From Ridgeia piscesae (taxonomy: Eukaryota > Annelida > Polychaeta > Sabellida > Siboglinidae): a stretch of 64,000 bases of DNA. The notes beneath the pieces were generated by a model that was given only the letters and a program-made list of their open reading frames with translations, was not told the DNA's origin and made no database searches. A program made the position numbers and the translations under genes. Below are positions 1 to 64,000 of this stretch, in pieces. The stretch covers positions 128,501-192,500 of the forward strand of contig JAODUO010000055.1 in assembly GCA_025642075.2 (NCBI GenBank), written 5' to 3'. The number at the start of each line of letters is the position of its first letter. Position 1 is the first letter of the stretch.

Positions 1-62
1 TGAATATTATTGCTTTGTCTGGTTACATGACTGTGAAAATCATTGTTTTTCATGACAGATGT

Positions 63-397
63 TAAATCTATATTTTTAGAATTAAAATATTAATTTATAA
101 GTAACATACTTACCTGGCTCCGTCGCTTCACAAGGTGCAATAGACGTGGCCGCGCCCAAGTTGCTCGCCATAATTCATAAAATGAAAAACTGACCTATCC
201 CCACGCTCCTACCACGTACTCCGTCCAATCACAGACTGACAGAGTCTCTTCTCTTCGCACTTGGCAAAAAGGCTCATACTGTGATGGGTAATCTCTCTAT
301 AGCGGGGAAGGAGGGAGGGTGATATGGTGAAGCGACGCAGCCAGGTAAGTATGTTACTTATAAATACATATTTTAATTCTGCAAATATAGAATTTAT
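63..397. mobile_element. Small palindromic element related to the DIRS-like termini
   Basis: Arms at about 63-133 and 325-397 are inverted copies of one another, including CCTGGCTCCGTCGCTTCAC / GTGAAGCGACGCAGCCAGG. The left interior (about 133-250: GCAATAGACGTGGCCGCGCC, AAGTTGCTCGCC) is a diverged copy of the right end of the neighbouring element (inverted, 3640-3750). It looks like a non-autonomous derivative. Confidence 0.65.
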
Positions 398-479
398 TGC
401 CTAACATAGACTTAGCCTGGCTCCGTCGCTTCACAAGGTGCAGAATCTAGGTGAATGGATGGTGGGATATAGACAATGT

Positions 480-1498
480 TACCTCTAATGATCTCTAATG
501 TTGGGTGCATAATTGATTCTGCAGCCACTACCGGTCCTAGTTGAATGAGATCGGCAAAATAGAGAGAGAGGTTCTTGAGATAAAAGTCGGTAAAGGTGTT
601 ATGACAGCACCAGGTATCAGCTCACAGAATCTGTTCCATGGAGGTATGTCTGTGCAATGCGAGTGATGCAGCCATGGATCGTACCTATTGCGCCTTAACC
701 TTGTGGGACTCAAGGAGAGGTGTAGTGGAATTTGTGTAGTACTCCAGAATCGTTTCCGGATCCACCCGGAGATTGTGGAAGGTACAATGTCTCGTTTATG
801 CCTTGGTTTGAACGACACAGAGGAGGCGCTTGTGCTCCCTCCAAGGCATGGACCTTTCTATGTAGAATCTTAGTGCTCATATTGGGAACAGGAGTCGATC
901 TTCAGCCATGCCATTGCTCAAATGACGGTTAAGTGTTGGAATCGTGCATGAAAGTACGCATTTCGGGCCCTAGCCCAATACTTGCGTCTCTGATATGAAT
1001 GACAGGTCCGTTATAATCGGGCATGTTCAAAGGCATGGATTTCGCCCCAACGTTTGCCGGAAGTAATGTAAGCAGGTGATCCGATGTTTGGTCTAGCGGT
1101 TCGAAAGGTGGTTTTGTCAATGCTGACAAAACTAAGGCGAGATTCTAGTCTGAAAATGACGTTGATGCATGGTGCCTCTTCCATTTCGATATTTCGAAGT
1201 AGATTCCTCCCTACTTCCGCACCGGAAGTGGCACGAAGTGCGTTGGCGATTGCCATCTGATAGCCTGCAATGGTCGAGATGGTCAATGTTTCTCCGTGTG
1301 AAGGTGGAGAAGAAAATCTGACACTACACTCTCAGTAGCCGAGAGTTGATTAATGTGTTGTATGTTACACCAAGCAGTGAAGATCCTCCACTTGGACTCA
1401 TAGATCGCCAGAGTAGACGCTCGCTGGGGTCTACTGACACAGGAGGCAACGTCGACCGAAAGGTCTCTGCTGCAGAGGGTATCCCGGATACCATCCAC
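480..1498 (-). pseudogene. DIRS tyrosine recombinase, frameshifted
   Basis: The N-terminal core-binding part is at 1283-1498 (RASTLAIYESKWRIFTAWC). The continuation STIAGYQMAIANALRATSGA and SGKRWGEIHAFEHARL is at 1011-1286. The C-terminal part at 480-818 shows STISGWIRKRF and, in a shifted frame, TFTDFYLKNLS carrying the likely catalytic tyrosine. At least two frame breaks. Confidence 0.8.
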
Positions 1499-1950
1499 GT
1501 GTGTAGCTGGAGATTGGACTATCTCGATGGATCTAACCTCAAGGCTGGAACAGTAACTGAGGAATGTTGGTTATCCGGAGTGGAGATTGTACCAACATCC
1601 CTAAGAGTAGTGGGAACCAGATCGCCTGTGCCCAGTGTAGGGCAATGAGGATCAGTTCGTACAGGTCCTGTTGGGTCTTCTCGAGTACCCGTGGTAACAG
1701 AGCTGGTGGTGGCTACGCGTATGCCCATAGTGCATTCCAGCTCACTGACAGAGCATCTACTGCCATGGCTGGTGGATTTGGAACAGGGGACACAAATAGT
1801 GCAAGTTGTGATTCCAACTTGTTGCAAACAGATCCAATAATGGGATTCCCCATTCCCGTGTCAGTGCTCTTAAGACAGATGCATGTAGATACCATTCTGT
1901 ACCTGACATCTGGGAAGGGCGTAACAGAATGTCTGCAAGGACGTTCAATC

Positions 1951-2440
1951 TCAAGGGGATGTGTCATGCCCGGAGTACTGACACATGAGGAGTAGCTTCT
2001 TGGTCCGTCTGCACAGCTGTATTGACCGTGTTCCGCCCTGCTTGTTGATGAAGGAGACTACAGTAGAGTTGTCTGACGCAACCAGGGCTGTCAGACCCAT
2101 AAGCTTCCGCAGCCAGTGGAGCATGGCTCTGTGTATGGCTTCTAACTCGAGTACATTGGTGTGAAGTGTTTTCTCGGTTGTTGTCCATACACCGGACATC
2201 GTCAATGCATTCCATTGTGCTCCCCAGCCGATCTTCGATGCATCCGTGAACAACTGAGTGTCTGGTTTGTCAGGGTAACTGGGGCTCCCCTCAGAACATT
2301 GTGTGCTGATTTCCACCATTGGAAATCTTCCTCCGCCGTGGAGGAAAGAGGTATCCACAAGTTGCTGGTTAAAACATTGAAATCCCAATGTTAAGAGATG
2401 CAATGTTGGGCTTCGCGGGTGTGCAGCCGTCCCAGAAGAA
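1951..2440 (-). pseudogene. DIRS RNase H fragment
   Basis: Contains LFTDASKIGWGAQW, TNVLELEAIHRAMLHW and VASDNSTVVSFINKQGG, the D-E-D pattern of RNase H in DIRS elements (TDAS, ELxAI, DNxT). Confidence 0.85.
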
Positions 2441-2499
2441 CCATTTTTTTTCTGTGGATGCAAAGAGACCGAGCAGGATCTGCCACCTATGAGCACATC

Positions 2500-2996
2500 C
2501 TCCTTGGCTTAGCAGGAATGAGCAAATCAGTGCTTGATTTTGTGATATCGATCCATAGTTGGAGTGACTTGGAAGGAAACTAGGTCGAACTGGTATCCCA
2601 GAAAAGGAATTTCTGTTTGGGATCAATTCCGACTTCTTGTCGTGAATGAGGAGGCCCATCGTGTGGCAGAGATTGAGCACTTGCACCGTGTCATGGAGGC
2701 ACTGGTCGTGAGATGGTGAATAGATGAGCCAGTCGTCCAGGTACTGACCGAGATTGATGCCCATCACGTATACCAGCATTTGATCTCTGTCATAATCTTG
2801 GAGAATACCCAAGATGCTGGAGAAAGGCCAAACGGCAGTGCCCGGAATTGATATATGGTGCCCCGAGTCTGAAAACGAAGACAATTTCGATAACCTCTGT
2901 GTATGGGTATGTGGAAATAGGTATCCACAAGATCAATGGAAGTGACCCAGGCGTCTCGAGGGAGAGATCGCCAAATGCTTTCCGCACTCTCCATCG
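2500..2996 (-). pseudogene. DIRS reverse transcriptase fragment
   Basis: Shows MESAESIWRSLPRDAWVTSI, DLVDTYFHIPIH, YQFRALPFGLSPASWVFSK and, after a frameshift near 2780, GQYLDDWLIYSP with the catalytic YLDD. Typical of DIRS/Gypsy-type RT; disrupted. Confidence 0.85.
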
Positions 2997-3286
2997 AAGT
3001 GGGGAATTTCTAGGAAGAGGTGACTGTAACACCCGGGAGATGTAGTGTCGCAGACTACCTCTACAACATTGTTTGTTGCATGGACTGTATCAGTGACCGG
3101 GGGGCTGTGCGCTTCATGATAGAGCCCTAGTCTACAAACGCAGATGGGGCACCCGTCATGGGGGACACTCTCGGAACCGAAGACGGAAACCGACTTCCAG
3201 AACATTGCACACTCACTCGCTGCATATCCTTCGTCTCCAGACAGCGCAGAACAGGGATAGAGTTCCCACCCTCCTTGTAAGGGCAT
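2933..3286 (-). pseudogene. DIRS gag-like fragment
   Basis: The reading frame contains CPICVCRLGLYHEAH, resembling the cysteine/histidine-containing CVxCLGxxH block of DIRS first ORFs. It runs out of frame into the reverse-transcriptase region near 2990. Confidence 0.5.
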
Positions 3287-3785
3287 TTATACTATTCCAT
3301 TCCATACTTAATCAGTCCATTGTGAACAAGTGTCGTACTTGTTGTCGATTGTAATACCGTGACAATAGACACTTGTTCGGATGATTATCGCCGCCGCGCA
3401 TGAGTCTAGTGCAGACGGTGGCGTGTTTGCGAGTTGTCGCCATTACAAATTGAAATGGCGAAGTCGAAAAACGGCTATAATAATAGAAAAATACAACTGA
3501 AAAGTGGTCTGAAAACAGCCCTTTTTGGAGCGGTGAAAAGAAAAACAATAAACCGTAACTTCGTTTAAACAAATTATGATATCAGCTCACAAAACTGATA
3601 AATACGGAGTTATGCGAAGGCAAGACTTAAACGATGGCGGCGCCAAGTAAGAAGAGACGGTGATTGGATGGAGTGGTGGGAGCGTGGGGATAGGTCATTT
3701 TTTCATTTTATTAATTACGGCGAGCAACTTGGTCGCGGCCAAGTCTATTGCACCTTGTGAAACGACGTAGCCAGGCTAAGTCTAT

Positions 3786-4099
3786 TTTACGCAATAAGTA
3801 GGTATTTTGAACATTGTTTTATCTTTATAATTATTATCATATAGCTGATATACTTGAATTATAAATGTTTTCTAATTTAAGAATATTGAACTTTTTAAAG
3901 ATGGGATCGGTGTGTGCTATAAATTTGCTTTTGTCGATCAATCAAAGAGCTTTTTTTAAACTTTGAACATGGTTATTAACATGTATTATATGTTATCTAA
4001 ATATCATCATAATTGCTGAAACGCAGCAGCGTCACATCAGCGAAAAATTCACTTTTAATGAGCGCCCATGACATCTCTCAAATTTCGTCATGACTCATG
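3786..4099. other. AT-rich stretch, nothing recognised
   Basis: Unannotated sequence between the DIRS-like element and the pogo remnant. No open frame, repeat or motif stands out. Confidence 0.5.
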
Positions 4100-5215
4100 T
4101 GGGACAAATGGCACCCCCGGGTGCACTTTGCCCCACATGACAAAATTCGACGAATAGTTTATTTTATTTACATAACATTACTATTATATAATTATATAGA
4201 ATAATTATATATGTATATATTTGTTCGTCGATAATAACGCCACTTAATTACCGTGTACGAAATTGGGTTTCTAGTTAATAATGCTGGGGGGGGGCGGTTT
4301 CGATCCACAATGGTGGCCCGTTTAACACTTAGTGTGACAAGAATTTAGTTTTGGTGATAACCTTTGCTTTTTATTCAAGAAAGTTCATCATCAAATATAT
4401 CATCCAATGATCAAGTCTTTAACGGAAAAAAATTATTTTTTTCATTTTAAATGCATTGTTTTGTGGGTCTTACTCCAACTTCAATTATTCAGAATCGCAA
4501 TTGTGGCAGGTGTAGTAGTGACCACCAGTCGTACAATCCTTGTGTGCTCCTGCAATCTTGACACTCCGTACATTTCTCCCTGCTCCGACTAAAAGCTTCG
4601 CAACACACAATACACGTCCACTGTTCGTAATCATCGTCATCGATTTTTGTTCTTCCGAAATGTCTGTGACCATCTTCTTATATGGCGAGGTCACATGTCG
4701 GCTGTTCCATATGTAGCACTGGTCACCGGGCAGGCTTTCTTTGGCTGAGGAGGGCTCAATGTTATCGTGGCTTGTGTGACTAGACCAAGCAGGATGTTTT
4801 CTTCCCAGGGACTGTCCAGTTTTAGCTACATCACACCGGCAATGCCTCACCAGGTGTTTTTTTTTAATGCTGTAGGCCATAATTTGTAACGGCTCCTCGC
4901 ATAAATCTTTCCCCTTTTACCGCAGCGAAAGCATCGTGCAGCCGCTGGTCAGAATAGGACGCCGTTGTTGTTTCTCGTTTATATTTCCGAAACATGTCTG
5001 CAAGTGACCAAAGTGAAATGAACACAATACTGTTATGCCACGCTGTAATGATCAATAAGTAACATTATAATTTTGTTACTGCAGCATTTAACATTATCAG
5101 AGTAATAGTTCATAAGCAATTTCTAGAAGTCAATTAGTCGTGAGATAATAAATAGGGCAAAGCGCACTGGGTACACTTTGCCCCATGTTGGAGGGGTGTG
5201 CTATGCCCCAAAATC
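4100..5215 (-). mobile_element. pogo-like DNA transposon remnant
   Basis: Related GC-rich blocks flank it (GTGCACTTTGCCCCAC near 4130 and TACACTTTGCCCCATG near 5171), plausibly the eroded ends. Between them on the minus strand lie a pogo-type N-terminal helix-turn-helix and a C-terminal zinc-ribbon tail but no DDE catalytic core. Confidence 0.5.
4485..5010 (-). pseudogene. pogo-like transposase, internally deleted
   Basis: The N-terminal HTH-like part reads FRKYKRETTTASYSDQRLHD, AVKGERFMRG and NYGLQ, then a stop or frameshift and LVRHCRCDVAKTGQSLGRKH. The C-terminal part has CIVCCEAFSRSREKCTECQ and, in a shifted frame, GGHYYTCHNCDSE, like the PHD-like end of invertebrate pogo transposases. 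The roughly 200 to 300 residues of DDE domain expected between them are absent. Confidence 0.6.
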
Positions 5216-5498
5216 ATTGCACCATCATAAGTAAATAAATTACCTACATGGCATTACCACCGACAAAAACGCATTGTCTTTTCTAGTATACGATACTATA
5301 CTTTCATGTAGCTAATTCGCATAATTGGTTACTTAATAAGTATAGTCGATGAGAACAAATAAAGCTGTTCACTTTTTTACCAAACTATCGACGGTAAATG
5401 TTAATTTGCCACCCAAATCGTCTTGTAATTGCCACCAAGACGATTTGGGCAGCATAAGTGCTTCCGCAAATCGGTAGATATAGCCGTTAAAACATATA
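5216..5498. other. Unannotated flank, nothing recognised
   Basis: AT-rich sequence with a short inverted pair (ACGATTTGGGTGGC-like at 5408-5460, CAAATCGTCTTG / CAAGACGATTTG), otherwise no recognisable feature. Confidence 0.4.
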
Positions 5499-5499
5499 T

Positions 5500-5948
<449 letters not shown>

Positions 5949-6152
5949 ATATATAGGCATGTGCCTGTCATGTTATCCGTTATCGTATGACGTTTTGTTT
6001 TTAAATTACACAATTGATTTTTGATTGGTGACCTGGCTGAAAGAATGACACCATAGTGTATAGTTTAGTCAGTTTTCCTATTAGAAAGCGAATTGTTACA
6101 TTTTTGTCCCTCCATATGTAGGGGTGGAATGGGGGTTACGTCACTTATGTGG

Positions 6153-6214
<62 letters not shown>

Positions 6215-6221
6215 TATATAG
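6153..6221. repeat. (TA)n microsatellite
   Basis: Almost pure TA run with one ACATAT interruption. Confidence 0.95.
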
Positions 6222-6574
6222 ACACAGGCATGAGATTCTTCCACGGTTCCTGAACCCAATTTGGCCGTTTCTGTGATTTGTCAAAATCCGATTTTTTTTA
6301 CATGGGGAGGTCAAAACTGGTCGAAAATCGATAGAAAATTTAACTTTTGTGTCGATTCCTGGCATTCCACAACACTAGGTTCCACAAGAGACAACACCTG
6401 CCCTGCCCCGCCCCGCCCCTCCCCGACACCTGTAGCCCCCAAGGAATGACAGCGCCATTCACAGCCACTAACACAAAATAACACTCTCCTGAGCCTTTCA
6501 TAATCGTTTATGACAACAACTTTCTCAAGAAATGCATTATATGATTTTATCCATAATGTAGGTAAAATATACAT
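6222..6574. other. Unique-looking sequence, nothing recognised
   Basis: Includes a C-rich patch (CCCCGCCCCGCCCCTCCCC near 6407) but no coding frame that resembles a known protein. Confidence 0.4.
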
Positions 6575-6580
6575 TTTATT
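6575..6580 (-). terminator. Candidate polyadenylation signal (distal)
   Basis: AATAAA on the minus strand at the left edge of the array-poor stretch. It would give a 3' UTR of about 2.7 kb. Confidence 0.3.
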
Positions 6581-7554
6581 AAAAATCTATACATACAAAT
6601 GTCTAGTTTCTTTACAACTGTTCAGTGTTGAGTGCACTGCTGCATGAGTCGTCACGTCGACCCACTTCTACGTCCACAGTGACCATCAGGGGGACATGGG
6701 ACAATGTCACGGCCGGGGACAAGGTCACGGTGGGGCGATCGGAAGAAATAATTACATGTCTAGAATTCTAACAGCCATAACATATAAGTCTTCACAGACA
6801 TCACGTGACACAAACAGACGGACTGAAGCACCAATACAACAGGCAAACAACTGTGGACAGGTTGCGTACACCGACACTAGACTGTGACACTGACACTGAC
6901 AGCACCCTTCTGTCGTCACGTCTCTGTCACTTAGGCCCCAGCTACATATCTAGAACAATGCGAGATGTGACGTCACCCACAAAGTCCCGTCCTTGTTTCC
7001 ACATTGGCGTATTTAACCAAACGAACATGTACAATCTCAATACAGGTGGATGCACGTACTCACGTAAACATACACTTCAAACACATATACAAACTTCATA
7101 AACATGCATATGTACAGACGGGACGCAAACGTGTCCAATCACCTAATAAAGATGGCGTGTCACAGCAGCCTGTTGGAGACAACTCAAGTTCTTTCACAAT
7201 GGACAATTTCATTCACTTCATTTGTAAACAACACATCTGTTCCTTCTCCCTTGTGTCTAGACTTGGGAAGCGAGACCCCCCACAAGGGATAGAGGGATTC
7301 ACACACTCTGGAGGCCACTGTTTAGTCTACACTACTTGATGTGACACTGTCAAGATCTGTTGACAACAGAACACGTGGACATACACAGAAGTCTGGCTGG
7401 CTGCAACCCTACTAAATACTACAATAACAATGTCATTATATATTAGTTATTCTTAGTGTCAGACTGAGATTTAACCTATGCTACTCAGATTGTTCCTTCC
7501 AACTTGTCCCCGCTCTTGATGTCCTCAAACATCAGCAACTACCCCAGGGGTAGT

Positions 7555-7835
7555 CTAGTTTGTCTTTTTAATGTGAATAATTTCTAAAGTCAAATGACCA
7601 TAATCTTCGGTAACATTTATAGTTATTGTTATTAGTACGAATACATTATCAAATGACCATCAGTAACCTGTCTTATTTGTCTTATTAATGTGAACAAATT
7701 ACCAAATGATCACAACCATTAGTAACCTGTTTAGTTTGTCTTATTAATGTGAATCACGTCTAAACTCAAATGACCATGAATGGTTAGTAACCTGTCTAGC
7801 TAGACTGTCTTATTAGTGTAAATAAATGATTACCT
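7555..7835. repeat. Degenerate tandem repeat, 3-4 copies
   Basis: Recurring blocks TAGTTTGTCTTATTAATGTG followed by CAAATGACCAT and GTAACCTGT, spaced about 70-85 bp. Confidence 0.6.
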
Positions 7836-9035
7836 TTACACAGAATACATAACATAATTTCCCTAAACGTAACATTTCTCATAAATTCAGTAATAATTAA
7901 CACCGTGTCCCACGACAAAAACACTCAATAACACCATAAGATGATGGAAGACGGACGAATGAGATCAAATTCAATATAGCAAGACGACCATTGTTACGAC
8001 CACCAACATCTCCACCCACATCTCCAGGTCCAACTGTATAGATGTGTAGCTGCCAGAAATGGATACTGTGAACGGGATTTTGTGTAGTACCTTCAAGATG
8101 GCTGAAAACTTCCCGTGTCATGTTGGCAGGGACACACCAAACTCTCTCTGTGTCCACTCAAGTCCTTGGACAACTTACCTCTGACTGAGCTTGGAATATA
8201 TTTTTAAAAAAGCGACTGTATTAAACACTGGCTGGAAAAAAACAGTTTGTCTCTAACAAAACCACATCACTAACTAACACACACAAGCATCATACACCGC
8301 AGACAACAGCAGAACTGTCCCAGGTATCAACTAGAGCCGGACTGGTTCATCAAGCCACGACACAACGTTAGCCGTGATGTGACAACATCACAAGACATGA
8401 CTTAGAAAATACATGTCCATTCTACATATAAAAACAGTTGTGTCGTCACAGCCCTGTAAGCTCTATGATCCCTACCCCCAAAGTCACCCCCTGTCACACT
8501 TGCCAGGTGTCTGTCATCTATAACAATGTGTGACCTTTTGTACTTTAAGCTGTCCTGGCGGTTAGTTCTGTCCTGTATAGTAACTGATCATTACTTAGTT
8601 GACCGAGGCACAGTCAGCTGAGAATACGTGACTATAACTCTTACACATATCACGGCAATTCATCAGTACAGCCGCAATGAGTCATCTATGTATCTGGGTT
8701 AGTTTATCAACGTACTGAGGCTCCGCTGGCTGTTGAAATACAAATTCCACGCCACAAGGCATTGTCACCCTGTTATTCAAGCCTGGGGTGAAAGTTATAC
8801 TCATCAGTCAGACACTACAGAGCCATGTACAAGCCAGTGTATGCCACAGTCACAGTGCTAAGTTGTACAAGTCTACACTACACACAAGCCAAAATAGCTG
8901 CTGATGTCATATTCCATCAATTTTTTAATTTTGACAAAAATGCACCTCGTATAAATCGCCTGTCCCCACAATCCACACATCTGTCCATGTGTGGTTAATT
9001 TTCCACAAGAAACAATCTGAAGCTAATAAAATCGC

Positions 9036-9041
9036 TTTATT
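9036..9041 (-). terminator. Candidate polyadenylation signal (proximal)
   Basis: AATAAA on the minus strand (tttatt as written) about 260 nt beyond the RSF1 stop, in an AT-rich context. Confidence 0.4.
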
Positions 9042-9301
9042 TTTAATGATAAATAAAAAACTACTGAAGACATTTCAACAAATGAGGTATCATTTCACAG
9101 CTTATCAATTAAGATTATGATTTCAGTGTTAAATGAACAAATCTACATGTTCTATGTTGGTACGGAGGCTGACTTGTGAGGCAAGAGGAGGAGGATGTTG
9201 CTGCTCAAACAACAGTGACAACAAAACTCCCACCACTCTAGTCACTGTCAACAACATCCAGTGTGACGGTGACGAATCATCGCCACATGAGATGACGTGT
9301 G

Positions 9302-10095
9302 TCACTCCTGTATGACAAACTTGACGAGATCATCGACGCCCGAGAGATCGCTGTCACTGTTGTCATCATGGTTGTCAATGGAGACATTCTCCACCAATGA
9401 GATGGCCGGCGTGCTCGCATCATCCACGCCTGTCTCCTTCAGTAGGTTCTCAATCATAAAGCTGCCATTCTGAACCTTCAAACCGTCCAGCTGCCCTTTG
9501 ACCTCTGACTGACCTTTGACATTTGCAGCGGGGACATCGCCGCCATTTACCTGCCCTGGAATGTATCCTGTCACGTCGGTGCTACTACCCTGCAGTGCCT
9601 CGACTTTAGTCTCACTTTTGCTCCTTTCACTTTTATGGCCACTTTCACTATCACTGCGTTCAATGTCGTCCTCACTCGACTCAATCCTGTTTCGCTTTTT
9701 CTGTTTTCTCGATGACTTCTCGTTGCTGCTGCTTGCGTCACTCCCGTAACTTTCACTTCTGCGGCGAGACGACGGTCTCCTTTTCGCCACCTGGCGGCAA
9801 TAACTGCCACTCTTGCCGGAGTCGCTACTCACATGGTAGTCACTGTCATTGACATCACCCTTTGAACGTCTATGTCGTGTCTTTTTTGCCACATCAACAT
9901 CTGTGTCATCATCTGATGACACAACCGCTGATTTACGTCGTTTCGTGTGTCGCGAACGTGACGCGTCTGAGCCGTATTCGCTGCAAGTGTCACTGTCGGA
10001 GATCTCACGGTAATTGATGTTGGTCTTGACGACAGCACGACGCACGGGGAGAAACTCATCACTGTCAAGGTCACTGCCGCCCTCTTCATCGTCCA
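9302..10095 (-). CDS. RSF1: RSF1 last exon (stop codon)
   Basis: 264 codons including TGA at 9304-9302. Serine/aspartate-rich with basic clusters ([21 protein letters not shown]) and [10 protein letters not shown], similar to human INYKEDSESD. The final [13 protein letters not shown] matches the conserved C-terminal DLVDYV motif. Acceptor GTCGCACACAG/TG; phase fits exon 16. Confidence 0.93.
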
Positions 10096-13000
10096 CTGTG
10101 TGCGACAAACATAGCACTTTCATTTTCGTTTTGTTTTTCACAAAACTTCATTTCACATAACTAATTGTGTAGTTCTTTCCTATTGCTTCACTACAAAAAC
10201 CAAGAGTTACTTGTTTCATTTGGTGCACAGGGAGGGGAGGGGAGGTCACTCGGTTATGTCACGACTCAACTTTAGAAATATTGAGCACTCCATGTTCCTG
10301 AATCCCGGGCAAGTTTTGAAAAATTCTAAACTTGAGTGGGTCCACTAGATTTCAGTCTGATACACGCAAGCTTGAAGGAGGTGTGGATTCAAAAACATGC
10401 AGAGAAATAGTGTTTCATAATAGATATATTATAATTGACTTTGTTTCTTGACAAAGCTACACATTATCGCTAACATTTTAAGTCTTAAACAACCTTTTAA
10501 AAGAAACTTCACTTTTTCTTACCGAAATCGTCGTCATATTTTGATGTTTGCTTCCGACGCCGTGAACTCCTCCGAGTGCTCAGTGACCTTTGACCTTTGC
10601 GCCGTCGCCGCCGTTTGTTGCCAATTGTCAACCAATCATCAGAGTCTTCTTCTGTTACCGCTTCCAGCTCGTTGGCGTCAGAGTCGGCCGAGTCACTGTG
10701 ACATCACATGTAACCATGACAACCATACTGTTTATGTCATTTATATGTGGGGATTTCAAGACAAAACACATGAATGCTGTTTCTGGAAGGTTGTAGGGGG
10801 ACTGAAACACATCGACAACTATTGCCCAAACATAAGAACATGCCATTTAGAGGATATGTGACCATGATTGACGAGTTCAGAGACACGGTATATTAAAAAA
10901 ATTCAAACTTGGATATCATTGACCAATGGGCACCACCGTCGTATTAGGCTGACTTCGGTTGAGCTACTCGAGTTACTCGCGTAACCACAACGTGGTATCC
11001 GGTTTACACTGCATGCACAGTAATATGCGGGTAATCCAACTGAACACTGATGATCGTGTGTAAATTGTGACGTTCATCTTCTTGGTCTTAAATTATAATT
11101 CATAGAATGTGGTGACTTTAATCCATATTTAAATGATTGTGTCATGTAATGTTTAATTAATTTCTTATGCAGTAGTCACGTGCTTGAGTGATCTCGGCTG
11201 TTCGATTGGGACTCGTGTTACGCGAGTTACTCGCGTAGCTCAATCGAAGTAGGCCTTACGCTCTTTGAGTCGCTCTATCTAGTAGTGTCTACTCTATCTA
11301 GTAGTATTTACTCTATCTAATAGTATCTACTCTATCTAGTAGTGTCTACTCTATCTAGTAGTGTCTACTCTATCTAGTAGTGTCTACTCTATCTAGTAGT
11401 ATCTACTCTATCTAGTAGTATCTACTCTATCTAGTAGTATCTACTCAATGTCAACAACACATTTGTTTCCAATTTACTTAATCAATAGAGAGTTTTGTGT
11501 GGAAACAAGAATATGTTTAAACAGTGCACACAAGAGGGGAATGTGTTGTTGTAACCACGACAACGACTAGTGCTGTCAACAAAACATTCACAGGACGGTG
11601 ATATATCTGTACAATGTGACATAAATAAGTGTTAGCGAGTTACATCATGGATAGTTGCTAGGACTTCTTACGGGGACTTCATTGGTGACGGAACTACTTA
11701 CTAATTTGTTGGCAGTACTTACTCAGTAGCTTGGACTATTTTATTGCAGGGTCCACTTTCTGAGTAATGGGGACAAGTTTATGCAAAGGCTTTTTACTTA
11801 ACAGTTGGGACTACTTTAGACCGGAACTACTTACTCTGTGGCTTGGTATTCCTCCCCACTGTCCTCCTCCTCCTCATCGTCATCAGACAGGCCGGTCAGC
11901 TTCCGTGTTTTCTTCTTCTTCTTTGCCAGTACAGGAGGGGGGCGACAGTCATCACCCTCACCCGTGTCAGAGGCGTTGTAGATATCCTTCCCCGTGCCTT
12001 TATGGAGACGGCGAGGCGAAGACGTTGGTTCCAACTCAGCGTCATTCTCAATGTCTTTACCACGGCCACAAGAGGGCGCTGTTGTCTGGTCAACTTCGTT
12101 GTTGACCGAGGCATTGTAGATGTCCTTGCCGAAGCCTGGAGAGTCTGTTGACATGGCAACGTCTAAATAACAGTGCTAAACATTTATCTTCTATGATACT
12201 AATTTTTTTTTAATTCTCTAAAATGAATAAGTGCAAGGGTAAAATATAGAAAGTATTCATAATAGCAACATTTCAACCAACTTTTTTACCATCGACAACG
12301 TCATCAATATATTAATTCTCAACACACTACATTTATATTAAATTACACTTCACCACAAAGCCACAAACCTCTCATATAAACTGGTGCAACCTGGTGAGCT
12401 GTTCACTAGTAAGAAGAAAGTCCGCAGATAACACATTTACAGCACATTGAACTGTGGGAATAACTGACCACTCAAGTCGTCAACTGAAAACAGTAACTGT
12501 CTTTGTGGTGATGAATGTGTTGTCAGATGAAGGCCGAGTCACAAGTGTCCAAGGCCGTGACACCAGCACAGACGGACACTTAAGCTACTCTACAGTTGAC
12601 TTATGTGACTCAATGGCTGTGACTCGGATCACATGATCAGACATCTGACTTATATCGCTCAGTGGTTGACTTACACAACTCAATGGCTGCTCTACATAAA
12701 TCAGTGGCTGGCCTACTTACGTGACTTGGTAGCTGACTTGCATGACTCCATGGCCAACTAGTGTGACTCAATGGCAGACTTACATGACACAGTGGTTGAC
12801 TTACCTGACACAGTGGTTGACTTACGTGACTCAGTGGTTGACTTACGTGACTCAGTGGTTGACATACGTGACACAGTGGTTGACTTACGTGACACAGTGG
12901 CTGACTTACGTGACTCAGTGGTTGACTTACATGACACAGTGGTGACTCAGTGGTTGACTTACATGACACAGTGGTGACTCAGTGGTTGACTTACGTGACT

Positions 13001-16000
13001 CAGTGGTTGACTTTCATGACACAGTGGTGACTCAGTGGTTGACTTACGTGACACAGTGGTTGACTTACATGACTCAGTGGTTGACTTACATGACTCAGTG
13101 GTTAACTTACATGACACAGTGGTTGACTTACGTGACACAGTGGTTAACTTACATGACACAGTGGTTGACTTACGTGACACAGTGGTTAACTTACATGACA
13201 CAGTGGTTAACTTACATGACACAGTGGTTAACTTACATGACACAGTGGTTAACTTACATGACACAGTGGTTAACTTACATGACACAGTGGTTAACTTACA
13301 TGACACAGTGGTTGACTTACGTGACACAGTGGTTAACTTACATGACACAGTGGTTAACTTACATGACACAGTGGTTAACTTACATGACACAGTGGTTGAC
13401 TTACGTGACTCAGTGGTTGACTTACATGACACAGTGGTTAACTTACATGACACAGTGATTGACTTACGTGACACAGTGGTTGACTTACATGACACAGTGG
13501 TTAACTTACATGACTCAGTGGTTAACTTACATGACTCAGTGGTTGATTTACGTGACACGGTGGTTGACTTACGTGACACAGTGGTTAACTTACGTGACAC
13601 AGTGGTTAACTTACATGACTCAGTGGTTGACTTACATGACTCAGTGGTTAACTTACGTGACTCAGTGGTTAACTTACGTGACTCAGTGATTGACTTACAT
13701 GACACAGTGGTTGACTTACGTGACACAGTGGTTGACTTATGTGACACAGTGGCTGACTTATGTGACACAGTGGTTAACTTACGTGACACAGTGGTTGATT
13801 CACGTGACACAGTGGTCGACTTACGTGACATAGTGGTTGATTTATGTGACACAGTGGTTGACTTTCATGCCACAGTGGTGACTCAGTGGTTGACTTACGT
13901 GACTCAGCAGCGGGTGTGTCCTCCACGATGTCGTCTCTGATGGCCGAGCGGATCAACTCATCATATTCCTCAAACTTGTAGCTGATCTGTTCCCGGCATC
14001 TCCTCAGTCTCCTCTCAGCCTGCCAGCCTCTGTCTTCCTCCTCCTCTTCATCTTCTTCCGTCTCCTCAGCCTCTGTTTCCTCGTCTTCCCATTCGTCCTC
14101 TCTCAGCCTCAGCTTGCGTCTGTGCCGCTCCCTCTCGCGATGCTCCCTGCGTCGTTCTCGTCGTTGTTCCTCGCGCCGTGCCCGCCGCTCAGCAATCTTG
14201 TCTTCATCATCAACGTCGTCATCGCACTCGTACGTCTGGTCCTGGATAACAGTCACCCAGGGGTCAAATATTGTCACTCGGGGGTCAACTATTGTCAGTC
14301 AGAGGTCAAACATTGTCACTCGGGGTCAATCATTGTTAGTCAGAAGTCAAACATTGTCACTCAGGGGGGTTTAACATTGTCACTCGGGGGTCAACCATTG
14401 TCAGTCACAGGTCAAACATTGTCACTCAGGGGGTCAACCATTGTCACTCAGGCGTCAATCACTTTCACTCGAGATCAACCAATGTCATTCAGGGGTCACT
14501 TTCACCCTGGGTCCACCAGTCACTTGAGACTCAATTATTGTCAATCGGGGGTCAAACAGGGGTCAGGAACAAAAACATTAAGTTAATCTCTCTCCCAACT
14601 CTTATTCTTTCTAAACTAACATTTAAATACTTTCAAATACATTTATATTTCACCTCAAATCTGCAAACAACTCTGCCAGTCAACTGCTATGATATTAGAG
14701 ACAATGGCTGACAAGCCTTGGTAGCTAACTACAACATCAGTTGTTATTCTTTTTCTGTTTTTGTGCATATCTAAATTAACATAAGGTAAGTGCTGCCAAT
14801 GTGTACTTCCTCCTTGAAAGATTGTTAAGAAAATATTCTTATGCACATTTTTCATTGCAAATTGTAACATATGAACTGTATTATCCACACAGCAAAGTGG
14901 CAAAATTACATACGTATACATGTAGATTCAAAGCAACTTTTCTTTTAATGAGTTAATAATTATGAAGTCAAGTTCATAAGAACACTTACGGTTAAGATGT
15001 TATCGAGACTAATTCCCACAAATGCCAGCCTCTCCTTCCTAGAAACACATAGTAAACACCTCAGAACAAAACCTAGATAAAATAAAACTATTCTAATTTA
15101 ATATCACTGCACCCACAAATAACAAGTCAATAAATAAATTATGAAATAAATACTAAATATTTAAAAAATTATTTAAAATTGGTTAACTCCACAAATTTAC
15201 CCAACATGTAGATAACAATTTCTGCATGTATAATATGTGAACTTATTCAATAAACAAACACCTGCCCTTATGATTCCTATGTAACTGCTGTCCAATTATT
15301 ACAGTTAGTGCACTGTTAGTGAACTGTATCTGATTGTCATAGCTACTCCTCCAGCCACATAGAATTACGGCAGGCAGCACAGTTCTAAAAACAAGCAGTT
15401 TGATATCATCTCATGAATATGTAGAAATGTGATCAAACCTCTTCACAAGTCGGTCGTTCTTCTTGAGCAGTGCGTCCAGAGCTGTCAGTTGTGTCTGCAG
15501 ATGTTCCAGGAGGATGGTCTACAACATCAACACCACATGCCTTGTGTAGACACAGGGGGCAGGTCTTGTATAGCCACAGGGGGCAGGTCTTGTATAGCCA
15601 CAGGGGGCAGGTTTTGTGTAGCCACAGGGGCAGGTCTTGTGTAGCCGCAGGGGGCAGTTCTCGTGTAGCCACAGGGGCAGGTCTTGTGTAGCCACAGGGG
15701 GCAGGTCTTGTGTAGCCACAGGGGGCAGGGCTTGTGTAGCCACAGGGGGTAGGTCTTGTGTAGCCACAGGGGGCAGGTCTTGTGTAGACACAGGGGGCAG
15801 GTCTTGTGTAGCCACAGGGGGCAGGTCTTGTGTAGACACAGGGGGCAGGTCTTGTGTAGCCACAGGGGGCAGGTCTTGTGTAGACACAGGGGCAGGTCTT
15901 GTGTAGCCACAGGGGGCAGGTCTTGTGTAGACACAGGGGCAGGTCTTGTGTAGCCACAGGGGGCAGGTCTTGTGTAGCTACAGGGGGCAGGTCTTGTGTA

Positions 16001-19000
16001 GCCACAGGGGGCAGGTCTTGTATAGACACAGGGGGCAGGTCTTGTGTAGACACAGGGGGCAAGTCTTGTGTAGACACAGGGGGCAGGTCTTGTGTAGCTA
16101 CAGGGGACAGGTCTTGTGTAGCCACAGGGGTCAGGTCTTGTGTAGCCACAGGGGTCAGGTCTTGTGTAGCCACAGGGGCAGGTCTTGTGTAGCCACAGGG
16201 GGCAGGTCTTGTGTAGCCACAGGGGGCAGGTCTTGTGTAGCCACAGGGGGCAGGTCTTGTGTAGCCACAGGGGCAGGTCTTGTGTAGCCACAGGGGGCAG
16301 GTCTTGTGTAGCCACAGGGGGCAGGTCTTGTGTAGCCACAGGGGGCAGGTCTTGTGTAGCCACAGGGGGCAGGTCTTGTGTAGCCACAGGGGGCAGGTCT
16401 TGTGTAGCCACAGGGGGCAGGTCTTGTGTAGCCACAGGGGGCAGGTCTTGTGTAGCCACAGGGGTCAGGTCTTGTGTAGCCACAGGGGGCAGGTCTTGTG
16501 TAGCCACAGGGGCAGGTCTTGTGTAGCCACAGGGGCAGGTCTTGTGTAGCCACAGGGGTAGGTCTTGTGTAGCCACAGGGGGCAGGTCTTGTGTAGCCAC
16601 AGGGGGGCAGGTCTTGTGTAGCCACAGGGGGCAGGTCTTGTGTAGCCACAGGGGGCAGGTCTTGTGTAGCCACAGGGGCAGGTCTTGTGTAGCCACAGGG
16701 GGCAGGTCTTGTGTAGCCACAGGGGGCAGGTCTTGTGTAGCCACAGGGGGCAGGTCTTGTGTAGCCACAGGGGCAGGTCTTGTGTAGCCACAGGGGTCAG
16801 GTCTTGTGTAGCCACAGGGGGCAGGTCTTGTGTAGCCACAGGGGGCAGGTCTTGTGTAGCCACAGGGGGCAGGTCTTGTTAGCCACAGGGGCAGGTCTTG
16901 TGTAGCCACAGGGGCAGGCTTGTGTAGCCACAGGGGGCAGGTCTTGTGTAGCCACAGGGGTAGGTCTTGTGTAGCCACAGGGGCAGGTCTTGTGTAGCCA
17001 CAGGGGGCAGGTCTTGTGTAGCCACAGGGGGCAGGTCTTGTGTAGCCACAGGGAGCAGGCTTGTGTAGCCACAGGGGGCAGGTCTTGTGTAGCCACAGGG
17101 GGCAGGTCTTGTGTAGCCACAGGGGGCAGGTCTTGTGTAGCCACAGGGGGCAGGTCTTGTGTAGCCACAGGGGTCAGGTCTTGTGTAGCCACAGGGGGCA
17201 GGTCTTGTGTAGCCACAGGGGCAGGTCTTGTGTAGCCACAGGGGGCAGGTCTTGTGTAGCCACAGGGGCAGGTCTTGTGTAGCCACAGGGGGTAGGTCTT
17301 GTGTAGCCACAGGGGGCAGGGCTTGTGTAGCTACAGGGGCAGGTCTTGTGTAGCCACAGGGGCAGGTCTTGTGTAGCCACAGGGGTAGGTCTTGTGTAGC
17401 CACACGGGGCAGGTCTTGTGTAGCCACAGGGGTCAGGTCTTGTGAAGCCACAGGGGGCACGTCTTGTGTAGCCACAGGGGGCAGATTTTGTGTAGCCACA
17501 GGGGTCAGATCTTGTGTAGCCACAGGGGGCAGGTCTTGTGTAGCCACAGGGGGCAGGGCTTCTGTAGCCATAGGGGGCAGGTATTGTGTAGCCACAAGTT
17601 GCATGGCTTGTGTAGCCACACGGGGTAGGTCTTGTGTAGCCACAGGGGGCAGGTCTTGTGTAGCCACAGGGGGCAGGTCTTGTGTAGCCACAGGGGGCAG
17701 GGCTTGTCTAGCCACAGGGAGCAGGCCTTGTGTAGCCACATGGGGCAGGCATTGTGTAGCCACAGGGGGCAGGCATTGTGTAGCCACAGGGGTAGGTCTT
17801 GTGTAGCCACAGGGGTAGGTCTTATGTAGCCACAGGGGGCAGGTCTTGTGTAGCCACAGGGGGCAGGGCTTGTGTAGCCACAGGGAGCAGGCCCTGTGTA
17901 GCCACAGGGGGCAGGCATTGTGTAGCCACAGGGGGCAGGTCTTGTGTAGCCACAGGGGTAGGTCTTATGTAGCCACAGGGGGCAGGTCTTGTGTAGCCAC
18001 GGGGGTAGGTCTTATGTAGCCACAGGGGGCAGGCATTGTGTAGCCACAGGGGTAGGTCTTATGTAGCCACAGGGGGCAGGTCTTGTGTAGCCACGGGGGC
18101 AGACTGAGAGAGGGGAAGAGTGAAGGTTAGAGGGAAAGGTAGGGAGGAGATATATGATAGAAGGGAGACGGGGGGTGAGAGAGAGAAGAAACTATAACTT
18201 AAGAAGACACACCCAACAGTCTATAATTATCTAGCAAGTGTAAAAGTATTTGTTTGAGTAAAATTAATAAGTAATACATAAGCTGTGCTAAAATAACGAA
18301 CCTTCAGTTTGCTCTCAGAAACACTTACATTGTCACAACAGTGAAGATATTTGAGCAGTGTTTTAAGTGCTCTCCCATTTTTTTCTTTGTACCTGGTATG
18401 GTAAGTGTTAGGTCATCCTATGATCTTACTCCATAATGGATGCTTCCTGGAGTCAGCATTTTCTAAATATATTCCTCACTGCTTCTGATGTCAATGGCCC
18501 GAGTCTGTGATCCAGTTTAAACTGCTCAGACACAGTATTATTGGAACAAGTATACTGTCACTTTGACTGGGACCAGAGAAGACGAAATGTCAATCCACCA
18601 CGACTTCACTCTAACAAAAGCAAGTTATATTACAATCAGTCAAGTTACCCTCTGTTGGTCCGTAGTTAGGAGACTGTCAGAGTTTCTGTAGAATGCCTGC
18701 TCTGTGGAGACTGACGCAGGAGCACAGGAAATTCACATTCTGATGACAGCAAAGTTGCTTTACAACAGTTTGCGTAGTTATTTTTGAGAAGGGTGACAGA
18801 AGGTGTGACAGAAGGTGTGACAGAAGGTGTGACAGAAGGGGTGACAGAGAATGTCAATATTTGTGTAGACTTGTTCAGTATCAACTGACACGTGGCCAGA
18901 AGTGGCGGTCTGTCCCCACCTGTGTGTCTGTCCAGGCACTGAGGGTCATGTGGTGGACTCACCTGTTCACACTTGGGACAGAACCAGTCTCCATCAGGGA

Positions 19001-22000
19001 TGAGCATGAGGGGCGGCCGTAGACACGCCGTGTGGTAGCCTACGTCACACTGGTCACACAGCAGTATCTGTCAACACAAGCCTACGTCACACAACAGTAT
19101 TTGTCAATATGGCCCTATCTCAGACAGCAGTATCTCTCAACTCAAGCCTACGTCACACAGGTCGTGCAGCAGTACTTGTCAACTCAAGCCTACACCACAC
19201 AGGTCATGCAGCAGTACTTGTCAACTCAAGCCTACATCACACAGGTCGTGCAGCAGTACTTGTCAACTCAAGCCTACATCACACAGGTCATGCAGCAGTA
19301 CTTGTCAACACAAGCCTACATCACACAGGTCGTGCAGCAGTACTTGTCAACACAAGCCTACATCACACAGGTCGTGCAGCAGTACTTGTCAACTCAAGCC
19401 TACATCACACAGGTCGTGCAGCAGTACTTGTCAACACAAGCCTACATCACACAGGTCGTGCAGCAGTACTTGTCAACACAAGCCTACATCACACAGGTCG
19501 TGCAGCAGTACTTGTCAACACAAGCCTACATCACACAGGTCGTGCAGCAGTACTTGTCAACACAAGCCTACATCACACAGGTCGTGCAGCAGTACTTGTC
19601 AACACAAGCCTACATCACACAGTGCACAAGTGACACAGACTTGATATTGAAAGTTTCTTAATAAGTCCAATTTGGAAATATTACCTGACAAAACATATAA
19701 ACACAATAAATAATGTACAGCATTTTAATCCAATTAAATTGTTAAGTGTTTATTGGTTTTCTTGTTTAAAGTTAATCAGTTTGTTTACACCCGTCTTCTG
19801 CTGTATCCAATTACTTATATAGATAATAAATACAACTTTCAATGTTAGAAAACAAAGCACAACATTTAGTGCACTGCAAGGACTTGGAGTACATTCCATT
19901 ATTATAAGACAGACTTGGAGTACATTCCATTATTATAAGAGAGACTTGGAGTACAGTCCATTATCATAAGGCGGACTTGAAATACATTCAATCATAATGA
20001 GAGGAACTTGGTGTATGTTCCATTACAACGAGAGGACTTGGAGTACATTCCATCATAATGAGATGGACTTGGAGTAAATACCATTACAATGAGAGGAACA
20101 TCAAGTGCATTCCGTTACACTCACTGTGACTCAGAGTGCAGCCAACTTCCATATAATGCATACGGGGTGAGCCAGGGATATGTTCACTACCCCTAGGTTG
20201 TGAGGGTGGTGTATTTTAGATACTAACCAGTTCTGGGTGAGAAGCTTTGCCACAGCGAGTACAGTTGGTCTCATCCAAGTCCTCCACACCTTTCTCTAGA
20301 AACACACACCACAGGCACTGAACACACAAACACACAACACAGGCACTGAACACACAAACACACAACACAGGCACTGAACAAACAAACACACAACACAGGC
20401 ACTGAACACACAAACACACAACACAGGCACTGAACACACAAACACACAACACAGGCACTGAACACACAAACACACAACACAGGCACTGAACACACAAACA
20501 CACAACACAGGCACTGAACACACAACATACACACAACACAGGCACTGAACACACAACATACACACAGCAGAGGCACTGAACACACAAACACACAACACAG
20601 GCTCTGAACACACAAACACACAGCAGAGGCTCTGAACACACAAACACACAACACAGGCACGGAATACACAAACACACAAACACACAGCAGAGGCACTGAA
20701 CACACAAACACACAACACAGGCTCTGAACACACAAACACACAGCAGAGGCACTGAACACACAAACACACAGCAGAGGCTCTGAACACACAAACACACAAC
20801 AGAGGCACTGAACACACAAACACACAACACAGGCACTGAACACACAAACACACAGCAGAGGCACTGAACACACAAACACACAACACAGGCACTGAACACA
20901 AACACACAACACAGGCACTGAACACACAAACACACAACACAGGCACTGAACACACAAACACACAGCAGAGGCACTGAACACACAAACACACAACACAGGC
21001 ACTGAACACACAAACACACAACACAGGCACTGAACACATAAACACACAGCAGAGGCACTGAACACACAAACACACAACACAGGCACTGAACACAAACACA
21101 CAACACAGGCACTGAATACACAAACACACAACACAGGCACTGAACACAAACACACAGCAGAGGCACTGAACACACAAACACACAACACAGGCACTGAACA
21201 CACAAACACACAACACAGGCACTGAACACACAAACACACAGCAGAGGCACTGAACACACAAACACACAGCAGAGGCACTGAACACACAAACACACAACAC
21301 AGGCACTGAACACATAAACACACAGCAGAGGCACTGAACACACAAACACACAACACAGGCACTGAACACAAACACACAACACAGGCACTGAATACACAAA
21401 CACACAACACAGGCACTGAACACAAACACACAGCAGAGGCACTGAACACACAAACACACAACACAGGCACTGAACACACAAACACACAACACAGGCACTG
21501 AACACACAAACACACAGCAGAGGCACTGAACACACAAACACACAGCAGAGGCACTGAATACATAAACACACAACACAGGCACTGAACACACAAACACACA
21601 ACACAGGCACTGAACACACAAACACACAACACAGGCACTGAACACACAAACACACAACACAGGAACTGAACACACAAACACACAACACAGGCACTGAATA
21701 CACAAACACACAGCAGAGGCACTGAACACACAAACACACAACACAGGCACTGAACACACAAACACACAGCAGAGGCACTGAACACAAACACACAACACAG
21801 GCACTGAACACATAAACACACAACACAGGAACTGAACACACAACATACACACAACACAGGCACTGAACACACAAACACACAACACAGGTACTGAACACAC
21901 AAACACACAGCAGAGGCACTGAACACACAAACACACAACACAGGCACTGAACACAAACACACAGCAGAGGCACTGAACACACAAACACACAACACAGGCA

Positions 22001-25000
22001 CTGAACACACAAACACACAACACAGGCACTGAACACACAAACACACAGCAGAGGCACTGAACACACAAACACACAACACAGGCACTGAACACACAAACAC
22101 ACAGCAGAGGCACTGAACACACAAACACACAGCACAGGTACTGAACACACAAACACACAACACAGGCACTGAACACACAAACACACAACACAGGCACTGA
22201 ACACACAAACACACAACACAGGTACTGAACACACAACATACACACAACACAGGTACTGAACACACAAACACACAACACAGGCACTGAACACAAACACACA
22301 GCAGAGGCACTGAACACACAAACACACAACACAGGCACTGAACACATAAACACACAACACAGGCACTGAACACATAAACACACAACACAGGCACTGAACA
22401 CACAAACACACACAACACAGGCACTGAACACACAAACACACAACACAGGCACTGAACACACAAACACACAGCAGAGGCACTGAACACACAAACACACAAC
22501 ACAGGCACTGAACACACAAACACACAACACAGGCACTGAACACATAAACACACAGCAGAGGCACTGAACACACAAACACACAACACAGGCACTGAACACA
22601 AACACACAACACAGGCACTGAATACACAAACACACAACACAGGCACTGAACACAAACACACAGCAGAGGCACTGAACACACAAACACACAACACAGGCAC
22701 TGAACACACAAACACACAACACAGGCACTGAACACACAAACACACAGCAGAGGCACTGAACACACAAACACACAGCAGAGGCACTGAACACACAAACACA
22801 CAACACAGGCACTGAACACATAAACACACAGCAGAGGCACTGAACACACAAACACACAACACAGGCACTGAACACAAACACACAACACAGGCACTGAATA
22901 CACAAACACACAACACAGGCACTGAACACAAACACACAGCAGAGGCACTGAACACACAAACACACAACACAGGCACTGAACACACAAACACACAACACAG
23001 GCACTGAACACACAAACACACAGCAGAGGCACTGAACACACAAACACACAGCAGAGGCACTGAATACATAAACACACAACACAGGCACTGAACACACAAA
23101 CACACAACACAGGCACTGAACACACAAACACACAACACAGGCACTGAACACACAAACACACAACACAGGAACTGAACACACAAACACACAACACAGGCAC
23201 TGAATACACAAACACACAGCAGAGGCACTGAACACACAAACACACAACACAGGCACTGAACACACAAACACACAGCAGAGGCACTGAACACATAAACACA
23301 CAACACAGGCACTGAACACATAAACACACAACACAGGAACTGAACACACAACATACACACAACACAGGCACTGAACACACAAACACACAACACAGGTACT
23401 GAACACACAAACACACAGCAGAGGCACTGAACACACAAACACACAACACAGGCACTGAACACAAACACACAGCAGAGGCACTGAACACACAAACACACAA
23501 CACAGGCACTGAACACACAAACACACAACACAGGCACTGAACACACAAACACACAGCAGAGGCACTGAACACACAAACACACAACACAGGCACTGAACAC
23601 ACAAACACACAGCAGAGGCACTGAACACACAAACACACAGCACAGGTACTGAACACACAAACACACAACACAGGCACTGAACACACAAACACACAACACA
23701 GGCACTGAACACACAAACACACAACACAGGTACTGAACACACAACATACACACAACACAGGTACTGAACACACAAACACACAGCAGAGGCACTGAACACA
23801 CAAACACACAACACAGGCACTGAACACATAAACACACAACACAGGCACTGAACACATAAACACACAACACAGGCACTGAACACACAAACACACAACACAG
23901 GTACTGAACACACAAACACACAACAGAGGCACTGAACACACAAACACACAGCAGAGGCTCTGAACACACAAACACACAGCACAGGCACTGAACACACAAA
24001 CACACAGCACAGGCACTGAACACACAAACACACAACACAGGTACTGAACACACAAACACACAGCAGAGGAACTGAACACACAACATACACACAACACAGG
24101 TACTGAATACACAAACACACAGCAGAGGCACTGAACACACAAACACACAACACAGGTACTGAACACACAAACACACAACACAGGTACTGAACACACAAAC
24201 ACACAGCAGAGGAACTGAACACACAACATACACACAACACAGGCACTGAACACATAAACACACAACACAGGCACTGAACACACAAACACACAACACAGGT
24301 ACTGAACACACAAACACACAACATAGGCACTGAACACACAAACACACAACACAGGCACTGAACACAAACACACAGCAGAGGCACTGAACACACAAACACA
24401 CAACACAGGCACTGAACACACAACATACACACAACACAGGCACTGAACACATAAACACACAACACAGGCACTGAACACACAAACACACAACACAGGTACT
24501 GAACACACAAACACACAGCAGAGGAACTGAACACACAACATACACACAACACAGGCACTGAACACATAAACACACAACACAGGCACTGAACACACAAACA
24601 CACAACACAGGTACTGAACACACAAACACACAAACACACAACACAGGCACTGAACACAAACACACAGCAGAGGAACTGAACACACAAACACACAACACAG
24701 GCACTGAACACACAAACACACAACATAGGCACTGAACACACAAACACACAACACAGGCACTGAACACAAACACACAGCAGAGGAACTGAACACACAAACA
24801 CACAACACAGGCACTGAACACACAAACACACAACATAGGCACTGAACACACAAACACACAACACAGGCACTGAACACACAAACACACAACATAGGCACTG
24901 AACACACAAACACACAACACAGGCACTGAACACAAACACACAGCAGAGGAACTGAACACACAAACACACAGCAGAGGCACTGAACACACAAACACACAAC

Positions 25001-28000
25001 ACAGGCACTGAACACACAACATACACACAACACAGGTACTGAACACACAAACACACAACACAGGCACTGAACACAAACACACAGCAGAGGCACTGAACAC
25101 ACAAACACACGCACTGAACACACAAACACACAGCAGAGGCACTGAATACACAAACACACAGCAGAGGCACTGAACACACAAACACACAACACAGGTACTG
25201 AACACACAAACACACAACACAGGCACTGAACACACAAACACACAGAAGAGGCACTGAACACACAAACACACAACACAGGCACTGAACACACAAACACACA
25301 GCAGAGGCACTGAACACACAAACACACAACACAGGCACTGAACACACAAACACACAGCAGAGGCACTGAACACACAAACACACAACACAGGCACTGAACA
25401 CACAAACACACAGCAGAGGCACTGAATACACAAACACACAGCAGAGGCACTGAATACACAAACACACAGCAGAGGCACTGAACACACAAACACACAACAC
25501 AGGCACTGAACACACAAACACACAGCAGAGGCACTGAACACACAAACACACAGCAGAGGCACTGAATACACAAACACACAACACAGGCACTGAACACACA
25601 AACACACAGCAGAGGCACTGAACACACAAACACACAGCAGAGGCACTGAATACACAAACACACAGCAGAGGCACTGAACACACAAACACACAGCACAGGC
25701 ACTGAACACACAAACACACAACACAGGCACTGAACACACAAACACACAACACAGGCACTGAACACACAAACACACAGCAGAGGCACTGAATACACAAACA
25801 CACAGCAGAGGAACTGAACACACAAACACACAACACAGGCACTGAACACACAAACACACAACACAGGCACTGAACACACAAACACACAACACAGGCACTG
25901 AACACACAAACACACAGCAGAGGCACTGAACACACAAACACACAACACAGGCACTGAACACACAAACACACAACACAGGCACTGAACACACAAACACACA
26001 GCAGAGGCACTGAACACACAAACACACAGCACAGGCACTGAACACACAAACACACAACACAGGCACTGAACACACAAACACACAACACAGGTACTGAACA
26101 CACAAACACACAGCAGAGGCACTGAACACACAAACACACAGCAGAGGCACTGAACACACAAACACACAACACAGGCACTGAACACACAAACACACAGCAG
26201 AGGCACTGAACACACAAACACACAGCACAGGCACTGAACACACAAACACACAACACAGGCACTGAACACACAAACACACAACACAGGCACAGAACACACA
26301 AACACACAGCAGAGGCACTGAATACACAAACACACAGCAGAGGAACTGAACACACAAACACACAACACAGGCACTGAACACACAAACACACAACACAGGC
26401 ACTGAACACACAACACAGGCACTGAACACACAAACACACAGCAGAGGCACTGAATACACAAACACACAGCAGAGGAACTGAACACACAAACACACAACAC
26501 AGGCACTGAACACACAAACACACAACACAGGCACTGAACACACAAACACACAACACAGGCACTGAACACACAAACACACAGCAGAGGCACTGAATACACA
26601 AACACACAACACAGGCACTGAATACACAAACACACAGCAGAGGCACTGAACACACAAACACACAACACAGGCACTGAACACACAAACACACAGCACAGGC
26701 ACTGAACACACAAACACACAGCAGAGGCACTGAACACACAAACACACAACACAGGCACTGAACACACAAACACACAGCACAGGCACTGAACACACAAACA
26801 CACAGCAGAGGCACTGAACACACAAACACACAGCAGAGGCACTGAACACACAAACACACAACACAGGCACTGAACACACAAACACACAGCAGAGGAACTG
26901 AACACACAAACACACAACACAGGCACTGAATACACAAACACACAGCAGAGGCACTGAACACACAAACACACAGCAGAGGCACTGAATACACAAACACACA
27001 GCAGAGGCACTGAACACACAAACACACAGCAGAGGCACTGAACACACAAACACACAACACAGGCACTGAACACACAAACACACAACACAGGCACTGAACA
27101 CACACACAAACACACAACACAGGCACTGAATACACAAACACACAGCAGAGGCACTGAACACACAAACACACAGCAGAGGCACTGAACACACAAACACACA
27201 ACAGAGGCACTGAACACACAAACACACAACACAGGCACTGAACACACAAACACACAGCACAGGCACTGAACACACAAACACACAGCAGAGGCACTGAACA
27301 CACAAACACACAGCAGAGGCACTGAACACACAAACACACAACACAGGCACTGAACACACAAACACACAGCAGAGGCACTGAACACACAAACACACAGCAC
27401 AGGTACTGAACACACAAACACACAACACAGGCACTGAACACACAAACACACAACACAGGTACTGAACACACAAACACACAGCAGAGGCACTGAACACACA
27501 AACACACAGCAGAGGCACTGAACACACAAACACACAGCAGAGGCACTGAACACACAAACACACAGCACAGGCACTGAACACACAAACACACAACACAGGC
27601 ACTGAACACACAAACACACAGCAGAGGCACTGAACACACAAACACACAACACAGGCACTGAACACACACAAACACACAACACAGGCACTGAACACACAAA
27701 CACACAGCAGAGGCACTGAACACACAAACACACAACACAGGCACTGAACACACAAACACACAACACAGGCACTGAATACACAAACACACAGCAGAGGCAC
27801 TGAACACACAAACACACAGCAGAGGCACTGAATACACAAACACACAGCAGAGGCACTGAACACACAAACACACAGCAGAGGCACTGAACACACAAACACA
27901 CAACAGAGGCACTGAACACACAAACACACAACACAGGCACTGAACACACAAACACACAACACAGGCACTGAATACACAAACACACAGCAGAGGCACTGAA

Positions 28001-31000
28001 CACACAAACACACAGCAGAGGCACTGAACACACAAACACACAACAGAGGCACTGAACACACAAACACACAACACAGGCACTGAACACACAAACACACAGC
28101 ACAGGCACTGAACACACAAACACACAGCAGAGGCACTGAACACACAAACACACAGCAGAGGCACTGAACACACAAACACACAACACAGGCACTGAACACA
28201 CAAACACACAGCAGAGGCACTGAACACACAAACACACAGCACAGGTACTGAACACACAAACACACAACACAGGCACTGAACACACAAACACACAACACAG
28301 GTACTGAACACACAAACACACACAGGCACTGAACACACAAACACACAGCAGAGGCACTGAACACACAAACACACAGCAGAGGCACTGAACACACAAACAC
28401 ACAGCACAGGCACTGAACACACAAACACACAACACAGGCACTGAACACACAAACACACAACACAGGCACTGAACACACAAACACACAACACAGGCACTGA
28501 ACACACAAACACACAACACAGGCACTGAACACACAAACACACAGCAGAGGCACTGAACACACAAACACACAACACAGGCACTGAACACACAAACACACAG
28601 CAGAGGCACTGAACACACAAACACACAGCAGAGGCACTGAACACACAAACACACAACACAGGCACTGAACACACAAACACACAACACAGGCACTGAACAC
28701 ATAAACACACAACACAGGCACTGAACACACAAACACACAGCAGAGGCACTGAACACACAAACACACAACACAGGCACTGAACACACAAACACACAGCACA
28801 GGCACTGAACACACAAACACACAACACAGGCACTGAACACACAAACACACAGCAGAGGCACTGAACACACAAACACACAGCACAGGCACTGAACACACAA
28901 ACACACAGCAGAGGCACTGAACACACAAACACACAGCACAGGCACTGAACACACAAACACACAGCAGAGGCACTGAACACACAAACACACAACACAGGCA
29001 CTGAACACACAAACACACAGCAGAGGCACTGAACACACAAACACACAGCACAGGCACTGAACACACAAACACACAGCAGAGGCACTGAACACACAAACAC
29101 ACAGCAGAGGCACTGAACACACAAACACACAACACAGGCACTGAACACACAAACACACAGCAGAGGCACTGAACACACAAACACACAACACAGGCACTGA
29201 ACACACAAACACACAACACAGGCACTGAACACACAAACACACAACAGAGGCACTGAACACACAAACACACAACACAGGCACTGAACACACAAACACACAA
29301 CACAGGCACTGAACACACAAACACACAACACAGGTACTGAACACACAAACACACAACACAGGCACTGAACACACAAAAACACACAGCAGAGGCACTGAAC
29401 ACACAAACACACAACACAGGTACTGAACACACAAACACACACCACAGGCACTGAACACACAAACACACAACACAGGCACTGAACACACAAACACACAACA
29501 CAGGCACTGAACACACAAACACACAGCAGAGGCACTGAACACACAACACAGGCACTGAACACACAAACACACAGCACAGGTACTGAACACACAAACACAC
29601 ACCACAGGCACTGAACACACAAACACACAACAAAGGCACTGAACACACAAACACACAGCAGAGGCACTGAACACACAAACACACAACACAGGCACTGAAC
29701 ACACAAACACACAACACAGGCACTGAACACATAAACACACAGCAGAGGCACTGAACACACAAACACACAACACAGGCACTGAACACACAAACACAGAACA
29801 GAGGCACTGAGCACACAACATACACACAACACAGGCACTGAACACACAAACACACAACACAGGTACTGAACACACAAACACACACCACAGGCACTGAACA
29901 CACAAACACACAACACAGGCACTGAACACACAAACACACAACACAGGCACTGAACACACAAACACACAGCAGAGGCACTGAACACACAAACACACAACAC
30001 AGGCACTGAACACACAAACACACAACACAGGCACTGAACACATAAACACACAGCAGAGGCACTGAACACACAAACACACAACACAGGCACTGAACACACA
30101 AACACACAACAGAGGCACTGAACACACAACATACACACAACACAGGCACTGAACACACAAACACACAGCAGAGGCACTGAACACACAACACAGGTACTGA
30201 ACACACAAACACACAACACAGGCACTGAACACACAAACACACAACACAGGCACTGAACACCCAAACACACAACAGAGGCACTGAACACACAAACACACGC
30301 ACTGAACACACAACACAGGCACTGAACACACAAACACACAACACAGGCACTGAACACACAAACACACAGCAGAGGCACTGAACACACAAACACACAACAC
30401 AGGCACTGAACACACAAACACACACCACAGGCACTGAACACACAAACACACAGCAGAGGCACTGAACACACAAACACACAACACAGGTACTGAACACACA
30501 AACACACAACACAGGCACTGAACACACAAACACACAACACAGGCACTGAACACCCAAACACACAACAGAGGCACTGAACACACAAACACACAACACAGGC
30601 ACTGAACACACAAACACACAGCAGAGGCACTGAACACACAAACACACAACACAGGCACTGAACACACAAACACACAACACAGGTACTGAACACACAAACA
30701 CACAACACAGGCACTGAACACACAAACACACAACACAGGCACTGAACACCCAAACACACAACAGAGGCACTGAACACACAAACACACGCACTGAACACAC
30801 AACACAGGCACTGAACACACAAACACACAGCAGAGGCACTGAACACACAAACACACAACACAGGCACTGAACACACAAACACACAACACAGGCACTGAAC
30901 ACACAAACACACAGCACAGGCACTGAACACACAAACACACAGCAGAGGCACTGAACACACAACACAGGCACTGAACACACAAACACACAGCAGAGGCACT

Positions 31001-34000
31001 GAACACACAAACACACAACACAGGTACTGAACACACAAACACACAACACAGGCACTGAACACATAAACACACAACACAGGCACTGAACACCCAAACACAC
31101 AACAGAGGCACTGAACACACAAACACACAACACAGGCACTGAACACACAAACACACAACACAGGCACTGAACACACAAACACACAGCACAGGCACTGAAC
31201 ACACAAACACACAGCAGAGGCACTGAACACACAACACAGGCACTGAACACACAAACACACAGCAGAGGCACTGAACACACAAACACACAACACAGGTACT
31301 GAACACACAAACACACAACACAGGCACTGAACACACAAACACACAACACAGGCACTGAACACCCAAACACACAACAGAGGCACTGAACACACAAACACAC
31401 GCACTGAACACACAACACAGGCACTGAACACACAAACACACAGCAGAGGCACTGAACACACAAACACACAACACAGGCACTGAACACACAAACACACAAC
31501 ACAGGCACTGAACACACAAACACACAGCACAGGCACTGAACACACAAACACACAGCAGAGGCACTGAACACACAACACAGGCACTGAACACACAAACACA
31601 CAGCAGAGGCACTGAACACACAAACACACAACACAGGTACTGAACACACAAACACACAACACAGGCACTGAACACATAAACACACAACACAGGCACTGAA
31701 CACACAAACACACAACACAGGTACTGAACACACAAACACACAACACAGGCACTGAACACACAAACACACAACACAGGCACTGAACACCCAAACACACAAC
31801 AGAGGCACTGAACACACAAACACACGCACTGAACACACAACACAGGCACTGAACACACAAACACACAGCAGAGGCACTGAACACACAAACACACAACACA
31901 GGCACTGAACACACAAACACACAACACAGGCACTGAAAACACAACACAGGCACTGAACACACAACAGAGGCACTGAACACACAAACACACAACACAGGCA
32001 CTGAACACACAAACACACAACACAGGCACTGAACACACAACACAGGCACTGAACACACAACAGAGGCACTGAACACATAAACACACAACACAGGCACTGA
32101 ACACCCAAACACACAACAGAGGCACTGAACACACAAACACACAACACAGGCACTGAACACACAAACACACAACACAGGCACTGAACACACAACACAGGCA
32201 CTGAACACACAACAGAGGCACTGAACACACAAACACACAACACAGGCACTGAACACACAAACACACAACACAGGCACTGAACACACAAACACACGCACTG
32301 AACACACAAACACAGGCACTGAACACACAAACACACAACACAGGCACTGAACACACAAGCACATGGCAACAGGAACACTCAAACTGACTGATACACGAAC
32401 AAACAGATCAACAGATACACATAAACTGACTGATACACGAACAAACACATCAACAGATACACATAAACTGACTGATACACGAACAAACACATCAACAGAT
32501 ACACATAAACTGACTGATACACGAACAAACACATCAACAGATACACATAAACTGACTGATACACGAACAAACACATCAACAGATACACATAAACTGACTG
32601 ATACACGAACAAACACATCAACAGATACACATAAACTGACTGATACACGAACAAACACATCAACAGATACACATAAACTGACTGATACACGAACAAACAC
32701 ATCAACAGATACACATAAACTGACTGATACACGAACAAACACATCACTCACTGATACACACAACCTTGACCATGTGACTGACCTTTGAGAGCAGCTGAGC
32801 GCTGAGCATTCCTGCCCCTAGGCTGGTACTCTTCCCTGTCTTCCTCCTCCTCCTCCTTGGATGAGGATGCTGGTGTTGACCAGTGCAACGACTCATCCTC
32901 TGCCTCGTCCAGCTCTCTCAAGAACTCCTCATCGTCGTCATCATCGTCGACATCTTCGTCACTTGACATGGGACGCGTCACCCGTTGACGCTTCCTTTTT
33001 TTCCGCTTTCCACTTGGGACAAACTCCTCGTCTACTTCCTGCTTCCCTCGTCGCTTCTGGGAAACAGAGAATGAACGAAATGTGTAAGCCACTTGTAGTG
33101 TGTTTTGTAATTTTTTTTTAACCGTAATTATAGTTTCTCAAATTATTTTATTTAGTATCTTCGTTTATTATTAAGTTATTAATATATTTTATTACTCATG
33201 TATTGTTCTATTTTATCTATTTATTTACTGATGATAAGTTCAGGTTATTTACCAGGATTTTTAGAAACTGTATTTAACCCTTTAGACCTCAGCCATTTTT
33301 ATATACAGCCTTGGTTCCTCAAAAAACTAGGTCAGATTCAAAAAAATTACAAAGGCGCCATTTTGGGGGCCGTATTATTGAATTTTTTTAAATTATTGAA
33401 TTTGCATTTTTGTATTGCAAGTTAACATTATTTTAAACTTTAAAGAGCATATAATCACCTTCATGTTGGATGAAGATGTATTTTTACGAATTTTTATGAA
33501 CATATAATCGTAGCAACAGCTGATGCCAACGTTTTTGTAAAATATCCCACAGAAACACAGGTGTATGTTTCCACGTCTTATTCCAGTGAACAATACGCTT
33601 CGTTGTGCAACGAAACGGTTTTGTTAAATAAATAAATACAAAACATTTTAATAAAACTATTTACTTTTATCATGTTACATATCTTCTTTATTCATTTAAA
33701 TAGAGACCCACTTTTGGGGAGGAGAGAATTAACAACATCCTTGCCTTCTTTGTTTTCTTCATGGCTGGGACTGGGGATGGGACAACGTCAGGCACCTCCT
33801 CCTCCTCCTCCTGCTGCCTCCCCCTCTTCCCTTCTCCCTCCCCGTTCCCCCGTCGTTTCTTCGACAAGTCAAGACCAAACTCCAAGTTAATCTTCCGCTG
33901 GCCGCGATTCGCCCTGGACGACCTCCTGAGGGGGGCCGGAGAATCACAACTGTTCTCCGTCGAGTCGACAGGTGGCGCCACTGCTGCGGGGCGCTTCGTC

Positions 34001-37000
34001 TTTCGTCCTCGCTTATGCGTCACCACTTCCCGTTGGTCGTCATGGTTACCATCGGCATCCACCACCTCGTTCGGTTTTGCCAGGTCCACTTTCTCGCAAT
34101 CCTCCTCGGTCGAATCTCCCGTTTTTCCCTCCTTCTTCCCAACCATGGGACCTGAGGCGGCCTTCCCTCGTCTTCCCTTCGCTGTCTTCTTCCGCGTTCT
34201 TGCACGCTGTCGCTTCGACGGAGGCTCCTCTGATGAGTGCTTGCTAGGCAACGGGTCAGAGTCGGAGGAGAGAGGCGATGAGTCAGGCACGTCCTTTGCT
34301 TGTCCATCTGAAACATTCACTTCTCCACATAACCTATTGCCTAGCAACAGGTCCCTCTAGCTATACAAAGTGACTGCCAAATATTAGGAGGTTCGGACAT
34401 TCCATCATACATTTTGGATACATTTTGGCCTGAAATGTTCATCTTTATTAAAAAAAACTAGCCTAATTCCCAGCAATGAGAAAAAAGGCAGTCACTCGCA
34501 TGAACATTTTGAAAATTGCGATACCATGAGGTCCTATCTCCATCGTTTTGGATGAATATGTTATGAGTTCAACATGTGATTACATGTCACAGATCACATG
34601 CAACATGTCACAGATCACATGCACATGTCACAGATCACATACAACATGTCACAGATCACATACAACATGTGATTACATGTCACAGATCACATGCAACATG
34701 TTACAGATCACATGCAACATGTCACAGATCACACGAAACATGTAACAGATCACATGCAACATGTCACAGATCACATGCACCATGTCAGCTCAACGTATGT
34801 AAATTGCACAAAGCTACAGAGACCCACTGTTATATAATTTAGATAAAAGCAATTTTTAAAAGCAACACTCTTTGATCTAGCTGATGTCACCTTGTCCTAG
34901 CAATTCTAACACCAGTTTTAATTTTGTTAAATTTTTTGAGCCAAACTTGACGTGGGTCACACACAAAATTTTGATTGTCATAGGAATACAAACATCATAA
35001 AATAAAAACAGTTATAAAATATAATTAAACATGTAGAAATGAAATATTGAAATGTTAAATAAAATAACTTATATTTAAATATGATAAAATAGGCAAAGTT
35101 TAGAAATGAAATATAAAACATGAAAATTGTCCGCAGGGCTACAAACCTAGCTGCAGTTTGTCTGATCGTCGGGGACGCTTCCTCCGTTGGGAAACAGATC
35201 CCTTCTCCCCTTCTTTCTTCACTACCTCCTCCTTATCTCCCCCCTCACAGGCATCCAGTTTCTCCTCTAATGATTTGTTTATGTCCGTTTCAATTTTCCC
35301 TGTGTCAGTGTCACCAGTGACACATGACACGTCACTGTCGACATGTTTCTGTTTACCCCGACCTGCGTCGTCTTTGTCTTTATCATGACAATTCACGTTT
35401 TCCTCCTTCACGGATGCTTCCTTATCTTCTTGTTTGTCCTCCACACTGTCCTGTTTTTCTGTTAGACTGTCCTGTTTTCCCTCTCCAGTGTCCTGTTTTT
35501 TCTCTATACTGTCCTTCTGTTTTTCCTTTGCACTGTCCTGTTTCTCCTGCAAGCTGTCCTTGAAGTGATGTCTTTCTTTATCGTCTTCTTGTGTTTCACT
35601 GACATCCTTTGCCCGATGCTGTCCTTCCACAGACACTTTGTCCTCAGGAGTGTCCTTGTCCTGAGAACTGTCCTTGTCCTGACCGTTCTCTGTCACATTT
35701 TGGTGTTTCTCACTTGAAGAACTGTCCTTGTCCTTAGGCCTGTCACCCTCACAGTTGCCCTTGCCCTGTGGCGGACCATCATTCTCACATTTTGGTCCAC
35801 CAGTCTCACAAGGTCCATGGTCCCCATCACCAACATTTTTTGAGACCAATTTTTCTTTTTCAGTCACCGATGTCACAGCGACCCCTGACCTCTCAACCTC
35901 CTTCCTGCTACATCTCTCCCCTCTTTCTTCTACTTCCGAAGCAGCCTCTTTTCCCTTATCCCCTTCTGCACTCTGTCCATTCTTGGTGTTGTCTTTTGAT
36001 TCCTCACTACTGAATTCACATTCCCCTTTTTCCTGCTTTACATCACCAACAGGTGGCACCACAGTGTCTTTATCATGTGACCCATTGGACAAGGTAGCTT
36101 TCGTTGATTCGTTCCTGTTTTCTGATTTAACAGGAACTTTAGCATCACTTTCTGTTTTAACATCAACGTTTACATCCCTCTTTACATCCCTCTTTACATC
36201 CCTCTTTACATCCCCGTTTTCATCCTCGTCTTTTTCTTCTTTCAGTTTCCCCGATGCAACTTCCCTCTTTTCTGTTTTTACATCAACTCCAAGTGTCTGC
36301 TCCGGGACGACCTCATTCTTCTCATCTTTGTCTCGCTCTTCTTTCACACTTTTGTCTGGCGGTTCCTTCTTAAGTGTCATTGTCACCGTGTCATTCGGTG
36401 GTGACACAATGTCCTCTGTCTTCAATTCCTCTTTCACTGTCACTTTGCCTGTTGACAGAGACACAGCATGGATCATTTGGCATCATTTGACAAACATGAC
36501 AAGAATCATTTAACCAAACATGACATAAATCACCTGTCACACAAGACATTGGTCACTTTACAGACATGTGATAAATCACCTGTCACACAGGACATTGGTC
36601 AGTTTACAGACATGTGTAAATCACCTGTCACACAAGACATTGGTCACTTTACAGACATGTGATAAATCACCTGTCACACAATACATTGGTCAGTTTACAG
36701 ATATATGATAAATCACCTGTCACACAGGACATTGGTCACTTTACAGACATGTGATAAATCACCTGTCACACAGGACATTGGTCAGTTTACAGATATATGA
36801 TAAATCACCTGTCACACAGGACATTGGTCACTTTACAGACATGTGATAAATCACCTGTCACACAGGACATTGGTCAGTTTACAGATATATGATAAATCAC
36901 CTGTCACACAGGACATTGGTCACTTTACAGACATGTGATAAATCACCTGTCACACAGGACATTGGTCACTTTACAGATATATGATAAATCACCTGTCACA

Positions 37001-40000
37001 CAGGACATTGGTCACTTTACAGATATATGATAAATCACCTGTCACACAGGACATTGGTCACTTTACAGACATGTGTAAATCACCTGTCACACAAGACATT
37101 GGTCACTTTACAGACATCTGATAAATCACCTGTCACACAAGACATTGGTCACTTTACAGACATGTGTAAATCACCTGTCACACAAGACATTGGTCACTTT
37201 ACAGACATGTGTAAATCACCTGTCACACAAGACATTGGTCACTTTACAGACATGTGATAAATCACCTGTCACACAAGACATTGGTCACTTTACAGACATG
37301 TGATAAATCACCTGTCACACAAGACATTGGTCACTTTACAGACATGTGTAAATCACCTGTCACACAAGACATTGGTCACTTTACAGACATGTGTAAATCA
37401 CCTGTCACACAAGACATTGGTCACTTTACAGACATGTGATAAATCACCTGTCACACAATACATTGGTCAGTTTACAGACATTTGATAAATCACCTGTCAC
37501 ACAAGACATTGGTCACTTTACAGACATCTGATAAATCACCTGTCACACAAGACATTGGTCACTTTACAGACATGTGTAAATCACCTGTCACACAAGACAT
37601 TGGTCACTTTACAGACATGTGTAAATCACCTGTCACACAAGACATTGGTCACTTTACAGACATGTGATAAATCACCTGTCACACAAGACATTGGTCACTT
37701 TACAGACATGTGATAAATCACCTGTCACACAAGACATTGGTCACTTTACAGACATGTGTAAATCACCTGTCACACAAGACATTGGTCACTTTACAGACAT
37801 GTGATAAATCACCTGTCACACAGGACATTGGTCACTTTACAGATATATGATAAATCACCTGTCACACAGGACATTGGTCACTTTACAGATATATGATAAA
37901 TCACCTGTCACACAGGACATTGGTCACTTTACAGACATGTGTAAATCACCTGTCACACAAGACATTGGTCACTTTACAGACATCTGATAAATCACCTGTC
38001 ACACAAGACATTGGTCACTTTACAGACATGTGTAAATCACCTGTCACACAAGACATTGGTCACTTTACAGACATGTGTAAATCACCTGTCACACAAGACA
38101 TTGGTCACTTTACAGACATGTGATAAATCACCTGTCACACAAGACATTGGTCACTTTACAGACATTTGATAAATCACCTGTCACACAAGACATTGGTCAC
38201 TTTACAGACATGTGTAAATCACCTGTCACACAAGACATTGGTCACTTTACAGACATGTGATAAATCACCTGTCACACAAGACATTGGTCACTTTACAGAC
38301 ATTTGATAAATCACCTGTCACACAAGACATTGGTCACTTTACAGACATTTGATAAATCACCTGTCACACAAGACATTGGTCACTTTACAGACATGTGTAA
38401 ATCACCTGTCACACAAGACATTGGTCACTTTACAGACATGTGATAAATCACCTGTCACACAAGACATTGGTCACTTTACAGACATTTGATAAATCACCTG
38501 TCACACAAGACATTGGTCACTTTACAGACATGTAATAGGGACAATTTTACAAGTATGACACAAATCAACCATTCAACATAAATAAATGTGTCATTTGACA
38601 GACGCACCATTTTATACAGACTGTACCAAAAATTACTTTTCTCTCGATTAGTATAGAATACAATAACACTTTCTTGTCACGGAAAGGAAAGTTATGTGCA
38701 GCATTCATAAAATAGTAAATAACTACATATTAACAACACTGAACTGGGAAGTTTGGATTCAAGGAAATAACTGAAGTTATTACTATAATAAGACGACACT
38801 ATATCTTTCGTGTCACTATACAGCTTCCATGTCACTACATACCTTCCGTGTCACTGCTGGCGCCACTGCCACTGACAGCAGGAGTGACTGACCCGCTCTG
38901 TTCCTCTTTCCCACTCTCCCCTCCTCCCAACTGCTCAATGAGCTGCTCCAGCTCATCCCTAGAGCTGAGAACAGGAATACATAGGGTTTGTTCAGAGTGA
39001 GCCACATAAAGTACAACTACGTGATGATGTCATAAGTTGGCAGAATACAAGTGTTAGGGATAAAGTAGTGGTGTGTGTGTGTGTGTGTGCAACCCTGCAT
39101 CCTAACTGACAACCCGGTGTCCTACTAAACAACCATGAGTCCTACCTGACAACCCTACGTCCTATCTGACAACCCTGTGTCCTACCCAACAACCGTGTGT
39201 CCTACCTGACAACTGTGTGTCCTACCTGACAACCATGTGTTCTACCTGACAACCATGTGTCCTACCTGACAACCATGTGTTCTACCTGACAACCATGTGT
39301 TCTACCTGACAACCGTGTGTCCTACCTGACAACAATGTGTTCTACTTGACAACCATGTGTCCTACCTGACAACCCGTTGCCATGTTTCAGATTCCACATC
39401 ATCGTGTTCTTCTCTGTACACAACAACATTCAACTCTTTGTCCTACAAACCACAACACCTCCACTTAGCCAAAGTAGACAATTCCTGCCCAAGAACTTGA
39501 CGAAGTACATGACAACTAGTATAAGTACATTATCATAGCACACAAGTGCTGCATAAGCTGATTGCTGTCAGACATCATTTAGTATTCTTCCAAAGTGATG
39601 AACATTTTCACGTATATGAGCCAAAGATGCAGTTATAATGGTAAAATCGAGGTAGGTCTAATAAATTTGACACATCATCATAAATTTGACACATCATCAT
39701 AAATTTGACACAAGTTGACTAAACAACATGGAAATTGTGAACATTACCTAGCCATTGTAGTTTGATTTAAAATTGTCAATGCATGACCTTGACCTCTAAT
39801 AACTGGAGACAAAGGTATTACTAAAGGATGTCCTAAGTTAGTTGGAAGTGACACTTCAAATATGTTTCTACGTTGCTTAGTTCCAAAATGAAGTCCATTT
39901 GAATATTAAACCCTGTATGATGTCAGCCATCTTGCACTTAAGCAGAAAACGAGGTGTGTTTTTACAAGGTGGATTCAGCTGGTGAAATATACTACCTATG

Positions 40001-43000
40001 AACCAGTTTTCGGCAAGAAAGCTATGTTAACATTTCTGTCCAACCAAAAACACTTGTACTGGGTTTTACAGAGCCACAGATTATTTTTAAATAGAGTAAC
40101 ATTTAATATCCATTTTTCTAAATTTTGCACTACATTGTGAAAACGACATCACTTTGGATCTCACACCATTCTTGTATTCTCCGATATCCACGTGCATGGG
40201 AAACATCAAATATTTCCTACCATACTCACCAAGAGGAGCCAATAAGTGAGTCCGTCCTTGTCTCGTCCGACCGGTAGGAAGCGTAGATCGTCTGCCGTCT
40301 GCTCATTGATCTTCTCCTTGAACTTATGGTTGCAGTCAAACTGAAGCTCCAGGAGGTTCTGTGAACAAACACGCCAACTGTTAACCTTTTAGCTCTAGTA
40401 GGTTCTGTGAACAAACACGCCAACTGTTAACCTTTTAGCTCCAGTAGGTTCTGTGAACAAACACGCCAACTGTTAACCCTTTAGCTCCAGTGGGTTCTGT
40501 GAACAAACACGCCAACTGTTAACCCTTTAGCTCCAGTGGGTTCTGTGAACAAACACGCCAACTGTTAACCTTTTAGCTCCAGGAGGTTCTGTGAACAAAC
40601 ACGCCAACTGTTAACCTTTTAGCTCTAGTAGGTTCTGTGAACAAACACGCCAACTGTTAACCTTTTAGCTCCAGTAGGTTCTGTGAACAAACACGCCAAC
40701 TGTTAACCCTTTAGCTCCAGTAGGTTCTGTGAACAAACACGCCAACTGTTAACCCTTTAGCTCCAGTAGGTTCTGTGAACAAACATGCCAACTGTTAACC
40801 CTTTAGCTCCAGTGGGTTCTGTGAACAAACACGCCAACTGTTAGCCCTTTAGCTCCAGTAGGTTATGTGAACAAACACGCCAACTGTTAACCTTTTAGCT
40901 CCAGTGGGTTCTGTGAACAAACACGCCAACTGTTAACCTTTTAGTTGCAGTAGGTTCTGTGAACAAACACACCAACTGTTAACCCTTTAGCTCCAGTGGG
41001 TTCTGTGAACAAACACGCCAACTGTTAACCCTTTAGCTCCAGTGGGTTCTGTGAACAAACACGCCAACTGTTAACCTTTAGCTCCAGTAGGTTATGTGAA
41101 CAAACACGCCAACTGTTAACCTTTAGCTCCAGTGGGTTCTGTAAACAAACACGCCAACTGTTAACCTTTTAGCTCCAGTGGGTTCTGTGAACAAACACGC
41201 CAACAGTTAACCCTTTAGCTCCAGTGGGTTCTGTGAACAAACATGCCAACTGTTAACCTTTTAGCTCCAGTGGGTTCTGTGAACAAACACGCCAACTGTT
41301 AACGTTTTAGCTCCAGTGGGTTCTGTGAACAAACACGCCAACTGTTAACCTTTTAGCTCCAGTAGGTTCTGTGAACAAACACGCCAACTGTTAACCTTTT
41401 AGCTCCAGTGGGTTCTGTGAACAAACACGCCAACTGTTAACCTTTTAGCTCCAGTGGGTTCTGTGAACAAACACGCCAACTGTTAACCTTTTAGCTCCAG
41501 TGGGTTCTGTGAACAAACACGCCAACTGTTAGCCCTTTAGCTCCAGTGGGTTCTGTGAACAAACACGCCAACTGTTAACCCTTTAGCTCCAGTGGGTTCT
41601 GTGAACAAACACGCCAACTGTTAACCCTTTAGCTCCAGTAGGTTCTGTGAACAAACACGCCAACTATTAACCCTTTAGCTCCAGTAGGTTCTGTGAACAA
41701 ACACGCCAACTGTTAACCCTTAGCTCCAGTAGGTTCTGTGAACAAACACGCCAACTGTTAACCTTTAGCTCCAGTAGGTTATGTGAACAAACACGCCAAC
41801 TGTTAACCCTTTAGCTCCAGTAGGTTCTGTGAACAAACATGCCAACTGTTAACCCTTTAGCTCCAGTGGGTTCTGTGAACAAACACGCCAACTGTTAACC
41901 CTTTAGCTCCAGTGGGTTCTGTGAACAAACACGCCAACTGTTAACCCTTTAGCTCCAGTAGGTTCTGTGAACAAACACGCCAACTGTTAACCTTTAGCTC
42001 CAGTAGGTTATGTGAACAAACACGCCAACTGTTAACCTTTAGCTCCAGTGGGTTCTGTAAACAAACACGCCAACTGTTAAAACCTTTTAGCTCCAGTAGG
42101 TTCTGTGAACAAACACGCCAACTGTTAACCCTTTAGCTCCAATGGGTTCTGTGAACAAACACGCCAACTGTTAGCCCTTTAGCTCCAGTAGGTTCTGTGA
42201 ACAAACACACCAACTGTTAACCTTTTAGCTCCAGTGGGTTCTGTGAACAAACACGCCAACTGTTAACCCTTTAGCTCCAGTAGGTTCTGTGAACAAACAC
42301 GCCAACTGTTAACCCTTTAGCTCCAGTAGGTTCTGTGAACAAACACGCCAACTGTTAACCCTTTAGCTCCAATGGGTTCTGTGAACAAACACGCCAACTG
42401 TTAGCCCTTTAGCTCCAGTGGGTTCTGTGAACAAACACGCCAACTGTTAACCCTTTAGCTCCAGTGGGTTCTGTGAACAAACACGCCAACTGTTAACCCT
42501 TTAGCTCCAGTAGGTTCTGTGAACAAACACGCCAACTGTTAACCTTTAGCTCCAGTGGGTTCTGTAAACAAACACGCCAACTGTTAACCTTTTAGCTCCA
42601 GTGGGTTCTGTGAACAAACACGCCAACTGTTAACCCTTTAGCTCCAGTGGGTTCTGTGAACAAACATGCCAACTGTTAACCTTTTAGCTCCAGTGGGTTC
42701 TGTGAACAAACACGCCAACTGTTAACCTTTTAGCTCTAGTAGGTTCTGTGAACAAACACGCCAACTGTTAACCTTTTAGCTCCAGTAGGTTCTGTGAACA
42801 AACACGCCAACTGTTAACCCTTTAGCTCCAGTAGGTTCTGTGAACAAACACGCCAACTGTTAACCCTTTAGCTCCAGTAGGTTCTGTGAACAAACATGCC
42901 AACTGTTAACCCTTTAGCTCCAGTGGGTTCTGTGAACAAACACGCCAACTGTTAGCCCTTTAGCTCCAGTAGGTTATGTGAACAAACACGCCAACTGTTA

Positions 43001-46000
43001 ACCTTTTAGCTCCAGTGGGTTCTGTGAACAAACACGCCAACTGTTAACCTTTTAGTTGCAGTAGGTTCTGTGAACAAACACACCAACTGTTAACCCTTTA
43101 GCTCCAGTGGGTTCTGTGAACAAACACGCCAACTGTTAACCTTTAGCTCCAGTGGGTTCTGTGAACAAACACGCCAACTGTTAACCTTTAGCTCCAGTGG
43201 GTTCTGTGAACAAACACGCCAACTTTAACCCTTTAGCTCCAGTAGGTTCTGTGAACAAACAGCCAACTGTTAACCTTTTAGCTCCAGTGGTTCTGTGAAC
43301 AAACACGCCAACTGTTAACCTTTAGCTCCAGTGGGTTCTGTGAACAAACACGCCAACTGTTAACCTTTAGCTCCAGTGGGTTCTGTGAACAAACACGCCA
43401 ACTGTTAACCCTTTAGCTCCAGTGGGTTCTGTGAACAAACACGCCAACTGTTAACCCTTTAGCTCCAGTGGGTTCTGTGAACAAACACGCCAACTGTTAC
43501 CCTTTAGCTCCAGTGGGTTCTGTGAACAAACACGCCAACTGTTAACCTTTAGCTCCAGTGGGTTCTGTGAACAAACACGCCAACTGTTAACCTTTAGCTC
43601 CAGTGGGTTCTGTGAACAAACACGCCAACTGTTAACCTTTTAGCTCCAGTAGGTTCTGTGAACAAACACGCCAACTGTTAACCCTTTAGCTCCAGTGGTT
43701 CTGTGAACAAACACGCCAACTGTTAACCTTTAGCTCCAGTAGGTTCTGTGAACAAACACGCCAACTGTTAACCTTTTAGCTCCAGTGGTTCTGTGAACAA
43801 ACACGCCAACTGTTAACCTTTTAGCTCCAGTAGGTTCTGTGAACAAACACGCCAACTGTTAACCTTTAGCTCCAGTGGGTTCTGTGAACAAACACGCCAA
43901 CTGTTAACCTTTTAGCTCCAGTGGGTTCTGTGAACAAACACGCCAACTGTTAACCCTTTAGCTCCAGTGGGTTCTGTGAACAAACACGCCAACTGTTAAC
44001 CCTTTAGCTCCAGTGGGTTCTGTGAACAAACACGCCAACTGTTAACCCTTTAGCTCCAGTGGGTTCTGTGAACAAACACGCCAACTGTTAACCTTAGCTC
44101 CAGTAGGTTCTGTGAACAAACACGCCAACTGTTAACCTTTAGCTCCAGTGGGTTCTGTGAACAAACACGCCAACTGTTAACCTTTTAGCTCCAGTGGGTT
44201 CTGTGAACAAACACGCCAACTGTTAACCCTTTAGCTCCAGTGGGTTCTGTGAACAAACATGCCAACTGTTAACCTTTTAGCTCCAGTGGGTTCTGTGAAC
44301 AAACACGCCAACTGTTAACCCTTTAGCTCCAGTAGGTTCTGTGAACAAACACGCCAACTGTTAACCTTTAGCTCCAGTAGGTTCTGTGAACAAACACGCC
44401 AACTGTTAACCTTTTAGCTCCAGTGGGTTCTGTGAACAAACACGCCAACTGTTAACCTTTTAGCTCCAGTGGGTTCTGTGAACAAACACGCCAACTGTTA
44501 ACCTTTTAGCTCCAGTGGGTTCTGTGAACAAACACGCCAACTGTTAACCTTTTAGCTCCAGTAGGTTCTGTGAACAAACACGCCAACTGTTAACCTTTTA
44601 GCTCCAGTGGGTTCTGTGAACAAACACGCCAACTGTTAACCTTTAGCTCCAGTGGGTTCTGTGAACAAACACGCCAACTGTTAACCCTTTAGCTCCAGTA
44701 GGTTCTGTGAACAAACACGCCAACTGTTAACCTTTAGCTCCAGTAGGTTATGTGAACAAACACGCCAACTGTTAACCCTTTAGCTCCAGTAGGTTCTGTG
44801 AACAAACACGCCAACTGTTAACCCTTTAGCTCCAGTGGGTTCTGTGAACAAACACGCCAACTGTTAACCCTTTAGCTCCAGTGGGTTCTGTGAACAAACA
44901 CACCAACTGTTAACCTTTTAGCTCCAGTAGGTTATGTGAACAAACACGCCAACTGTTAGCCCTTTAGCTCCAGTAGGTTCTGTGAACAAACACGCAACTG
45001 TTAACCTTTTAGCTCCAGTAGGTTCTGTGAACAAACACGCCAACTGTTAACCTTTTAGCTCCAGTAGGTTCTGTGACCAAACACGCCAACTGTTAACCTT
45101 TTAGCTCCAGTAGGTTCTGTGAACAAACACGCCAACTGTTAACCTTTTAGCTCCAGTAGGTTCTGTGAACAAACACGCCAACTGTTAACATTTTAGCTCC
45201 AGTGGGTTCTGTAAACAAACACGCCAACTGTTAACCTTTTAGTTCCAGTGGGTTCTGTGAACAAACACGCCAACTGTTAACCCTTTAGCTCCAGTGGGTT
45301 CTGTGAACAAACACGCCAACTGTTAGCCCTTTAGCTCCAGTGGGTTCTGTGAACAAACACGCCAACTGTTAACATCCAGAAAGTTTCGTGGACAAACGGT
45401 TCAATTGTTAACCCTTTAGACATTGAAGCCGACAGACCACAGCATTATCTCGAGACCCATCTACATGTCATCTACACAGGTAGTCTGATTTTGATCAGTA
45501 AAAATGTGTCACTAAATTAAAATGCAAAAATCTGAGAAACAAAAAATTGGACATTGTGTCTATGCACTACTCGGCAGAGAATTTTATTATTTCAAACAAG
45601 TTAAATAGTAATGGCACCTTGAGCATTCGCAGCTTGGTGGAGACTTTGCAGCGCGGGAATCCAAACTTCTCCAACTCCCACGCATCTACTTGAGAGTAGG
45701 TATAGCAGAACTACAACATGACACAGGGCAATGCATGTCACATCATCAAATATGACTTACACATGCTTACAATTGATTCAAAATGACACAGGGCACTGCA
45801 TGTCACAGCAACAAACAGGACTGACACATGCATACAATTGATACAACATGACACAGGGCAATGCATGTCACATCATCAAATATGACTTACACATGCTTAC
45901 AATTGATTCAAAATGACACAGGGCACTGCATGTCACATCATCAAATATGACTGACACATGCTTACAATTGATTCAAAATGACACAGGGCACTGCATGTCA

Positions 46001-47865
46001 CATCATCAAATATGACTGACACATGCTTACAATTGATTCAAAATGACACAGGGCGCTGCATGTCACATCATCAAATATGACTGACACATGCTTACAATTG
46101 ATTCAAAATGACACAGGGCGCTGCATGTCACAGCAACAAATATGACTGACACATGCTTACAATTGATTCACTGAGAGTACCATGTAATAATGTACACAGG
46201 GAGGAGAGACTTACAGCAATGAGACTGCCATGTAATAAGGTATACAGGGAGGAGAGACTTACAGCAATGAGACTGCCGGGTAATAATGTACACGGGGAGG
46301 AGAGACTTACAGCAATGAGACTGCCATGTAATAATGTACACGGGGAGGAGAGACTTACAGCAATGAGACTGCCGTGTAATAAGGTATACAGGGAGGAGAG
46401 ACTTACAGCAAAGAGAGTACCATTTAATAATGTATACGGGGAGGAGACTTACAGCAATGAGAGTACCATTTGATAATGTATACGGGGAGGAGACTTACAG
46501 CAATGAGAGTACCATTTAATAATGTATACGGGGAGGAGACTTACAGAAATGAGAGTACCATTTAATAATGTACACGGGGAGGAGAGACTTACAGCAATGA
46601 GAGTACCATTTAATAATGTATACGGGGAGGAGACTTACAGCAATGAGAGTACCATTTAATAATGTATACGGGGAGGAGACTTACAGCAATGAGAGTACCA
46701 TTTAATAATGTTCACGGGGAGGAGACTTACAGCAATGAGAGTACCATTTAATAATGTACACAGGGAGGAGACTTACAGCAATGAGAGTACGCTCCCATTT
46801 CTCTGTCTTCACTGTTCTCTTCCACTTACGTAGCAGCACCAGGAGAACATCCCTCAGTCGGTCTGGCACTGCACAAACATGACACATCACTGAGACCAAC
46901 TAGACACTGTCCAGCTACCTTCAGAAATCAGAACCTTTGGTGCACTGTTCTACGGAGCAATCCTACCATCAGTATTGACCCAACATGGGATCAAATACAT
47001 TTGTATTTGAAAGTATTTAAATACCTATTTTAAGTATTTGTAATTGACCTTTAGGAATTAAAAGTATTTGCATTTAAATACTTTCCCAAAAGTATTTGGT
47101 ATTTTCAAATACATTGTCAGTATCAATATTTATGTTTCACGATCACATGTAATGCCTGCCAAACTGGTTACCTTCACTGCAAACTACCTTGATGTGTCAC
47201 CTCAACGTACACTATAGTTGACTTGTCAGCCATGGTCCATGGATATGTCAACAAAGTTTTGAGTTGGGGTCTCCCAAATCACCAGACATAATTGTAGCAA
47301 TTCTACCCAGTATAATCTACGAGTACCTTGAGAATTACGAAAAGAACAAGCTCAAAGAGAAACATTAGTACTGGCCGAAGCCACACATCGGTCACATAAA
47401 CCAGCGTCAGAGAAACAACAAGTGAACACGAACGCCGTGGTCGTGAATGGTGATAGAGAGACAAGACACTGTCACTGTGACACGGACGTTAAGTTCTTAT
47501 CGATAAAATATCAAGTGTTATGCCCACAACTGTACATTTAAACACGTGTACCTGCATACATATACATACAAGAAGGACATACCACTACCCTGTACGATTA
47601 AGAGTATAACAATAATTTGGACAGCAGCGAAAAAGTCGGTAAATTGTTGACCGATTCTTTGTTGACATTTTCTCAAACGAAATTCGCGCCAAGAATATGC
47701 AAAACAGAAAACGATTTCAACGTTACCAAAACGTGCTTCCTCGAGATATCTTTGCAGGGCATCGAATGATACGTCGGGTAAGTTTAATAAACTACCATGT
47801 CTGTCAATAAACGAGCAAACAATGGCAAAATTAGGATCGGAGTGCACGGCAGAAACTTCCGCCAT
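9302..47865 (-). CDS. RSF1: RSF1-like chromatin remodeling subunit, 17-exon gene model
   Basis: Join of exons (5' to 3' on minus): 47727-47865, 46777-46868, 45618-45710, 40230-40358, 39366-39442, 38843-38964, 35147-36448, 33745-34307, 32783-33056, 20228-20295, 18963-19067, 15439-15518, 14990-15038, 13899-14241, 11835-12144, 10523-10695, 9302-10095. The total is 4713 nt, about 1570 residues; human RSF1 has 1441. Every junction keeps codon phase. Domain order matches RSF1: N-terminal WHIM-like region (residues 1-217), long acidic/lysine-rich middle (218-930), C4HC3 PHD finger (about 944-986), a conserved FEEYDEL block, two GKDI motifs, serine/aspartate-rich tail, and a C-terminal [10 protein letters not shown] like the human DLVDYV end. 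In vertebrates RSF1 is the nuclear histone-binding partner of SNF2H/SMARCA5 in the RSF nucleosome-spacing complex. Introns hold large tandem arrays. The family call is firm; exact splice sites are inferred without RNA data. Confidence 0.93.
10096..10522 (-). other. RSF1 intron 16
   Basis: 427 bp with no array and no recognised element. Confidence 0.7.
10523..10695 (-). CDS. RSF1: RSF1 exon 16
   Basis: Encodes [20 protein letters not shown], then [15 protein letters not shown] and [14 protein letters not shown]. Acceptor GATGTCACAG/T completes GA+T across the junction; donor GATTTCG/GTAAGA, phase 1. It corresponds to the low-conservation arginine/aspartate region of vertebrate RSF1. Confidence 0.85.
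10947..11255. mobile_element. PIF/Harbinger-like MITE
   Basis: 309 bp in RSF1 intron 15. Terminal inverted repeats of about 39 bp begin GGCTGACTTCGGTTGAGC (left) and GGCCTACTTCGATTGAGC (right, inverted) and end CTCGCGTAAC. Flanked on both sides by TTA, the target duplication typical of PIF/Harbinger elements. No coding capacity. Confidence 0.8.
11266..11447. repeat. 19-bp tandem array
   Basis: Unit CTCTATCTAGTAGTGTCTA, about 9 copies, in RSF1 intron 15 next to the MITE. No resemblance to the neighbouring splice sites. Confidence 0.9.
11448..11834 (-). other. RSF1 intron 15, donor-proximal part
   Basis: Loosely repetitive phrases (ACTACTTACT, CTTGGACTAC) but no clear array or element. Confidence 0.5.
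11835..12144 (-). CDS. RSF1: RSF1 exon 15, GKDI repeats
   Basis: Encodes [10 protein letters not shown], later GRGKDIEND and [10 protein letters not shown], then [20 protein letters not shown]. Human RSF1 has GKDISTI twice at this place. Donor CACAGA/GTAAGT, phase 2. Two phase-compatible acceptors exist: TCAACAG at 12145, or TTATTTAG giving a start at 12162 and six more residues. Confidence 0.87.
12163..12649 (-). other. RSF1 intron 14, acceptor-proximal part
   Basis: Unique sequence between the 21-bp array and exon 15, nothing recognised. Confidence 0.6.
12650..13907 (-). repeat. 21-bp array seeded by the exon 14 donor
   Basis: About 59 units. On the minus strand each has the form GTCACGTAAGTCAACCACT, that is, a 5' splice site. 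The real exon 14 donor (GAGTCAC/GTAAGTCA at 13899/13898) is the first unit and shares 9 exonic bases (13899-13907). Many copies keep GTAAGT; variants include ATGTAAGT. Heptad-like frames such as STTVSRK arise because 21 is a multiple of 3. Confidence 0.95.
13899..14241 (-). CDS. RSF1: RSF1 exon 14
   Basis: Encodes [20 protein letters not shown], an arginine/glutamate-rich stretch, an acidic stretch, and the conserved [20 protein letters not shown] (human ISYRFDEFDEAIDEAIEDDI). Acceptor GTTATCCAG/GAC, donor GAGTCAC/GTAAGT, phase 1. The donor region seeds the 21-bp array at 12650-13907. Confidence 0.93.
14250..14560 (-). repeat. 20-22-bp array abutting the exon 14 acceptor
   Basis: About 14 units such as GGGGTCAACCATTGTCACTC. 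The first unit merges with the sequence directly before the exon 14 acceptor (GGGGTCAAATATTGTCACTC at about 14260). The splice AG itself is not copied. Confidence 0.85.
14561..14989 (-). other. RSF1 intron 13, array-free part
   Basis: AT-rich, no element recognised. Confidence 0.6.
14990..15038 (-). CDS. RSF1: RSF1 exon 13 (49-nt micro-exon)
   Basis: Encodes [17 protein letters not shown]; human has RKERLVYVGISIENIIP. Acceptor GTTTCTAG/G, donor TTAACC/GTAAGT, phase 0. Confidence 0.93.
15039..15438 (-). other. RSF1 intron 12
   Basis: 400 bp, AT-rich, no array, no element recognised. Confidence 0.7.
15439..15518 (-). CDS. RSF1: RSF1 exon 12
   Basis: Encodes [20 protein letters not shown] and NDRLVK, matching human LLCEKLEEQLQDLDVALKKKER, a predicted helix after the PHD finger. 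Acceptor GATGTTGTAG/ACC, donor GTGAAGAG/GTTTGA, phase 2. Confidence 0.92.
15540..18105 (-). repeat. 23/24-bp array in RSF1 intron 11
   Basis: About 107 units of GTGTAGCCACAGGGGGCAGG plus TCTT; a 23-bp variant lacks one G. It starts 20 bp from the exon 12 acceptor. On the minus strand each unit has a C-rich pyrimidine tract and AAG/ACCTGCCCCCTG, loosely like the real TAG/ACCATCCTCCTG, but origin from the splice site is only possible here. The reading frames (ATQDLPPV) are artefacts. Confidence 0.95.
18106..18788 (-). other. RSF1 intron 11, middle part
   Basis: Purine-rich at the array edge then unique sequence; nothing recognised. Confidence 0.6.
18789..18849. repeat. 12-bp tandem repeat
   Basis: Five copies of GTGTGACAGAAG in RSF1 intron 11, about 110 bp from the exon 11 donor. 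Confidence 0.85.
18963..19067 (-). CDS. RSF1: RSF1 exon 11, PHD finger core
   Basis: 35 codons beginning [19 protein letters not shown] and ending [13 protein letters not shown]. With exon 10 it completes the Cys4-His-Cys3 zinc ligands (CTRC, CDQC, HTAC, CPKC). It is almost identical to human RSF1 ([19 protein letters not shown]). Acceptor GTGTTGACAG/ATAC, donor GAACAG/GTGAGT. The acceptor plus the first 34 exonic bases are unit one of the adjacent 42-bp array. Confidence 0.96.
19026..19632 (-). repeat. 42-bp array seeded by the PHD exon acceptor
   Basis: About 14 units. The first unit (about 19039-19080) is the real exon 11 acceptor plus the first 34 bases of coding sequence. Later units read, on the minus strand, GTTGACAAGTACTGCTGCAC then GACCTGTGTGATGTAGGCTT, against GTTGACAGATACTGCTGTGT and GACCAGTGTGACGTAGGCTA in the exon. 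The units nearest the exon are shorter and more diverged; distal ones are homogeneous. Confidence 0.93.
19862..20118. repeat. About 30-bp degenerate array in RSF1 intron 10
   Basis: About 8 imperfect copies of GACTTGGAGTACATTCCATT followed by an ATAAGAGA-like linker. No resemblance to the flanking splice sites. Confidence 0.8.
20228..20295 (-). CDS. RSF1: RSF1 exon 10, first zinc knuckle of PHD
   Basis: Encodes [19 protein letters not shown]; human has EPCKKCGLPNHPEL. It supplies the first C-x2-C pair of the PHD finger. Acceptor GTTTCTAG/AG, donor GAACTG/GTTAGT, phase 0. The upstream intron is about 12.5 kb, almost all of it a 28-bp repeat. Confidence 0.93.
20302..32362 (-). repeat. 12-kb, 28-bp array in RSF1 intron 9
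   Basis: About 430 units of ACACAGGCACTGAACACACA plus AACACACA, with variants (GCAGAGG for ACACAGG, short units, extra CACA). On the minus strand the unit is a G/T tract followed by GTGTTCAG/TGCC. The real exon 10 acceptor (GTGTGTGTTTCTAG at 20296) directly continues the array. Because 28 is not a multiple of 3 and the unit lacks stop codons on the minus strand, all three frames stay open for more than 4000 codons. Confidence 0.98.
32383..32755 (-). repeat. 42-bp array near the exon 9 donor
   Basis: About 9 highly uniform units (AAACTGACTGATACACGAAC, AAACACATCAACAGATACAC, AT). On the minus strand each unit has ATCAGTCAGTTTATGTGTAT, resembling the donor region AAGGTCAGTCACATGG; derivation from the donor is possible but unproven. 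Confidence 0.93.
32783..33056 (-). CDS. RSF1: RSF1 exon 9, acidic linker before PHD
   Basis: Begins [20 protein letters not shown], then runs of D and E ([11 protein letters not shown]) and [14 protein letters not shown], like the SEEEEEKESEE stretch before the PHD finger in human RSF1. Acceptor TGTTTCCCAG/AAG, donor CTCAAAG/GTCAGT, phase 1. Confidence 0.9.
33057..33744 (-). other. RSF1 intron 8
   Basis: AT-rich, about 690 bp, array-free. Needs a GC donor at 33744-33743 on the minus strand. Confidence 0.7.
33745..34307 (-). CDS. RSF1: RSF1 exon 8
   Basis: 187 codons of disordered, charged sequence with basic clusters ([22 protein letters not shown]) and [14 protein letters not shown], similar to human RRSPRISRPTAKV at the start of the region reported to bind ubiquitinated H2A. 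Acceptor AATGTTTCAG/AT. The only phase-compatible donor is AAG/GCAAGG, giving a GC-AG intron. Confidence 0.85.
34565..34790. repeat. 20-23-bp array in RSF1 intron 7
   Basis: About 10 units of ACATGTCACAGATCACATGC. It lies some 260 bp from the exon 8 acceptor with no resemblance to it. Confidence 0.9.
34800..35146 (-). other. RSF1 intron 7, donor-proximal part
   Basis: AT-rich, no recognised element. Confidence 0.6.
35147..36448 (-). CDS. RSF1: RSF1 exon 7, long charged region
   Basis: 1302 nt, no stop, about 434 residues of low complexity rich in K, E, D and S (for example [12 protein letters not shown] near the start, [13 protein letters not shown] at the end). It corresponds to the poorly conserved, SUMO-site-like VKEE-rich middle of vertebrate RSF1. 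It holds a short coding repeat of DVKR (four copies). Acceptor CTGTCAACAG/GC, donor CAGCTAG/GTTTGT, phase 1. The long reading frame on the opposite strand here is a compositional shadow. Confidence 0.87.
36500..38533 (-). repeat. 45/46-bp array in RSF1 intron 6
   Basis: About 44 units of GATAAATCACCTGTCACACA, AGACATTGGTCACTTTACAG, ACATGT; a variant lacks one base (GTGTAAATCAC). On the minus strand each carries TGTGTGACAG/GTGATTT, a sequence with both 3'- and 5'-splice-like character. It starts about 50 bp from the exon 7 acceptor. Confidence 0.96.
38534..38842 (-). other. RSF1 intron 6, donor-proximal part
   Basis: About 310 bp, AT-rich, nothing recognised. Confidence 0.6.
38843..38964 (-). 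CDS. RSF1: RSF1 exon 6
   Basis: Encodes [16 protein letters not shown] and a serine/glycine-rich tail ending SSDTE. It aligns with human RNRNELAETLALLKAQ and closes the conserved N-terminal region. Acceptor TTCTCAG/C, donor ACGGAAG/GTATGT, phase 1. Confidence 0.88.
39100..39374 (-). repeat. 20-bp array seeded by the exon 5 donor
   Basis: About 14 units. On the minus strand each reads GGTTGTCAGGTAGGACACAT. The real donor (GGTTGTCAG/GTAGGACACA at 39366/39365) is the first unit and shares 9 exonic bases. Many copies keep CAG/GTAG. A short (GT)n tract lies at 39068-39089. Confidence 0.94.
39366..39442 (-). CDS. RSF1: RSF1 exon 5 (77-nt micro-exon)
   Basis: Found by filling the gap in the homology. 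It encodes [15 protein letters not shown] then TWQRVV, matching human DQDHNVRMYIEEQDD and WKCIVR. The acceptor follows GGTTTGTAG; the donor GTTGTCAG/GTAGGA gives phase 2, which exon 6 completes as AG+C. The donor seeds the 20-bp array at 39100-39374. Confidence 0.9.
39443..40229 (-). other. RSF1 intron 4
   Basis: About 790 bp; three copies of AAATTTGACACATCATCAT at 39660-39710, otherwise nothing recognised. Confidence 0.6.
40230..40358 (-). CDS. RSF1: RSF1 exon 4
   Basis: 43 codons, phase 0 on both sides. Begins [20 protein letters not shown] and carries the hallmark [11 protein letters not shown] (human IGRDKDGLMYW), part of the WHIM/D-TOX-like region. The acceptor TTTGTTCACAG/AACCTCC is the first unit of the 46-bp array at 40345-45372. 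The donor is CTCTTG/GTGAGT. Confidence 0.93.
40345..45372 (-). repeat. 46-bp array seeded by the exon 4 acceptor
   Basis: About 109 units. On the minus strand each reads GGCGTGTTTGTTCACAG/AACCTACTGGAGCT, matching the real exon 4 acceptor and first 14 coding bases (GGCGTGTTTGTTCACAG/AACCTCCTGGAGCT, acceptor at 40359). The real junction is the first unit. Variants: 45-bp units, TTAACC/TTAGCC, GGTTCT/GGTTAT. Higher-order similarity is visible (blocks near 40600-41000 recur near 42720-43100). Confidence 0.97.
45373..45617 (-). other. RSF1 intron 3, donor-proximal part
   Basis: About 245 bp of unique sequence between the 46-bp array and exon 3. Confidence 0.6.
45618..45710 (-). CDS. RSF1: RSF1 exon 3
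   Basis: 31 codons, phase 0 on both sides. Contains [19 protein letters not shown], which aligns with human WAWEMEKKGYLEMSVECKL. The acceptor follows CATGTTGTAG; the donor CTCAAG/GTGCCA is weak beyond the GT. Confidence 0.9.
45711..46168 (-). repeat. 65-bp array abutting the exon 3 acceptor
   Basis: About 7 units containing ATGACACAGGGCACTGCATG, TCACATCATCAAATATGACT and ACAATTGATTCAAA. The first starts in the polypyrimidine region of the exon 3 acceptor (minus strand GTCATGTTGTAG). The second retains CATGTTGTAT; later ones have CATTTTGAAT. Confidence 0.92.
46169..46790 (-). repeat. 45/48-bp array seeded by the exon 2 donor
   Basis: About 14 units. On the minus strand each includes TACTCTCATTGCT/GTAAGTCTCC, the last 13-14 coding bases of exon 2 and its donor (junction 46777/46776). 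Length variants come from GGAG and GGAGAG. This array and the 65-bp array together fill the whole intron. Confidence 0.95.
46777..46868 (-). CDS. RSF1: RSF1 exon 2
   Basis: Encodes [15 protein letters not shown] and [10 protein letters not shown], matching the human block VPKELVELHLKLMRK with DRWEKYL. The acceptor follows TTTGTGCAG; the donor is CATTGCT/GTAAGT, phase 0. The donor and 14 exonic bases also form the first unit of the array at 46170-46790. Confidence 0.93.
46985..47118. repeat. TATTTG-rich palindromic repeat
   Basis: Sequence rich in ATTTGTATTTGAAAGTATTT and its inverse (AAATACTTTCCCAAAAGTAT), resembling a MITE end pair in RSF1 intron 1. Boundaries unclear. Confidence 0.45.
47119..47726 (-). 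other. RSF1 intron 1, donor-proximal part
   Basis: Unique sequence, nothing recognised. Confidence 0.5.
47727..47865 (-). CDS. RSF1: RSF1 exon 1 (start codon)
   Basis: The ATG is at 47865-47863. The peptide begins [20 protein letters not shown], and the block PNFAIVCSF is nearly identical to the N-terminus of vertebrate RSF1 (PNFAVVCSF). It ends in EEARF with a donor TTTTG/GTAACG, phase 1. This is the first ATG in the frame and no better upstream start was seen. Confidence 0.93.
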
Positions 47866-47868
47866 TTT
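47855..47868 (-). promoter_or_regulatory. YY1-like / ETS-like element over the RSF1 start codon
   Basis: The minus strand reads AAAATGGCGGAAGT with the ATG being the initiator codon. AANATGGCGG is the YY1 core and GCGGAAGT resembles an ETS site. In animals both often sit just downstream of transcription starts, so the 5' UTR may be short. This is inference from motif match only. Confidence 0.4.
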
Positions 47869-48493
47869 GAGAAAGCCTAATCCAACCGAGTTAGTTATTA
47901 AGTTTAGTTTCGTATTCGTGTAAAAAGCATTTTGTGTATTTATGTGTAATATGTTTATTTATATCCTCATCTTAAAAGCTAACTATAATATTTACTGCTA
48001 GATTACAGACTAATTAATAACATCGGTTGCTAAATTTGCACAAATGCCAAATGCATTTACCATATAACTCAAAGTATCCGCTAGATGTCACCATTGATGG
48101 TGTTCTTTTCTAAGTGACATGTACTGTCCCTGGCTGTCATATTATAGCCACAGGGAGCAAGACCACATTACAGAGTTAGATCATTAACATTCACCGTAGA
48201 CTAGTGTGTTATAGTTGTAATCATATCTGTGGACCACATTTTAATTTCCTTCGTTTCCTAAAAACAATTGAGGAAATCTGTTATTGACAATTCCACTCTG
48301 TTATCATTGACAGTAAGTCAGTCTCAGGAGGGATAAGTGTGCTGAGGAAAATTTTAAAACTGTTAATACTTCAGTTTCCCACAAACCACAGTCAAGACAA
48401 GATTTTCAGTGTAACCAAGTGTCACGTACTATCAGTCACAATTAATTAAAGAAGCGCATCTTTAAATGCAAACATCAATACAGGCTACCAATG
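47869..48493. other. RSF1 upstream flank, probable promoter region
   Basis: About 620 bp before the MITE. No TATA-like element in a convincing place and no other gene recognised. Confidence 0.4.
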
Positions 48494-48741
48494 CCCAGAT
48501 AGCATGCAAACGTTACATTAACGTTTGCATTTGGTTAGAACCGTTTGATTTTGGTTACCGTTAAATTTCTAACGTTCCCGAAACGTTAGTTTTCGGTTGT
48601 TTTTGTTTGGTTAGAAAGTAAACGTAGATCTACGTTAAATAAACGAGCAAAATAACGCAAAAAAGTTCACATGTAAACGTTAAACCAACGTTTCTGCAAA
48701 CGTTAAATGAATGTTAGATTAACGTTTCCATGCTATCTGGG
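48494..48741. mobile_element. MITE with CCCAGATAGCATG termini
   Basis: 248 bp with inverted ends of about 22 bp (CCCAGATAGCATGCAAACGT left; CCCAGATAGCATGGAAACGT right, inverted) and many internal AACGTT/GTTAG motifs. No clear target duplication and no coding capacity. Confidence 0.75.
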
Positions 48742-48809
48742 TGCCAATTAAAATTAAGGCAAACCGACCAAATGGTTTCACACAAAGAAACCTTAAAAGG
48801 TGCTCCCCC

Positions 48810-48925
48810 CCTACAGGTCTGCCCTGTGTTGGAGTATGCCAATGTTGTATGGGATCCCATCAGCACCACCTCATAAACTCCAACGAAGCAGTCTAGCACT
48901 GCTTGTGCTGCGAGGAGAATCTACC
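48810..48925 (+). pseudogene. Non-LTR reverse transcriptase C-terminal remnant
   Basis: One frame reads CPVLEYANVVWDPIST before a stop, matching the LEYAxxVWxP motif near the end of many non-LTR RTs. A shifted frame continues HKLQRSSLALLVLRG, like the IxKLExVQRRAARF block. It runs straight into the 50-bp array. Confidence 0.65.
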
Positions 48926-48929
48926 ATTC

Positions 48930-49810
48930 ATGATTTCAGTCAGTACACCAAACGCCACAGAACTTGTGAATCTACCATTCATGATTTCAGTCAGTACACC
49001 AGCGCCACAGAACTTGTGAATCTACCATTCATGATTTCAGTCAGTACACCAGTGCCACAGAACTTGTGAATCTACCATTCATGATTTCAGTCAGTGCACC
49101 AGCGCCACAGAACTTGTGAATCTACCATTCATGATTTCAGTCAGTACACCAGCACCACAGAACTTGTGAATCTACCATTCATGATTTCAGTCAGTGCACC
49201 AGCGCTACAGAACTTGTGAATCTACCATTCATGATTTCAGTCAGTACACCAGCACCACAGAACTTGTGAATCTACCATTCATGATTTCAGTCAGTGCACC
49301 AGCGCTACAGAACTTGTGAATCTACCATTCATGATTTCAGTCAGTACACCAGCGTCATAGAACTTGTGAATCTACCATTCCAGTTTTCAGTCAGTACACC
49401 AGCGCCACAGAACTTGTGAATCTACCATTCATGATTTCAGTCAGTACACCAGCACCACAGAACTTGTGAATCTACCATTCATGATTTCAGTCAGTACACC
49501 AGTGTCACAGAACTTGTGAATCTACCATTCATTATTTCAGTCAGTACAGCAGCACCACAGAACTTGTGAATCTACCATTCATGATTTCAGTCAGTACACC
49601 AGAACCACAGAACTTGTGAATCTACCATTCATGATTTCAGTCAGTACACCAGCGTCACAGAACTTGTGAATCTACCATTCATTATTTCAGTCAGTACACC
49701 AGCACCACAGAACTTGTGAATCTACCATTCCAGATTTCAGTCAATACACCAGCGCCACAGAACTTGTGAATCTACCATTCATGATTTCAGTCAGTACACC
49801 AGCACCACAA
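48930..49810. repeat. 50-bp tandem array
   Basis: About 17 units of AACTTGTGAATCTACCATTC, ATGATTTCAGTCAGTACACC, AGCGCCACAG with point variants. Its first unit is contiguous with the RT tail remnant, so the array probably grew from transposon-derived sequence. Confidence 0.95.
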
Positions 49811-50450
49811 GCCCCCCCCCAATATCACCAATGAAATGATCTGCTTTGAGGAGAGTTTAGTTCCCATTCTGAAGAAAGTAGTTGTACTTGAGCTACTATT
49901 GTGATGTAACATTTTTGTAAAATTCACCAGGTACGACACTACCCAGGCCAGTGGTAGAAGTATCCAACATTATCTTTCTCAATGTGGAAGATACTGCTAG
50001 TGTGACCCCACTCAGTGGCCATCAGTTTGGAAAATATACAAAACTACCCATTGCCTCCTCCACAATCCTCACCCCTTCCCGACATTATGCAAAATATCCC
50101 CACAAAAACACACATCCCAATAATTCATACTATAGACTAGCTAACCAAAACTAACCCTATTTTCAATTGACTCCTGACCATAATTGATTACAATTGATTC
50201 CAACTCCAACTATTAAAAAAATTATCAATTCACTACTAACCACTGATCAGATGGACTCTACCAGGCCAGTGATGGTGTGTGCATACATGTGTAGGTAGTC
50301 AGCAGATTAGCTGAGACAATCAGAAGATTGATTGTTTTAAAAATACAAACTTTGCCTTGGCCTTTCCATTTCTGATGACATTAAATGGTATATCTATATC
50401 ATAACGATCACCAAAATTGAACTGTATGCTAGATACATCACACAAATCAC
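49811..50450. other. Intergenic, nothing recognised
   Basis: No coding frame with recognisable homology and no repeats of note. Confidence 0.5.
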
Positions 50451-50575
50451 ACAATCACACATATTATACACACGACCTACACATTACACACCACAAACAC
50501 ACACACACACCCGCACGCATGCACGCACGCACGCACGCACGCATGCACGCACGCATACACACACACTATACACAT
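50451..50575. repeat. CA/GCAC microsatellite
   Basis: CA runs with (GCAC)n and GCATGCAC interruptions. Confidence 0.85.
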
Positions 50576-51350
50576 AGAACTGAACACCTTCCAGACAGTG
50601 GCTCTATGCATGGACTGGGTCTTGATTCAAACTATACAGCTGTATATATATAAATAACACAGAACAAGTGAAAGTAAACTTGGCACATCTTTTTAATACA
50701 TGTTTCCTGTTAACGTTTGGTTAGTGACATTCATTAACTTGCTAAATACTGATAAAATGTTTGATGGGGCATAGAACACAAACCTACAGGGTACTCCCTA
50801 GTCCCCCATGCACCCCTGTTTTCAACCCCCCCACTCAGTTTAGCATATCAATAAAACCTAAGTTGGATTACTGTTTTTCACTTCATGGTTCCAGGTATAC
50901 AAATAAAATCCCAGTCACTTTGACATGGTCCCCTGCAATTTTTTCACTTAGCAAAAAGGGAAAATCTGCATATTTGTGGACCATAATACATGATGAACAA
51001 AGAGTAAACTTTCCTGTGGTTATTTGGGTGTAAATGAGTGTGTCAATCAACGAGGACACAACCCTCTGTGTACATAGACAGTCTCAGACTGTCAGACTCT
51101 GTCTGACAGGAAGTACGTCAAACGTCTAGAAAACATTTACAAACAAACTAAAAAATCTGTCCTTGCAACTATATAAACTATAAATACTGACTGATCCAAT
51201 GTTTTGATAAATCAAAATGTGACCATGCAAGTGACACTGACAAACACCTGTCACCGACGAAGACACAGACACTGACATGTCCACACCTTTGATCAGTTCC
51301 TCGTTGACAGAAGTTTTCATGCACTGCTACATTGTCACTAAGCCTCGTGG
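50576..51350 (-). other. CXorf58-like 3' flank
   Basis: Downstream of the proposed stop. Contains candidate 3' UTR sequence; no second gene recognised. Confidence 0.45.
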
Positions 51351-51590
51351 TCAGTGAGACGTGGTCAGACTCATGACCGAGAGCCTAGGTGTCGCCACCA
51401 GTTCATCTAGAGATAACTCCTGGGTCCACTCGTAGAGTTTGTGGGCCTCCGACTCCCACTCTTCCTCCTCGTCTCCTGCACTCCCCCATTGGGTGTCTTC
51501 CACCTTTTCCCCAACCTGGTCTTCCCTCAGTGTTGCTCGGGTTTCCTCCCTGCTCCCTTGTCTGCTCCCTGGTGAGTCAACTGATGCGGC
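51351..51590 (-). CDS. CXorf58: CXorf58-like last exon (probable)
   Basis: 80 codons including the stop, acceptor CATGCTTCCAG, phase 0 as required by exon 8. Acidic, with WESEAHKLYEWTQELSLDEL near the end; this resembles the C-terminal LNWTNTLNFDEY motif of C11orf65. Linkage to exon 8 across a repeat-filled intron of about 2.9 kb is inferred. Confidence 0.65.
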   Translation of the reverse strand, partial: AASVDSPGSRQGSREETRATLREDQVGEKVEDTQWGSAGDEEEEWESEAHKLYEWTQELSLDELVATPRLSVMSLTTSH

Positions 51591-52305
51591 CTGGAAGCAT
51601 GGGCAAGCAACTATGACACACCGTGCCAAACTGAGGACTCCATTGTGAGAGTGGGCCAACGAAGGCTTATTCTGTGTGGATTGTTTTCATGTTGGGCCAA
51701 CGTGGGTTCAAAATACACTTTCATTGAGCCAATGATCGGCCAATTAATGCATGGTTTTTATGTTGGGCCTTTATAATACATTATCATGGGCCAATGTTGG
51801 GCCAGTGAAGGCTTATACATGTTTTATGTTGGGACAACATGGGTTTATAAGACAATTTTATTGCGCCAATGATGGGCCAATTTATGTTTATTCAGTGAAC
51901 ATGTTTTTTTGTTGGGCCTTTATAAGACATTACCATGAGCCAATGTGGGGCTAATGAAAGTTTATTAACTACACATGTTTTTATGTTGGGCCGACAGCCA
52001 ATGAGCCAATGTTGGACCAGTGAAAGTTTATTCTGTGTGTATGTTTTTTATGTTGGGCCAACATTGGTTTATAATACACGTTCATTGAGCCAATGGGTAA
52101 TTAATGCTTATTCAATGTACACAATTGTTTATGTTGGAGCTTTATAATACATTACCATGAGCCAATGTTTGGTCAGTGAAAGTTTGTTCGGTGTGTATGG
52201 TTTTTATATTAGACTAATATGGGTTTACAATACGCTTTTGTTGAACCAATGATGGGCCAATTAATGCTTATTCAGTGTACCGGGTAAGTGACTTTTTTTA
52301 ATTCT

Positions 52306-52371
<66 letters not shown>

Positions 52372-55300
52372 TATTACCATGATCCAATGATGGGCCAATT
52401 AATGCTTTTTCAGTGAATATGGTTTTTATTTATCTTGGATTTTTTAAATAAAAGCTTACTCTGTGAGCAAATTTTTATGTTAAGCCAACATGAGTTTATA
52501 ATACATTTTCATGGGGCCTACATTGGTACAAAACATAGGCCAACAAAAGCTTTATATCTGAGCACATTTTTATGTTGGACCAATATCAGTTTATAATACA
52601 TTTCCATGTGGCTTGTGTCAGGCCAACAAAACCTTATTCTGTGAGCGTGGTGTTGTGGGTTTATGATAGTTTCATTAGGTCAATGTCAGGTTATCATTGG
52701 GCAGATCTACTAGTGCACAAGTTCTACTGTGTTGGACCATTGTCAGTTTATAATACTTTCATTAGGTCAATGTCAGGTTATCATTGGGCAGATCAACTAG
52801 TACACAGGTTCTACTGTGTTGGACCATTGTCAGTTTATAATACTTTCTTTAGGTCAATGTCAGGTTATCATTGGGCAGATCAACTAGTACACAGGTTCTA
52901 CTGTGTTGGACCATTGTCAGTTTATAATACTTTCATTAGGTCAATGTCAGGTTATCATTGGGCAGATCAACTAGTACACAGGTTCTACTGTGTTGGACCA
53001 TTGTCAGTTTATAATACTTTCTTTAGGTCAATGTCAGGTTATCATTGGGCAGATCAACTAGTATACAGGTTCTACTGTGTTGGACCATTGTCAGTTTATA
53101 ATACTTTCTTTAGGTCAATGTCAGGTTATCATTGGGCAGATCAACTAGTACACAGGTTCTACTGTGTTGGACCATTGTCAGTTTATAATACTTTCTTTAG
53201 GTCAATGTCAGGTTATCATTGGGCAGATCAACTAGTACACAGGTTCTACTGTGTTGGACCATTGTCAGTTTATAATACTTTCATTAGGTCAATGTCAGGT
53301 TATCATTGGGCAGATCAACTAGTACACAGGTTCTACTGTGTTGGACCATTGTCAGTTTATAATACTTTCTTTAGGTCAATGTCAGGTTATCATTGGGCAG
53401 ATCAACTAGTACAAAAGGTTCTACTGTGTTGGACCATTGTCAGTTTATAATACTTTCATTAGGTCAATGTCAGGTTATCATTGGGCAGATCAACTAGTAC
53501 ACAGGTTCTACTGTGTTGGACCATTGTCAGTTTATAATACTTTCTTTAGGTCAATGTCAGGTTATCATTGGGCAGATCTACTAGTGCACAAGTTCTACAA
53601 GTGTGATATTGTGGGTTTAGAAATAACTTATTGAGCCAATCTAAACTTATTCTGTATGCGTGGTTGGGCAATTACAATACACTTCTGTTGGGCCAATATA
53701 GGCCCAAATTTGTTTATTCCAGGTGGTACAATCTTGGTCTGGTACTGAGACAAAGTCGTGGTGACTATATTATTGGTATTGATTTTGAATAATCTCCCCC
53801 TTAATTTTTAGTGATATGTTACATAATTGTTATTTATTATTAATCTTAACCTAATATTATATATGCATATATATTCAAACTATTCTAATTCGTGTTTTAG
53901 GTATTTTAGATCCATTATATTTTAAAGAATGTTTAATTTCCTAACAATAATAATAATACTAATATTTATTATTTATAAAGCGCAATATCCAAATATGCTC
54001 AAAGCGCTGTACAATAAAGTAAAAAGCTATTTATTATGTGTTAAAACTAATATTAATAATAATAATAAATACAACTGTAAAATTAACTTTCAGATAAAAC
54101 AAATGTAGAAACATTAAATTATTCATATTAAAACTGTTAATTAAATATTATATACAATTAACGACGATGAGTAAAATAAATAAATAAAACTAACTAATTC
54201 TCTATTTACATGCAAAAACACATACCAAGCGATGGCATGTATAAAGGTCAGTACATATGTGTGAAAATAATATAAGATGAAATATTTGAAACAATTTTTT
54301 TAAATGTCATTTAATATTTAAAATGTCAGCAGTAATATGCTTTGAAAATGTGCGGTTTTAGTGCCTTTCTGAAAGCCGACAAGAAGGCGGCCATTGATGC
54401 TATGCTAGATAAATTCCACTAACAACAGTAACCCAAGTGTCCACTCACAGCTGTCTCCGTCCCATAGAGTCTTTTCATCTTCATAGCACGCATTCTTGTC
54501 GCCTTTCTCGACCACCGACTTGATTTCTTGCCACTAGGTGACGACAGTGGGCGTGTGTACTGCTTGTATGACGTACTTGTCATCGGCCTGAGGAAATTAA
54601 TTTGTCACTTTTTATAACGGACAAGACCCCAAAAACCACCATTTAGCATATCTCATGATCACTTTTTTTGGTTTTTCACATCAAATGTTATTATAAATTT
54701 TGTCTTCCGACACTTCTGCAGGTAATGAAAAAAAATTAATACAGGGCATAAATCACACAGGTTTATTCTGCAGATAAGCCAAAAATAGCAACATAAATAT
54801 TAAGATATGCATTTACGATCACATAGATTAGAATTGTAAGAGTACATGACAAAATTACTTTGTTTATTAAATGATGCTTTATCAGTTTTGCACCAATCTT
54901 AGCAATAAACCTAACACAACTAATGATACTTCAATAAATGTGGTATCATATTAATATAGGCACGTACAAAATGGTCGGAACTATAGAAATACAACGCCCC
55001 ATGGACACGTACCGGAGCTGTGATATAATGCGAATCTGATTCAGTTGTACATCTTCGTTGAGGGGAAGTGCCAACAGCGCTGGTAGTTCGTCCAGCAGCT
55101 GTGGCGACATCTTCTGGGTGTACAGATACTGAACAATATCGTAGAATATTGTTCGTCTTGGGAGAACTGTAATGACAGAGGAGAACATTCTTAAAGGCCG
55201 TGTCCCCGCTCCTCAGTCCAGAATCGACAGAGCTGTAATTTGTAACAGGAAGTCTACCGTCTAGAGCGTGGGAAAATTAAACATCAAAAGGTGTTGTGGT

Positions 55301-58300
55301 TAACTCTGCTCATCTCAGCATTATTGCCAAACAATTTTGTGTTGAAATTGGATGTGTTGTTTACCATCTGAATATGTTGCATGCAGAATCTTTCAAATTG
55401 CGGACATTGTTCCAAGCTTAATAAAGTAACTAAACACAAATTGGCAGGCAGTAAACCTTCAACATGCATGTTATATAGTCATAAGACTGTAATATAATTT
55501 TTTTTAATAAAACCTTGGAGCTAGCACCGTCTCTTTAAGAGTTAAATCATTAAACAATTATTAAGTCTGACTAACATCTACTTCTCAGGTACCAGCAGTA
55601 GCATTTTAACAGGACATTAATTACGGTTTTCATTTGCTTGACAGAGTGATGAATGGACTGGTTAAGTTGGGGACACATCTGAAATCCCGCTTTGACACAT
55701 CACAAAACTTGCACTCCATCATTTCTGGTCATTTACAAGGCAGCTGAGAGGTTGATGTTACTTTAAAGATTTGGTTTAAGATTTGCCAGCTGTCTGGTGA
55801 ATGAATGAATCTGTCACTTTTCCACATTTTGTGATAATCCACATGGACACAAGACTATGCTGAAGACATCGTCAGAAAAGCCAAATAAAAGATTATTAAC
55901 AAAACTAGAACACAACAAACAATTAAGATTTACATGCCATGTGTAAGTTAGAAAGTCAGAATATCTAGTAACAACAGGGTAGACTGTGGGAGAATAAACA
56001 CTACAACTAGTCTGTTATCATGGACAGACCACAACTCACTGCTACAAACTACAAATGGGAGAAGATCCCAGTGACAGACATGGCACAGGGAATAAAGATA
56101 AAATGTCAACAAAGAGGTGGGAGTTTAGGTGGATTGAGGGATGAGATGGGAGAGGGCTGTTACCTTCCAGGGTGAGCTTCCTCCACCCGTTGTCTCTCCC
56201 TCCCATGTAAGCGGGAGTCTCATCAAGCAGGCTGAGATACTGCCAGGGAAACAGACTCACATCATCCACCACGGCCAGACGCAGGTCATATAAGTATTAC
56301 ACTTTATAGCACAGTTCTAACTCACTCTGTGGTCAGCCCTGTAATACAGCCACCTTGTAATTAGGGTCACCCTAAATGAGCCTCAGTATTAAAGAGTCCC
56401 CTATGTGAGCCAGCACGGTAATTTCTAACAGGAAGTCTGCTGTCTAGAACGTGGGAAAATGACCATCAAAAGGTACTGAGTCAAGTCTGCCAAGTGATAC
56501 AGCCAACCAGACTTGTGTTAACTCTGAACTGGTCATATCTGTCTAACTGCTGACATTGTAACAGGCTTACTCACGTAACTGCTGACATTGTAACAAGCTT
56601 ACTCACATAACTGCTGACACTATAACAGGCTTACTCACATTATAACAGGCTTACTCATGTAACTGCTGACATTGTAACAGGCTTACTCACGTAACTGCTG
56701 ACATTGTAACAGGCTTACTCACGTAACTGTTAACAGTGTAACAGGCTTACTCACATAACTGCTGACATTGTAACAGGGTTACTCACATAATTGCTGACAT
56801 TGTAATAGGCTTACTCACGTAACTGCTGACATTGTAACAGGCTTACTCACGTAACTGATTACATTGTAACAGGCTTACTCATGTAACTGGACATAATTTG
56901 GCAGCCATAAACCCTCATCATGCCTGTTATAGTCTTAACAATACAATATAAAATACAAATTTAACAATCTTAACAATGTTATTTTATATTTGTCAGTTTG
57001 TTTGTCTCGAGACGAGATGTGCTGCTATCGTCATTTCCTTACTCTCTGTCCTATAAGAGTTCCACAGCAAAAATGTTGCACGTTTCTTTTACTGTATCCT
57101 GTTTCTCTCTTTCCAGTTACCACCCTACCTGCATGTAATCCTTCAGCGTGATAATGTCCACCTCGTCAGTGACCACATGTGTGCCTCGACTCAACTGGTC
57201 AGTTATGAGCTGGTCATAGAACAGGCGATGACCCATGAGCTGGCACGCATCTCTCGCCGCCTGAATGTCAGGTCATAGGTCATAGAGGTCACATTCCTTA
57301 GTAAATGTCACATATTAATTAACAGTCATATATGTTTATATTTCATTTTGAATTGTTGTCAGTATTTTGTGTTAAAAAAGTTTATATGAAGTAATAATCA
57401 ATTAGCATAGTAAACCTGGCAACAGATATTTCTTCATAGTTCTCACAGGGATATGACATGGAACAAGGTGTGGGTAACATCATTCATGCATATTCATTTC
57501 TTACGTCTAACTTTTTAACATAACATTTCCTATGTGAAGAATGAAACTTATTAATTCAAATTTTCACACGACATTTGACAGAATCAGTCTGAATGTTGTG
57601 TCAAGATGAAAGATTTTCATAAATATGCCTGATACACTGTACCCTGGAGGCTGCCATCTTGCTCAATCTTACTCATATCGAGTAGTTGGACTAACGAGTT
57701 GGCACACTTCCTGTCATGGCTGCTTGTGTTAACATTTTGTATCTTGCTGTTTTAACTAAATTGACAGTGGGGATTTGAAGGTTAAAATGGACCGGTCATG
57801 TAGAAAGAACGGGAGATGAAAAAGTGCCAGAGATCAGACACTCATAAAGTCAAGGACACAAGGAGGACAGGAAGACCAAGATTAGGAGGAGAGGACAATG
57901 TAAAGAGAAATCTGGAAAGACTGGACGGAAAATGGCAAACAATAGCAACAGACAGAATGAATTGGAGACTGCTGATGGAGAACATAGTGAGAGAAAAATA
58001 AGGATAGAAAAGACGAAAAAATACAGCAGGGATGCCAAGAGATGGACAATAAAGGTTAACCCCATATAAATAACCACGACAACTCAAAGTATTCGTCTTC
58101 ATCTGACTCCAGCTGAGAGAGACAGATGTACCTCAGATGCGGGCTCTATCATCTTCTTGCCGCTCACATAATGGACGGTGATGCCTTGCCCAGACGCCAG
58201 GAAGATCTTAAAGTAGATATGTGGCGGGAACTCACAGCCGCCAAATCTGAAAACACAACACACAGTCAACCTTCACTTTGCATTCGCCCAATCAGCACAA

Positions 58301-61300
58301 ATGACACAAACTCACACGACAGACCAGAGCTACATCCACACGACCACTGACCCAACACAAGACTGGACATTCACTGTGTCCAAACTGTGATTAATCAAAA
58401 AGTAAACACAATTCCTGTGAACACCCATTGACAAATTTGTAGGTAAGGCTATTTATTATCTTCACAGCAAATCACCAAATAATAAATTCATTGACTGCAA
58501 TTTTAGGTACAGCCCGACACACCAACCTGTTGTCTCCCGCCTACAAATAAACTGGGATGCCTGGCATCATTTTCTCCCCAGTGATTATTAAATAAAATAT
58601 TTCTTTATTCCGCAACCTTTTGTTCGTCAACTGTATCATCCATTCTTTAATTTACCTTGACCTTGACTGTAATGACACTGACCTTAATCTGACCTTGCTT
58701 GTCATAGTTTTGTCCTTCAGTAACTCTGCCTCTTTAGGGCAGACTTTACGGAGGATCTCCAGCGACAGAGAGGCTTCCTAAACACACACAACAACTGTTA
58801 TTAAAACAATACAAATGTTGAATTTGTATTCCACATTGTTAATTCATTAGTCAGGTGATGACATGGACGTTGGCATCACTGATTCTTAGGATCGTTTTAT
58901 TGGAAGTTGTAAGACAAGTGGCTGACACAAGGTACTTTTCAATAACCAGCACATTTATCTCACACATTGGTCCTGGAGGATGGCCAACAATAGTTTGAAC
59001 AATGGTAGAAACACAATGTCACATACAAATACTGTCCAGCCCCAGCATGAGCCTTTTCAAACACACCCAATTCTGCAAAACATTGATCATAGTAGCAATA
59101 GTTTTACAAACACCTCAGTACTATGGCCATCTCCCAAGTAAGGTCATCATAAGGGGACATACCACCAAATGGATTCCTACGCCTTTACCCATAGTAGTCC
59201 TGCTTAAAAGAACTGCATTGTGAACTTTTTGTAAATTTCTGGAAGCATTAAATGTAGGACTGGTTGAATGGAAAAGATATTTCTGCGTAGCATGATATCA
59301 CAGCTGCAAAATAATGATATTTGTCAGACAGTGAAAAGGTGTAATTTGGCCTAGACGTGTCAACGTTGGCAACTGGCCGCTGATTGAAGCAAACATTAAG
59401 GGGTGTCAAGTTAGAGACTGGATGGTATATGTAATTTTCACGAATTTATACATGACATGTGTCGATGGAGACTAATTAATGTCTGAAATGTTCATTACCA
59501 TGGGATTAATAAAGCTAGTGGGAAATCAAAGAAATGTTACAATATAAAATCACAGGAAAAAAGTCATGAAAAAGCCAGAGGAAATAAAGTAAAAAGGATA
59601 CTATTTTAACTATATACAGATCTCTGGGTTGTCAACGACAATACACTGGCATATGAATTGTCAAAAGAGTCCTTTAAATGAGCACAAGTAAGCAAAACCA
59701 ACCCTTTGTATTAATAAGATAGTGTTTGAATAAAGTTATTTTGTGACTTCATTTCCTGTGACTTTTTCCACCACCTTAGGACAGTTAAAAATGTGTTCCA
59801 TGACAGTAAGCAGCAGGAAGTTAGACCCACAAATGGGGTCACCTCAATGCTCAGGTCACTTTTTTGCAGTCTCTATGATGACTTTAATTGTAAGTGCCCA
59901 CTGTACTTAACTTAAATGCAAACGAAAACATAATTTTAACACTAAGACAGTGTGTGGTGAGTGTAGGGGAAGCATATTGATGGTAGGTGACTCACCGCGG
60001 CACACACAGCGTGTTTGAGCAGTTTGAACAGTTGTCTGTCCCTCATTCCCAGCCATGCTGTCTCTATCTTCCGCGCTGCCACCGCTGCCTGTCTGTAACC
60101 ATCATCATCTCTTTAAGACCAAGCAAATTCTTTAAAAATATGCATGTAACATGTGTTATTGAATTTATATGCATGTACATGTGTTATTGAATGTTCATGG
60201 TTCCAAGAATGGTTTATTGTATGATTTGATGTACTCAGTTAAATCATACAATAAATTGACATAATATTTTATGTATTATGCAATATAATGATAACCCCGA
60301 AATCACAAATTTGCCAATTTTTTTTTTAATTCACATTAAAAGGCAGCTGTCGCAGTGCAGGCTTGTAAAAATAAGTTTTTGGGAAATAGTGTGAGGAGCA
60401 GAATTGTGACAACAGTTGTGGAAAACATTGCCATACAGGATCGCCAGTCGTCTTACCACTGTTTATACAACACTGCACGCATGCACTGCACTAGACTACG
60501 CCAAAACCACAACTGACGTCACACTAGAGCTACAAATCCAAACCGGGCGTCCTTGGAAGTTTCCGTAAAATGGCAAATTTAAAGGCTTTCTTTATGTTGC
60601 ATGCTCTAGCTTATAGGATATTTTAATATGTTTGCAGTATCATCATTTGAAAGGGCATCAACCATTTGTTATTAAGGGGTTGAGGAGATTTTATCCCAGG
60701 ATATGAGCTTTATAGGTTTGTGCAACCCGTATTCTAAGGTTCTAGGTAACAGTAATATGATATAATCGTTTATCTATATTATAATAGTTAATATTATAAT
60801 ATAATAACGTTATATCACTGCCAGACAAGAGATACATAAACATTTGATAAAACAACCAAATAAACTAAATTAATAATGCACTAACTTCTATCAATCATAT
60901 GACCTGTTGCCTAGCAACATGCCCACCAAATCACTGAATGTCTGCCGGCTTGACAGAGTTTTAATTAGCTGGGCAATTGGTCATGTGATAGATAGGTTAA
61001 TTGTATATAGAATCCAAACAATACAATGCAACAACATTTGACAACAAGTCTTATGTTTCTGCAGGGATTCAGAATGCAGTTCTTAAAATGGTTCTGGATT
61101 CAAAGGGTTAAATAAGCAGCCAGATCCCTGTAGAGACTCACTCAATCTTGGGCAGACGGAGAGAGTTGTTCTGTGGGTCCAACACATGTGCCGCCAGGGG
61201 CACGGCTTCATCGGTGAGTGGCGCCACCTGGTGAGAATCGTCCTGGTGTGTTTGTTGATGGAATTCTGACACTGAGGCTGCGAGCACTCTTATTGCTTCT

Positions 61301-61380
61301 TGTCTCCACATCCTGTGACATGGCGACGGTGACGGTGACACTCTGGATGACACTCTGGGTGACTCTGCAACATGACACAC
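51351..61380 (-). CDS. CXorf58: CXorf58-like protein, 9-exon gene model
   Basis: Join (5' to 3' on minus): 61142-61311 (or from 61380), 59996-60092, 58683-58777, 58132-58246, 57129-57260, 56164-56239, 55013-55166, 54449-54587, 51351-51590; 405 residues from the ATG at 61311. Human CXorf58 has 332. Blocks in order match that family: IQ-like helix with LFKLLKHAVCAA, FGGCEFPPHIYFKIF, ACQLMGHRLFYDQL, SLLDETPAYMGGRDNGWRKL, RTIFYDIVQYLYTQK, NQIRIISQLR, and a basic RATRMRAMKMKRLYG. Phases agree throughout. The last exon carries EAHKLYEWTQELSLDEL, resembling the WTNTLNFDEY motif of the related C11orf65. Molecular function is unknown. The weakest points are the N-terminus and the last exon. Confidence 0.87.
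51655..52650. repeat. Diverged long tandem repeat, unit about 100-120 bp
   Basis: Recurring phrases ATGTTGGGCCAACATGGGTT, ATAATACATTTTCATTGAGCC and AATGATGGGCCAATTAATGC in the same order, 7 or more diverged copies, in the last intron of the CXorf58-like gene. A (TA)n tract lies at 52303-52366. Confidence 0.8.
52651..53605. repeat. 87-bp homogeneous tandem array
   Basis: About 11 units (GTCAGTTTATAATACTTTCA, GGTCAATGTCAGGTTATCAT, GGGCAGATCAACTAGTACAC and so on), nearly identical. It shares TTTATAATAC and GGTCAATG phrases with the older diverged repeat beside it. 87 is a multiple of 3, so one plus-strand frame stays open; one unit has an extra base (near 53412). No evidence of coding. Confidence 0.95.
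53606..53939 (-). other. CXorf58-like intron 8, middle part
   Basis: Remaining edge of the diverged repeat then AT-rich unique sequence. Confidence 0.5.
53940..54030. repeat. Dispersed repeat tail (AAAGCGCTGTACAATA type)
   Basis: TTTATAAAGCGCAATATCC and GCTCAAAGCGCTGTACAATA, a palindromic phrase widespread in invertebrate genomes next to mobile elements. Element boundaries not resolved. Confidence 0.5.
54031..54448 (-). other. CXorf58-like intron 8, donor-proximal part
   Basis: AT-rich with (AAT)n-like stretches, nothing recognised. Confidence 0.5.
54449..54587 (-). CDS. CXorf58: CXorf58-like exon 8
   Basis: Encodes PMTSTSYKQYTRPLSSPSGK and a basic stretch RATRMRAMKMKRLYGTETA. It aligns with the human region GRRSKQAQMKVEKMRKVY. 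Acceptor ATTTCCTCAG, donor ACAGCT/GTGAGT, phase 0. Without splicing the frame would stop at 54419-54421, ten codons further. Confidence 0.85.
54588..55012 (-). other. CXorf58-like intron 7
   Basis: About 425 bp, AT-rich, nothing recognised. Confidence 0.6.
55013..55166 (-). CDS. CXorf58: CXorf58-like exon 7
   Basis: Encodes LPRRTIFYDIVQYLYTQKMS, LLDELPALLALPLNEDVQ and NQIRIISQLR. Human has IPRTMLMYDIVHYSES and KHQLRIVSEIR. Acceptor GTCATTACAG, donor CAGCTCCG/GTACGT, phase 2. Confidence 0.93.
55215..55500. repeat. Dispersed repeat copy A (unexpanded)
   Basis: Contains TAACAGGAAGTCTACCGTCT, GTGGGAAAAT, CATCAAAAGGT, then GGACATTGTTCCAAGCTTAA and TTGGCAGGCAGTAAACC. It matches, block by block, copy B at 56405-56960. 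Lies in CXorf58-like intron 6. Confidence 0.75.
55501..56163 (-). other. CXorf58-like intron 6, remainder
   Basis: About 660 bp of unique sequence, nothing recognised. Confidence 0.5.
56164..56239 (-). CDS. CXorf58: CXorf58-like exon 6
   Basis: Encodes YLSLLDETPAYMGGRDNG then WRKLTLE. Human has RSFFDEAPAFSGGRNNSWRKLNLE. Acceptor TTCCCTGGCAG, donor CTGGAAG/GTAACA, phase 1. Confidence 0.93.
56405..56960. repeat. Dispersed repeat copy B containing a 32-bp array
   Basis: Shares TAACAGGAAGTCTGCTGTCT, GTGGGAAAAT, CATCAAAAGGT and TTTGGCAGCCATAAACC with copy A. Where copy A has one segment, copy B has about 10 tandem units (CTGACATTGTAACAGGCTTA, CTCACGTAACTG) at 56535-56890. Confidence 0.85.
57129..57260 (-). 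CDS. CXorf58: CXorf58-like exon 5
   Basis: 44 codons: AARDACQLMGHRLFYDQLIT, later DEVDIITLKDYMQ. Human has DDACKLMGERKFHRIIM and MDVVTMQDYVQ. Acceptor GACATTCAG, donor ATGCAG/GTAGGG, phase 0. Confidence 0.92.
57261..57784 (-). other. CXorf58-like intron 4, acceptor side
   Basis: Unique AT-rich sequence up to the RT remnant, nothing recognised. Confidence 0.5.
57785..58003 (+). pseudogene. Non-LTR retrotransposon C-terminal tail remnant
   Basis: KWTGHVERTGDEKVPE, then after a frameshift KDTRRTGRPRLGGEDNV, LERLDGKWQTIATDR and NWRLLMENI. This is the W.GHV.R...GRPR.RW....W...A.DR..WR pattern found at the end of many non-LTR polymerases. Inserted antisense in CXorf58-like intron 4. Confidence 0.7.
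58132..58246 (-). CDS. CXorf58: CXorf58-like exon 4
   Basis: Encodes RFGGCEFPPHIYFKIFLASG and VHYVSGKKMIEPASE. The RFGG.xFPP.IYFKIF block is the signature shared by CXorf58 and C11orf65. Acceptor TGTTTTCAG/A, donor TCTGAG/GTACAT, phase 0. Confidence 0.93.
58247..58682 (-). other. CXorf58-like intron 3
   Basis: About 435 bp, nothing recognised. Confidence 0.6.
58683..58777 (-). CDS. CXorf58: CXorf58-like exon 3
   Basis: Encodes EASLSLEILRKVCPKEAELL and KDKTMTSKVRL. Human has THEILKKVAPLEAKLIKD followed by KIRF. Acceptor GTGTTTAG/GAA, donor ATTAAG/GTCAGT, phase 2. Confidence 0.9.
58778..59995 (-). other. CXorf58-like intron 2
   Basis: About 1.2 kb of unique sequence. No frame with recognisable homology and no array. 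Confidence 0.5.
59996..60092 (-). CDS. CXorf58: CXorf58-like exon 2, IQ-like helix
   Basis: Encodes QAAVAARKIETAWLGMRD and RQLFKLLKHAVCAA. It aligns with human IIQRAWLSH and MIFRLLKHAICAA and has an IQ-type (calmodulin-binding-like) pattern. Acceptor ATGGTTACAG, donor GCCGCG/GTGAGT, phase 0. Confidence 0.9.
60093..61141 (-). other. CXorf58-like intron 1
   Basis: About 1.05 kb, AT-rich in the middle, nothing recognised. Confidence 0.5.
61142..61380 (-). CDS. CXorf58: CXorf58-like exon 1 (start uncertain)
   Basis: Open frame ending LRLPKIE with donor AAGATTGA/GTGAGT, phase 2, which joins exon 2 as GA+A. Possible starts are the ATG at 61380 or 61311. A 3' splice-like CATGTTGCAG at about 61365 leaves open that the true first exon lies upstream. 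The N-terminus is not conserved in this family. Confidence 0.55.
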
Positions 61381-61723
61381 ACATTGACATCACTACTGAC
61401 TTTGTCACCGCTGATTTTTCTCAAAAAGTTTCCCAGTGAAACGTGTCCATTTACGACCCATACTAAATAATATCAACATTATATAGACACAAAAATCCAG
61501 TAACAACGTTATTTAGATACCAAAATAAAACTCTGTTCAGTAGTGTTGACAAGTCATTACAAGGGTTAAAGAAATAAGTTAACAAAAGTACTATAGTAAA
61601 ATATACGAATATGTATAGCTAAAGCATTGTTGTGTCGAACAGACCTGGAGACAAACTAAATCAAAGGCAACATTGTAAATAATATTATAAAGGCAGACTA
61701 CATTGACAATGCTTTCAATTAAC
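61381..61723. other. Upstream flank of CXorf58-like gene
   Basis: Candidate 5' UTR, upstream exon or promoter region; no motif strong enough to call. Confidence 0.4.
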
Positions 61724-61955
61724 AATTTCATCACTCTACATTGCTCCAGTTCACTCAGCTGTATAAATGAGTACCAGGCTACAGATATTGGTGGATATGT
61801 GTATGGGCAGCCTTCATGCATTAATTGTAGCATATGGCTGAATGCTTCCCAGAGAAACCAAGATATGGTATCTGATTGAATAGGTCTGTCAGGGAAGTAA
61901 AGTGTAAAGTGCTTTGAGCAGTCCTGAGGACTGGATACTGTGCTATATAAGAACT
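61724..61955 (+). mobile_element. Dispersed SINE-like/LINE-tail repeat, plus copy
   Basis: Contains CAGTTCACTCAGCTGTATAA, GAATGCTTCCCAGAGAA, AAAGTGCTTTGAGCAGTCCT and TACTGTGCTATATAAG. These phrases recur in inverted order at 62132-62370. Confidence 0.7.
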
Positions 61956-62131
61956 TACCTTTTTACCAGAGACAAACTAGACAAATACTGGAAAGGGACC
62001 ATTTGGCACAGGATAGCGCAAGACAGGCAGATGTGCAAACAGCATGCTCAGGCCCAATCATGAAGCACTACAGCTGCACAATGATGATGATGATGAACCA
62101 AACTATGCCTATGTAAGGTAATTATAATGGT

Positions 62132-62370
62132 ACAGTTTTATATAGCACAGTATAAAATTATCAGGATTGCTCAAAGCACTGAACACTTTCCTTCCTGGCA
62201 GACATGTTCAATCAAACACCATGCATTCATCACAACTTCTCTGGGAAGCATCCAGCCATAATAATGCTGCTATTAATTTGCACTTTTCGTGCACATAATT
62301 ATATTCACCACTGCCTATAGCCACTCATTCATACAGCTGAGTGAACTGGGGCTATGTAGAGTGACAAATG
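62132..62370 (-). mobile_element. Dispersed SINE-like/LINE-tail repeat, minus copy
   Basis: Inverted counterpart of 61724-61955: on the minus strand CAGTTCACTCAGCTGTATGA, GGATGCTTCCCAGAGAA, AGTGCTTTGAGCAATCCTGA and TACTGTGCTATATAAAA. The two copies form a large hairpin with a spacer of about 175 bp. Confidence 0.7.
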
Positions 62371-62439
62371 GCTTGACACAGGATTATAATCCAGGTTCTG
62401 TTACTTTTAGTGCCCAATAGTGGAAGTCAGTCGCCCTAA

Positions 62440-64000
62440 AAAAAAATTTCATCAGAAATAAAGCTGACCACCTTAACATCCAGAAATCTCTTGATGACTT
62501 CACACATGAATACTTCTCTCTAAACCAAAACATGACAGTCAATGACAAATGGAACCATGTTTCTTAAAAAAATTGTCAACATTATGAAACACTATGTACC
62601 AGTCTGTCTTACAACTTCCAGATACAACCTTCCATGGTTCAATAAAGACTTGAAAAAAGTGCAAAAGAAAGAAATGATTATATATATATGAAAACAAAAA
62701 TATCTAGAAATCCAGAAGACTGGCAAGAGTTTTGTAACATCAGGAAAGACATGCACAAACACCTTCGTTCTGCTAGACTGTCCTATATAAATAAATTCCT
62801 AACAACTGCAATAACAGACAAACCGAAAGCATTCTGGAGTTTCATTTCCAAACTCAGACAAGATAACCAGGGTATTGGGGACCTCAACATTGCGGGAAAC
62901 ATAATTAGCAATGACAAACATAAAGCAGAAGCCTTAGGCAATCAGTTCAAAAGTGTCTTCACACATGAAGGAAATTCCAAGTTGCCAAATCTGAACGACA
63001 GCCCACATGGAAAAATACCCAAACTAACAATTTCACTTAAAGGAGTACATGACCAACTATCAAAAATTAACACCTCTAAATCGCAAGGACCAGATGGCAT
63101 TCCACCATGGTTTCTAAACAGATATGCCTCCCACCTAACACCAATAATACATGATATCTTCCAATCATCAGTTGACTCTGGTCAAGTCCCCAAAGCCTGG
63201 AACGAAGCAAACATAACAGCAATTTTCAAGAAAGGAAACAGGGCAGAAACCTCAAACTACAGACCAATATCATGAAACACCTTGAACAACATCACATCCT
63301 AACTGACCACCAACATGGTTTTCGAGCAAGAAGATCAACAGAAACTCAATTAATTCAAACTGTCAATGACATAAGCAAATATCTAGATGAAAAGAAATCT
63401 GTAGACATGGCCATTCTAGACTTCACTAAAGCATTCGACAAAGTTCCACATAAAAGACTAATCCACAAACTAAAATACTATGGCATCACAGGCCCAATAT
63501 CGTCATGGATAGAAAGCTTCCTTGCAGAAAGAACTCAACAGGTTGTAATAAATGGATCAGCATCCAAACCAATTCAAGTCACCTCAGAGGTACCACATGG
63601 AATCGTACTGGGGCCCCCCTACTTTTCTTACTTTACATAAATGACCTACCCAACAATCTCACTTCAAACGTTCGCATTTTTGCAGATGACTGCCTACTAT
63701 ATCAACCAGTTAAATCAGACAATGACATTTCTCTTCTCCAAAATGATCTAATCAAACTTGAGGAATGGCAAAACACCTGGCTTATGAAATTCAATCCCAC
63801 CAAATGCTTCACAATGACATTAGCCTCAAGAAAACCAACACCAAATATTTACACCTTCTGTGGCCAACAACTTAAATCTGTCCAATCGCATTGTTATCTT
63901 GGTGTATAAATATCAAATACATTAAATTGGACAGCACAATGCAACTCAGTCGCTAGGAAAGCACAACAGACTATAGGAGTCATGCATTAGGAGAAATCTA
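62440..64000 (+). pseudogene. Jockey/CR1-like reverse transcriptase, broken, runs off the window
   Basis: Order: linker with YVPVCLTT and PWFNKDLKKVQKK (several stops before 62688), then open frame 62688-63275 with KAFWSFISKLRQDNQG, SKSQGPDGIPPWFLNRY and TAIFKKGNRAETSNYRPIS. A stop and an apparent deletion at about 63273 remove the usual stretch between NYRPIS and the next block. Then 63272-63640 has HQHGFRARRSTETQL and AILDFTKAFDKVPH (first catalytic Asp). A frameshift near 63610 breaks the VPHGIVLGP motif, and 63600-63909 continues LLFLLYINDLP, RIFADDCLLYQP (catalytic FADD) and WLMKFNPTKC. A stop at 63907 interrupts LGV, after which SNTLNWTAQCNS continues to the edge. Not functional as read. 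Confidence 0.9.

Follow-up and report, generated by a model that had tools for sequence, protein, structure and literature searches.

Six splice junctions in the RSF1 gene of the annelid Ridgeia piscesae lie inside tandem repeats whose unit carries sequence from both sides of the exon–intron border. The RSF1 arrays most likely are mirage-type minisatellites of the kind known from amphioxus; short duplications born at a junction would expand within the intron and be tolerated through splicing at the outermost copy. Junction-seeded repeats are not confined to RSF1 and are present in several unrelated genes. In amphioxus, mirages were recorded one gene at a time. Their presence outside that lineage, in several genes of one genome and in measurable excess over chance, makes it possible to ask genome-wide whether splice signals seed tandem repeats, whether such seeding accounts for large introns, and how splicing passes over a hundred decoy sites of equal strength. 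As a tentative extension, to which we give somewhat less than even weight, minisatellites may repeatedly originate at splice junctions in two or more separate animal lineages, with mutation linked to splice signals, and not transposons, driving intron growth in such genomes.

Junction repeats and intron arrays of RSF1

The RSF1 gene occupies the minus strand of the window (the whole stretch of 64,000 nucleotides analyzed here), running from an ATG at 47865 to a stop at 9302. Our hand-built model joins 17 coding exons into a single open frame of 1576 amino acids, and all introns are GT-AG except intron 8, which is apparently GC-AG (AAG/GCAAGG at 33745/33744, minus strand). Residues 1–220 align with three RSF1-type proteins, one each from clam, spider, and fish. 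The PHD region yielded 1649 matches; among the best 120 of these, many are named RSF1 and the top five are molluscan.

We compared 24 nt around each of 32 RSF1 junctions (9 nt exonic) with every shift of 10–120 nt into the intron, using 1842 non-array positions as the null (99th percentile 17.6, maximum 20). Five junctions match themselves in tandem almost perfectly: the donors of exon 2 (23 of 24 nt), exon 5 (24), and exon 14 (22), and the acceptors of exon 4 (23) and exon 11 (22). These are the five junction-containing repeats proposed in a first-pass annotation of the window, and all five junction positions given there (46777, 39366, 13899, 40358, and 19067) agree with the 17-exon model. 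A sixth junction repeat, absent from that annotation, is found at the exon 6 donor; it is short and partly decayed, with 19 of 24 matches at a shift of 19 nt. Taken alone, this score falls inside the null range, and the case is supported by a Tandem Repeats Finder (TRF) row of period 19 and 2.4 copies on which the junction sits. The next-best junction, the exon 15 donor, reaches 17 of 24. In total, 6 of the 32 junctions carry a repeat, five strong and one weaker, with four donors and two acceptors represented.

The array at the exon 2 donor (junction 46777/46776) has a 46-bp unit, spans 46172–46790, and shares 14 exonic nt by its TRF edge, or 15 of 17 positions by ungapped extension. At the exon 4 acceptor (40358), ~110 units of 46 bp occupy 40345–45373 and include 14 exonic nt, while the 20-bp array at the exon 5 donor (39366/39365; 39100–39374) includes 9. 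The short 19-bp array at the exon 6 donor (38843/38842; 38811–38855) takes in 13 exonic nt by its TRF edge. A 33/42-bp array at the exon 11 acceptor (19067; 19053–19622) shares ~31 exonic nt that code for the start of the PHD finger, with ~5 mismatches by hand alignment (14 of 15 positions by ungapped extension). At the exon 14 donor (13899/13898), the TRF array of 21-bp units ends at 13883, ~15 nt before the donor, and a junction unit with 9 exonic nt matches at a 21-nt shift; TRF rows and junction unit were joined by hand into one array (12658–13899). The exonic overlaps first reported for exons 2, 5, 14, and 4 thus stand at 14, 9, 9, and 14 nt, and the 34 nt reported for exon 11 becomes ~31.

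TRF returned 68 rows in the window, and merging nested rows by hand gave 17 arrays in RSF1 introns, all listed here on the minus strand, with units of 12–65 bp. Units shorter than 10 bp, arrays lying wholly in exons, and two weak two-copy rows (34985–35021 and 36482–36532) were left out of this count. Three arrays abut an acceptor, as the first-pass annotation had noted: a 65-bp array (45714–46170) ends 3 nt before exon 3, a 28-bp array of 12 kb (20300–32363, two TRF rows joined) ends 4 nt before exon 10, and a 21-bp array (14252–14498) ends 10 nt before exon 14. Slightly farther away, a 24-bp array (15541–18102) ends 22 nt before the exon 12 acceptor, and a 42-bp array (32367–32746) lies 36 nt from the exon 9 donor. 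The others are interior and away from junctions, with units of 19 bp in intron 4 (2.7 copies, 39661–39712), 46 bp in intron 6 (36518–38537), 21 bp in intron 7 (34582–34787), 31 bp in intron 10 (19880–20119), 12 bp in intron 11 (18787–18848), and 19 bp in intron 15 (11273–11446). Together the arrays cover 26,178 bp, out of a total intron length of 33,833 bp, and thereby fill 67.9% of the 38,564-bp gene span, in line with an earlier estimate of about two thirds.

Kinship with amphioxus mirages and a proposed origin

The first-pass annotation knew of no described class of such repeats, yet the same structure has been described in amphioxus under the name of mirages. These are tandem repeats across 5′ or 3′ exon–intron borders, with units of 10–160 bp, reported in Adh3, the globins BflGb6 and BflGb9, PGBD5, and TnC (PMC3087553, PMC3902484); the PGBD5 paper adds more lancelet genes (PMC3902484), and the globin paper describes the origin of mirages as unclear (PMC3087553). 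RSF1 shares with them a border-spanning unit, both types of border, many copies with AG or GT, and a functional border that is itself one unit. Recurrence over several genes, also a trait of mirages, is found here in RSF1, CCT genes, and a PHD-finger locus (L002). The two systems differ in scale, with ~110 units at one RSF1 junction and 12 kb in an abutting array compared to 3–6 units in amphioxus BflGb6, and six junction cases within one gene set RSF1 apart from the amphioxus mirages as described in those papers. Amphioxus mirages leave regular mRNA splicing undisturbed, whereas in RSF1 the splicing pattern is predicted from the open, conserved frame. Length instability, between haplotypes or somatic, is a further trait of mirages; the RSF1 arrays are described here from a single assembly. 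Among the matches listed in a search of titles and abstract openings in the open-licence literature, we found no report of mirages outside lancelets. The kind is therefore already known, but within the literature searched its occurrence in this host lineage is new.

RSF1 proteins of Branchiostoma (P0106, P0185) are 43% identical to the RSF1 of the window over conserved blocks. A clade joining the two was rejected in two tests (AU 0.0025 and 0.003). The same pair of comparisons is compatible with two placements of the window protein: a mollusc clade that includes it (AU 0.083 and 0.309) and a position within or next to the chordates (0.233 and 0.598).

Two other systems are related. The minisatellite of human IFI6 (6-16) provides multiple splice donors (Turri 1995, cited in PMC4526556), and, according to the citing paper, its downstream repeat units serve as donors. 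In IFI6 as in RSF1, the splice donor of a genuine exon is part of the minisatellite unit; IFI6 is a single locus as cited, and the RSF1 system adds acceptor arrays and recurrence across genes. Introns derived from tandem arrays (Zhuo 2007 and Rogers 1989, cited in PMC3087553) likewise involve tandem duplication including splice signals, but there the duplication creates new introns, whereas the existing introns of RSF1 appear to grow.

We propose that the starting event is a short tandem duplication (~20–70 bp) spanning a junction, for which slippage between brief stretches of identity in the G/T-rich splice signals is the probable cause. Additional copies would become intron, where the array could grow by slippage or unequal exchange and be homogenized. 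Such growth would go unopposed as long as splicing keeps to the outermost copy, probably as the sole copy beside a real exon (exon definition), and the arrays may thereafter be mostly neutral intron growth. RSF1 acceptors are G/T-rich, with a fraction of 0.56–0.89 over 18 nt, and slippage in splice signals is the simplest source of the duplications that we can infer.

The duplications might instead be coupled to transcription and be triggered at exon borders by R-loops or by replication stress, which the first-pass annotation had offered as an example of a mechanism; this origin is possible but unlikely. It draws on a modest G/T richness of the sense strand, above background in 40 of 57 arrays (P 0.0016; the set combines 17 RSF1 arrays with 40 of CCT genes), and on the distribution of arrays, which fill 26.2 of 38.6 kb in the gene versus 0.1 of 9.3 kb and 2.5 of 16.1 kb outside it, a weak test that covers one gene and its flanks. 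The G/T signature is itself weak, however: the bias is not clear among arrays of at least 200 bp (19 of 32, P 0.19), C outnumbers G in the sense strand of the exon 2 and exon 14 arrays (GC skew −0.32 and −0.11), and the G/T-rich acceptors of RSF1 give a simpler reason for the bias of the arrays.

Excess over chance in RSF1 and in independently chosen genes

Could the junction repeats be accidents of a minisatellite-rich genome, in which units landed on the borders of ancestral introns of ~100–1000 bp? For RSF1, every array was reduced to a single unit, which was then assigned a random position either in its own intron or in any intron (pooled). Straddling arrays number 6 of 17 against 2.28 expected in the own-intron null (P 0.0076) and 0.99 in the pooled null (P 0.00025). 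Omitting exon 6, which restores the five cases first proposed, leaves 5 of 16 (P 0.039 and 0.0015, respectively). Arrays that straddle a junction or lie at most 10 nt from one are 9 of 17, where the own-intron null predicts 4.99 (P 0.014) and the pooled null 2.58 (P 0.00025). Part of the excess is due to short ancestral introns, since the collapsed introns measure 101–984 bp and this by itself gives the 2.28 expected straddles; the count is also post hoc because the gene was picked for its repeats. The excess in RSF1 is nevertheless likely to be real.

The same genome (628,048,202 bases in 4875 contigs) was searched with the chaperonin family PF00118, giving 50 matches. Nine CCT gene regions, 153.5 kb in all and chosen blind to repeats, hold 48 of them; the matches on contigs C107 and C271 (loci L009 and L010) lie outside the count, and neither locus has an array at its matched CCT exon. 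We counted 57 of 59 arrays, those of period 10–200, excluding arrays with periods of 470 and 359 bp, and called an array straddling if 7 nt or more of it lay within an HMM-matched exon piece and 7 nt or more lay outside. This rule marks 6 of the 57 as straddling, where chance would give 0.77 (P 0.00008), so that the enrichment check proposed with the first-pass annotation, run here on a small scale, came out positive. The same six remain at score cut-offs of 100 (of 38 arrays, P 0.00008) and 200 (of 27, P 0.00002).

Junctions of the CCT genes were read by eye; an automatic caller placed none in 19 of 39 exon pairs and misplaced that of contig C288. The by-eye reading gives seven straddling arrays (six acceptors and one donor), a number reached in 0 of 20,000 simulations. 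Contig C17 has two, with a 44-bp unit sharing 14 exonic nt and a 48-bp unit sharing 9; C525 has a 27-bp unit sharing 7; C564 has a 54-bp unit sharing ~38 and, at the donor, a 72-bp unit sharing ~19; and C661 has a 43-bp unit sharing 18. The seventh, a 36-bp unit with 10 exonic nt on C288, lies outside the mechanical six. In two of the six (the second of C17 and that of C525), the HMM match extends into the repeat and the by-eye exonic overlap is 7–9 nt; without them, four remain, with P ~0.008 by a Poisson estimate.

Eight PHD-finger loci were inspected. One of them, L002, shows the pattern: its array of 22-bp units takes in 15 exonic nt, with one mismatch. By hand count, the array of L008 enters the exon by ~4 nt and that of L003 ends ~14 nt short of it; the remaining five loci have no array at the exon.

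Chance placement can point to the short collapsed introns, to the position of most RSF1 arrays inside introns, and to the majority of arrays, which do not straddle a junction (11 of 17 in RSF1; 50 of 57 in CCT regions by eye and 51 of 57 by rule). Against the own-intron and pooled results, and against six CCT straddles in regions selected without regard to repeats, we judge it improbable. An excess at junctions in unrelated genes points instead to a mutational bias, and a recurrent process that starts at junctions, as the first-pass annotation had argued, is likely given RSF1 and the independently chosen CCT genes.

Several observations accompany these searches. Large arrays of up to 3.9 kb lie clear of matched exons in other CCT introns (L054–L056, L047–L048, L052–L053, and L043), and the 470-bp tandem repeat of C525 overlaps a matched CCT exon. 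Myosin (75 matches) and cullin (40 matches) exons were located in the same genome, outside the straddle test. PHD-like matches comprise many near-identical ones (positions 8–47, in 96-codon frames) and a smaller set (positions 1–47, in 368-codon frames); the two sets suggest multi-copy elements with PHD-like fingers.

Splice sites within the arrays

Splice sites in the array copies were scored with approximate tables, and donor copies were sought at GT only, so that lost donors are uncounted. The exon 4 array holds 109 intronic copies of the acceptor context; AG is intact in 102 of these, and the score equals or exceeds that of the used site in 101. GT-bearing donor copies reach or exceed the score of the functional site in 11 of 12 cases at exon 2 (13.2 units by TRF), 5 of 11 at exon 5 (13.8 units), and 44 of 48 at exon 14. 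By comparison, AG is kept in register in 1 of 13 copies at exon 11, and a scan of the array copies at exon 6 found the donor context kept in none. With equal or stronger copies so abundant, a strong site is not enough to single out the functional junction; the adjoining exon probably does so. Splicing at the outermost copy is predicted from conservation of the protein.

The direction of copying can be read at exon 11. The shared stretch there codes for 10 residues conserved in other RSF1 proteins (ILLCDKCDAG in Mactra, ILLCDSCDNG in Umbra). Since other animals keep these residues, the exon holds the older sequence, from which the intron copies derive. Splice-like motifs in 38 non-straddling arrays have no clear strand preference: the best acceptor scores higher on the sense strand in 18 arrays, which is no excess, and the best donor does so in 26.

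Selection might retain the extra splice sites as a buffer, as decoys, or for alternative splicing of varying length. Full-strength sites are indeed kept in copies at exons 2, 4, and 14, and IFI6 offers a precedent for the use of downstream units as donors (PMC4526556). The exon 14 frame stays open for ~120 nt into its 21-bp array (13777–13898, minus strand), and the first inner donors, if used, could add 7-residue units to RSF1 in frame. Homogenization by itself keeps copies alike, however, the copies at exons 6 and 11 have decayed, units of 46 bp would shift the frame, and those of exon 11 hold in-frame stops. Selection for extra splice sites thus has little support here, and we assign it a small probability. 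A second frame of the exon 14 array is open for 301 codons (12962–13864).

A still smaller probability goes to intron gain, in which duplication of proto-splice sites, a route proposed for globin introns (PMC3087553), made the introns and left the arrays as relics of their birth: repeats account for over 99% of introns 2 and 9 (1062 of 1066 bp, from the 46-bp and 65-bp arrays together, and 12,444 of 12,487 bp), but 135–965 bp of non-repeat sequence is left in the other RSF1 introns, and straddling arrays begin at one intron end.

The window contains other repeats outside the gene. Broken retroelement pieces resembling reverse transcriptase and recombinase were recognized by eye at 1–3600 (minus strand), and TRF detects a (CA) microsatellite of ~227 units at 5500–5946. 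A LINE-type fragment at 62646–63906 (plus strand) has 75 relatives, some of them 97% identical.
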